From Apostichopus japonicus (taxonomy: Eukaryota > Echinodermata > Holothuroidea > Aspidochirotida > Stichopodidae): DNA of 64,000 nt. The stretch lies in contig NC_092579.1 of NCBI RefSeq assembly GCF_037975245.1, positions 30,279,666-30,343,665 of the forward strand, given 5' to 3'. Both the position numbers and the translations under genes were made by a program. The first letter of the stretch is position 1, and each line of letters begins with the position of its first letter. This document shows, one piece after another, positions 1-64,000 of the stretch. The notes under the pieces are model-generated. The model ran no database searches. It was not told where the DNA came from and worked only from the letters and a program-made list of their open reading frames with translations.

Positions 1-997
1 ATTTTGAAAGTATGTATAAACTGTATACCAGTTTTCATTTGGACAATCCGATACAAAATATTGAAAATAGCCAGAAAGTAAACAGAGAAATATATTTTGG
101 GAAGTTAGTCGTTTTGCGTTTCGACCTATTTTCCAAGCACCCGCATCATGCATCAACTAGTTATATGCACAGCAATAATGGCATCTTGGTTGTTTCATTA
201 ATGTGTGGTGCCTTTCAGTAAAAAAACTGCAGCAACTTTTTGAAGATCTTTCACTGAGCTTTAGCTTTTGTAGACTTAAACTGCCAGAAAATGTTTTACC
301 TCAGCATGACGTCATAACCTCTAGTGTATATATCAGTCTTTATCTTAATTCACACGATATGGCTTCTATGTAATAAATTTCTTTGCTTCACACTCTGTAA
401 TACGACCACAACAAAACAGCAGTTGAAAGGAACTTGGTTTGGCATTCTTGCACAGTTTCAGGAAATAGGTTTATATTGGTAATGTGGAAATTCCCCAGGT
501 ACAAGCTTCGTTTACGTGGTTGGCGCTGTCTTGTGTACGTAAGTTCGGTGAATATTAATAAGGCTGAAATACACTAAGTAGCATTGAGAGAGAGAGCATG
601 CCTGGCGCCATTTGATCGCTGGAAGGAGGATATATATATTGTTGTTTGAGGGTGGGGTGGGGTGGGGGGGTGGGGTGGAGACCAGCTAGCTTTGTAGACG
701 GGGACAGACTTCGAGACTGGAGTAGCAAAGTTTTTTATCTCGAAATGAGGGCCAAACAAAAATGATAAGGAAGGGATGGGAGGGGAGTGTTAAAGCTTTC
801 CTGGTGTGCACAGCACGCGATCATTTGCACTATAAATGTAACTGACTCATTTTCAGAACCATGGCGCGGGTTCGGGGTGCGAAACCCCGGATGCTGTATC
901 ATTTGCAGAAACTTCGTGATTTTCTCGTTGCGAATTTCAATCGCAAAGAGGATGTACTACTCTGACATTAAGTTCCCCAGACCGGAGTTTGTCAAGA

Positions 998-1059
<62 letters not shown>

Positions 1060-1680
1060 CCGTTGTGATGTATCTCCTTTGTGTTTGTGTGTGTTTGCGA
1101 GCGGCGGGGCTCAGGGGATATTTCTGTGGGTAAGGAGAAGGGATGAGGGAGGGAGATTGCAACTTTCAGTTCTGATTTGAGACCCATTTCTGATTTCCTA
1201 TTGGGTTTATACTACAGTGCCACCACATCACCTCCCCGTATATAACCCCCTTACGAAGAGCTTGGGTATTTGTGCGCAACTATGTAACAGTCAACGACAT
1301 TATGATTTGCTTGAAATCTATCAAATTATTTTGATTTCACAATCTGTGGGCACAGAAGCCCAATTTGTATAGTTTTCTTCTCTTAGGGAATCGGGGTGGG
1401 AGGGAGGGAGGTAAGTGGTGCGGAGGGAAGAGTGGTGGGTGTGGGAGTTAGTGGTGAGGAAAGGAAATGTACAGAAATGAGCATTTGATGACAGGTAATT
1501 ATTTTCTTACATACTGGTAGAGCGCCATCTTTATATATTGTTTATATCAGAGCCAGTTTTACATACTAGTAGAGCGCCACCAAATGGTACTGTCAGCAGT
1601 ATGAGTTTTATATATACAAACCAACAATTGTAGACCCGCTGCTTCTAAACCTACGGAAGCGTAGAAGGGACATTGCATTG
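1..1680. other. Intergenic stretch, no gene recognised
   Basis: No splice-supported coding exon was recognised. The stretch contains a G-rich tract near 650-680, a long TA microsatellite and a GA/G-rich patch near 1390-1450. Short open frames here are interrupted or driven by low-complexity sequence. Confidence 0.5.
1001..1056. repeat. (TA)n microsatellite
   Basis: An uninterrupted run of alternating A and T, about 56 bases long. It produces artificial Tyr-Ile open frames on both strands. Confidence 0.95.
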
Positions 1681-1699
1681 ACGAGTTACCAACTTGACA

Positions 1700-2250
1700 A
1701 AACGACAATTATCTGCATATTGACGAGTTGCACGCTTACTACCATCTCGACAAGATGACAAAATTCAGAAAATTGATGCATTGACGAGATAACGGATCTC
1801 GTCAATGCAACAATTTTCTGCAAATTGACGAGTTGCACACTTACTACCATCTCGACAAAATGACAAAATTCAGAAAATTGATGCATTGACGAGATAACGG
1901 ATCTCGTCAATGCAACAATTTTCTGCAAATTGACGAGTTGCACACTTACTACCATCTCGACAAGATGACAAAATTCAGAAAATTGACGTTTTGACGAGAT
2001 AACGGATCTCGTCAATGCAACAATTTTGTGCAATTTGACGAGTTGCACACTTACTACCATTTCGACAAGTTGACAAAATTCAGAAAATTGACGAGTTGAC
2101 GAGATAACGGATCTCGTCAATGCATCAATTTTCTGCAAATTGACGAGTTGCACAGTTACTATCATCTCGACAAGATGACAAAATTCAGAAAATTGATGCA
2201 TTGACGAGATAACGGATCTCGTCAATGCAACAATTTTCTGCAAATATGTG
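1700..2250. repeat. 105-bp tandem satellite, about five copies
   Basis: Five monomers are spaced exactly 105 bp apart. An internal palindrome, GACGAGAT-AACGG-ATCTCGTC, starts at 1783, 1888, 1993, 2098 and 2203. Because 105 is divisible by 3 and the monomer lacks a stop in one minus frame, the array reads as a 185-aa repetitive ORF. That ORF looks like a by-product of the repeat rather than a gene. Copies differ by scattered substitutions, mostly in the linker before the palindrome. A single isolated palindrome copy in the opposite orientation lies at 17094-17114. Confidence 0.93.
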
Positions 2251-3171
2251 GAATTGATTTAATTTATAGGCCTATATAACCATCCTCAAACAATTAGCAA
2301 TTAAAAATTTGGGAGTAACATGTCATCCTTGACAAAAAAAAACAACAACAAAAAACATTTTATTATCATTCTCTATTGGTTTCTTTAAAATGCTTCTTTT
2401 TTGAAGAAATTCGTTTGCTTGGTTATTTCCTTATACGAGAGTAGAACAAAAAGCAATGATTACGTAATATGATTATGACAGAATTATAAAAAATGAATAT
2501 TTGAAGAAAAACCTCCACAAATTTAGTTAACTTCATGGAAGAAGATCATAATCAATAATCTGAGACGCAACATTTCATATCTCAAACGTGAACATCAAAT
2601 CATATCGAGGAGTATCATTTAACTCATGCATGAGCTACTGTAACGTTGCACTGTTAAACAGCTAAACTACATCAATCATGGTATACTACCCCCCCCCTCG
2701 GCCCCCTCCCAACCAACAGGGTCATTACTGAGTCCATGCAAAACCAATAAAACTCCCAACAGTTCCCAAGGATAAGTCCCCCAAAAAATCAGTAGCAGGG
2801 AGGTGATTAATACATAATTCTCGACTCATAAGGCACTACTTTCCTGTCATATACCCCACATAATGAAATCATAATGTAACCGTTCGCCTCGACTTGTGTA
2901 TGCAAATAAGGTTAGGCTTAGGTATATATGTACGTATGCTATATGAAAATATTGCTCAGTATTGTAAAATAGACTTATATATATGTTTTGCTTGCCTACG
3001 TGGTAATCAGTATACATCATTGTGAAACTCGTAAATTGTATAAAAAGTGGCGAAACGTACGTTGCCTTGACGACCAACTAGTTTAAAATGAACGCCATGT
3101 CAAGAGATTGTTGACAAAACTCAAACACATGCCATTTAATAATTGTTGCTTCGAATTCAATTTGCATTGCA
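2250..3171. other. Intergenic stretch, nothing recognised
   Basis: AT-rich sequence with a C-rich homopolymer patch near 2690-2710. No coding exon, RNA gene or element end was supported. Confidence 0.5.
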
Positions 3172-3179
3172 TCAGTGTG

Positions 3180-3529
3180 CAGTGGCGTAGGAAGGTATTT
3201 TTGAGTGGGGGGGGGGGGGCTGAAGACTGATAGCCGGCCTGGGGGAGGGGTCTAACTTTTTTTTGCATTTCCAGGTGGCCTCAGATGCAGTTTGGTGCAA
3301 TAAAGCACACTTCAACACCCACTCCATTTTGTAAACTAATTTTGTATTTTCACCTGGCCTTAGATACAATTTGGCGCTTCAAATGAGACTTTTTTTCTCA
3401 TTTGGAAATGAAAAAAGGGGTTTTCTGACTTGCGAAGCGGGGGGGGGGGGACGGAATGATGCTTCCGCCCCTCCACATTTTTCACTGGGGGGGGCTGGGG
3501 CCCCCAGTCCCGCGGTTCCTACGTCCTTC
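3180..3529. mobile_element. Non-autonomous hAT-type element, 350 bp
   Basis: The left end reads CAGTGGCGTAGGAAGG. The right end contains the complementary core TTCCTACG, followed by six degenerate bases. The element is flanked by a perfect 8-bp direct repeat, tcagtgtg, at 3172-3179 and 3530-3537. An 8-bp target duplication with CAGTGGCG-type termini is the usual signature of the hAT superfamily. The interior has two G homopolymer tracts and an internally repeated segment (3276-3300 resembles 3350-3375). It encodes no transposase, so it is a MITE-like derivative. The right terminus is too decayed to be sure it is mobile. Confidence 0.75.
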
Positions 3530-3537
3530 TCAGTGTG

Positions 3538-5217
3538 AATGGTACACGCAATTCTTAATTCACAACTCTGGGTGTCGCGCAATCACTCTCCCACACACAC
3601 ACATACAAGGAAACAGGTAGTAGCCTACTATATATTACTCGCTAATCGTTCACTATTTGCTCCTGCATATTAACATCTAGTCATGATGTACCATTATTCT
3701 TTCATTACGATATAGTGGCAATGCTCTGAAAAGATTGATTTATAGCTGCAATTACACGTTCGCGAGATCACTATGTCGAAATCAGATTACGCTTACAACC
3801 AAAGACATATCGCCATAATAACAATGGTATAGGCTAAGCACGGTTTGTTTACGTCTCCGCGAGATTAAATTTACTAGCGATGCAAATGTAAACCATGGAA
3901 AGCAGTAGGATATATAGAAACAAGCGGTACGAATTTGTTGTATATTGAGTCAGAATATTGACCAGATTGTAAGTAGAATTGTTTATCTAGTTTATTTAGT
4001 GTAAACAGTGTTATCTGAATAAACTCATCTAGCACGGATGTTCAGCTTCAACGAATTCCCCTTAATTGGTCCTTGATATTCCATTAATAATATATATATA
4101 TATATATATACTAGAATTTTCATTGAATAAGATAAAGAATATTTTAGATTATAAATATGAATGTTAAGGTGGCATCCGGAATGTCATTTAGAGAAAAGCG
4201 CCAACGTTAGATAATCTCGTGCATCAGATAGTACAATGGGAAGTATAACTCTACTGTGCACCCATCCACTGACATTGCTGTCACTAATTAACATAAAAGA
4301 TTACGTTAAATGTGGGAAAACATTTACTTTTTAAATTTGTATTTTCTCATCTTCATTTTGAGATTATTACAGAGCTATTAGCAGACCAAAAAATTAAGAC
4401 AATTGATGGAATATAAAATGTTAAAATATAGGCAACGATAATGCAATAGATGATTGTAGTAAATATTGATAAAAACAATAGATATGAGTCAAAACAATAA
4501 ACAGTAGTAGAACAATAGATCATTGGTTGAACAATAGACTAATGCCATGACAAACATTTGTTTTAGCTCAATGAATATGGTTAATTTATTGTTAGTCTTA
4601 AGTTAACCGATATCGTTACCATGGCAATGAATACAACACTTTATAAACTGGGTTGTGCTCTGACAACTTCCTTATTACGGTATGCCTGTAAGTTGTAGGT
4701 AACAATTAGTATTGTAGTGTTGACCACAATCTCTGATCACAACGACAATAAAGTAAACACCGCCCCCCCCCACCCTCTGACACAATCTTTATCCCGACCT
4801 AACACCCACCTCGACCCAATTTTCATCCTTGTATGGCATATGATCTGACAAGTAGGCCCTAACTTACATTGACAGATCTGGGAAAGATAGGGTGGTGCTT
4901 TAGGAGTGTCCAATGAGGGCGCAAGAACGTTCGGCTTGTACAAGTCGCATCGCGAGCCCATCACCCTTTCTTCCCCTCCACCCTGTTCTCTCCGAAGTCC
5001 TCATGATACGTCATCGGATGAGACACCACCCTGATCTTTCAGAATATGTAACAAAAACCTCTCCTTTCATCAATCCAAATTTTGCCATCAGCACAATCTT
5101 ACAAAACATATTTCCTTAAATTATTACAATTTCTAAGCTGTTTCTTCTCTTTGATTGTTCTTACGGTATTTTTGTTATTGGTGTATATTTGTTAATTATC
5201 GTTGATATCATCTTTTT
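3538..5217. other. Intergenic stretch with short TA repeat
   Basis: Mostly AT-rich unique sequence with a short TA microsatellite at about 4088-4110. The lower end probably includes the 3' UTR of the BRI3-like gene that ends at 5218. No canonical AATAAA was found close to that stop codon on the minus strand. Confidence 0.45.
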
Positions 5218-8200
5218 CTACATGTAAATACTCCCACAATACGTGCAACGCCTCTGTCGCATCATCAAACAGCATATTAATCCTATAGGGAAAAAGAAGA
5301 TGGCGCAGCAAATTCCAAGTAGTGTAAAATCCTCCTGGAGTACCCCTGTTCGACATTTAGGGCAAGTGCCCCCAGCTCCTACCATAACTACTTGGGTTGT
5401 GGTGGTTTGGTGTTGAGTCGAGCGGATAATCGCGTCATTTGACGGGGGAACTGTCTGGTAGGTGACACCTGAAAACACGACAAAAACAAATAAAGGAGAC
5501 AGATATTACGAATGAAATATCACAACCCCACCTGAAAAATATCAATTAAGAAACAAACTCTGAAATATAATTTATATTTAATCGGCCAATATATATTTAC
5601 ATATTTAATAGGCCAAACAATAGATCATGGACAAAGACAAATTAATACAACAAGCGATAAAAGACAATAAAGGAATACAGAGCATTAGAGCAATGTTAGA
5701 GCAATGTTAGAGCAATGAGCAATATAAACAAAAGAAAAGAGAAACAGGTAAAAAGAAGAAACATCGAGATCCTAGAGCAAGATAGAACAAAGGAGACAAC
5801 AACAGAGCGAAAAGACAAAACAGTAGAGCAAGGCAAAGAAACATAGCAATAGAGCAAGATAGAACAGAGGTGAAGGTATAGAGCAATAAAGCAAGACAGA
5901 CAAAAGACAACAAAAGAGGGGAAATCAAAACAGTAGAGTTTGATAGAAGAAGACAAAAAGACAAAAATACAGCAAGATAGAACAAAGGAGCAAGGTAGAG
6001 CAATAAAGCAATATAGATAAACTTCGAAACAATAGAGCGAAATACATAACAGTAAGGTAAGATAGAGCAAGACAAAAAGACAAAAATAGAGCAAGATAGA
6101 ACAAACGAGCTAGGTAGAGCAATAAAGCAATACAGATAAAATTCGAAACAATAGAGCGAAATACATAACAGTAAAGTAAGATAGAGCAAGATAAAAAGAC
6201 AAACAATAGAGCAAGATAGAACAATGGAGCAAGGTAGAGCAATAAAGCAACACAGACAAAAGACAACAAAAGAGGGGGAATCAAAACAGTAGAGTTTGAT
6301 GGAAGGAGACAAAAAGACAAAAATAGAGCAAGATAGAACAAAGGAGCAAGGTAGAGCAATAAAGCAATATAGATAAACTTCGAAACAATAGAGCGAAATA
6401 CTAATAGTAAGGTAAGATAGAGCAAGACGAAAAGACAAACAATAGAGCAAGATAGAACCAAGGAGCAAGGTAGAGAAATAAAGCAAGACAGGCAAAAGAC
6501 AACAAAGCAAGAGACAATTATGATTGTTTAGGATATTTATACCTTTGAGTATGCCTTGTCTACCAAATGTTGTTGCTATGGTCAAAATTTTAGCAAGACT
6601 GCCTTCCACGTGTTATCATCAAGCAATGCTGCTAGCCTAGTGTTATTATTTACCTATTTTTAATTATCTCCGAAGTGGCAAGCCTTTCTCAATCTCTTAA
6701 CTGTTTCAATTTCTTTGTAGCCTCATAATATTCATTAAAGATTTAAGGTTCTGAGTATACCTTTTAATTCTACAGACGGACAGAAGAGGGATAGGGGAGG
6801 GTTTAAGCTAAATGCCAAGCACCTAATAGTTTGTTTCCGAAACAGGGCAGAAGAAATATACCTTTCCTTTCTCAGAATACCATAGATATACATAAGACCC
6901 ACAACAAATTCCTTTCCGACCCCCCCCCCCTCCCCGTCGACCCCTCCAACCCCTCCAGCAAATTATTTGTTACTATCATGCACTTCTGCCATCAAGCTAT
7001 CCTTTGCGGCTAACCGTTGTCATTAAAAATCATATAATATGCTTAACATAAAAGCAACATCCATTTACACTATGTTGGCATTTCAGTGAATGTTATTACA
7101 ACTTCATCCTATGTTATAATGTGAAGTTAATGAACCGGATAAAACTTGACCCGTTTGCTAACTTGTGAAAGCACTTTGTTTAACTATTACTTACAACAAC
7201 AAAACAGGAACCACGAAAAACCTGTTCAAATGTACACTTAGATTCGCTGACACAAAATTGCATATTTTTCAATAATTGCTGCCAAAGGTCATGAAATTTA
7301 TCGTGACGTGTGTTATTTACAAATTTGCTGACACTTTTAAATATTTATTATAGTCAATAGAAACTGCAGATAATTTTATTTCCATATAAAAGGCTGTTGA
7401 AGATTGACGATGCTTGATTTGTAATAATTCATCATGACACAACTCTGTATGCTATTGATCTTACAAATACATATTAGTCACTGATATCGAAAGAATGAAA
7501 GGTAAAACGACTTAATTTGTAAGTTGGGACTTTCCCTAATTGTCATCATTATGACATTGTGACGCGTAGGAAAGTAAGGACGTAAGAAATTAAAAACCAG
7601 AACTCACCCAACTTTAGAAACCCCTTTCCCGACTTAGAAGCCCCTCCCCAGTTGCTTCCAGAATCCTGGCCGTGCACTATAGCAATTATTCATGTTGTAG
7701 CAATATCTTCTCTGACCTCGCATAACCCACCCACCCCGCCCACCCCACCCCTTCACTCATCCCTTCCATGGGATTCTCTCCTCTTAAGACCATTGACCAG
7801 AATAAGACAATGGGCATTAAAGTACTATCGTTAATGCTATAATTTAAAATAGTAGTTAAATATTGTCAATGCTTTTACTTTCGAAGGAAATTGCGATTTC
7901 ATGACGGTTTAGAAATGCTTTCAAACAGTAACAAACTAAGACCACGTGACTCGAGAGACATTTATATCTATTCGCTTTTTTTTATTAATGAGGATTATGT
8001 AATGCAGTGGTACAGATCATCAGTAAACATTTACGGCATGCTTTCTTGACTTACTAGTCCAACAATTTTTGATATGTATTTCGATATTGAAAGGGGGCAG
8101 CAATTCAAACTCCATCAAAATGGTATTTAATTGCAACCTACACTGTTGCAAGTTCTTTACATTGTATCATCACATAACGAGTCATTTTGTACTTATTATT

Positions 8201-9305
8201 ATAAGTTCCAATCAACAGTAACGACTGTAATGTAATTGGTCTAGCAGACCAATGGTCACATGTTATATGCTGTAAATAATAGCTGATGGGGTATGTAGAA
8301 TTTGCAATGGCATAATCAAGCGAACTATATTTGTGACGTCACTAATGCCGTATCACGCATAGAACATAGATTGCTCTGCAGTTTTCTTGATGCGAATATT
8401 TCTTCAAGATGGCCTCTCTCCTATCTATAGGCTATCTATAGGCCTAGCACACTAAATGTGGAATGCATACAATCAAAGTACCTTTATTGAGGAGAGGTGG
8501 GTACCTTTCTAGCGCCAGTGGGATACACACGGGCTATGCCTAGTAAATATTGGGCATGGGACCGGTCTGCGCTATTTGACTGATTTCCAGACGAAACTCC
8601 CTTGAACTTTACCTTATTATTCCCCAATAAGGACTCCATGTAATGCGCATATCCACAAGCCCCCCCCCCAACCCACCACCCTTCTTAGACCAATGACGAT
8701 CTGATATATTACATCCCAAAAGTCTCCCTTACCAAACCATGTTTGGACACAAATACATAATCAAACGAACAACCATTCCCCAACATACAGGAAGTATAGC
8801 GGACTTATAATGCAACTTTTCTACTCCATCTATCCATCTGCTTAAAACAAAATTGCAAAGTTACCAACAATTTACAAAAGAAAGAAAAAAAGTCATTTTC
8901 ACCCTTTACCAAAAACACATTATTATCGATACCGTTGAGTCGCTTATAACCGCTGTTCATACGATATATGTCCATGAATTCATTAGTGTAGTTAAAACAA
9001 AAGACTGTTCGTCATGCCCCTTATATCATGTTACGCAAGTTTCTCGGAGAAATAAGGTTTCTCTTTACAATAAGAATACCATCATCACAGGGTAAAATAG
9101 GCTTCCACTTACCCATGCCAGGTTGTGGTGGGTACGCCATTCCAGGTTGGGGAGGGTATCCTTGCATCGGTGGAGGGTAAGCACCACCAGGAGGAGGGGA
9201 ATACGGTGGCGGAACATCTGCGGAGTCCGTTTTCTGTGGTTCGGGCATTCCAGGGTTGGTGCCAGTGTTACTCGGTGGGTATGGCGTTGTGCTTTGTGAA
9301 TCCAT
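5218..9305 (-). CDS. BRI3-like membrane protein, copy 1 (two exons)
   Basis: Exon 1 is 9113-9305 and exon 2 is 5218-5468 on the minus strand, giving 147 aa. Exon 1 ends ATG-G|GTAAGT. Exon 2 follows TTTTCAG and supplies the last two bases of a glycine codon (phase-1 intron, about 3.6 kb). Exon 1 (residues 1-64) is rich in Pro, Tyr and Gly and carries VPPPYSPPP, a PPxY motif of the kind bound by WW-domain proteins. Exon 2 holds CPKC (about residue 100), a hydrophobic stretch with FFFPIG and a terminal CTYC. This CxxC-membrane-CxxC layout is typical of brain protein I3 and related LITAF-like proteins, which sit on lysosomal or endosomal membranes in known animals. Human BRI3 is 125 aa. The minisatellite at 5.7-6.5 kb lies in its intron. 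It is one of three tandem paralogues. The start is the only ATG in the exon in this frame. Function is inferred from family. Confidence 0.88.
5690..6510. repeat. 119-bp minisatellite inside the BRI3-like copy 1 intron
   Basis: The array is built from short words such as agagcaa, aagatagaac and gcaataaagcaa. Landmark ttcgaaac occurs at 6023, 6142 and 6379, so the basic period is about 119 bp. Landmark aaaagaggg occurs at 5912 and 6268, so some variants recur every third unit (356 bp). The strand is purine-rich, so the minus strand reads as Leu/Phe/Ser-rich frames of up to 300 aa. These are repeat artefacts and mimic membrane segments. Confidence 0.88.
6520..9100. other. Rest of the BRI3-like copy 1 intron
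   Basis: No internal exon was recognised. The stretch has C-rich homopolymers near 6922, 7725 and 8660. Otherwise it is unremarkable AT-rich sequence. Confidence 0.5.
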
Positions 9306-9949
9306 TCTGCCGTTATTTGACGTTTCGCCGAAAGAATACAGAATCCTGTTCTGACTGAACCCAGTTAAGAAGGAAATGACTCCTTCCTTGTCGTCGCGAA
9401 ATGCCTCAAATATCAGTTATTCGATCCGTTACGTACACAGACGGTTATCCGTAACAAAATCAATAACTAAACTTTCCGTTTTTCTGCTAATAATTTATAC
9501 TCAATGTAGCGATCCTCTAACTTATTGAACCTTACAATATCAGCACGTTTACCATCTTTGAATTAGTACAGATAAGTGTATCTTGTGCTGCAGGCTCTAA
9601 TATCGTTCATCACGCGTTTACCAACGTAACGATGAGTCCGCAGTATGAAACACAAGCTCAAAGTCCGGAGTCGCGCCAGTAACTTGAGCACTCTAGTATA
9701 AGGAACTATCTTTTCTATCTCATTAAGAGAATGCTTAATCATTAACTTCGGCTCTCAAACAGTAACAAAGTACAAAATATCTCTAATGAACATTGCCTGT
9801 CATCCTGTGCTATAGATATATAACGATAAATTAATTAGCGTTAGGACTGCAGGTTTACACAACAAACGCCAGCTTACAGTCAAACTTACATAAATTAAGC
9901 AGTATGTAATTCCTGTTTGGTCGCGTGTTTGTGCCTGCGTCAAGACTAT

Positions 9950-10009
9950 ATAGATAGCATAATAAAACTTGGAATGAATTATCCAATGAACTATCCAATG
10001 AATTATCCA

Positions 10010-10064
<55 letters not shown>

Positions 10065-10120
10065 AATTTATTGGATAGTTCATTGGATAATTCATACCCA
10101 AGTTTTATTATGCTATCTAT
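9950..10120. repeat. Large palindrome centred on (TA)n
   Basis: Two arms of about 60 bases are inverted copies of each other and flank a TA tract at about 10014-10059. The left arm starts atagatagcataataaaac and the right arm ends gttttattatgctatctat. Each arm also contains three short repeats of the type GGATAAT or GGATAGT. The pairing is nearly perfect, with a few mismatches. Such a structure could be a foldback MITE or a hairpin that grew around a TA microsatellite. No clear target duplication outside the arms was found. Confidence 0.9.
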
Positions 10121-13100
10121 ATCTATATATATGTGGGTGTGTGTGTTGGTTTCATGAAGTAAGAAGTATAAAGCACTTAACATGACGGAATATCGTTACA
10201 TTTGATAAATCACGCTGATTTTTAATTGCCAAGGTTAGCAACCTTTCCCTCAATCAACCCCCTCCCCCCCCCCCCACACACACATAACCTCCCCCATTTT
10301 ACATTTTCTGTACAATTTTTTACGAATTAGCAATGGGGTTTTACATCGAAAGGTATAAACAATGTTCGGTATATTTTGTCTTATTCTAATTTTCGGTGTA
10401 CAAAAACCCTGTCCACAAAACCAAGTACTTCCAAATGTGTATATATGTGTACCTCGGTCAAATCCGATATTCAATGTCCTTAAGGTTGGATGTAAAATGG
10501 GGTCGTTTAAGCAGACTCTCATATAGAGTGTCTGGCGGTCCTCCCCCCCCCCCCCTCTCACCTACAACAGACAAATCAACGTTTATACTTTAGGTGCATT
10601 CCGAGGCATATCTCATTATAAATGAGGTCTATATAATCATGTTTCAACGCATTTAGTTTGTGTTGGAAAGGGGTGTACACCCACACACACCCCTGGACCA
10701 GCGCCTAAGGGCCCCTCGTGTCTGGAGGGGTCGTCTTTTATTCTGAATGTAAGAAAATCCCAGACTGGATGCGAGACCATCTCCCCCACCCCCCCCCCCC
10801 CCCTCTCCCCCTCCCTTTCCGCACACCACTGCATGGTGCTTATCAATCTGGAAAACTGCAAGAATATGTCTTATCATATAATGACGTAAGTCACGTTTCA
10901 CACCATAGGGTTTCCACATACACTAGTAATGTATAGTACGGGGAAAATAATACCATGGAGACAACAGTCGTTTGTGTTTTCAATTTTATTTTAAGATTAT
11001 CTTAATGAGTCTAATTAGTTTAGTGATGTGCGGAGACAACAAGTACATATACTGCAATTAAATAAGTTAAAAGTGCCTTCACAGATTTGACAAGGTTAGG
11101 GTTGGGGTTAGGGGTCTTGCTTAACCACAGTAAACTATATATACATATTAAATATCAGAACCCTTTCCAACTGGATAACATATGGGTTTTAGCAAGTTTT
11201 CGTACAAAAACATAATAAAGAAAAACAATAGCTCATAATTCGTAATATTTCTTGCACCGACACAATATTTGTTGGTTTGTACTCCAAAATATCCATTTCG
11301 TAATCTACACAATTAAAGCGACATTTTAAAAACGTTTATCATTAACATATACACCTTCCTTCTGTACCGCACTGCCCTTATTTTTTGTTATTGATATGAC
11401 GCAGTTCCCTCACTTACCTGTCTCCAAACAACTTCGGCACTCTCACTAATTACCGTACCATGACTATATCATTCTGGTTAGGGTTTAAAGTTGTAAGAAG
11501 ACAGGTAAGGTCCTCGTACATAAATACTGAAGCAGACAAGTTTTAAGACCTCTGTCACTATCAACAATCTGCCTAGAGTCTCGGGAATTTTCTAACTAGC
11601 GCCCCCCCCCCCCCGCCCCTCCGCTCTCCTCACTTCACGAGATTATCATTTCTAGCGATCTTGTGTTCATATCCAACCGAATCACTTCTATAATAACTCG
11701 GAAAAAAGTATTATATTAGTATTTCGATATATACATCTTAGTGAAACTGGTATTCATGTTTTATTTTTGTCAGGGATAGACAGCACGCTGGATGTCATTG
11801 TCAATGGAGGTAAAAGTCCTCTCATTAGCATAGAGGTATACATTGGATCCGTATCGCTGTTGTATGGCCACCATAGAGTCTATATACATATTAAGAATGT
11901 GCTCGAACACATTGAATTTTAAACTGTTGACTTCCTACTTTCAAATGAGAAGATGATCCGTTTAACATGGCACTTTATTCAAGACCATTAACGTGACGTG
12001 TAGGCCTACTCGTATATAAGAATGCCGGTTATTGTAAGTTGTTTGCACGGTGACCTTTCACATGTAATAAACAATTGAAACAACATGATATTAAGTTTCT
12101 TCCGGTTAATATGTTTAGACTACCCATGTTATGTTCCTGTTTGAGATTCCTGGTTTGCTTCTCTGAAGCTCTTCGTGCGTTATTGCGTTATTGTGCGTTA
12201 ATGCATTCACTTCAAATTATGTACCAACGCTACGTTGCAACCCCCCCCCCCCCTTCCCCAAACCCACTCTTCCACTCCCTCCTCCTCTTTAGTGACATGG
12301 AGGAAAAAACGGTTCAGTCTGGGGATTTTTGGGTTCAGCCTAGGAAGAATTGGGCCAATTGTACAGGTGTAACCTCTCCGCCACACCACCCTTATTCAAC
12401 CTCACAGAGAGTATTTATCGACAAAACCTTTCGTTTAGGGCTATATAGTCATAGACCTAATTTATAGTCTAATTATATGCCTCATTGAATGCACCATTTG
12501 TTTAAATTGTCCACTGGGAGGACCCCCTCCCCCACCCAACGCCTCCTCCTAGGAGACGGCTTCAATCACCCCACGGTAGCACACCTTCGTTATAAAATCC
12601 TTTATTCACCTCTGGCCGTCCTATAAAGGTTCAGGCCCCTACCTCCAATCAGTTGGGAGAATTTGCCCCCCCCCCTCCTCCTCCACCTTTGAAATCTTGT
12701 GCACGCCACTGTCTCTCTTCCCTCACCTTTTCCATCCGTTCCCACCCCCTCACCCACCCCCATCTAAATAAGAAAATGGTGAGCAGTCATTTAGTTACTT
12801 TTCCAATTTTTCTTCGTGACAATAACGTCGTTCGATTTGTAATCTTATTTGATGCATTTTGAATGTTTTGTATTTGCGTGCCATCATGACCTTACACCGT
12901 GCTGATGCTTACACAACTTTTTACCGCTCTATCCAAGAAATTTGCTGTGCCAGTTGGCTGCTCCTGATTTCGATTAGGATGGTGTCACCAAATTTGAGCA
13001 TTTTTCTAAGCAAAATAGCACTTTTAAGGTATGCAAATATAGTGCCGTCAGTGGCCCATTTCTCCAATGAGAATACCGCAGACGGACCCAACCTTAAATT

Positions 13101-13738
13101 TATTGTGACGTATCATCTACCGCGTGATATGACTAATGCAACAAAATGTATGCATTGCGGAAAATTAGGTTGCTATGCAAACAGAACCGTATCCTTCATG
13201 AGAGCGATAATGTATTTACACTGCATTTGTCTTTTCGGTTCGATTTGCTTTGCGAGACGTAATCCATGGTAACGCTCTGTCATCTTTAATACACTAATCT
13301 GTTACATTTACACTCCAGTACGTACGTCAGGTATGTCTCCATGTGAGGTGGGTCTAATACTGTTGGGTCCAGCCGATAACAGTGCCGTCACCTTGGACCA
13401 TCTGTTTATCCGCTGCTGTTCCTGTCCAGTTTCAAAAATAATTCTCAATAAAAAAAAAATTAAAAAAAAATGTTGGGACATTTCTTGTAAATAGTCTCTA
13501 CTTGAAAGGTGTTGAGAATTTAGATAAACAATTGACGTATGTTTCATGATGACGTCACTATTTTTTACTCTACATGTTACTTGCGAAGGTGAATATAAGC
13601 AACCAATGTGGTGTACCCAAAAAATGGGAAATCCCTTAGGTTCAAAATTTTCGTAATGAAACCTCCTGCAAGCTATTAAGGTGCCCTACTGTCGTGTGGT
13701 TGCCATAGCGACGTAAACAGACGCATTTCGAGTGGATT

Positions 13739-13744
13739 TTTATT
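13739..13744 (-). promoter_or_regulatory. Candidate polyadenylation signal of BRI3-like copy 2
   Basis: AATAAA on the minus strand, about 170 bases downstream of the copy 2 stop codon. Position and sequence fit a poly(A) signal; no transcript evidence. Confidence 0.4.
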
Positions 13745-13913
13745 GTTGTTTCATTAGTTAATGTCGGCGTGACATTAAATGATGTTTCACATTGATAGTT
13801 TCATAGAGTGACTCTTAAATTTCAGGGCATATTTCAAACAAACAATAACGACAAAATCCGATCATGCGGATAAATACAGGGCATTAAAGGGTGTCATCAC
13901 GTGATGACCTGAT

Positions 13914-15263
13914 TTACATATAGATGGCGCCACATTGCGCACACTGCTGCCGCTTCATCATCAAACAAAACAGAAGTCCAATCGGGAATAAGAAGATTGC
14001 ACAGCAGATACCTAGCGGTGTGAATGTATCCTGTAGGGTTCCAACTCGGCATTGAGGGCACGTGGGTACGCCCACCATCACCTGTGTGGTGGTGACTGTC
14101 TGGTGTTGAGTGGAACGTACAATGGCGTCGTTCTGTGGAGGCGTAGTCTGGTATATTGCAGCTGAAAATAGAAGAAGAAAAATAAAAAGATAAACAAAAT
14201 TATGACCAACCTAGTAAAAAAAAAACGATTGATAAATGATTCATAACTCAAGCTTTTAATATTTATAGTCAGACAATAAGACATCGTTTATCAATACCAA
14301 GTCAAGTTTAACGTTTGCACCGTCTGGACTCCTGCTGGACTGCTACCGACTAGCGAGTTATGTTTCGGATCAATCTACTGTGTGTCATGTTGAATCACGT
14401 TTAAATCTGCCCACTACATAGAATGAATATATAGAAAACAACGGAAGTCTGTAACTTCAACTAAGTTATCACACGGTATCTTACCTATCTCCTCTACATA
14501 TACGCACTCCGATTTACTCTAGCCATTTAAAGGGACATTGGTTTCATATGCCTCGTTACGTCTATATCCATTCAGCCATTTATTCCTGGTATATACCTGA
14601 CTACTAATATATTCGAAACTTGCGAAGCTATAGTTTCAATGAATTTGAAATTACGTTATAGAATATATTAAATTAATTTGATATTATGTCATAAAAAGCA
14701 TCAATGTATTGTCAGTACCACAAAGCTTGAAAGATATGCGGTCTTTACCACCGTCGGGAATAAATATTTTAAATGTAAAATAATCTATAGAACTTCCATT
14801 TAACCTCACATGACGACGCACTCTATGAATGCATTAAACTGATTATCAGTTTGTCTATCAAATTTTGTTGCAATAAAAACCTCAAACTGATCACTTTATC
14901 TAATTTAACGATAAAAGAAAATGGCACACCAATGCCCCTCACCCCCCCCCCCTACCATCAGGTTAAACATTTGTGCTAGTTGTACTACTCCGTTAAAAAA
15001 AAACATATAGTAGTCGACATACATCTGTATATCTACTTACGAGAAAAACCTGGTTGAGTCGGCGGTGGGTAAGCAAACGTACTATTAGGAGGCGGATAAG
15101 GTGCGGCAGTTGTCATGGCAGGTGGCATGGCAGGTGGCATGGCAGGTGGCATGGCAGGTGGCATGGCAGGTGGCATGGCAGTTGGCATGGCAGTTGGTGG
15201 ACTGTACGGCGGAGGTTCAGCGGACGCAGTATTCTCTGGATCACCTTGTTTGATTTCTGCCAT
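13914..15263 (-). CDS. BRI3-like membrane protein, copy 2 (two exons)
   Basis: Exon 1 is 15041-15263 and exon 2 is 13914-14161, giving 156 aa. Exon 1 ends TCT-C|GTAAGT. Exon 2 follows CTATTTTCAG and begins with the last two bases of a proline codon, so the intron phase (1) matches the other two copies. Exon 1 starts MAEIKQGDPENTASAEPPPY and then has a short tandem repeat, PPAM five times with PTAM variants, made by a 12-bp DNA repeat. Exon 2 carries CPQC, a hydrophobic stretch with FLFPIGLLFC, and CAQC, and ends GAIYM like copy 1 (GSIYM). This exon has no upstream ATG, so it is easily missed. An in-frame ATG at 15377 would add 38 residues with a hydrophobic segment, but the MAEIK start aligns better with the sister genes. 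Copies 1 and 2 resemble each other more than copy 3. Confidence 0.87.
15115..15193. repeat. 12-bp coding microrepeat in BRI3-like copy 2 exon 1
   Basis: Six 12-bp units of the form ggcaggtggcat (the last as ggcagttggcat) encode Pro-Pro-Ala-Met or Pro-Thr-Ala-Met steps in the proline-rich exon. Unit number is likely to vary between individuals because the units are almost identical. Confidence 0.9.
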
Positions 15264-16327
15264 GCTGACTAGTCTCTTTGAGAAACCCAGTAAAATAATA
15301 GAAACAACTAAAATGACGAAAATATTAATTAGGAAATAAGAATAGAAATCAGTATTCCAATTATATTGGCTGAACACAACACAAGACTTGAATTGATATC
15401 AATATTGCAAAATAACCAATAAACAGCGTGACTGTCACTGATGCAATGTTCTGCATAGAAAAAGCTTGACTGAGATTTGCCCTGAATTTTTGTTTTCCAA
15501 TATAATGAAGATTGTATTTGTTTGTTTTTTTACCGCGTAAAAGCGACATTGAAAGCGACGGGACTTTTCATAGAATTATGTACGTAAGTAGAGGGGCAAA
15601 GTCCATTCTGTGATATCAGTGACTGGCACTGCTATCTTCAACACAGTGTAATGATTAACTTCCTGTTGATGAACTGACCAGCCGTTTTGGGTTCATATAG
15701 TGTTAAGAATTAAGCATTATGCATATAACTGTCTCTTCTTTCAATCGAATTGTAAAATGAATGAATCAAAGCGAAACTTTTCACTGAGTGAAGAGTGGGT
15801 GTATCTACTATAGTTAATGATTCACCCCATTATCAATATTAACAATCACCGCTGTTGTTAATTACACCCTTTCCTAACGAATTTACACAGAGATGAAGTT
15901 TTACATGCATTCATATACGAGTTCAGTCACGTTCGCGTCCGTCTTAATGGATCCCACGATTGTAACCTATGGCTACAAGACGGCTAGTATGCTCGCGTGC
16001 AGCATCACGATGATGCTTCACTTTATGAAACGAAGATTGTAAATGACGTCATTTGTGAATGTCACGATTGCGCAACAAACATTGAAATAAAGCCGCATTC
16101 GCTATATGTGTAGCGAGATTGTATTGCATTGTATGGTAGCCTGGAAGCGGTTAAACAGCATATATATACCGGAAGATTTTCATCTAAGCCATGATTAATT
16201 CTGTCAAATCTTTATAAACTTTCTTCAAAGTTAAAATAATAATTAAAAAAATTCTCTCGACATATGCTCCTGCAGTGTTCGTTTTGCGCATGCAATTAAA
16301 AGATAGACAAACCCGACCAAAAAAGGG

Positions 16328-16483
16328 GGGGGGTACCATGATTTCAAAGGAGGGTGTGGCCCCGTGTTCGTTGAAGCCAACTGCTATATGAGCGGTGTGG
16401 GGTGATATTCCACCTAAATTGGGGGTTATAGGCTCCGATACACTGACTGTTCCAGAAGCCGTATTAGGGTCAGGCGGTGTCAT
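16328..16483 (-). other. Orphan exon-like open frame, possibly a decayed BRI3-like first exon
   Basis: The minus frame starts MTPPDPNTASGTVSVSEP and runs about 52 codons to ATG|GTACCC, a weak donor. The opening DPNTAS resembles DPENTAS in exon 1 of BRI3-like copy 2, which lies 1.2 kb away on the same strand. It lacks the PPPY motif, and no matching membrane exon was found between here and copy 2. It may be a remnant of a duplicated first exon, an alternative first exon, or chance. Confidence 0.2.
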
Positions 16484-17093
16484 TTATGTTATCCACTCTT
16501 GGCTTTGGACAACCTAACGTCACGGCTATCCTAACACGGTAGCCTCCAGTTCCTTTAAGATACCAGTGTAACATTGCAAATGCAAACATAATTCAAAACC
16601 TACTGACTTTTAAACTGCCATTCAGAATTGCTTTGCTACCATACTTTTCCCTAAACTCCGACCGTCATTTTCCAAAAAAAGGCTTATGTCAAACTAATGT
16701 AGTCTGAGCTAATCTCAGCAGTTTAACCTATAACAAGTTAAGGGATAAAGTTAACCGAGAGGGGGTGATTTTAACCACAAACTTTATGCACATAAATCAC
16801 TTGACCTGCGTACAGTGTTTCCAGCTCTAGTTCGGACTAAACGTCGGCTTTCAAAACGCCGGAAAGGAAAGGGAAAGGTCGGAACGATCACGTCCTAAAT
16901 CATCGAACGCAGCATCATCGAATCAATCTTTTCTACCTACATCCGTTCCGAAAAATCCGGTTATTTATCATTTGCGATAAATCTTTCACATTTTACATTG
17001 TCTTTAAATACCCTCCCTCCTGCCCAATACGGTCCATCGGTGATTATAGGTTTGACAGTAACATCTTTATATAACCCAATGCATTGACGTATT

Positions 17094-17114
17094 GACGAGA
17101 TCCGTTATCTCGTC
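17094..17114. repeat. Solitary copy of the 105-bp satellite palindrome
   Basis: GACGAGAT-CCGTT-ATCTCGTC is the exact reverse complement of the palindromic core repeated at 1783-2223. The flanking monomer sequence is not conserved here beyond a few bases (attgacg, gtcaaatttt). Confidence 0.85.
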
Positions 17115-19967
17115 AAATTTTGTTTTCCAGTTAAAATATTAACAAAGTAGCAACTGAACACGCTTCCACAATAAAAGGTTGTATACACCAGCATATTTTG
17201 TATGCATCGACTCAAACCTTTTTATTCGTGTTAATAGAAACAAAAATGCCTGCAAAACTTTGCCGCACATTTACAAGACAAAATAATAACAGTAGCCTGG
17301 TATATATACCTCCAATGATATGCCTCTGTATTAACATCATGTGCGAAAAATATCAAAACTGTACAATGGATCATGTATACTGAATAGATAAAAAATATGA
17401 TATGTCTTTTAAAATAAGACATGGAAGTTGCAGAACATATTTAAAAACAGCTTATGACATTCCAAATGTGATAACATTTTCATCAACTATTATTTACTTT
17501 TTCAATTCATTTTGGAAGACCACAATAATATTTTTCTTTTATCTAGCAATTTCTCTCCTTTTCAATAACATATGAAAATTTAGTGCTTATGTACATTATG
17601 CTTACTAACTCTCTTTCAAAACTAGAAAAAGCCAAAATTATGTTGATTATACTGATAATTACATTCATTTGCAAATTCTTGCCTTGCAAGTGGTTAATCT
17701 TGTAAAGTTTTTAAAGAATCCGTTTTATTTAATTCAACTTTGTGTAAGCTTTTAACCATTCTGAATGAAGCCAAATGAAATTTACCTATAAATAAATCCC
17801 ACCTTAATCTAATATGTAATCAATTCAGTGGTTCTAACCCATTTGGTTTTCCTTGATCCACTGAGTCTTAATTGAAAAGAATTTTGTGTCCCACACTATT
17901 AATGTTACATAATTTATTCTTTCATTTCTTTGCAGCTAATACCTGATCACATCGTTCCTTGTACCTTGTGTTGTAACAGACAATGTCTTATGGCACCATC
18001 TCTCTCCTGTCTATCATTGAGTATGGTAACACCAGATTGTGAAGACAGGACAAGACAGTACACATGATGAAAGCAGCACCTGACTACCACACCAAGGTGA
18101 GAATAATTTCATCTCAATTCTTAGCTATAGCTTGGGACCTAGACATGGTAATATGGGCAACAGATAGAGGTCCATTAGCATCAGCATCATCATAGTGCAA
18201 TGCTTTTGTAGGTTACTTTCTATTGTTTCAGGACTAATCTGAATTAGGGCAGGGGGGTGGGAGAGGGTGGGTGTAAGTTTCTTACAAAATAGTCTATATG
18301 GCATTCTCAAGGGCCATTTCTGTACCAACTTTGTTTCGTAGATTACAAGTAGCCCTTAATACATATATTAGTACTGGTTTTGTAATACAAATAATAGCTT
18401 GACTGACACTTCCACTGCCCCCCCCATGCATGTCCCACCCCCTTCAGCTTAAGGAGCCCATCCTCTCCTGCTTAAGAAGCTCCCCAATACAGGGATGGCA
18501 ATGCTAAAGGTGGAGGCATGTTGGTTAACATGAAATACTCATTGTGTAAGGAGTAACATAAATCAAGTGCTTTTATGGTGAAAAACCAACTTGCACATAC
18601 ATACAACAACAAACATATACTAACCTGAATCATCTCACAGTTACACACACAGTACAATAACTTAGCATAATTAGTAAGTCTCCTTACCACAAGTATAAAC
18701 TATTCATGTTGAAATGTTTTGGTCAAGCCACCATTTTCCTTCTTCTGAATAAAGGCATAGAAGACTCGCGCAAAAAGAAACTTCTGATGCCGGTAATCTG
18801 ACCTAGTTTCCATTGAGGTGTAACAGAAGTGTTATACACCCCCATCGATCCCAGAAAAAAAAAAAACACACAACTTGCTACCGTCAGTAATTAGACACTA
18901 GTGCACAGTCAATTCATGCAGCTACGGTCAATATCCACAACACAGTGTACATAGCAGCGATGGACATCTCAGGTCTAGATAAAAGATAACAAGGTATCAC
19001 GTTTCATTATTGTCTGCATTTTATAGCGACACAAAAAAAGTGCAAGCAACTTTTTCAGATGGCGGCACGCGGTTTGGGGCAAGTCTTCAATGCCTTTAAA
19101 GACCTAACTGCAATGGTCAAGTCAGTCTGTTTGTAAACAAAACCCCCTTAATGTTATACTGTCTCAAACTTACCAGCAGCATAGAGGAAGAATTCTTACA
19201 AGTCAAATACCAAAATTAGTCAAACAAAATTCCACTAGAATATTAAACGAATCTAAACAGCAAACTTTACTACAAAAATATGGAAATGTTCATATAACAA
19301 GGCAGAATTTTGGTTGGTCAATGAGTACCACTGACATTTAAGTGAAGATTAAGTAAATCCTAGCACAAATCTAATTTAATGATAATATTTAACATTCATT
19401 GCAATGCTATTATTCAAGTCCTATTATTCATTTACCTCTGTGCATACCTCTGAACTGAAAATGAAGGTCTTATTTTAATGAAGTTGACAAACAAATCGAT
19501 CGTGTTACAGGACACTCCATGGCAAGTCTCCATCTCATCAAAATGCAGCGAAAATGCAATAACTGAATCTATCGGTATATATTGGTGCAAATAGTTCTTC
19601 CATCGCTGAAGGGCTACAAAACAGACTGCTGCTGACGCAATATAATACACTCAGACATTCTCTACGTATAACATCTCTCTAACACAAGGCAAAATTTATA
19701 CAACGGATTAGAATTAGCATGATCCATAGCTATTAGCTAAGTTGGTGTTATTTTATGCTCAAGTTTGAACTCACTTATATAAAATAAGTATATGTTTTTG
19801 ATTCATAAGAATATTTCAAATGTGTTCGTTGCAAATCTTTCCAAAAAGACGTCTGCTCCTAATTCAATGGACACAATTTCTCTTGTGTCACATTTTGTCA
19901 CATTTGTGTCAAGTTTTGTCCTACACACAAACTGTCTCCATGCTGTACCTTGCACGGGTGTTTGGTC

Positions 19968-21341
19968 CTAACCGAAAGATGCACCGCAATTCCTGCACGT
20001 CTTGACTTTCATGGCGAGACAGCAGAGAATTCCCAAGGGGAAAAAGAAGAGAGCTAGAAAGATTCCTGCTAGTGTGTATTGATCTTCCAGATAACCCACT
20101 CTGCATGCCGGGCACCCACCGACTACCACCACGTTGGTGACCCTGCAAGGTACCCCCGGCTGGGACTGCGGAAGCGGCTGGTAGCCTTGTTGATAGCCAC
20201 TGCCCGCAAACTGACTGTTTGGTGGAAAATCTGTCGACCGGGAAAAATATTTACAAACCATCGTAATTAGAACCAGTGTCCGAAAAGAAAAATGACAATG
20301 TGAAAAAGGTTAACACAAGAGCGGTGACCACTTGCTTCCAGGCCATAAAAATAACTAGTGGTCAACTAGTTAGTTAGAGGGCGGCAGGGGTGCTGATTAT
20401 GTGTATGAATATGACATGGCTTAGACAGAGTGATGCAAATGTACAACGCAACGCAACAGTGTTACGTATTCAACAGTATTAGCATCTCAACAGTCAACAG
20501 TCTTACAAATATTATTGAAATTATTGTCTGATGGCAAAACTGAACAACCTATACCTACATGACCTTTCATTGTAAACAGATACAAAGTTTAAAAGAATTT
20601 TTTTTTTGGTGCCTGCAAAATTGGAAGTGTTTGTACCTTACAGCAAAGCAGGTGTGATCTGGTAGATGCACACTTACAGGAATGTGTTGTGTTATCTTTC
20701 ACTCCATGGTTACTTTTAACCTTAGGTGAGGTATGGTTCCAATTTTCAAGACAACGGTTGTAAAGCTCATACGATATCAACGAATATGGGTATATCCATA
20801 TTCCGAATCCATTAATCCATTTTTTACTGTTTTTGCAAAGTCTGCAGAAAACCAAAACATTTTGTGAAATTGTGCATCTATGGCATCATCCTTGCTTGCT
20901 TCAAGTTCACTTTTGCTACATGTTTAAAATTTCAGAGGAACACAAGTATTAGCATGTGGGGGTAATGTATGACAAGTTCACCACAATGTTTAGACTATAT
21001 TTCCCTTTAGATAGAAAATATATAAATCTGAATTAGTCATTTTAATCTGGCAACAGACATAGTGAAAGGCATAATCACAGGACTTTATCCTAAGAGGAAT
21101 ATAACATGAATGTGATGTAGTATGTTTGCTCTCCAAATTCAGATTACAAAAAAATATCATAATTTGTAAAATTCAACAAGTAGATTGTGATGGACATTTC
21201 TGTTGCCGGTCACTTCTAAAGCCACTTACTGCCTTGACCCTGCACTTGAGTGGTCTGACTGTATGTCGGTGGTGGTTGTGAGGTGCCATAGCCAGCATTG
21301 GGAGCATATGGAGGAGGTTGTTCTCCTGGCTTTTGTGTCAT
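19968..21341 (-). CDS. BRI3: Brain protein I3 (BRI3) orthologue-like, copy 3 (two coding exons)
   Basis: Exon 1 is 21230-21341 and exon 2 is 19968-20230, giving 124 aa, essentially the vertebrate BRI3 length (125). Exon 1 (MTQKPGEQPPPYAPNAGYG) ends GGC-A|GTAAGT. Exon 2 follows GTCGACAG and completes an Asn codon, phase 1 as in copies 1 and 2. The C-terminal half reads VVVVGGCPACRVGYLED, then a hydrophobic segment FLALFFFPLGILCCLAM and RNCGASFG, which is very close to the BRI3 family consensus. It is the most conserved of the three copies and probably the ancestral gene. An acceptor-like TATTTCAG at 21399-21406 upstream of the ATG suggests a non-coding first exon further right, toward MRPL12. 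In known animals BRI3 is a small endolysosomal transmembrane protein of poorly defined role. The symbol rests on sequence recognition only. Confidence 0.9.
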
Positions 21342-21397
21342 TATGGGTAAAAAGTGGGACTTCTACAGTACTGTGATGAAGATGATATGGTGGTCAA

Positions 21398-23038
21398 ACT
21401 GAAATAGAAAATATAAAAATATACAAGTTTGTTAACATTAATTGGCTGTATAATTCAAAGGCCTATATTTTCTGTAATGTTTATTATGACTCATTGAAGT
21501 ACTTTGATGATTCGATGATTGTCAAAGGTCATTAAAATAATTTATACTGTACCCTCTCCCTCCCATTAGCTACTTGTCACTTTACTTTAGTGCTTCCGCT
21601 ATCTGGCTCATAGATATTAAAATCAAAACAAAGACTAGACTACTATATGTCAATCAGGAGATGATCAAAAGTGTTAATTACCTTGGTGGATCAGTCATGT
21701 GATGAGTTCTGCAATAGCAAAAACTCATATCCCATGTATGTGCATTGTATGTACAAAACTACTATCACCATTGCATAGCTGCCACTGCGTAGCAAAACCC
21801 ACTGCATTAGGTAAGTGGTATACTTCTCAATGCTTACCACAATGTTCTAATGTGTCGGTATCCTTTTAATAATCAAACAACTGGTTATGATCAAACATAC
21901 CAGGGCTGTACAAACAGTATATAACTGCAGTACTGCACCAACATCAAATGGCACAATTCACTTATTTCACTGTTCCTTACCAACACAAATCTAAACACTG
22001 TGTGTCTAGGCATACATATAACTGTACATCATGATACTCAAGCCTGATGAAAGTAAATCTCAATTCTCAACCACTGTCATCATCCAAACCTCAGCAATCA
22101 GACCAAAATTTACTCAAATGTGTGCTGCAATTCCTATCGCTGCAAGTTAATGCAGAGTTAGGTGTAGGGCCCCTGCTGGGCTGATGTTAAATTCATCAGT
22201 TCATTTAGTAGGACTAGCCTAGTTTCAGTGTCAGTTGCCAATAGTATGGCTTCCAATGATTAATGAACATGTCACATGATCCTTCATGGACAGTATGTAG
22301 GCCTATTCTCATGTGAACTGTTATATACGATAGCTGTCCATAGGCCTAACAGAGTCATCAGATCTAGGTATGAGGCCTTACGTGGACTACCATTGTATTA
22401 GTAAAATATCATACTTCATAGTACTTAAATCACACAGCTTTAGTGCAGTCACAGTTGCGCCTAGCTTAACTTTTATAAGCCTTTAGGCAAGGCGAATGCA
22501 GTAGCCTAGGCTATGAATGATAGATTACAGTAGTAACAAAGAATAAGTATTCTCACGTTTGACCTATTATTCTCGTACAAGATCAATCAGCAAACATAAA
22601 ACCGTCGAAATGAGCAACACATAATGACTTTCTTTGATATACAGCAGTCACGTATCTATAGCTAGTATAGACGCTACCAGGATAAATTTACGGTGGTTGT
22701 CGATGGGTACTGTTTCGCAGGATATTGTGTCATGGGATCTATATGATATAAGCTTTCGAACACCGGTCAGCTAAAAATAAACATTATTATACATAGACAG
22801 TTCAATTTATGGCGTGCCGTTTGAAACTTTATATAGTTGACATATAATTGTCGCTAAACTAGTATCGTGTGACCATATTTCCATTGATGTTGTTGGCATA
22901 TGCATGGTACGATATACCTTACAATGAAACAACATGCCCGAAGACTGTAATGTAACTGTCAGTAGTTTGTTGTAGTAGAAGAGGCACCAAACAACCTATT
23001 TTTTGTTGTTCCATGCATCAAATCTGCCCGAGAAAATA
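21398..23038. promoter_or_regulatory. Head-to-head region between BRI3 and MRPL12
   Basis: About 1.7 kb separates the divergent start codons of the BRI3-like gene (minus) and MRPL12 (plus). It should contain the transcription starts of both and a putative 5' UTR intron of BRI3 (acceptor at 21399-21400). TAGGCCTA/CCTAGGC-type words are dense from about 22200 onward. No TATA box was identified with confidence. Confidence 0.5.
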
Positions 23039-26000
23039 ATGAATTCCGTAACATCGTGTGTTTTCAAGTCGGTGTCTATTCGTACCGCTCTCAGTTGGTA
23101 AGAATGTTCACAGACGTGTTGCTCGTTACTGGACAGGCTAGGCCTATAGCCTAACTGTTACTGTTAGGTCCACGCTGTGCTTAGCCTAGCCAGACTCTCC
23201 TAGGTCTAGCCTAGGACTGTATACTACAGTACTTGCAGTGGTACGGTAATGCATATTTAGCCCAATTATGACACACTTAAAGACTGTTTACTCATTGTTG
23301 AAATCTGGTTTGAGTTATAATTTCACGTTCAGAAGGTCTCTTTTTCGGGTGGAGTTGTGAAGTCGCAGTCAAGTTGTTTAGCCTCAAGAGGCTACCTGTA
23401 CCTCCTCCGAGAGTCCAATGTGACTCAGTTGGAGTCTGAACTCCGATTCCAGTAATTTTTCCCATAATGATGGTTAAAGCTCCACGGCTACTTCAACTCC
23501 AGAAAAAATATATTGTGAGGAAGATATGTTGTTCCCAAAAGCATGTATGAAGTAGCCTTATAATAATTTACTTACTGTGACACTTCGACTCCAGCAAGAA
23601 AAAGAAAAGATGTTAGGAGCTTAGCCTAGGCTTACTGTAAGTGGGGTATTCTATCATTACTCCATTTTCTAATGTCTTAATATTAAGCCTACATTTTTTG
23701 CATTGTGAATTCTTTTGATGAAATTCTTGGCAATATATGTGATAGTATCATTACACAAAATTGTTTTCATGCAGTCTACTTGAAATGAGCACAAAGCGCT
23801 CATAAATTCATTAAGAGACTTGCTAGCACATGTCAAGTTTGGCTTACTTTCCATTGCTATGAAATTCTAAAGAGCATTATACTTGTATGATTGTACTTTG
23901 GCCTAGCCTAGGTGAGTAGTAAGTAAACTGAAGAAGGCATTCAAAAGTTGGGGGGGGGGGGGGGGGAGTGGAGGTAAACATTTATGTCTTGAACCTGTCC
24001 TGGAATTTTTACAGCTGGCCTCAGTATCATACAAATTGTTTTCCCACAAAATGAGATGACAGCCATTGGTCACTACGTAAAGATAATAATAAAGTCCAAC
24101 CATTGACAGTTTGACACAGAGTTAGCCCTAATCACTAGCTATGCCACGTCGTATTTATCAACGTAGAAGAGAAGTAATTGCATCTTAGATTTGCATCTTT
24201 ACAATGCATTTGTTAACATTGCATTAATTAGCATCTTAACATTGTTACAAGGATGAGATATTTTCTTCTTGCTTTGGACATAGACTAGGCACCCCTAACA
24301 CTACAGTTCTGCTTTTTTGATAAATTCATGACTGTTTGGTCTAGTCATAGATCTAAGGCTTGTAAGTGGCCTATGAAAGTGTATGGCATTAAAACCACAA
24401 GCAGTGAACCAGTTGCATCTATTGTATCTATGGATTTGTAGAGTTGTAGTAATGATACATTTACAACAGAATTTACAAATATTCATAAAATATTTGAGAT
24501 GACCACAAATATTGCAGAACATTGACGTTTTATCATAGAACCAGGATATTCTTGGTGGAGCCCGTAATTGTGTATTTTTTCTTACTGTAATTTTCAGGGT
24601 GGATTCACAGTTGGCAATTTACAATGATTATTAATATTGAGTTGCTTTAGGGAAGTTGAACAATCTACTGGAAAAAGAGGCCTTCTAAAAGGCAGAAAAT
24701 TCTTTAATCCTACAAAGCATTTTGCTGATGTGATTTTTTGATCTATAGTGCTTTATGTTCAAATATCATATTGTTACCATTTCCTTGATCAGTTATTTTT
24801 TGCAGGATTTTATTAATTTTTCTATGAGCAAGTCAGTTTAGTTTTGGACTTAAAAAATACATTTTGACCTGTGTGATTTGTTGGCAAAGTGTTCTGCAGT
24901 TTCAGCCATGAATTTGCTGCAGCTACTGTACCACTCTTATATGGCTTAATATGGAACAAAGTGAATATCCTCATTAACGCACTGTGTTATATAATGTAAA
25001 ATATTATCCAAAGTAGGCAAGTTGTGTTCATTACACAAATGCAATGATAGGTTACTGCCGTAGTATTTTGTCATTTTCGAGAAACACAGTTGATAGAATT
25101 TTGTTATACCCAATTGTGAACTACAGTATAATCAATCTCTTGTTATGTTTTCAGTGTTTGCAGAAGACAAAGATACCAGAATCAACTGATGAGGCAGCAG
25201 TCTGTACGATCTCTTTCCGCATCGCCCGAGGAGAAAGTCATCCCACCACCCACTCCAGACAATCAACCTAAACATTATCCTGAGCATATTAAAAGCATCG
25301 TTGACCAAATAGCTGGACTGACCCTTATAGAAGTCGCTGACCTAAATCAATTACTGAAAGTGAGTTGTATTGCCAAGAATTTAGCTGAACTAAAAACTTG
25401 TGGCAGAAGTCCAAAATGTAACTTTAGGAATTTGGGTTGGCGGACATATAAATATTGATTTAAATCTCTTGACTTTGTTTATTACTTAAAGAAATTTGTA
25501 GCTTCCCAGTTTTTAAACAAAAATTTTGTGAATATTTCTTACTATGCACATAGCCGAACTGTACGCATGATGTAACATGAGGCATCTATGAATGGGATGG
25601 GTACAGTATTGTACATACAGTACTTTCGGGTTTTAAAGGAAGCATTAAGGTACAAAATTACGTATGTTGTAGACAACTACCACCATACAAGTGCTATTTC
25701 CATGGCACTTTTTGCGAAATGACCCTCTAAACAAATTGATTGGACTATATATCCTTAAACACAGACCATTTAGGGCAGTTACTAAGTTGCAGACCAAACT
25801 TAATCGGAAAATGTAAGGTTTGAAAGACCATATCTTGGTTGTCAACTAAAAAATTGAAGTTTAGGAAACAAGAGATTAAAATTATGTCATGTATTGAGGA
25901 GCGCATGTCATCATCAACTTAGTCTTAAAGGCACATTCTAGAGAATTAGCATATTTCTGTTCACTTTTGTACTCAAAAAGTACTAAGTACTCACACTCTC

Positions 26001-29000
26001 AAATCTGATAACTTTGAGACATTCTGCATTTGCAATAACAAAATCCAACCAAGTCGTCATTCGACTGTTTTATGATCATCAGTTAGCAGTTAAAGGTATA
26101 GGGTTCTTGTATTTTTTAATGATGGAAAAGAACTACAGTAGTACGCTGTTTTAAAATGCTGTATTTGAGACAATGGTACTTGGTACCTCAAGTACTTGGC
26201 TAAAAGTACTTGACAATCTCGCTGGTTCTGTTGCTCATTTGACGTTACAAGAAAACATGTTTGGTTATTAGAGTTTATAAAACAATGGGTTTAACCTTTA
26301 GGTCTGCACTGAGCAGCAGAAGTCATTATCAATTCCTCCCTGATGGAGCGTTCCAGTGATTTAGCATTAATTATTAATGCGGATTTTCAGCATTCCACTG
26401 TCACTTACACATCAGTACCTTGCAATTGATGAAAGAGAGATTATTGTCACAGAATGTTTACTTGGCGAACTCTTAAACCTTTTTTTTTGAAAATTGAGTT
26501 ATGTTCTCCCAATAAGTAAGCGAATAAGTAACGCCTTTCTCATTCATATTGTAAGCTTAACTCACCATATCATCTCTATGATGTCTGTATTGCATGCAGT
26601 ATAGTATATTAGAATGTTTGTATGCTCAGTATTAGTGTTTACTTACAGTAGTTGGTGTATTTAGTTGTCTGTAGTGAATGAAACAAACCAATCATGGAAA
26701 ATAAATTTCAGTAACATTAACGTATTGTCAATTTGACCAATCAGTGTCCAGGACTGGTTATTCTGAGCTCGGTTCTTTCCGTAAACTGTGATGGTTTAAG
26801 TCACGATTCCTTCGTTTATATTGCAAATTTTGTAAAGTGAAGCTTTATTTTATTTGAATTGGAAAGCCTATAAGTGTTGCTAAATAAACAGATTTTCAAC
26901 GTAATATGCAGCTGAATTGTATAATGTTTGTATAGGACTATATTATGCACAGTACTGTCTTCATACACCTTCATGTATGTTGTATATGTTCGCATACTGG
27001 TACTCTATATGGGACGCAGAGTAATCCAGGAATTTGCTGAGGCGACCCGATCCGACCTTTTGCACGAAATGCACATGTAATAGCGTAGCAAGAATATTTA
27101 TAGGCGTGGCTTATCGTTGGAAAATAAACCACTTTTTTACTGAAAAACTGGTTCCTTCTCTTTGCTAAAATTTTGTAAAGATTCAAGAAGTTTTTCACAC
27201 CAAATATGTTTGGTACATGTTTGGAGTAGCATACAATTATGGATCACAATTAATGGTGTGTAGACGTCACGTTGGGATGATATTTCAACTCAAAATGTTC
27301 TTTTTGTCTAAAAGTCATCCTTTCCGTTCCATGGTTATTCATAAGTACCCAGGATCACTGCCATCGTCACCCCTAATATTGCACCCTTCTTTTTTTCTTT
27401 CAGGAAAGACTTAACATACAAGATGCCCCAGTGATGTCGATGGGGGCAGTCGCTGCCCCAGTTGATCAGGTATATATGTATCCTGTCGTCATATGATGAC
27501 CATTTTAGCTTTGAAGTTGCATTCAAACTATAGACTTGGGACACAAATGTAATGTGGATGTATTGTAGATATGTTGTACTGTAGTGTCCAAAACCTGTTT
27601 TAATTTTTGAATGACCCAGCTGAGGTTCATCAATTAAAGTTCAATACTCAATGGGAGAACAGATGTTGGTTGTGTATATAGTTTACTATATAAAACAGTG
27701 GATTACCATTAAGACCTGCCCTGAGGCATTGATGTCATAATCTGTTTTGCCTTCAATTAAAGCAGCTTTCTAGAGATTTTAGCATAATTTAAAAGTGAAT
27801 TTCTTGAAAACTAGAATAGCTGTACTAACAGTACTTGAATATTGGATTGTCAACTCACAGACTGGTAATGTTAGAGATTATGAGATCAAAGTAATGTGTT
27901 GTCTGTTATATTGGAAGCACAACAGAACTTATTAGCCAATTATGTGTGTCATATTTTAATATATACAAAGCTTTGCAGTTTGCAAGTTTAGATACAAGGG
28001 TGTTAAATTGTTAGTATTAAAAGCAGTGTATTATGTTGATTTAGATCATGGAATTATTATTTCAGTCCCATTAAACCTTTGGTGGAACATTTGCTTTTAA
28101 TTTAATGGCAAACATTTCCTTTCAAATAGTGAAATAAAAGATGAGGTACACTTTGCATTTGAGATCACATTGTAGCAAAGTACTCCCTAATACTGGTTTT
28201 GTAAATCACTACTTTCCTGTAGTGCACCTATTGGCCATTCTTTGCTACAAAGTTTGTGGACAACAAAATTTACTGTTTGGACAACCAGCAGAAAAAGTAT
28301 TTTAACATTTGCCCTGCTGTAACCAGAACATTACAGCTTTAAAAAACTAGCATGCCAGTTGATATCACGACTTTGAATTCCAGCCAATCATTTCTTTACT
28401 TGTTAGCAATAATCCTCATTGGGATTTCATTGGTAGATCTGAAAGAGGTTTTAACTCTATTATTCATTCAGGAAGAAGAAGATGAAGCAGAAAAACCAAG
28501 AGAGAAAACCTCATTCACGGTGAAGCTGGTCAAGTTTGATGAGACACAGAAAGTGAAACTAATCAAGGAAATTAAGTCTCTCAACACCGGCATGAACCTT
28601 GTCCAGGTATGGACCTTTCACTCTCTGTTAACATTTTTATGTTGACAAGTAAGATCCGGTTGCACGACTAGACAGATGCAGCCTGTAAATCTTCTGTATT
28701 TTTTGGTTGAAGCAGATACTGTGTCTGTGGTACAGAGACATCTCTTACTATTAAGGGTCATGTCATATCAAAGTTCTTTCAAGTTTATTTTCCACTTTCC
28801 ATATATATAAACAGTAACAGAGTCAATGAGTGATTTACTCACATTATGATGAAATAACAATAAACAAAGTTCAAAATATGCTATAATGTAAAGTGGAGGA
28901 ACCAGAAGTAAGTAGAGACTTTTCGAGTCTGGACCCTTAACAAACAAAAGAGAATTTCAAAAATCACATAAGTACAGAGAGAGTAAAGAGATAAGGAAAT

Positions 29001-30030
29001 ACAGAGAAAAAAATAAATAAAGAGGAAGCGAAGAAAGGTAAAAGCAAATCCATACAAAGAGACAATGTAACAACTCAGCCTGGGTGGTTTGTACTATTAT
29101 TTAAAAGGTAATGCTTGAGTTTTCTTTTAAATGAGTTAAGAGTATTTGAGTTTTTGATATCTTGATCAAGTGAGCTCCAGAAATGTACACCAGTACTTCA
29201 TACTTGTGTTTGGCTGCGGATAGTTCTAGAATATGGTTGACTTAAAGAGTGTTTATAATGAGTATTAAAGGTATTATATTCTGAGTTACTACAATAGAAA
29301 TTATTGAAAGCTACTGGGAGCGTACCTTTCTGAAATTTATATAAAAAAATACCAAGTTGATAATGATATTGGTCAAAGTGAACCAAAATGTATAAGGAAT
29401 TGAATAAATGATGTAGAAAGCAGACAAGACCAGCCTGTTCCTTTTAAGATCTCTTGTCAGTAAGTTGCTGTAGACCAGTGGTCTAGGTGCTCTCACATTA
29501 TCCTTCTCAGGCTGTCTGCACCCATTGACTTTTTACTTTAGTTTGTTTACACATGAGCAGAGATCCTGCTAAGTACACTTAAATAACAAAGTGTATGTAT
29601 CACTTAGGCAAGTTCCAGCGTATTATTTTGTAAATTAGATTTGCATACTAATTATGTAGAGTAGTCGGATGTCCGGTAAACCAATGAACTGTCGTCCTTC
29701 AGTGTTCAACTTTCCAATTCAATGTTCCGATCGGTTTTTTTGATAAACTCTTGCAAACTCTCTACAAATATGAAATTGTGTCAATCAATGTCTGTCTGTT
29801 GCTACTTTAGACACGTTAATTTGTGTGGTCATGGCCCAATGTCGTAGAAATGCATGTTTTCCATTAACAGCTTGAATAATTTGTCTGGTACACCTGTGTA
29901 TTTTATTTTGCAGGCGAAGAAATTTGTGGAGTCATTACCTCAGATGGTGAAAGCAGACATTGGCAAAGATGAAGCAAGCAAACTAAAGGAACAGCTAGAG
30001 ACAGTCGGAGGGAACTGTGAGATTGAATGA
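23039..30030 (+). CDS. MRPL12: Mitochondrial ribosomal protein bL12m (MRPL12), five exons
   Basis: Exons are 23039-23097, 25155-25359, 27404-27469, 28472-28606 and 29914-30030; all junctions are GT-AG and the frame is continuous for 193 aa (human 198). Exon 1 encodes MNSVTSCVFKSVSIRTALS, and with the Arg-rich start of exon 2 (CRRQRYQNQ, MRQQSVRS) forms a typical mitochondrial import signal. Exon 2 then gives the N-terminal dimerisation helices (KHYPEHIKSIVDQIAGLTLI). Exon 3 (IQDAPVMSMGAVAA) and the acidic EEEDEAE start of exon 4 are the flexible hinge. Exons 4-5 (TSFTVKLVKFDETQKVKLIK, NLVQAKKFVESLPQ, VGGNCEIE) are the C-terminal domain that contacts translation factors on the mitoribosome stalk. 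In mammals the protein also binds the mitochondrial RNA polymerase. The start was chosen because the exon 1 donor phase (2) fits exon 2 exactly and a signal-like peptide results. Confidence 0.95.
23098..25154. other. MRPL12 intron 1
   Basis: No exon or RNA gene recognised. It contains a cluster of CCTAGGC-type words at its start (to about 23230) and an 18-base G homopolymer near 23950. Confidence 0.6.
28790..29520 (-). mobile_element. 5'-truncated LINE 3' end in MRPL12 intron 4
   Basis: The minus strand encodes the C-terminal tail seen in CR1/Jockey-like reverse transcriptases: YQLGIFLYKFQKGTLP, FNNFYCSNSEYNTFNT, then after one in-frame stop VHFWSSLDQDIKNSNTLNSF and a short basic end at about 29090. 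It finishes in an AT-rich 3' UTR with AATAAACTTGAAAGAAC near 28790. Only the post-RT region and 3' UTR are present, as expected of a 5'-truncated target-primed insertion. It lies antisense to MRPL12 and far from splice sites, so it probably has no effect on the gene. Exact ends and target duplication were not resolved. Confidence 0.75.
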
Positions 30031-30238
30031 AACAATTTTTTTTTTCTGAGAAACTTTTGTTTGTGACAGACTGCCTTGATCCATGTATGTCATGAGATTG
30101 GAAAAGTCATTGGACAGTGAGTAGAACGGCCTGGAAGTACACCAGGGTAAAGTGAAGCAGTGTCATTCACTAGGGGTATGGTGAGGAATATAAGGGGGGG
30201 GGTAAGTGTGTAAGGTGAACAGACAGACAGTCGAAATG

Positions 30239-30244
30239 ATTAAA
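30239..30244 (+). promoter_or_regulatory. Candidate MRPL12 polyadenylation signal
   Basis: ATTAAA about 210 bases after the MRPL12 stop codon and just before the GATA/GACA array. It is a common variant signal; no transcript evidence. Confidence 0.4.
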
Positions 30245-30351
30245 AAGTAAAAGGACATTTTTAATGCGAGGCTTTGTCTTTTTTATATGTGTCTCTTCTG
30301 TTTAACAGTTAGATAACCGAAACTGTGTATCTTCCGTCAATATAATTACCA

Positions 30352-31152
30352 GATAGAGATAGATAGATAGACAGACAGACATACAGACAGACAGATAGAC
30401 TGATAGATAGACAGACAGATATAGACAGACAGATAGATATAGACAGATAAAGACAGACAGATAGATATAGACAGATATATAGATAGACAGATATAGACAG
30501 ACAGATAGATATAGACAGACAGATGGATATAGACAGATATAGACAGATAGATAGACATAGACAGATATAGACAGATATAGACAGACAGATAGATATAGAC
30601 AGATAAAGACAGACAGATAGATATAGACAGACAGATAGATATAGACAGATATAGACAGATAGATAGACATAGACAGATATAGACAGATAGATATAGACAG
30701 ATATAGACAGATAGATAGATATAGACAGATATAGACAGACAGATAGATATAGACAGATATAGACAGACAGATAGATATAGACAGACAGATAGATATAGAC
30801 AGATAGAGACAGATAGATAGACATAGACAGATAGATAGATATAGACAGATATAGACAGATAGATAGATATAGACAGATATAGACAGACAGATAGATATAG
30901 ACAGATAAAGACAGACAGATAGATATAGACAGACAGATAGATATAGACAGATATAGACAGATAGATAGATATAGACAGGTATAGACAGACAGATATATAG
31001 ATAGATAGATATAGACAGACAGATAGACAAACAGATAGATAAACAGATAGATATAGACAGATAAATATAGACAGATAGATATAGACAGATATAGACAGAC
31101 AGACAGATAGATAAACAGATAGATATAGACAGATAAATATAGAAAGATAGAT

Positions 31153-31185
<33 letters not shown>

Positions 31186-32277
31186 TAGATAAAGACAGAT
31201 ATAGACAGACAGATATAGACAGACAGATATAGACAGATAGATAGATATAGACAGATATAGACAGACAGATAGATATAGACAGACAGATAGATAGATATAG
31301 ACAGATATATAGATATGGATAGGCAGACAGATAGACAAACAGATAGACAGACAGATAGATATAGACAGATAGATATAGACAGATAAAGACAGACAGATAG
31401 ATATAGACAGACAGATAGATATAGACAGATAGATATTGACAGATATAGACAGATATAGACAGACAGATAGATATAGACAGACAGATAGATATAGACAGAT
31501 ATAGACAGACAGATAGATATAGACAGACAGATATAGACAGACAGATAGATAGATATAGACAGACAGATAGATATAGACAGATATAGACATAGATATAGAC
31601 AGACAGATAGATAGATATAGACAGACAGATAGATAAAGACAGATATAGACAGACAGATAGATATAGACAGACAGAAATTGACAGACAGATAGATAGATAT
31701 AGACAGACAGATAGATAGATATAGACAGATAGATATAGACAGACAGATAGATAAAGACAGATATAGACAGACAGATATAGACAGACAGATAGATAGATAT
31801 AGACAGATATAGACAGACAGATAGATATAGACAGATATAGACAGACAGATAGATATAGACAGATAAAGACAGACAGATAGACAGACAGATAGATATAGAC
31901 AGACAGATAGATAATGACAGATATAGACAGACAGATATAGACAGACAGATAGATAGATATAGACAGATATAGACAGACAGATAGATATAGACAGATAAAG
32001 ACAGACAGATAGATATAGACAGATATAGACAGACAGATAGATAGATATAGACAGACAGATAGATAGATATAGACAGATAGATAGATATAGACAGACAGAT
32101 AGATATAGACAGACAGATAGATATAGACAGACAGATAGATAAAGACAGATATAGACAGACAGATATAGACAGACAGATAGATATAGACGGACAGATATAG
32201 AAGATAGATTTATAGATATAGACAGATATATATATACAGATAGATAGATACAGATAGATAGACAGATAGAGATAGAT
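30352..32277. repeat. GATA/GACA compound microsatellite array, about 1.9 kb
   Basis: The array is made only of GATA and GACA tetramers with interspersed ATA steps (agacagatagat, agatatagacag) and a few variants such as gataaagac. Higher-order blocks of roughly 18-40 bp recur throughout. It generates Tyr-Leu-Ser-Val-Cys open frames of up to 414 aa on the minus strand, which are artefacts. It begins about 320 bp after the MRPL12 stop codon. GATA/GACA repeats of this type were first described as Bkm satellite sequences in snakes. Confidence 0.97.
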
Positions 32278-32295
32278 TAAGATTCCCCCACTGTA

Positions 32296-32650
32296 AATAT
32301 TCTACCCCTTCACATCCATCAGCCCCTATGCAAGTCTGCAATTTAAAGTTTGTACCATCCTCTGAATAATCTTCAGACTACATAAGGGATCCTGTGACAG
32401 GTGAAAAATGAAAACATTGTCAGAATCTCGCAGCAGAATACACCAAGTCACATTCCCCTACGATTCACACACAATCAGTCTCACCTTAATAATATTCTAC
32501 CCCTTTCAGTGCAAACATGTGTCAGTCCCTATGCAAGTCAGCGGTTAAAAATTCGTTCCATCCTCGGAATAACTCTCAAACGAATCCATCTTCAGCGAAA
32601 GTAGTCCTGTGGCAGGAGAAAAATGAACACATTGTCAGAATACGCAAGAG
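32296..32650. repeat. Diverged tandem duplication next to the GATA/GACA array
   Basis: Segment 32296-32440 is repeated at about 32490-32650. Shared landmarks are atattctacccctt, cctatgcaagtc, ttccatcctc or ccatcctctg, cctgtggcagg or cctgtgacagg, and gaaaaatgaa followed by cattgtcagaat. Identity is clearly above chance but with many substitutions and indels. No coding function recognised. Confidence 0.7.
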
Positions 32651-32699
32651 CCCTATCATGAGAGATTCAATATGCAAAGACAAATATCATAACAATTTA

Positions 32700-33800
32700 C
32701 TGTAATCACGGGAAAACTTGCCGGCCTTGATTTTCGGAACCAACATTGGACCTCTCTACTATTACTACTCTTTTGACACTAAGAATCAGTTACATGGTAA
32801 CAGAGCATGTGGGGGGAAAACGGATGTGTTTGGGTGGGGGGGGGGGGCTGGGGAGGGCGAATAAGCCATTTCATTTCACGAGGCATTTCTATGCAGTTAT
32901 TAATGACTTGTAAATAAATTGAATGATTTTTCACATTTTAAGGTTGCTCAAGATATTTCCAGATATTCAACATTTTTTTCTTTCTCTCTCAAGTATATAT
33001 AGTTTGGTTGATGAAAAGTGAAATTGTTTACATCAATATTTAAAAGTAAACCTATGTTTTTACCACTCCTTGGTTCCCTCAAGTGTAATTGTCTTGATGT
33101 GGTATTAGTAGGATTACTACATCACTATGTACTATCATACATAGTGAGGTATATCAAAAAGAAATTGTGCTTATAAATTTATATATCGCATAATCAGCAA
33201 AGCTGCTCAAAGTGCTTTACAAATGTAAAACCTAAAAACAGATAGTAACAAAAACCAAAATATTAAATATATAGAACCAATAAGGCAAAATATGCAAAAG
33301 CCAAAAGCAACAATTTAAAAAACACACCCATACTAAACGATACTAAAAACTAAAACATACATACATACATTTTGTTCCTCATTCTACATATGCTCATACT
33401 ATTCATATTTTTTACTTTTCATTCATACTTTTGTTCTTCATTTATCTGCTTTTTTGTCTCTTAGTTACTTTTTTAGCTTACTGCTTGAAATAGCGAGCGA
33501 AACAACCTTTCTCCATCACGTTAATAGTGAGCACCACATTCTGAAAATATGATTCAATCCCAAAGATATGGATTTTGAAAAGTTTGGAGGAATTTCTTCC
33601 ATAAAGGTAACTGCCTAGTTTAAACGTGATGTGCAAGTTGCAGGGAATTGCTCGATGGTTGGTCTGTTCGTTTTAAGAATAGATAGATGCTAAAGCATCA
33701 CCTGTGCCTAAAATCTCTATTATAACATCTGTAAACGATTTTAGACCAAATTTAAATGTCCAGTATTAGTTTTAACTGTATGCAAAAAATATTATTTCCA
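32700..33800. other. Intergenic stretch with a short interspersed-repeat-like segment
   Basis: No gene recognised. At about 33165-33235 the sequence aatttatatatcgcataatc followed by gctgctcaaagtgctttaca resembles a dispersed repeat common in invertebrate genomes; I cannot name the family. A G-rich tract lies near 32827. Confidence 0.35.
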
Positions 33801-34632
33801 TACTTGACGCAGGCCATCGTATCACACGGTGATAAAAATCAGTTTGCCTACATAAAAAGGCGTGTCCTGCACAGAAGCTATACTCAAGCTCGTACGTTGT
33901 GTTGTTTCTGGTTTAAATCAGAGTGACACAACAGTCACTAAAGTTTTATTTTTAGATTTTTCAAGTGCTTTTAATACGGTTTTACCAAATCGTTCAATCC
34001 AAGGTTTGTGTAGTTTTATCGATGAGCCATGGCTTATACATTGGTTGGCCAAATTTTTTGCAAGGATGGTCCTGACAAGTCAAGCTACAGAAAGGTTATT
34101 CAGAGGAATCAAAGATTACAGTGGGAGTCCCCCAGGGAGGTCCTCTATATGCGTTCCTGTTTACAATATACACAGATGATATACGTTCTTCTCTGGGGTG
34201 TGATGTAATTAAGTACGCTGATGATACAGCTATATCCTGTAACATTTCAAAGCGGACACACCTTGAAAATCAAAATGACTATAAATCATGTATTGATAAT
34301 ATGGTCAATTTGTGTGAGCAGAAGAACCTCTTACTTACTAATCCTAAGAAATCTGAAGAAATAATTTTTGGAAAACATTAAACATCAATGTCTTATTCAG
34401 ACCAGGGATCAGAAAACTTATGTTCAAGGCTCCATTGTTGAGCGGGTATCTCATACTATGAACTTAGGAGTTGATATTGACGCCAGGCTAACCTTTACTA
34501 ACCATATATCTAAAATGATGTCTAAGGTGTATTATATTGTATCAACGTTGGCATACATTACTCCTTATTTTCATTCTAATGTAAGAGATAAGGTTTTCAG
34601 CTCATCAATTCTGCCAGTGATTGTGTATGCAA

Positions 34633-36589
34633 CAGTGGCGGAGAAACAGGGGGGGGTTGGGGGGTTTTAACCCCCCCACTTTTTGAAGAGGGGGGGTTGG
34701 TCCACACAATCAACCCCCCTAGTTTTTGCCAGTAATGTTCTGTTATAGCCTATGTTATGTGCTCCAAATGGCATAATAAATCAAATTATTAAATTTGAAA
34801 TTGTTAAAGTCATTTCAACCTTTTACCTGGTAGGCTACATCAACAATTAACGACCGAAAACCGAGTTAGAATTGACCCACACATTATTTCTAGCCCCTTT
34901 CCCCCACCTTGCGCATTGGAACTTGTAGCTCATAGCGCTAACTTCACCCCACAACAGACATACACAAAATAACGTTTTGTTGCTGTTGAATAGCTTTGGA
35001 ACTGTATACACTTGCCAACTTCAACGAGGTGAAGGAAGGAAAAGAAAAAGAAGAAAGAGAGAAAAAGAGAAAAGGATGGAGTAGAAAATACGGCAAGAAA
35101 ACGGGAAGAGAAAGAGGAACAGTGACAAAATTATTCGAATTTGTAAAGCAAACAGCAGATATCACATCATATCAGTGAGCATGAAAATGGCGTTCCACGA
35201 TAAAAGGCCTCCAAACCATGGGCGCAGATCCTGGTGAGGACAGCGGGACGCGTCCCCACCAACTTTTTCAGTAGTGGGGACATGATATACTGTACCGTGT
35301 CCCCACCAATTTGTCTTGACCAATAGCTGCATTTCATATGTTCCCATGTATTGAACTTTGGCGCAGTTTGATCCAGCATTGTGCAAATGACATGTAGCAG
35401 TTCTCATTTTATTGTATTTTATCCACAGTTGTTAAATATAGAACGGAAATCGCATTTGCGGCAGTCTATATTTGTTTTCTGGGAGAGGACCCCAGACCCA
35501 TCGTATATACAAAAGTCTACTTGGATTAATTGTCCCCTGATTTTCTTTCTGCAGACGCCCATGTATTTCTCCAAACTAAATTTCTAAGCCATGAGATCTA
35601 AAACTTAAGGAGGTTTAGGAGCATCATTAGGTCTGGGAAGTGTTATTTCCGGCGATCTGGAAGGTATATTTGCCCAAAAAAATCCTACGCTACGCGCGAA
35701 CCCATGGTCGCGCTCCGCTTAGATAGTGTCATAGAACAGACACGCGTCCCCACCATTATCCAAGACTGATCTGCGCCCATGCTCAAAACTGTCGATGTGT
35801 GTAGTGTTCGGTTTCGGAAATATCTGGTATATTTTTATTTCCTTCAACGAAATTTTTTAGTAGCCGTCTGAAATTTCGAAAATTCCCTAACCAACATTCT
35901 TCATCATACTTCATCATACTCGTGCAATTTTGACCCGTCTGTTAGGGTTTGAAGGAGGTTTTTCTTTATCGGTTGTCCATAGATGATATTTTGTGCAACA
36001 TTATGGGTATGTTTTGAAGTCAATTTATTCCCGAGAATTGTGAATTTTCAAATTCTGAGCAGTGGGGCTGACGGATATTGTGGGCCGCGATGAAGAATCA
36101 CCTACAGAAGCAATGATCCACAGGATATGTGATGAAGTCGAACATGATGTGTGACTGGTGACAATCTTCAAAAAGGTTATAGGTGAGAAAAAAAGTATTT
36201 GGAAAAAAACTTGGTTCTCAGGCAAAAGTGTACATATGGTTGGTCAGTTTCAAGCCCGAGAAGTGCCATTTCCGGTGATCTGGGGGTACCAAAACCAGAA
36301 ATTTGCTTGTACGCTGCGCGCCAACCAATGGTGGCGCTCCGCTTAGATAGTAATACGCGCCCCCCGGAAGGGAAAATCCTGCATATGCCCCTGGTTAAAT
36401 GCAGCTTTTCAAGGCCTGGGCAGTGCCATTTACTGCAATCTGGGAGGCGATATTTGGCAAAAAATTCTTGTGCAATTCGCCCCAACTTATGGTGGCGCTC
36501 CACTTAGATAGTGAGCCAGCAGTTATGACTTTTTTATTTCATCAATGGCCTGCAACCCCCCCACTTCTGACAAGAAATCTCCGCCACTG
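34633..36589. mobile_element. hAT-type TIR element (1957 bp) inserted in the LINE relic
   Basis: Termini are CAGTGGCGGAGA and the exact inverted TCTCCGCCACTG. The flanking 8-bp target duplication gtatgcaa is perfect (34625-34632 and 36590-36597). Removing the element rejoins the LINE sequence at that point. The left end has polyG/polyC-rich sequence. No transposase was found: the Lys/Glu-rich frame at 34996-35178 is low-complexity. It contains a second TIR element (35217-35781) and two further copies of the ~100-bp module (36250-36351 and 36408-36512). Confidence 0.9.
35217..35781. mobile_element. Nested 565-bp TIR element
   Basis: Ends are CATGGGCGCAGATC and the exact inverted GATCTGCGCCCATG. 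Flanks ctccaaac (35209-35216) and ctcaaaac (35782-35789) form an 8-bp target duplication with one mismatch, again fitting hAT. Both subterminal regions carry GCGTCCCCACCA-type words. The right half contains one copy of the shared module (35630-35728). A second, truncated relative lies at 37450-38284. Confidence 0.85.
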
Positions 36590-37189
36590 GTATGCAAGTT
36601 CCTGTCTGTTATCATCTTCTACTTGAAAAGGACAAGAAAAGAATCAGAAGTTTCTTGAAATTCTGCTCAAATATATTTCATCTCGACTATGAAAGCCTGG
36701 TTGGTAAAGTAAGCACTGCTGCTAAAAATGAATTCATACGACTAGCTAAGAATATACATAGTTCTAAAGATCACCCACTTCACTCCAAGTAGATCTCTCT
36801 GTGCAATAGATCTAACAAGTACAATCTACATTATCCTACTATCTTGCCAACTTTTAGAATAATGCTTTTCAAGAACTCATTTATCTACAGAGCAGCCATT
36901 TATATTCAAAATGGGTTCTTAGAATCTCTGTTATAATCCTTTTAATCTTTCAAACTTCTAATCCTCCATCTTATTTGTTCATGCTTTCATGATTGTACAT
37001 TTTTACGCCTTTTTTTATGTATCATTATCATGTGTCCTATTTATAAATTTGTATTTTATACTGGAATAAAGGAATTGAAAAATTGAAATTAGAAGCCTAT
37101 TGTTTTTGGTGGAGGTCAAACTTTGGTGGAGGTTATAACTCCGCAAACGAAAGTCAGAATTTATTCATACTTGGTATTAATATGTTGGT

Positions 37190-37450
37190 AGGTTTTTGTT
37201 TCTAATATTTAAGGTTCACAATGGTAGGAGAGGGATATAAGAACAGCAAAAGCAACTGCCTATACTGGGTTTGAACCCTAGACATGGAGTTTTGTCTTGA
37301 AAACTAACCACTGCGCCAATTTAACTGTTGAGAAATAATGCTGGTTTCTAATATTTAAAGGTTCATAATGGAAAAGGGAAACTGCCTTCACTGGGGTTTG
37401 AACCCTAGACATTGAGTTTGACTCGCTCTTCATGTACAGACCACTAACCG
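37190..37450 (-). repeat. Two tandem tRNA-like units (SINE-like)
   Basis: On the minus strand, one unit (about 37262-37325) carries an A-box-like TTGGCGCAGTGGTTAG and a B-box-like GGGTTCAAACCC. A second unit (about 37385-37445) carries GGTTAGTGG and GGGTTCAAACCCC. Both share ACTCCATGTCT- or ACTCAATGTCT-type sequence before the B box, and each is linked to tttctaatatttaa (37199 and 37346; period about 146 bp). The same linker and box pair appear in the plus-strand array at 42.4-43.2 kb. The T-stem does not pair well, so these are tRNA-derived relics rather than functional tRNAs. Confidence 0.65.
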
Positions 37451-38284
37451 ATGGGCGCAGATCTTGGTGGGGACAGCGGGACGCGTCCCCATCAAATTTT
37501 GCATTGGTGTGGACATAGTATACCGTGTCCCCATCAATTTGTCTTGACCAAACGCTGCATTTCAAATTCCCGCCCTGTATTGAACTTTGGCGCAGTTTAA
37601 TCCAGCATTGTGAAAAGGATATGTTATAAAAGACGAGATTTATTACAATTGACACTGTTAGGCGTGAATTCTCCGCTGAAGTATTAACACACTCAATCAT
37701 GTGAAACATAATCTATACACGAGACTGGTAAATTGTGGTCAGCAAAACGGACTGAGTGCGAACAAAACAATCGTTAACAACTCGCACTGTGTGTTGGCAA
37801 TCTGAGCTAGCTTCACGTCCTGCGGTGTTCCCACTTTCAGTTGAATTACCTGAAGTTTTGGTCAATTTCGGGAAATATTTTGAAAATATAAAATTTTGGA
37901 AGGAAAGTATTTGGATGTTTCTAAATATATGTCTCTGATGTTAGAATAAACTGGGCCTTATAACCTGCTACACTATAGTACACTTTTCATCGTACTGTGA
38001 GAAGTACTAGCTTTCTAAGATGAACATACGAGCATGTAGGAGCAGCATTCATATAAGTCGATGTAACTTAAATTATCACTAGTTATCATTATATTTATCT
38101 ACAGTTGTTGAATATAGGACGGAAATCGCATTTGCGGCAGTCTATAATTGTTTTCTGGGAGAGGACCCCAGACCCATCATACATAAAAGTCTACTTGGAA
38201 TATTTGTCCCCTGATTTTATTTCTGCAGACGCCCATGTATTTCCCCAAACTAACTTTCTTAGCCATGATCTAAAACTTATACAA
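37450..38284. mobile_element. Truncated second copy of the 565-bp TIR element
   Basis: The left end GATGGGCGCAGATCTTGGTG matches the nested element at 35217, and similarity runs through the gacagcgggacgcgtcccca block. It breaks off near 37615 and resumes at about 38096 (acagttgttgaatatagga) up to about 38284. The intervening ~480 bp is absent from the other copy, so it is either an insertion here or a deletion there. The right TIR is missing. Confidence 0.7.
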
Positions 38285-38429
38285 CAACCAGTTAAAACAA
38301 CAGTATCGGGCAGTATGTTATCACCCTCCGTTCCATTTTTTGAAGAAAAATTACGATTAAAACATTGAACGCTTCTATCGCTTAGCATACAACTTCCGAG
38401 GAACAACACAAATCCGGAAAACATTTATG

Positions 38430-38585
38430 AATAACAAAGGTTTGATTTGACTGCTTTTAAATCACGTATCACTGGCAAGATGCGTCTAACGCCCTTTTTA
38501 ATCGCTTCTGTTTCTTAGCATACAACTTCCGAGGAACAATAGAAAACAGAAAAACTTTTAGGCAGAACAAAGGTTTCTCAAACCT
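38430..38585. repeat. Dispersed segment shared with the 41.3-42.4 kb composite element
   Basis: The block aacaaaggtttgatttgact, followed by atcacgtatcactggcaaga, and ending aacaatagaaaacagaaaaa, recurs at about 41728-41860. Both copies end in a small palindrome around aacaaaggttt or its complement. Confidence 0.7.
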
Positions 38586-38604
38586 TTGTTCTCAAACCTA
38601 AAAG

Positions 38605-40835
38605 ATAAGCAGAAAGTTTGGTTTATTGTAGATTTTATGTGCGCGGAATTAGCAGGATTGATACGGGGAAAAGTAATTAATTTGCTCTATGTGGTTCTGG
38701 TGAGGTTATAATCTTACGTAAGGCTGGGAGGAGACGAATTGGTCGATAATTTTGGTGCGGTCTTTACTCAGTTTCGGTATTAAAATCTTTTTGGCGGATT
38801 TCCATGCGAAATAACCGAGTCTAAGGAGTTCGTTAAATAGGGGGAAAATATGAGAGTTAATGAATATCGGAGGGGAGTTTTTAGGCATTTGGTCATTTAT
38901 GTTGTCAGGACCAGTGGAGGATGCATTTTTTAGTGGCACTATACCAATTGTATATATCTATTTTATTGAGCAGAGGGATGTTTTTTGTTGAGACATCCTA
39001 ATGGGTTGGTGTTAAAGCTGGTTGCATTACTGATAATTGTTCGGTCTATTTCGTGTTTACCGCTGATATCGTATGGGGGCCATCGAAGATATTGAATATA
39101 CTTTTAAAGTACGATTCAATTAGCTTTATTTGGTCTTGAGTTTTTGTGATGAGGTTACCTACGTTATCTCTAAGGCCTTGGTCTGTTTTAACTGTGTTTG
39201 GGTTGTAAAGGGGTTAATGATTAATGATTTTTTTTTTAATTTTCCAAAAGTGTTTCGGGTTTTATCATTAATGATTGAATCGCAGTTGTTTTGGACGCGG
39301 TTTTTGTTCATCCGCCAATATTTGTCTGTTTATTGCTATTTAAGTTGGTTAATTTGGGTTTTTAGAGTTAGGTCTCGGGAGATGATATAGGTTCTACGTA
39401 GGCGACGTCTGAGTTTCATAAGTGTAAGGATCTTCTTATTTAGTTTTCGTTTTCTGTTTTGTTTTTAAGGAACAGTGTCTTTCGAAAGTATTGAAGATAT
39501 GATGGGCAACGCTGTCACAGTAATTGTTGATGTAATTTAGCCAGGCGCGGCGGAACGGGACAATTATTGGGGGGGGGGGGGCTAAGTGTGTTAAGATTAT
39601 CTAAGCGGAGCGCCACCATCGGTTGGCGCGGAGCGTACAAGAAAATTGTGGGTTTTTCAAACCCCCAGATGGCCGGAAACGGCACTTGCCGAGTGTTTTA
39701 TGCTGCGAATACCTAGCCCTGAGATATGGGTCTCAAGTCTGTAATTTCTCAGATTGCACGTAAAAATCTGTAAAAACATTGTAATTTGTATATTCGAGGG
39801 TGTTTTAAGAGAGTAGCTATTACTCGTAGTGTACTCGCAAAGACGTTTTTGAGTGTAGTAAATTACTACTTGCAATTAAATGCAATAATTAAATAAACGT
39901 CATAAGAAAAAATAGAAAGCATTTTCTTAATGTCAACAAATGGATAATTCCAAAACCATGTGCAGTTGCCAACAAATTTCTATGAACCAAGCACTGTCAC
40001 GAATGCATGTACCCTATACAGTACAGGTGAAATGCTAATATTGTGTTTTTGTTCGTTTAATAATTAATTGCGCACATAGAGCCATGTTCCACGCCTTGCG
40101 TGTACTTGTAGTGTAAACGCAAATTTTGATGAGTGTATAGCGTTTAGCTTATTACACTCTTATTTAAAACACTAATATTCGATGAGGCATGATACAGACA
40201 ATCAATTATCATATCGTTTGAATGCTCTGGCTGCAATGCTCCGCACCTACCCCCCCCCCCCCCATGTCCCTGAAGGATATATCCATGGGAAATGTGCTAC
40301 CATTGGAAGGATATATCTTTCAGGGGATGTTGGAGAACTGGCTGAAATGAGGCAAATCATTGGCCTAAGACGCAGTTGTGTTGCGCTTACCCCCCCCCCC
40401 CCCCCGGTTCCGCCGCCACTGAATTTAGCTCGTTGTTTTGGTTGTTGTATTTTGGGAGTCTGTTTTATTGTAATTATACGTCACTTCGTTATTTGGTATG
40501 CGGTTGAGGTTTATGTCTAGCTCAAAAACGAGTGGGAAAATTGTCACTGATTTAGTCATCTTCTAGGATTTGTATCGAATGTGTTTAAGTTGCGAGGTGA
40601 TTTGAGGTTACATGGGTAGTCAAGTAGTTCTGTAATATTGTTTATTGGGTTTATCCTAGGATTGGTACTTTGGCTAATTATCGTTAAGTTGTATTTATCA
40701 CATATTTCTAAGAGATTTGCCTTTTTCAGAAAAAAATAATGTGGGCAATTACTAGGAGTTTTGTATTTTTATTAGAACATATATATGCTATGCTGGATAT
40801 GGGCTCATTTGGGGGACTATAATCATACCACGAAA
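38605..40835 (-). mobile_element. Jockey-like LINE fragment, interrupted by a hAT element
   Basis: The minus strand corresponds to the 49.77-51.18 kb part of the longer LINE copy. It includes the pre-RT segment STGPDNINDQMPKNSPPIF and LLRLGYFAWKSAKKILIPKL near 38706-38939, and decayed endonuclease C-terminal sequence at 40430-40835. Frames are broken by many indels. An 880-bp element at 39542-40421 sits inside it. Both ends are truncated. Confidence 0.85.
39542..40421. mobile_element. hAT-type TIR element (880 bp) inside the LINE fragment
   Basis: Left end CAGGCGCGGCGGAAC and right end GTTCCGCCGCCACTG are inverted copies with few mismatches. The flanking 8-bp duplication aatttagc is perfect (39534-39541 and 40422-40429). 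The paralogous LINE copy at 50727-50734 carries a single aatttagc, an in-window empty site. The element contains one module copy in reverse orientation (39598-39695), two C homopolymers and no transposase. Confidence 0.92.
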
Positions 40836-40921
40836 GTGTCCATTAGGTATAGGTTGCATTGAGGGTGTGTTATTCTTTCGTCAAATGGCGTACCATGGGG
40901 GGAGGGGGTGGTCTATCTGGC

Positions 40922-41286
40922 GGGTGGCGGAGCGTCCATACAGTCAGGGGGCGGATACTCCCCCCCCCCCTGACGGACTCAAATGGACTGCTGGCGCCCT
41001 TTTTTAGCTTTTTACCACTTTATATGCTATTATTGACGTTTTTATTGCGCTCTCATCTACCTATTGACATTTGTCACATTTTTGGCGATGACACCTATTT
41101 ATCCTTTATCTGCAAATTAGCAAGGCCGGGAAAGTGTCATTTCCGCCGATCTAAGGAGCATCTTTATTCAAAAATTTCGGTTACGCTCCGCGCCAAACCC
41201 GTGGTGGCGCTCCGCTTAGATAGTTTCGAAAGCGCCCCTACAGACCATTCTCGCCCCCTCGACCAATACCCTTAGCTCCGCCACTG
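40922..41286. mobile_element. Non-autonomous TIR element, 365 bp, sister of 59198-59568
   Basis: The left end GGGTGGCGGAGCGTCC and right end GCTCCGCCACTG are inverted matches. The interior closely matches the element at 59.2 kb: agtcagggggcgga, a C homopolymer, gacggactcaaatggactgc, and a module copy at 41115-41224. No 8-bp target duplication was found: tatctggc on the left and caaaggac on the right do not match, so one end may be displaced or rearranged. Confidence 0.8.
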
Positions 41287-42436
41287 CAAAGGACCCAATA
41301 GAAATACGTGTTCTTTATAAGTGCACAATTTTGAAAACCCCCTCTTTTCAGCCCCCCCTCTTGTCCTCTCTGAAACACTCATCGATATTAAAATTAGACG
41401 TGGAATAGAAGACACCCTTGTCTTTGTTATACACTAATTTCGTGTAATTATCTGACCGGGAAAGGCTTTTTGTTTATATGATTTCTATTTTTTCATAAAT
41501 CACAAATCATTTCCCCCCCCCCCCTGCACGCCCCCACACAGCACCCAATTCCAAAATAAACTTCAGATTCGTAATCAGCGTGTCGCGAACTACCAGAAAA
41601 GATACACATTTATCGCCTTTGCGACAAAAAGTTTTTTCACCTTTAAAAACCGTAAGCAGTTTTTTCCAAAATTTATGCCAAAATTTGACCCATTTATTCA
41701 TAAATGTCAAGATAAAACTCAAGATGACAAACAAAGGTTTGATTTGACTGCTTTGAAATCACGTATCACTGGCAAGATGCGTCGAGCTCCCTTTTATTTC
41801 GCTCAGTTTGCAACTTTTCAGAGGAACAATAGAAAACGGAAAAACTTTTAGGGGCAACAAAAGATTTTAATCCTTTGTTCGTCGTAAAAGTTTTTCGGTC
41901 TTACTTTTTCAAGTTTGAGGTGCAAAAACTTGTTGTCGCAAAATCGATAAATGTGTATCTTTTCTGGTAGTTCGCGACACGCTGATTACGAATCTGAAGT
42001 TTATTTTGGAATTGGGTATCAAAAAGAAGTACTTTTTAAACTTTTCAGACAAAAAACCTATTTTTGTCGCAAATAAAAATTGCCAAAAATTGACCCCAAA
42101 TCGATTTCGCCCATATGACGTGACAGGGGGTAACCGATGCTCAGGAGCCCAAATCTGCAACTACCAGGTCCATATCTGCTTCCGTTCGGGAGATACGTGG
42201 TCCCAATGGACCCGATAGAAATACGTGTTCTTTATAAGTGCACAATTTGGAAAACCCCCCTCTTTTCAGGCCCCTCTCTTGTCCTCTCTGAAGCACCCAT
42301 CGAAATTAAAATTAGACGTGGAGTAGAAGACACCCTTGTCTTTGTTATACACTTATTTCGTGTAATTATCTGACCGAGTGACCGGAAAAGGCTTTTTGTT
42401 TATATGATTTCTATTTTTTTCATAAGTCATAAATCT
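41287..42436. repeat. Composite element: long direct repeats around an inverted repeat
   Basis: Two direct repeats of about 225-230 bp (41287-41510 and 42204-42436) begin caaaggaccc or caatggaccc and end ttctattttttcataaatca or similar. Between them, 41543-41635 and 41925-42017 are inverted copies (core gattcgtaatcagcgtgtcg and its complement). A middle block at 41728-41860 is shared with 38430-38585. No reverse transcriptase, integrase or transposase frame was found. It could be a tandemly rearranged foldback element rather than an LTR element. Confidence 0.75.
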
Positions 42437-43050
42437 GGACTTTGAAGTTTAAATATTAAAAACGAGCATTAATTCTCAACAGTTCTAGTGGCGCAGTTGG
42501 TAGTGCTCTGGACTGACAAACTCCGTGTCTCAGGTTCGATTCCCAGACAGAGCATTTTGATTTTTTTCTCTTTTCCTTCTTCCATTCTGGACTTTGAAGT
42601 TTAAATATTAGAAACGAGCATTAATTCTCAACAGTTCTAGTGGCGCAGTTGGTAGTGCTCTGGACTGACAAACTCCATGTCTCAGGTTCGATTCCCAGAC
42701 AGAGCATTTTGATTTTTTTCTCTTTTCCTTCTTCCATTCTGGACTTTGAAGTTTAAATATTAGAAACGAGCATTAATTCTCAACAGTTCTAGTGGCGCAG
42801 TTGGTAGTGCTCTGGACTGACAAACTCCATGTCTCAGGTTCGATTCCCAGAGAGAGCATTTTGATTTTCTTCTCTTTTCCTTCTTCCATTCTGGACTTTG
42901 AAGTTTAAATATTAGAAACGAGCATTAATTCTCAACAGTTCTAGTGGCGCAGTTGGTAGTGCTCTGGACTGGAGAGACACAGACAAACTCCATGTCTCCG
43001 GTTCGATTCCCAGACAGAGCATCATGTCTGCGGTTAATGTCCAGACAGAG
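42436..43050 (+). repeat. Tandem array of four tRNA-like 152-bp units
   Basis: A-box-like TGGCGCAGTTGGTAG occurs at 42489, 42641, 42793 and 42945, exactly 152 bp apart. Each is followed by the perfect B-box consensus GGTTCGATTCC about 40-45 bases later. Units share a linker with tttaaatattagaaacgagc and a T-rich stretch. The putative anticodon loop CTGACAA would read GAC (Val), but the anticodon and T stems pair poorly. The fourth unit has an insertion (gagagacacaga). It is best described as a tandem tRNA-derived SINE or tRNA-pseudogene array with intact internal Pol III promoter boxes. Confidence 0.75.
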
Positions 43051-43072
43051 CCTTTTACTTTTCTGTTCTTTG

Positions 43073-43200
43073 GAGGGAGTGGAAGTATAAATATAAGAAA
43101 CGAAGTTTTTCCAGAGGGAACCGAAATGGTGTAATTGGTTATTCCATCGTTCAGTAAGCGATTGGTTTGGATTGCACCGGTTCAAGTCCCAGGTGAGTAT
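43073..43200 (+). repeat. Fifth, divergent tRNA-like unit
   Basis: The linker (agtataaatataagaaacgaag) is a diverged version of the preceding array's linker. The tRNA-like head is different: ATGGTGTAATTGGTTAT followed by the B box GGTTCAAGTCC. Same linker with a different head suggests either deep divergence or head exchange. Confidence 0.55.
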
Positions 43201-43264
43201 TTGCAAAAGGAGTTCTGACAAGTGGATAAGGTGAATCCCGAAGGCGGGCGGTCCCCCTCCTCCT

Positions 43265-43460
43265 GGCAGGTGGACAAGGTGAGTACCGAGGGTGAGAGGT
43301 GAGAGGATGAGAGGGGGTGAGGGTGCGGACAAGGTGAGGTCGCCGCCCCCTCCCCCTGACAAGGTAAAGGCGCGGACAAGTGGAGTTCGCTGCCACCCCT
43401 CCCCCTGACAAGGTTCAACGCGGACAAGGTGAGTTCGCCGCCACCCCTCCCCCCTGACTA
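43265..43460. repeat. GC-rich 47-bp minisatellite
   Basis: Three clear copies start gcggacaa at 43325, 43372 and 43420 (period 47-48 bp), each containing gagttcgccgccacccctcc or a close variant. Degenerate copies precede them. It gives Pro-rich minus-strand frames that are not genes. Confidence 0.85.
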
Positions 43461-43572
43461 GCTAATCGGGGGTGAGGGAGTAGTGGAGAAAATGTTTTAC
43501 AAAAAAAGACTAAGTCCAAACAGCAGGATCTTTAAATATTTGCAAAGCTTTAGAAACCAGAGGCCCACCTAA

Positions 43573-43640
43573 TGGTCTAGTGGTAAAGACTTTTGCTTTT
43601 GCATCTCAAGGTCCCTGGCTCAAACTCAATCTCTGCTTTT
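43573..43640 (+). repeat. Possible tRNA-like fragment
   Basis: TAATGGTCTAGTGGTAAAGAC resembles a tRNA D-arm/A box, and ggctcaaactc 45 bases later is a degenerate B box. It is preceded by aagctttagaaaccagag, weakly similar to the linker of the arrays upstream. Confidence 0.3.
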
Positions 43641-43659
43641 CCTTTTACAATACTCAAGT

Positions 43660-45480
43660 AAAAGGAAGAAAAAAAGGAAAAAAAAGAATGATACTTTGAA
43701 ATAACTTCTTTTTTTTAATGACAAATCAGTTCATGGACAGGATATACCTTCATCCCTCCCACCACAGTTAATACCCTTCAACTACCTGTCCAGAAACAGG
43801 TTATCCCTCATCAAATTATTATGCAAATACTAATCAAAACATGCAATATATATTTCATAAACATTCTTAGTGATACCTGCATTTACTATTGAGATGGTTG
43901 GGTGACAACAGACAGTTATTTTCTATAATGTTTCTATTATTTATAATATCAGCCTGGAGGGCAGTTATTATTATGGGATAAGCCCTATGGCCTTTTTACT
44001 TCACACCAGGTGGCTATCAAATTCACACCAGTACATTCTTTTTGGACATTTTTTTTTTTAAACATTTGGAAGACCATTTTTAAATGAAGGGATAAAGAAT
44101 GGATTTCTCCTTGATAAAAATAAAAACCCCATCTTACTTTAGCCAGACAGGGCTTGAATCCATAGGTTTGCTTGACAACAAGTTCCCAATAAAAAGGAGG
44201 TGACCTTCCATGGCTGCTTGAGTTTACAATACCATGGTTCCCCTGCTACCATCAATATCATTTTTGCCCTCCAGTTTGAAAAAGGAAACAATACTACCAT
44301 AGCACAAACAACTTAAATGTGGAAAGGTTGCTCCCTTTCATTGCCGTCTTAATCGCCCCCCCCCCACCCCGCTCGGACTACCACACCCCAAATTATATAC
44401 ACGAAGAGTGCATTATTGAAAGTTTCTTTAAATATAACCTTATCAGTAAACCTGTGCTACTGCAAACTGAATATTCAATTCAAAGATTCTCCCTCTTCAC
44501 TTTCAACACTTTCATTTCTCCTTCTTGATCCTTCGCCTCACCACCCATCCCCCCCCCACCCCACCCCTGGTCCTTCCAACTAATATCCAAAACTCCTGCC
44601 AATATCAAATTCAGTCACATTAACATCCCCATAAAGTGTCAGTCAGTCAAGCACCACAATGTTTGTAGACCAAGAATCAACAACCGAAACCCATTTTTAA
44701 AACTTTAAAGCCCCATCAAATAAAGATGCTGTTTTTTCTTCTTTTTCTCTAAAAGAGATCAACACACAAACACCAAATCCAAAATATATGAAATTCCACT
44801 TCCCATTTTGAATGTTCTTCAAATTTTTTGGCCCAAGCCACATTAAAAAAGTGAGTTTTATTCTTTTTGGCCTTGCCCCATCTTTGTGTTTGCATTGCAA
44901 CAAGGTGTAGTTTTCTCTACTAAAAAAAACAAATAAAATCAAATAAAACTTAAATAAAAGATGATGACAGCACATGCAGGAGAAGAGTGAGAGCCCTCTC
45001 AAATACTACCGGCTTATGTATACAAAAGACCTCACGGACCAGATTAAGGGTGAAGGAGTTACACCGATTTGAAGTACCATATAACCTGGACTAACCCATT
45101 TGACCTGACGTGTGTCATTCCTGTGGTCTTATGATGGATGTTTACGAAATGTGATATATCAATCTGTGGGTGCCTCACCTGAACGCAACCAGAACCACGA
45201 CATGCAATACATGCAGATATAATCATGTAACTGTATAACGCCAACACATACATACTGTAACAAGCAAGACCAAAGAAGAGAGGAAAAAAAAGGACAATAA
45301 CATCGTTGGTAAACGATATCACTCCTATTCGCCTGCTGACATTCCCACTGGGGATCGCATTTGATCCTGGAGAGTCGCTACCTTTGGATCCTTTATCCGA
45401 CATCATGGCAAATCCCGTTACTTTTCACCCCCGCTCCACCATCCACGCAGGAACCCACCCAGACCCCGATTTATTCTGTT
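43660..45480. other. Intergenic stretch, no gene recognised
   Basis: AT-rich with C homopolymers near 44357 and 44550. The minus frame at 45059-45406 (opening MMSDKGSKGSDSPGS with two hydrophobic stretches) has no recognisable domain and no clear splice partner; I do not call it a gene. Confidence 0.4.
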
Positions 45481-45486
45481 CCAGTT

Positions 45487-46886
45487 TCATGTCCAAGGAG
45501 GGTAAAAAAAAGAGTCAAAAAAGAGGGGTTTGCACGGTGACGGCTTAAAGTCCGGTGGGAATGCGGTGAAGTTGGGCTTGGCTGCCAGGTCCGGCTGGTT
45601 GGGTTGTACTGGTCAAACTGTTCTGCCAGCGGTCGATTGTCCTTCAGACCGAGTTGCGCCATTCCTTTGCTGATGGAAGGTTCATTGAAATCTGAAAAAT
45701 GAACGCAGAGAGGTTCTCGGTAAGCCATGGCCTCTTTTTTTTTTTTAAAGTATTCTTGGGTGGAGGGTATTTTCTATGGGTGAGGATAATCCGGAGGGTG
45801 GGGGAAGTCAATTCAATAAACTGTGAGAAACTTCATTGAATTAGGAACCACCTAAGGCCTTTTCTCATCATTTTCGTAAGTTTGTCACCTTGAGCTACGT
45901 GACAGTTCATAAGTAGGGGGGGGGGGGTATATTCAAGTGGAATTTGAGATTCGAATCCCTGAATAGAGAAAGTTTACAAAAACTTGTTAATTTGCAGTCA
46001 TTTTTTGTTGTTGCTGTCACAAACAGAAATGGATACCCACTTTCTATTATTTGTAGATGACAGAGACTGGTTCAATCGCAGTCTACAAGGCCAGATAAAC
46101 TCTTTATATTTTGGCTTTCAATTTCTTTATTCTGACAAATTTCGATAGTACAAAAAACAGCATTTTTGATCGGGCTTTTGATACTTCCTTGTGATCCCTG
46201 GACATCATACATTCTAGCTACAAGCAAAAATAACTGTTGTCTGTCCTGTCCACCACAATAATTCTATTGAAATATTTTCATACCGTGAGGGCTAATAGGT
46301 CTCCCCCCAGGCCCCTCCCCCCCCCCCCAAAAAAAGGGTGAAAAAGGGCAGTGCTGCTTCCAACCAAATGAATCTTTTCACTCATTGTTTAACCAAAGAG
46401 AAAAATTTGGGAAAGAAAACAACAGATTATTAATATAAAGGCCATATTTCTCTGAATCATTGTCTATGCTCTGATGGAATACATTTATTCCAGTAGCAGG
46501 GTTCAATTCCCAGGTTCCAAATGGACATGGCAGTTTAATCTGCATTTTTCTGATGGTCAGACCCAAAAGAGAACATCGATATGTCTCTCCACCGTTATCC
46601 CAAAGAAGAAACCTTTCAGAAACTCAAGGGTACTCAAGGGATTTCTTCCTTTTAATTTAACCAGGGTCCTACACAAAATTAACAGGGTAGTAGCATGATG
46701 GTCTCTGACTGATTCGCCCCTCCAGTTACCCCCACCCAATTTCTTTTCTTAATTTGTAGATATTCATCCTTTCATGTTTGATTATTATTATTATTATAAG
46801 TACATACCTAGAATGGAGGCAGCCTGAGCAGAGTACTTCAAGCCGTTGATATCTTGCACAAGAGTGTCCAATTCCTCTACCTCCAC
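45487..46886 (-). pseudogene. SRP68-like gene fragment, two consecutive exons, frameshifted
   Basis: Upstream exon 46808-46886 encodes VEVEELDTLVQDINGLKYSA, QAASIL and one extra base, then a GTATGT donor. The next exon starts at 45691 after CATTTTTCAG; the joined codon gives Asp and the reading continues FNEPSISKGMAQLGLKDNRP, LAEQFDQY. A one-base shift near 45605 is then needed to read LAAKPNFTAFPPDFKPSPCK, PLFFD. That last block matches what I know of the C-terminus of SRP68, the signal-recognition-particle subunit that pairs with SRP72. After PLFFD the similarity stops and a stop follows at 45487. The clean junction phase supports a real spliced gene rather than a processed copy. The frameshift and truncated end suggest a pseudogene or assembly errors. 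Upstream exons are not identified; a LINE lies just beyond. Identity as SRP68 is from memory of the family. Confidence 0.6.
45740..46800. other. Intron of the SRP68-like fragment
   Basis: Contains T, G and C homopolymers (near 45731, 45917 and 46318) and a short ATT repeat near 46778. No further exon was recognised. Confidence 0.45.
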
Positions 46887-46944
46887 CTTTCAATTAAATG
46901 AAACCAAAATCTAATGATGTCTTCTATATTAATTTGTTACATCG

Positions 46945-47957
46945 TTAATTTAATTCAAGTCAAACTTTATTTTTGGTATTGTTGATATTAAATCAAAAGG
47001 ACTTTAACCCCTGGTTGACCTGGCGAGAGGTCCTACGGGGGATAATAAGTTTGTTTTTATAGAATAGTTGTCTATGTTCAGTCAGGGAATTGCTGGTAAA
47101 TGAAGTCTTATATATTTACATTGGACAGGATAGCTATAATCATACTCGAGGTCGGAGTCGAAGAGCCAATTAGGGAGGGACTTCTAAAGGAGAGGAATTT
47201 CTAAGTACTGAGGTTTCTATTGTTTGGGTAGGGAGTGGTTGCGGTTTCTATTGTGAGGGTAGGGAGTGGTTGCTACTTTATGTTTTAATCAATCGGTCAT
47301 TGTTGGAATTGTTTGTTTTGTTCTTTATATATAAGTATACTTGGAGTCGGGCCTAGACCCATTTAGGAAAGGATATTTTTAATGGAATGAGACTTTAGGT
47401 AGTAACAATTGTGAATACAGAAAGAGTTTGGTTTTTGGGTATTGAGTTGTTGCGACTTTGTATTTCAGGGGGAGGTCTTCAATCAAAGGGTCGTTCTCAA
47501 GGTTGTTTTTGTATAACTTGGTGTTGAATCCTGAAGTCGGGAGAAAGTAGATTTTGTGTTTCCTGCACAGAGAACGTACAAAGTAGCAATATAGGTAGGG
47601 ATTTTGAGTGCGAGTCGATAAGCTGTGGTGTGGATTCTGTTTAAAATTTGTTTATTGGGATTAGAGATGGTAAGCAGGGAGATGCTCCCGTAACTGAGAA
47701 TCAGGTTTACTTTGGATTTATAGATTTGGATAATTGTTTTCGGAGGGAAGTTATATTTGTGTGAGAGGATTTGAATGGATTTAAATTGGGACCAGCAGCT
47801 CCTGCAGTTCTGTTACAATGTAGATTAAACGATAATTTGCTATCAAAAGTGGTACCGAGGAAGGTTGCATTAGGAGTATGTGGGGGTGTATCTATCTGGG
47901 ACAATAGGTAAAAGTTGCAGACTGTTTGATATTTTGGCAATCTTTGTGATCCTTGTT
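46945..47957 (-). mobile_element. 3' portion of a Jockey-like LINE
   Basis: The minus strand gives NATFLGTTFDSKLSFN near 47840, the conserved block after the RT palm, followed by decayed C-terminal and 3' UTR sequence. It ends in a tail with AAAATAAAGTTTGACTTGAA and TTAAATTAA near 46945-46985. It could be the missing 3' end of the LINE at 49160-52560, separated by about 1.2 kb of other sequence, or an independent truncated insertion. Confidence 0.75.
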
Positions 47958-48651
47958 GTATACAGTGGTCGAAATACAGTGGGAAAGGGCCCTAACACCC
48001 ATCCCCCCCCCCCCTCACTTTTTCCCCGACCTTGAGTTTGCTGTTTTATAAAATTGGGTCGTTAATTAGCAATACTGATAACTCTGCAATACTTATACTA
48101 ATTTGTAACATTTTTCATTACACAGGCTCAAAAAAGGATTGACCCATTGTGATGAATCTTATTTAAATCGATAACGCACTAGTACCAGGACACTAGGTAA
48201 GGTATACTAGTGCCAATATAACAGTGCCAAATAAGACTATGCCCTTTAATTAAGCAACATTCTATACAAGTTAGCCTTTCTCTGGAATTGCTGATTTTGA
48301 TGACTCATTTTATATCTATAACTTATTCTTGATCACATGTTCATTAGTTAGCTCTTCCGGTAAGCTTGACCAGTTGTTACTTTTATGTCTCTTAATAAAT
48401 CTGGGCTTAGCTTTTTATGCAAAAAGCATAATTATATTTTCAAGTACAGAACTACAGTACATGGAAAAAAAAACCTTCAAATATTACATCTAAGGGCTTT
48501 ATGAAATAAAACAAACACAGTTCTGGCAAGGGGAGGAGACATCAGCTTCCCTTGCACCCCTCGTTCAGGTACCCCCCCCCCCTTCTTTCACAAAATTATA
48601 TCCCACCCATGGTTATTTATATTATGATTCTAATCTTAAGCTTTCACTTAC

Positions 48652-48895
48652 TAGGGTATTCCTTGAAAAGTCTTCTGGCCAACAGTGTGGCCAGGTCACC
48701 TTTCCTGTTGGTGGGGGCCGTAAGGAGTCGCCTGGACCTTGGAACACCTCTGGACCTTGGAACACCAGGATGTTGTCAGCAAGATTGTCAGCACCATCAT
48801 TCAACACCTCCTGGCATCGCACCAACTCACTAGAGCTGGATTGGTGTGCACAAATGACATCAATGTAACAGCAGGCTCCCTCTGTAATTGTTCAT
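48652..48895 (-). other. Unidentified exon-like segment between LINE pieces
   Basis: On the minus strand one frame is open from near 48890 and includes ELVRCQEVLNDGADNLADNI. A different frame nearer the end reads RLLTAPTNRKGDLATLLARR and LFKEYP before a good donor, CCCTA|GTAAGT at 48652. Both stretches look protein-like, with biased third positions and amphipathic helices, but they lie in different frames, and an 18-bp tandem duplication (tggaccttggaacacctc) occurs between them. It may be a decayed exon of the neighbouring SRP68-like gene (same strand, next upstream) or of an unrelated gene. I do not recognise the product. Confidence 0.3.
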
Positions 48896-49159
48896 GGAAA
48901 ATGGTTTCCAGGCAACCACTTTTCTGAAACTCGTACAGGAAAGTGACAACTGCAATGAAATTACAAGAGAATCAGCATTTTAACATGCAATGTCTTTCTG
49001 ATAACAAAATAGAAATATTTTAATATCACAAAGTTTATACTAACAAAGAACTGGTGTGTTTTAAAAGTTATGATGCTGAAGGCACGGTATTGCCTATGCC
49101 ATCATGCTGGTGTGGGTGTTCGCACATGTGACAGCTACCTTGTAAACACAATATTTCAA

Positions 49160-52100
49160 CAAACAAAATTAATCAATGTCATACTTGGTAGGTAGATGCC
49201 CCATGATGTGTAGATGGGCCCTGTTGACAGCAGTAATTGAGGTGTTGACAAGATTAATTTTGGAATTATGGTTACAGTATTTTGAGTTTATTATGGAGAA
49301 ATTGACTAGGTTAGATTTTGAGGGATTTATGTTTATTCTCCACATCAAGCACCAGTTTTCAAGATGTGTAATTGCTTTTTTAATCTTTAATTCCGTCATA
49401 TGAATAGTTTTACTGGTGCTCCAAATGGCTATGTTGTCAGTGTACTGACTATAGCTGCATTTAGATAGAGGGGGGATGCTCAAATCATTAACAAATAGGG
49501 TGCTGAGGAGGAGGCTGAGAACAGCGCCCTGTGGAGTTCCTGCACGAAGTGGAATGGGTTTTGATTGTTGGTTTTTGTAGCATATTTTTGCATTGCGCTC
49601 ACTAAGGAAAGAGGAAAGAAGTCTGGTGTAATTGGAGGGGAGATTAAAGTTAAGCAGTTCAATTCTTATGCCGTTGTGCCAAGTTTTGTCGAAAGCTTTT
49701 TCGGCATCAAGGAAGAGGGCAGTGGTATAATGGTTTTTTATGAAGCCGAAGCTAATTTCTTCGGAAAGACAAAAAGTTTGGTTTATTGTGGATTTGTGTG
49801 TTCAGAACCTGATTGAGACGGGGAAATGTGATTATTTTGTTCCAGGTGAGTTCTGGTGTGGTTACCTATTATTCATTCAAATATCTTGCCTAAGGCTGGG
49901 AGGAGACTGACTGGACGATAGTTTTGGATTTTGGTGCGGTCTTTACTTGGCTTTTGTATTAGAATCATTTTGGCGTATTTCCACAGGGTTGGGATATAGC
50001 CCAGTCTAAGTAGTTTGTTAAATAGAGGGATAATATGAGAGTTGCATGAATATTGGTGGGGATTTTTTGAGCATTAGGTAATTTATATTGTCAGGGGAGT
50101 AGGTATTTTTGCATTTTTTGTGGCACAATACCAATCGTTTATGTCTATTTTTTCTAGTAGGGGGATGTTTTCGTTGAGATATCCTAAGGGGTTGGGGATA
50201 CAGCTGGTTGCATTTCTGATAATTGTTTGGTCTATTTCTTGTTTGAAATCTGTTATCGTATGGGTGGCCATCGAAGATATTGAATATATTTTTATATGTA
50301 TGATTCAATTAGCTTTATTTGGTCTTGAGTATTTGTAATCAGGTTACCTGCGTCATCTCTAAGGCCTTGGTCTGAATTACCTGTGTTTGGGGTTGTAATG
50401 CAGTGTATGATATATTTTATATTTTTTCAAAAGTGTTTCAGGTTTTTGTCATTAATGATTGAATCGCATTTGTTTTGGGCTCGGTCCTGGTCGTCTGCCG
50501 ATATTTGTCTTTTTAGTTGTTTTTTAGGTTGGTTAATTTAGGTTTTTAGAGTTGGATCTCGGGAGTCATGTAGGTTCTACGTAGGCGACGTCTGAGTTTA
50601 ATTAGTGTAAGAATATTCCTATTTAGTTTTTTGATTTCTGTTTTGCTTTGTTTTTAAGGGAAATGTTTTTTGAACATTTTTTTTTAAGATAATGTTGGGC
50701 AATGCTGTCACAGTATTTGTTGATGTAATTTAGCTTGTTGCTTTGGTTGTTGTGTTATTTGTTACGAGTTTCTCTTTAAATGCTGTCCAGTCTGTTTTAT
50801 TGTAATTATACGTTAATTTGTTATTTTGGATGCGACTGAGGGTTAATGTCTAACTCAAAAAGGAGTGGAAAATGGTCACTGATTAGGTCATCTTCTAGGA
50901 TTTGAATCGAATGAGTTTTAGTTGCAAGGTGGTTTGAGGTTATGGCGTAGTCAAGTAGTTCAGTATTATTGTTTATTGGGTTTTCCTTGTTTTGGTATTT
51001 TGGTTTATTATTGTTAAGTTGTGTTTATCACATATTTCTAAGAGAGATATGCCTTTACAGACATTTTGGTGCTACCAAATATGATGTAGTCGACATTTAG
51101 ATCTCCTAGTAGTATTGTATTTTTATTATATCGGTGGATATGGTCTCATTTAGGGGACTATAATAGCTAATAATGTGGAGAGGTTTATAGTCTCTTTCGA
51201 GTACAATTTCAATTGTTTGATTGTTTGTTTGGGTTGGGTTTGAGAGGAGAGTGGCTTTGTTTTTTACAGCAATAAGCTCCTCCTCTAGAGCGAGAAATAT
51301 GGTATCTGAAAGTTTGATAACCAGGGATGCTATGGTGGGAATTTGTATTTAGTTTAACGAAATGATATCCTGGGAGTGGTTGGTGAATATACTAAGAAGG
51401 AGGCTTAATTTTGAAAGGGTACTGTTGATGTTTAGGTGGAGAAACTTGATCGAAGGAGGGAGTGTGCTTGTCATGTAGGTGATTGAGGAGGGCTAAATAT
51501 TGAAGGTTTGTGGAGACGTTCCATAATTACAGTTTCTGGGATATTTAAGTTTAGGTGTTTTAGTACTAACACGGTGGCGTAACTGGCAAAATTGTTGGAT
51601 TTAATATTAATGTTGGCTTTATGGAAGGTGTACTGTACTAATTCAATTACAAAGGTTGCGATATTAAGTTTTTCTTCAGTGGCGATTTTATTTATTATTT
51701 CAGTTTTTGGGGCAGATTTGGTTACATTCACATAGGCTCTCTGTTCTTGTTGTTTGTTAAAAGCTTCAGTTTTGGCTTTTTTAAATTTTGGGCAGCCTTT
51801 TTAAAGGGCGGCATGAGTCCCTGAGCAATTGGCACATTTTGTGTTTTCTTTCTGTTCGGGACAGTCTTTAACTCTGTGGTTTTCGCCACATCTGAGGCAT
51901 CTGGTTTGATTTTTGCAAGTATGGTGGGTGTGTCCAAAAAGTTGACATTTGAAGCAATGAGTGATTTGGTGGGGGGGGGTTCGTGGTATTCTTCTGTTTT
52001 GTGTGTAGAGTATCCTAAGTAGAGACCTTGTTTGATTAGGGATTGTTGAGGTTCTTGTTCTTCAAACGTTATTTTTACATTCCAAGTTGGATTGTTTGGG

Positions 52101-52560
52101 GCGGAACTAATGAGTCTTTTAGTTGTATTGGGGTGTATTCTCGGTCTTTGAGTTCTTGTTCAAAATCTTTGATTTGTATTTCCGGGTTTATGCCACAGGC
52201 AACTACAGAGAAGTTTCTTTGTCTTACCTTTTTGGGGATTCTTGTTTTGGGGTTGCCTAGTTTAGTCTTTTGAGTCCATGGTTTCAGGAGGATATTTGCA
52301 GATTTAGGGTCATGGGGTGATTAGGATGTCGTTACTACGAAGAAGGTTTATATTTGAGATCATGGCATTTGGTTTGTCTTCATTGATTTGTTTAGCAAGG
52401 GTTATTGGGTCTTTTGATAGTTCTGGTAAGACTCCTGATACTATGATTTTGAGCAGACTTTTTGGTGGTTGGTTTGGAGTTAGGAGTTTGGGTTTAGGTT
52501 TTCGATTTGGGGGGCGGTTATAGGTGGGTTTGGGGTTGCCATATTGGCAAAACAGCCCCT
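49160..52560 (-). mobile_element. Jockey-like LINE: gag-like ORF1, endonuclease and RT relics
   Basis: Read on the minus strand from about 52537, ORF1 starts MATPNPPITAPQIE. It contains WNVKITFEEQEPQQSLIKQG and then three zinc knuckles of the CX2C...H...C type (CFKCQLFGHTHHTC, CLRCGENHRVKDC, CANCSGTHA) at about 51800-51965. ORF2 follows with endonuclease remnants (YQTFRYHISRSRGG near 51300, LLLGDLNVDYIIFG near 51090, ISDHFPLLFELD near 50860). RT motifs follow: LDAEKAFDKTWHNGI near 49690, RAGTPQGAVLS near 49530 and YTDNIAIW near 49440, where the catalytic aspartate pair is altered. There are many frameshifts and stops, so it is dead. Gene order and zinc knuckles fit the Jockey clade. The 3' end is missing here and may lie at 46945-47957. 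Confidence 0.9.
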
Positions 52561-52795
52561 TCCTACGGGTTTTAAATGGCTTCTATACAATGAAATTGAT
52601 CATAGACTTCACTTACCAGAGAAAAAAAATGAGTTTCCAGCCTAAGACGGGGGACCAAAAGAATAGGAACTCCTTTTGAAGAGACACACCATGAATCGAA
52701 ATTGGCTTTGGTAGCGTTGTGCTGGTAAAAAAAGGACCATACGTTTGTAAATGGCAGGTAAGTAATAGAGTGAAGGATGATGGGGTGGCGCTATG

Positions 52796-52834
52796 TCAAG
52801 GAGCTAACTGTTGACCAACATAGTCCACAGAACC
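52796..52834 (-). pseudogene. Truncated duplicate of an ABCC NBD1 exon
   Basis: After the acceptor CTTTCCTTAG the frame reads GSVDYVGQQLAP and stops. This corresponds to the GSVAYVPQQ segment of the first nucleotide-binding domain of ABCC transporters. The 50 bases upstream (aaggagaggaatgcaaaag, attagccagtttt) match those upstream of the longer copy at 54366-54532 (aaggagaggaatacataac, attagtcagtttt), so the two share an ancestor. Confidence 0.6.
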
Positions 52835-53089
52835 CTAAGGAAAGGAGAGGAATGCAAAAGAAATTAGCCAGTTTTCTTAGTAAGTCTTGTACATTTAGCA
52901 CAAAACATTAAACACTAATTAGCAACTAATTCCAACAAAGTTTAGGCTGTGATTGAAACTGGTGGAAACATAATTAAATATATATTACATTTTTATGAAC
53001 CTTTCTTTCTTATGACTAACCTTGACTGTATATTGCAGCTTTCCAGCTTAGCTTGTGTTTTTCCATCAAATCAGCTCATCTTTGAGTTT

Positions 53090-54306
53090 TCTGATCTTGA
53101 CAACAATCAACTGTCTTTTTAATTTACCACAACCCAGACCACACTAATTGGCAACTCTTTCCAACAATCTAAGGCAACGATCATCAATTTAAGACAACCA
53201 AATTACTAATTTCAAAATGATTCCAACAAACTAAGGCACCGGGTCTCATTAATTTAGCACAAAACAGACCACATTAGTTAGCAACTCATATCAATAAACT
53301 AAGGCAAAACTTATTTAATAGAAACACACCACACTAATTACCAACTCATTCCAACAAATTATCACAGCACTCCTCTTCAATTAAGCAAAAACAGACCACA
53401 CTAATTAGCTACTCATTCCACCAAACTAAGGCACAATGTCTCTTTAATTTACCACGAAATAGACCACACCAAATACTGACTGGTTCCAACAGGTTAAGGC
53501 ACTGTGTCTCGTCCATTTAGCACAAAAACAGATCACACCAAATACCGACTGGTTCCAACAGTCTAAGGCACCGTGTTTCATACATTTAGCACAAAAACAG
53601 ATCACACCAAATACCGACTGGTTCCAACAGTCTAAGGCACCGTGTTTCATACATTTAGCACAAAAACAGATCACACCAAATACCGACTGGTTCCAACAGT
53701 CTAAGGCACCGTGTTTCATACATTTAGCACAAAAACAGATCACACCAAATACCAACTGGTTCCAACAGGTTAAGGCACTGTGTCTCGTACACTTAGCAAA
53801 AAAACAGACCACACCAAATACCAACTGGTTCCAACAGTCTAAGGCACAGTGTCTCGTACATTTAGCACAAAAACAGACCACACCAAATACCGACTGGTTT
53901 CAACAGACTTAGGCACCATATCTCGTACATTTAGCACAACAACAGACCACACCAAATACTGACTGGTTCCAACAGGCTAAGGCACCGTGTTCCGTACATT
54001 TAGCACAAAAACAGACCACACCAAATACCGACTGGTTCCAACAGGCTAAGGCACCGTGCCTCGTACATTTAGCACAAAAACAGACCACACCAAATATCGA
54101 CTGGTTCCAACAGGCTAAGCACTGTGTCTTGTACATTTAGCAAAAAAACAGACCACATTTTAAACCGACTGGTTCCAACAGTCTAAGGCACTGTGTCTCG
54201 TACCTTTAGCATAAAAACAGACCACAACAAATACCTACTGGTTCCAACAGGCTAAGGCACCGTGTCTCGTACATTTAGCACTGATCTTGACAACAATCAA
54301 CTGTTG
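53090..54306. repeat. 69-bp minisatellite, about 12 clear copies, bounded by a direct repeat
   Basis: Units such as ataccgactggttccaacag, then ctaaggcac, tcgtacatttagcac and acagaccacaccaaa recur every 69 bp between about 53450 and 54290, with degenerate units from 53150. The frame-preserving length makes repetitive 145-aa and 75-aa minus-strand frames that are artefacts. The array is bounded by ctgatcttgacaacaatcaa followed by ctgt, at about 53093 and 54285. It sits between the two ABCC exon copies. Confidence 0.92.
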
Positions 54307-54365
54307 AGAGGACAAGACTGATGTTCATGATACTGGCTCACACTGATGTTTCCCTTGAATCTTAC

Positions 54366-54532
54366 TTTCTCTCCAATTTCTGTTAAATCTCCTCCAGATA
54401 ACACTTCCAGATCTCTCTGTAGAGGACAGGCTTGAAGGATCTTCTCGTATTTGGTAGAGTTGAGAATAGAATGTTTCCTCTCACGGTATCATTTTGGATC
54501 CAAGCTTCTTGAGCAATATAGGCCACAGATCT
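54366..54532 (-). pseudogene. Decayed ABCC transporter NBD1 exon
   Basis: A 167-bp exon lies between the acceptor CCTTTCATCAG and the donor GAGAAA|GTAAGA. It reads RSVAYIAQEAWIQNDTVRGN, ILFS, then after a one-base shift TKYEKILQACPLQRDLEVLS and GGDLTEIGEK. This is the segment between the Walker A region and the LSGGQ signature of NBD1 in ABCC proteins, including the Q-loop glutamine (AQEAW), and the exon limits match the family's. The frameshift prevents a functional product unless it is an assembly error. It is on the same strand as, and downstream of, the ABCC 3' end at 61568, so it belongs to a different, probably tandem, copy. No flanking exons (Walker A, signature) were recognised. Confidence 0.8.
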
Positions 54533-54589
54533 CTGATGAAAGGAGAGGAATACATAACAAATTAGTCAGTTTTTTTCAAAGTAACAGCA

Positions 54590-55185
54590 AAAGTAAAAAA
54601 GTCAAACCTTGTGAACAACCAAACTGTCAGCCACGAGACAAAAGATGTGTACTCTTCTAGACAGGCATTTTGTGAAAGAAATGAAAGTTATTGGCCACTG
54701 GTTTGAACATCTCCCAGAAAAGACCTCACAATACCAACTCATTCCATCAAACTAAGGCACAATGTCTTATTAATTTACCACAACCCAGACCACACAACTT
54801 AGCAACTCTTTCAAACAAACTAAGGCACAATCATCAATCTAAGACATCCAAATTACTAATTACAAAATGATTCCAACAAACTATGGCACCAGGTTTTATT
54901 AATTTAGCACAACACAGACATCACTGAATACCAACTGATGCCACCAAACTAACTTATCATAGCTCTTCAATTTAGCACAAACATACCACACTTACTAACT
55001 ACTCATTCCACCAAACTAGGGCACAATGTCTCTTTAATTTACAAAACAGACTACGTTAATTAATGAGAAACTCATACCAACTCAGCAAAAGTAACAAATT
55101 CAAGTTCACCTTGTGAACCACCATAATTAAGGCAAATGATCTATACTCTTCTGGACAGACATTCAGTGAAAGAAATGGAATTATA
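54590..55185. repeat. Degenerate second minisatellite array and duplicated flank
   Basis: About 54720-55060 holds degenerate copies of the 69-bp unit (ccaactcattccatcaaact, aaggcacaatgtct). They are bounded by a duplicated segment: 54600-54690 (ttgtgaacaacc, tactcttctagacaggcatt) and 55105-55180 (ttgtgaaccacc, tactcttctggacagacatt). Confidence 0.75.
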
Positions 55186-55189
55186 TGTT

Positions 55190-56930
55190 CAGGTCAAGAC
55201 TGCTGGTGACCGATTTGCACTGTATGCTCTGTAAAATTGGCTATAAAATGTCTCTGTTCCTACCCTGAAGATCATTTCAAGGAGAAGTTAACATTTCATA
55301 TCTTTCAGTCACCTTAAGATCTTTCAACCACTTCTTTTAAACCTGATCCAGCTTCATTAGTGACATCCAAGACTCACAAGTTTCCTTCCATTTTCTTCTT
55401 CTATATTTATCTTTCACCTGAGACAGTATTGTAAAAGATAAGAAGATGTCATATATTGGAAAGCAGATACTGTAGACATTCCAACTAGACTCATTTCTAC
55501 ACACTACCTCCCTTCCTCCCCTCCCTCCCCCTGACTACCTAAACAACCCTGACTGCTGCCTCATTGATATAACTATGTATAAACAAATGTTTATTATTGT
55601 GGTTTCATGGCAGAAATAAACGAAACGAATACGAGCTTAATTATTTGTGTTACTATAGTAAATTGTGCATACCCAAATGGAAGCATTACAGAATCTCCAA
55701 CATCTCAGACCTCCAGCAGGATGTTACAATCACAGTTCATGGAGTCTTCTTGTGAATCAGTGTGGCCCATGCAATGCTGTAAAGACAAATATGAAAGTTA
55801 TATGTATCCTTTGGTGTGAAATAACATTTTAGTAATTGTGTTACATAAGATCATCTTCCAGTTTGCGTATGCATACACCTTTCCTAAGAATGTTTACAAA
55901 CATGAATAAACTGTTCCTCGTTTTGTTACTAAGTGTCTGTTTATTTTTAATACTTGCAATATGACTCAGTAATGAACCTTACTAGATATTGCTATCAAAC
56001 CTTTGGAGTACTTTATAAAATGCCAAAACTTCCTTTGATGTACTGTACATTGTTCAATGGAATGGTCAAGCCAATAGTAAGGAATGAATGCTATACAATT
56101 TTGAGAACATTTCATCAGCTAAACAATATTGAGAGCATTTTCAAACTTGGCAAGCACATTCATCAAGAACTGGAAAATAGAAAAATTTCTGAAATAAGCA
56201 TAATTCTTGAAACGAGAAACTTAACAAGTGAAATAAGGACCGACATTTAAGCTACAACATGTACACTTAAGCAAAGATGAAAACTGGCTTTTCAGCCTTA
56301 CAAAAAGTACCAAAACATATTGTTATATTCACAGTAAACCCTCATGTGCTTCCATGACTTCTAACACCTGTGTAATAATATTCTATATCAACAAGGACAG
56401 AGATACTGTTTAGTGTACTTGTTTCTCAATACTTTTAACATGTTTTAACGTGTTTTAATGTGTTTACCATGAGCTTTGTTCCTCACAACTTTCAAATTAT
56501 AAACCAAGTTAAAGACAATTACTCAACAATGAGAGGTCGACTAAGCAAAGTTTGAACTCGGTTTTATAATAATCAAAGTTTCAGTGAAGCAGTTTTGCCT
56601 ACCATAAAATGATGCCTTAGGCATCAAAAGATCTGATAAAGATCTTTAACTTAAGCCAAGAGTTGGACCAATACTGTTAAGCCTAGTTTCAAGTCAAAAT
56701 TATGCTAGTTGATCAAATTAATACATGTACTGTATATCAATCTAGTTGCCTACGCTAGGTAACATCAGCTTGCATGGAGAGTTTTCTCCATATTTGAACC
56801 ATCATCAACATCACTTAGACCGCAGAGCTCTGCCTACTTGCTTGAGATTTTCATATTAAAAAGTACCGTTGCTTGTATAAGTAGCCCAGGAGAGTTCGTC
56901 CTCATCTCTATCTAGCCTCCGCTTTGGTAG
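55190..56930. other. Intergenic stretch, no gene recognised
   Basis: AT-rich. The 98-aa plus-strand frame at 55954-56250 has no recognisable domain and no supporting splice or start context. Confidence 0.45.
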
Positions 56931-56984
56931 GCTAGCCTAGGTTTTCCAACTTTCATTTGGTGGTAGGCCTAGCCTGGGGCCATT

Positions 56985-57107
56985 TGTTTCCTCCCCTAAC
57001 AATGTTATATTCCTCCCACTAATAAAATTCAATAGCTTACCCCCCTACGTCATAGGGGAGGTCAAGTACGTTTTCATGTGAAACTAACATTTTCAGGGGA
57101 GGAAACT
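56985..57107. repeat. Short inverted-repeat element
   Basis: Arms gtttcctcccct (56985-56996) and aggggaggaaac (57095-57106) are inverted copies about 100 bp apart. A shorter relative at 57645-57710 has the same arms, and both right arms are followed by taagg/taaag plus ttttt. Confidence 0.6.
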
Positions 57108-57109
57108 TA

Positions 57110-59190
57110 AGGTTTTTCATGGGAGGCATATTGGCTAGGCTATGTGGAAAGAATAGATGTTGGCTCTGATGGCATATTTTCTTTTTCGAGTAATTAGAGT
57201 AAGCTAAAGAAAATTGTGATTGTATGAAGGAAAATAGGAAATGTGACCAAGTACCTTACCTGTGTAACTGTTTAGTGATTGGAAGATAAAAATGTTGTGA
57301 ATTGGCCAGATTGTTTGCATAGGATTGTATGCGCGAACATGGGGTAATTTAGTAATTTACATGCGTGGAATTCAAAGTGGTAATGGGTTGTTTGCGTGTA
57401 TGACATTCATTGTGGGAATGAAATATTATAGTAAATTTAGCCTATAAGTATACCCTCCTTGGTTCCTTCCAAAAAAACATTACATTTTAGCATTCACCAG
57501 TTTCTTCAATTACTACAAGTGTCTCTTCCAACATAGGCTAGCCACCTTGAAATATGATCCATTCTTTCACCACTCCCCTTAATGGCTTAATCACTGTACA
57601 GTTGCTTCACTACCTAAATTAATTTTTTTCACAGCCTTGCAGTTTTCTTTCCTCCCCTGAAAAAAATTGGTTTCCTCCCCTAAAATTTCAGGGAGGAAAC
57701 TAAAGTTTTTATTCTTGGAAGTTGGAGAGCAAACTGACGCTTTTCCTGTCCGGACCTAACTAGGCCTAGTAACAGGAGCCGACCTTGCCTATCTGACATG
57801 ATAGAAATAGAAAAAATAGCAAAGAGAGCTTTCATCCTTAGCTAATTTTTCTGGCTGCGAGTTAGTTTCTTGAGGATGTGTTACCGTTATTGTTAAGTGC
57901 TAGATGGCATAGGTTATGGATTGGTAGGCTACTCTGGTACAGTGGTAGGAAATTAAAGTCAATTAGGCTAGGCCTCATTTAGGCCTAGCCTAGGCCTAGT
58001 CTTACTCAGTAACTGTACTAGCCTTAACCAGAAAGTAATTATGCCCAACCAGCTAGGTCTAGTATTTTTAGTATTTTGTCGGCAGATATAAAGGGACTTA
58101 TTTTTCTTACATAAATAGTCTAGTGAATATTATATTAGGCCTAGGCCCATACTGTAGGATTCCAACTTACTATAGACGCCAGTACCTACGTGAGCTGGCC
58201 TACCGTTGGGCCTAAGCGAACCTATTATATGATAGGCTAGCCTAACGTATCGCGCTCGCTGACTCAAACAATGTGAAGTACTAACTTGCTCGACAAAACT
58301 AAGAACAACCTTCGAGCTGGTGAATATATCTGCCATTCACATTCTTTGGCAGTTACTCCCCATACAGAATAGGCTACAAATTACAATTACGTATGAATTG
58401 TTAGCCTACGGCTGCCAGGAAGCGAACTGCACTGCTCGTGCTCATGCAACCTATCGTGAGCTTTTACATACAGATCATAATTCGCGCTCGTTAGCTTAGA
58501 ACCTACTACACACAAATTATGTAAATGTCACTGAACGGCATCCGTAGGGACATCGTTTTTTTGCTCCACATTTGAGTTTCCATCATATCTTTAATCTGCT
58601 TTTCATACATTTCTTTTAATGTGATTGTTATATTGACCACATCTCATGACTTTTGAGTCGTTTTCTTGTATCCAGTGAGATATAAAAGGTTGAATTTTCC
58701 GTACGTTTTCACGGTAGGCCCTCTGTTCAAGGTCAATGCATGACTATAACATTAGGTCCACTAAGTGCGGATATTGGTCTCCATTTGCCACTATTGCAGT
58801 AAACCCGACCGAGCAGCGTATCTACGGTGTCTCTTAAAAGACATCATTACTAACAAAGTCGAAAAGTTTTTTTTAATCTCTTTGGTGACATTTTAAAAGT
58901 ATTTCTGATTACATTACGTACAGATTCGCCCTCCCTCCTTTTCTATGAGAAAAGTTCATATGGGGAAACATGACAATGACCGTGATAAAATCAATTTCAC
59001 GATTACTAGCGATCAAATCGCAAAATTTGTTTCGAAAAATGGTTGAAAAGTGACATGAATTCCACCTCATTCATTCATTTTGTTTGAGCATGTTGAACGC
59101 TTGCGATAAATTGTCATTACGAATCATTGCAGACGCTCAACCAAAACCGTTAAAACATACCGCACTCACCCCTTCTCTTCCTACACTGCG
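57110..59190. other. Intergenic stretch rich in TAGGCCTA words
   Basis: Between 57750 and 58230 the palindromic words CCTAGGC, TAGGCCTA and AGGCCTAG are strikingly frequent. The minus frame starting MADIFTSSKVVLSFVEQ at 58336 could be a first exon, but no donor or partner exon could be established. Otherwise nothing recognised. Confidence 0.4.
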
Positions 59191-59197
59191 TTCCCAG

Positions 59198-59568
59198 CAG
59201 TGGCGGAGCGTCCATACAGTCAGGGGGCGGATGCCCCCCCCCCCCCGACGGACTCAAATGGACTGCTGGCGCCCTTTTCAGCTATTTACCTCTTTTTACT
59301 TATTCGGGAGTATTGACATTCTTATTACACTCTCATCTACCTATTGACATTTGTCACATTTTGTTGGCGATGACACCTATTTATTCTTCGTTTTCCTGCA
59401 AATTATCAAGGCCCGGAAAGGGTAATTTCCGGCGATCTAGGGAGTAACTTTAGTTCCAAAAATTCTGTACCCTCCACGCCAACCTGTGGTGGTGCTCCGC
59501 TTAAAGTCGAAAGCGCCCATACAGACCATTCTCGCCCACTCTGATCAATACCCCTAACTCCGCCATTG
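59198..59568. mobile_element. Non-autonomous hAT-type element, 371 bp
   Basis: Ends CAGTGGCGGAGCGTCC and AACTCCGCCATTG are inverted matches. Flanks gttcccag (59190-59197) and gctcccaa (59569-59576) form an imperfect 8-bp duplication. The interior is homologous to the element at 40922-41286 along its full length, including a module copy at 59403-59505. Non-coding. Confidence 0.85.
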
Positions 59569-59579
59569 GCTCCCAATCA

Positions 59580-61560
59580 TTCTTCCCCGTCAATCCGTCT
59601 GGTATCCACCCCCTCCCTTCCCCCACCGCACCTCGTTTGTTATTTCTAAATATAATGTCTAAATTTGATATAAAATGTTGAATTGGAAGCTACCCGAGGT
59701 GTAAGTTGTAATCCGTAAGCCTGTGCGGGCTTCTCCCACATTTGTGTTCATTTAAGCTTGGTAAAAATAACTGCTGATTATTATTATTACAAGGGGTGTG
59801 TAACCCCATTCTTATCTTTGGAGGGGGGGGGGATTGGGGTGGGGGATATCTGCACTTGTTGGATGAGTAGTGCAATTGGACACCAAGATTAAGAAACAGA
59901 AAACCACATTTACATAATGTTACAACTCTGATATAAATCTTAGCTTTATAAGAAACACAAAGGACAGCCATTTATTTTGCCGCTCCGTACCGTGGAAGGA
60001 ATCCTTTTTATTTATCAACAGCATACATACACACCATAATTGAATGATAAAACAGTAACATAAAAGATAAAAGTACTAAAACTGAAAACATGATAAGAAA
60101 ATGACATCCCTTGATGAAAGTACGGTGAACTGGAGCCTCTGGAGAGAGATGTATACTAATACAAGCCTCTTAATTAGGTTGTGATTTTGTGTGTTCAATC
60201 AAATCTATAACAATGAACATTGTGAGTAATCATTAATAAGAACTCATTTGTTAACAGTTAGATCATAGCAAATAGAACAATTAGCTACATAGGAACATAC
60301 TTCCTTTATAAAATATCGCCTCAAGTGTCTTGCAGCATATATTAAGTAACTTACATTTACTATCTAAGTGACAAACAAAAAGTAAACAACTCTACGGTAA
60401 AGGACACCATTTGAATACTGTAATATCTAACCATACAGAAACAGTTAAAGGATAGTTGGTATTGTTCCAGTCTTTGATACACTGTGTATGAAACCGGTGG
60501 GGATTATAAAGGTAGGTTTTACACGCTTCACCATGATGTAAGAAATATAAGGGTAATAAAAGGAATATCATACCATCAAAGAATATATAACATTAACTCA
60601 AAGGTCACTGTACATCTTGTCCTTTGATGTTAAAGTCTCACTATGCATTCCATCTGGACGGTCAGGATAATAATGTTTTGGAGGTATCCAATCTCGCTCG
60701 TTCTCTGCGTTTTGGCCAAAATATGTTGGCAAACGATGCACCTACAAGATTGTCTGCTTATTTAACTACACAATGCTACCAATATAGGGTTAGGGAACAG
60801 TTTGTTCGTATTTATAGGCTTAATGGAGCTTTATATTTAAATATCACATGAAAGTAAGTACAAACAATGAAGGATATTCATCAGAACACAACTACGAGGC
60901 AAGTTATAAAACCAACCAATTTACTCAGTTTTGAAATGTAAGTAAAAACAGAGGAGCTGTGTGCTATTCATGACCAACTTATTCGTTTGTGTCTATCGTC
61001 ATATGAAAAACTCAAAATGCCCATATTCGAATGGATTTAAAGAAAAAATTGAAAACCTTAGAAATAAGTAGACAGTTAAAAGACATAAAAAACTTGAAAA
61101 TGAATATTGGGACAAAAATATCAAAGCAAAGTTTAAAAAACAAAATAGGTTTAACATAGAAAGACAAACTTGAAGACTCTTAAAATATAATGAAATATGA
61201 GTAAGGTTTACTACCTGTGACTCATAAATATTGAGGTGAATATTGAGGTGATAAATTCTGTGACAGGTCTTGAAAGCTTTTCAAATTATAGTATGTCAAC
61301 ACAAACTGTTACCGAAAAAGAGATATGAATGCTTACCCTCCCACCCCTTTCCCCCACTGTCTCAATGCTTTCTTCAAAGCTCACACCCTGCTAAGTATGA
61401 CTAGCAACCTCCTCCCCAACCCATGCCCCCCAGCCCCTCACATCACCAACGTAGAAGAGTCAATTGGTCGTCTTCTCGTTGGTTACTTCAAGAACAGTGT
61501 CACGTAACCATTTGTTCTTCTGGCTTTTATCCAAAATACAGAACCAAAACAATGTTTTGC
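59580..61560. other. ABCC 3' UTR or intergenic region
   Basis: No exon recognised. On the minus strand an AATAAA lies at about 60007-60015, roughly 1.55 kb after the ABCC stop codon; if used, most of this stretch is 3' UTR. The 75-aa plus frame at 60624-60851 has no recognisable domain. Confidence 0.4.
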
Positions 61561-61567
61561 TATGTAC

Positions 61568-63782
<2,215 letters not shown>

Positions 63783-64000
63783 CTGTGACAGGAGAAAATA
63801 ATACTTGAGGTCACGTCTGGCAATAGCTCTATGCATCTGTGTTAAAAGTATCTAATGAGTAACTTATGAATTATGGAACACTGTCAACATTCCAAGAAGA
63901 GGAAATAGGAAAATTATGTGTAAAATATATGTAAAAATAATGACACAATAAAGAAGTTTTATCACTTTCCACATAAACAGCCTCCCAAGACAATATCTCT

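Follow-up and report, generated by a model that had tools for sequence, protein, structure and literature searches.

The window analysed here, a 64,000-nt stretch of Apostichopus japonicus DNA (GCF_037975245.1, NC_092579.1 positions 30,279,666–30,343,665, forward strand), contains six copies of a module of ∼100 bp, carried by five elements of four families. E1 (34633–36589, plus strand) is a hAT-type non-autonomous element of 1957 bp, or 1384 bp without the nested B, with ends CAGTGGCGGAGA (12/12) and a target duplication, GTATGCAA, that agrees at 8/8 positions when re-read at 34625–34632 and 36590–36597. B (35217–35781, plus; 565 bp) is nested in E1; its ends, CATGGGCGCAGATC, match 12/12 in the TSD/TIR scan and include 14-base perfect inverted ends, and its duplication, CTCCAAAC/CTCAAAAC, agrees at 7/8 positions. 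C (39542–40421, minus; 880 bp) has ends CAGGCGCGGCGG/CAGTGGCGGCGG (10/12) and the duplication AATTTAGC (8/8), and sits in a retroelement relic whose two sides match 49770–50734 and 50789–51164 by blastn. E1, B and C were delimited by the TSD/TIR scan; in a scan of the whole window, ten Markov controls gave 0 or 1 such pair each and three in total. A1 (40922–41286, plus; 365 bp) and A2 (59198–59568, plus; 371 bp) are 83.6% identical over 373 columns and hence form one family, A. The left terminus of A1 is mutated and no target duplication was found for it, and the flanks of A2, GTTCCCAG/GCTCCCAA, agree at 6/8 positions. Apart from A (two copies) and B (two, one truncated), no element is repeated within the window.

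E1 (12/12), B (12/12) and C (10/12) have short CA...TG inverted ends of CAGNGG type; B departs from this at position 3 (CATGGG, with no G there), and on its left C has CAGGCG. By eye, the left duplication copy conforms to nTnnnnAn, the target preference stated for Hermes, in E1, B and A2 but not in C (3/4). The elements have the traits of MITEs, being short and non-coding with inverted ends and duplications, and A, B and C span 365–880 bp with E1 longer; the 8-bp duplications are clear in E1, B and C, weak in A2 and absent in A1. None of the 17 stop-free frames of at least 70 aa that overlap the elements has a Pfam match above cut-off, a hAT transposase being absent from them, and no autonomous element is seen in the window; nor does the window contain a tRNA. 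Two sub-threshold Pfam matches in those frames are to unrelated families. All six module copies lie in hAT-type non-autonomous elements, as the first-pass annotation had proposed for the hosts from the sequence. Mar and Vege, non-coding hAT MITEs of Drosophila willistoni (610 and 884 bp), are similar in having 11- and 12-bp ends and 8-bp duplications, but the part of that report covered here describes no module common to the families, and the Mar duplication is of the Buster type, nnnTAnnn (PMC3517528).

Sequence and placement of the module

The six copies given by the first-pass annotation were confirmed to within a few bases, and they align over ∼100 columns with a mean column identity of 79%. 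The assignment of hosts needed correction. The copy of B (35625–35727, plus; profile and alignment), reported at 35630, belongs to an element that is itself nested in E1 and lies 54 bp from the terminus at 35781. Those at 36250 and 36408 both belong to E1: E1a (36250–36351, plus) is followed 42 bp on by a putative hAT-like terminus, GCCCCTG, and E1b (36408–36512, plus) lies 77 bp from the E1 terminus at 36589. The copy of C (39596–39696, minus) is 54 bp from the terminus at 39542. Those reported at 41115 and 59403 are genuine, but their hosts are two copies of family A; they occupy 41119–41224 in A1 and 59405–59507 in A2 (both plus), 62 and 61 bp from their termini, respectively.

The putative extra terminus behind E1a (36387–36393, plus; inward reading CAGGGGCATATG) matches a hAT-like end at 3180 at 9/12 positions and the others compared at 7/12. 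A partner 5′ end or duplication was searched for and none was detected, and a complete nested element ending near 36393 was therefore rejected.

Untrained pairwise blastn within the window links 11 of the 15 module pairs at an E value of 1e-4 or better (for example, 41123–41227 with 35629–35730, E 3.9e-12, and 39687–39598 with 36261–36349, E 2.3e-21); the pairs B–C, E1b–A1, E1b–A2 and C–A2 are absent from this listing. A profile of the six copies recovers those same copies at E 1e-28 to 8.1e-27, which is circular, and finds no seventh copy in the 64 kb, the next best place having E 4.3. Viral contigs contain no match to module patterns, whether these are exact or leave a few letters open, and prokaryote contigs contain none to a module-derived exact 23-mer, as expected since the DNA is animal-like. 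The full text of the open-licence literature does not mention the module words, and the matches listed there for shared internal regions or hAT subterminal sites contain nothing on the module.

Two conserved blocks, offset by 58–61 bp in all six copies, flank a variable 27-column spacer; likeness between copies is 68–89% in the blocks and 37–73% in the spacer. The base composition of the module is about half G+C. Each block holds an imperfect dyad and CG-rich words (CCGGCG; GCGCCA-ACC/GG-TGGCGC), the second of these standing between two CGCTCCGC-like repeats. The heptamer GCTCCGC is present in 5/6 copies, the exception, E1b, reading GCTCCAC. None of its 11 occurrences in the window, on either strand, lies outside these elements (5.6% of the window): seven are in five modules, three in the terminal repeats of family A and one elsewhere in C.

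Standard pairs fill 93.3% of the dyad cells against 39–48% in slid versions, an excess that is to some extent inherent, the structure having been derived from the same sequences. Covariation in the dyads is not significant, with 81 of 500 shuffles reaching the score and 93 of 500 the percentage paired, and the control slid by −2 contains three double changes against one in the dyad structure. Folded as single strands, five of the six copies show no advantage over shuffles (z −1.06 to 0.01), and the C copy folds better than shuffles, at z −2.08. Such dyads, and the fold of the C copy, are what a promoter, terminator or structured RNA might display, and a transcription element was among the functional parts suggested by the first-pass annotation. 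However, the other five folds, the covariation result and Rfam speak against this: no match reaches the gathering score in the window, and at E up to 1 a single weak match, outside the modules, is returned for 34633–41300. A structured RNA was rejected on the Rfam gathering score and covariation results, and a transcription or RNA role in general is highly improbable.

Every copy is found 42–77 bp in from a hAT-type terminus and turns the same side outward, the terminus of E1a being putative and searched for afterwards, and no copy is found near the other element end. Described at first as internal and non-terminal, the module is in fact subterminal and of single orientation. If one module were placed at random in each family, the joint probability of falling within 77 bp of the faced terminus in all four families would be ∼3e-4, where 77 bp is the largest distance observed and was chosen after the fact. 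This constancy of place and orientation bears on the suggestion that a small element hops between larger ones, which the compactness of the module and its presence in otherwise different hosts would favour. The same position and orientation each time speak against independent insertion into hAT elements; moreover, there is no flanking duplication above chance at the six copies (longest shared word below 4 bases in three, 4 in two and 5 in one), the window has no module copy other than those in these elements, and no empty site was seen. A self-mobile insert was rejected on the flanking duplications, and we give this explanation very little credence.

Relatedness of the hosts and of the module copies

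The interiors of the host elements do differ, as had been claimed: outside the module the four families barely align, and within the window the hosts are not all full-length homologues of one another. Their termini, which had also been called different, are, as read from the sequence, versions of a single hAT pattern. Over 12 bases, the termini of E1, A (A2 left, A1 right) and C (right) match each other at 10–12 positions, and that of B matches them at 7–9. This common pattern, together with 33 bp at the 5′ ends of E1 and C (85%) and a weak alignment of B with C (186 columns, 65.6%) that runs from ∼50 bp upstream to ∼30 bp downstream of the module, would be consistent with all elements being internal-deletion derivatives of one old family, in which the module is the piece not yet decayed. 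Such descent seems unlikely, as the patterned conservation (two blocks, near-fixed spacing and a variable spacer) is not readily obtained from neutral decay and the module does not stand out as the better-kept part of family A.

E1 holds two kinds of module. E1a falls with C in the tree (support 91/86), the two being 80% alike overall and 73% in the spacer, whereas E1a and E1b, 56 bp apart, are 68% alike and not grouped. E1a is followed by a putative hAT-like end of its own, and beyond the module only the first 33 bp are common to E1 and C. It is conceivable, though doubtful, that a ∼150-bp cassette of module and terminus has been traded among the hAT families of this genome by recombination or post-excision repair, so that ends are interchangeable and the history of the module differs from that of its hosts. 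If so, one transposase could serve diverse non-autonomous elements through a common docking site, and terminal repeats would diverge while that site stays common. Aligning A1 with A2 by plain MAFFT points the same way, with 77% identity in the module against 90% outside (p 0.003) and 59% in the spacer (p 1e-4); A2 was 4 bases short in that alignment. The difference is alignment-dependent and not claimed, and with each run of gaps scored as one event it weakens to p about 0.1. No branch of the module tree reaches the full-support mark of the tool, and E1a may instead be what is left of a nested element, or may stem from an old tandem duplication.

In family A, conservation of the module does not exceed that of the remaining sequence. 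Host-level selection on the module is unsupported and was rejected, since A1 and A2 are at least as divergent within the module as elsewhere.

A candidate one-sided transposase-binding region

The module is the sole long stretch that aligns well across the four families, and a functional part is therefore the best reading, as the first-pass annotation had suggested in naming transposase binding. We propose, with a probability of about 0.62, that it serves hAT-type elements, and the non-autonomous elements derived from them, as a subterminal transposase-binding region on one side only (polar), most likely the first grip point of the cutting enzyme. Several BED-type domains within a single transposase assembly would dock onto the two blocks; binding would mark this end for first capture, and the opposite end would be located through its terminal repeat alone. 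As interiors are replaced and terminal repeats drift, the binding region would stay recognisable because only copies retaining it are mobilised, and selection for mobility is the best reading of its retention. This proposal draws on four families in one window in which no transposase is visible, and binding is predicted from the sequence.

MITE families are commonly grouped by their terminal repeats. A subterminal docking site that outlasts both terminal and internal sequence would better mark the mobilising transposase and would connect MITE families now filed apart. It would also test the generality in hAT elements of one-sided recognition, which has been detailed in Hermes.

In the portion of the Hermes work considered here, BED domains are contacted at the left end only, through a quasi-palindrome and a third repeat, and cleavage suffers when site and terminus are shifted by 1 bp relative to each other (PMC10368747). 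The proposed likeness lies in a one-sided high-affinity region with a quasi-palindromic site pair beside a hAT terminus, predicted here from sequence, and in dependence of the other end on its terminal repeat, which we propose for these elements. The module is likewise confined to one end, and its dyads are present without significant covariation. However, the sites contacted in Hermes are AAGT followed by AT-rich DNA, within ∼35 bp of the tip and rigidly phased, whereas the module is ∼100 bp long, about half G+C and common to several families, and its distance of 42–77 bp from the tip is not rigid, a variation that tells against the binding proposal. The CG-rich words of the module recall hAT-derived proteins of the CGGBP type, which, in the part of the study covered, usually prefer CGG or CGC; for four hAT-encoded members, motif matches fall in the subterminal regions of the encoding elements (PMC8097297). 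The link is the kind of motif alone, no such protein being seen here, and some hAT-encoded CGGBP proteins prefer AT-rich motifs, which also counts against the binding proposal.

A precedent for conserved interiors beside differing termini is CMITE of Acropora corals, where, as far as the source was covered, MITE families with different terminal repeats have a common 75-bp interior that is more alike than the termini, and tandem arrays also occur (PMC2872659). Those elements are ∼100 bp long with TTAA duplications and piggyBac-type ends, and the common region fills the element; here the duplications are of 8 bp, the ends are hAT-type and the module sits at one end.

Module copies and their host elements

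The module, as proposed in the first-pass annotation, was borne out in all six copies. Once extracted and aligned, each has two conserved blocks, around AAGTG-CATTTCCGGCGATCT (block 1) and TACGCTCCGCGCCAACC-NATGGTGGCGCTCCGCTTAGATAGT (block 2), with a variable spacer between them. Inside the window, blastn without training links 11 of the 15 pairs of copies, and a profile search of the window, with a profile built from the same six copies, recovers all of them (E 1e-28 to 8.1e-27). This search yielded no seventh copy in the window, the next-best match having E 4.3.

The whole window was scanned for CA...TG pairs 150–3000 bp apart that have 12-base inverted ends (at least 10/12) and 8-bp duplications (at least 7/8). 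Three pairs emerged, E1 (34633–36589), B (35217–35781, nested in E1) and C (39542–40421), and the module is present in all three. Ten first-order Markov sequences of window length gave 0 or 1 pair each, three altogether; at a relaxed threshold of 9/12 the window gave 7 pairs versus 0–3 per control, the four additional pairs being unlike hAT ends. Family A is represented by A1 (40922–41286) and A2 (59198–59568), which have termini of the same kind, with a target duplication absent in A1 and weak (6/8) in A2. As far as seen, all of these elements are non-autonomous: none of the 17 stop-free frames of at least 70 aa overlapping them has a Pfam match above cut-off, and for two of them the matches, to unrelated families, stay below threshold (E 0.028 and 0.18). 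C is inserted in a retroelement relic, the other copy of which (49770–51164) adjoins a reverse transcriptase match (RVT_1, 49172–49801, minus strand, E 1.3e-22).

A second family B copy lies at 37449–38279 (84% and 92% identical to B over two parts) and holds ∼470 additional bases at 37625–38093. Its match to B ends ∼17–22 bp short of the start of B's module, and no B-type right terminus follows the matching part (best 8/14). The word TGCAGACGCCCATG, found in both copies (35550–35563 and 38224–38237) and 8/14 identical to B's own right terminus, is perhaps an older internal end.

Association of the module with one end

When E1 (with B removed), B, C, A1 and A2 are compared by blast with a cut-off of E 1, the module is the main between-family match. 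E1 and C are also alike over their first 33 bp (85%, partly a G run), the B–C match extends weakly to 186 columns (66%), and the remaining matches are short (13–25 bp); the rest of the four families is not alignable. The central claim of the first-pass annotation, a module common to otherwise differing elements, thus stands, but its wording, an internal module among different termini, does not, since the 12-base termini all follow a single pattern with variations and the module is end-specific.

In all six copies the GCTCCGCTTAGATAG side of the module points towards a terminus 42–77 bp away (54 bp in B and C, 62 in A1, 61 in A2, and 42 and 77 for E1a and E1b, the two copies within E1 at 36250–36351 and 36408–36512). 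The terminus facing E1a is putative, a hAT-like end (GCCCCTG, last base 36393) that was searched for post hoc and for which no partner end or duplication was detected. The profile search of the window found no module copy close to the opposite end of any element. With one module counted per family, the joint probability that chance would place them all within 77 bp of the faced terminus, a limit set by the largest distance observed, is ∼3e-4. The module therefore belongs to one end and is not freely interior. Two more hAT-like termini, at 3180 (CAGTGGCGTAGG) and 12711 (CAGTGGCGTGCA), lack a module and a detected partner end.

Block structure and the proposed protein site

Identity between copies is 68–89% in the blocks and 37–73% in the spacer, while ATCT of block 1 and CTCCRCTTA of block 2 lie 58 bp apart in B, 59 in E1a, 60 in E1b, A2 and C, and 61 in A1. 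A spacer nearly free in sequence and nearly fixed in length, between conserved blocks, suggests protein geometry. Block 2 contains a quasi-palindrome, GCGCCA-ACC...GG-TGGCGC, flanked by two CGCTCCGC-like repeats, with a matched double change in B. Standard pairs occupy 93.3% of the pair cells in the three helices proposed, versus 39–48% in slid versions, an excess that is partly built in because the structure was derived from the same sequences. An RNA structure was considered and rejected: covariation is not significant (the score was reached by 81 of 500 shuffles, with one double change in total versus three in the slid control at −2), and as single strands five of the six copies fold no better than shuffles. 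The reading preferred for the dyads is that they are sites for protein on double-stranded DNA. Counting either strand, the 64 kb contain the heptamer GCTCCGC 11 times, always within the elements (5.6% of the window): seven times in modules (none in E1b), three in family A terminal repeats and once elsewhere in C.

The module, one-sided, dyadic and richer in G+C than the window (48–54% versus 38%), fits the layout known from Hermes and CGGBP-type proteins; its binding by protein is inferred. PMC10368747 describes a quasi-palindrome at the left end only of Hermes, bound cooperatively by two BED domains and proposed as the first capture step, and binding of the right end without BED contacts. The module is likewise one-sided and has imperfect dyads, but differs in size, base composition and its variable distance to the tip. 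For CGGBP-type hAT-derived proteins, PMC8097297 reports that CGG or CGC is usually preferred, with AT-rich motifs for some hAT-encoded members, and that the motifs of the four hAT-encoded proteins match subterminal regions of their own elements. The nearest published case found of different ends with the same inside is CMITE of corals, described in PMC2872659 as piggyBac-type, with TTAA duplications and a 75-bp common interior of unknown origin; the hosts studied here, unlike CMITE, are hAT-type and their module is end-specific. The module itself was not found in the open-licence literature, covered partly through the matches listed.

Conservation within and between families

Between A1 and A2, counting each gap run as a single event under three scoring schemes, events per base are 0.19–0.20 in the module and 0.12–0.13 outside (p 0.09–0.11). 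A plain MAFFT alignment, in which A2 is 4 bases short and whose result is regarded as alignment-dependent, gives 77% identity in the module versus 90% outside (p 0.003). Under either treatment the module has no special protection after insertion, and its conservation between families is therefore most likely attributable to selection for mobility rather than to host function.

The tree groups E1a with C (91/86) and A1 with A2 (91/88), with no fully supported branch. E1a and E1b, 56 bp apart in the same element, are 68% alike; this double module may reflect the gain of a second end, the stump of a nested element or an old duplication, and is the sole direct hint that ends are exchanged.

Several other repeats occur in the window, which its composition and repeats mark, as judged here, as animal-like DNA. 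The stretch 41287–42435, whose left edge adjoins A1, consists of two direct repeats of ∼225 bp (90% alike) around ∼700 bp that hold a 100-bp inverted repeat (96%), and is LTR-like or composite. At 42434–43022, a 152-bp unit repeated head-to-tail (3.5 copies by TRF) is probably a tandem SINE-like array, judging by eye from tRNA-like promoter boxes; ARAGORN found no tRNA, and a diverged, inverted relative lies at 37198–37381. Tandem arrays lie at 30350–32262, 53386–54281, 1705–2245, 5824–6491 and 63210–63459; one, of CAGATAGA-type 14/18-bp units, spans 1.9 kb and is open in three frames of a single strand, and the others are satellites of 69, 105, 119 and 61 bp.
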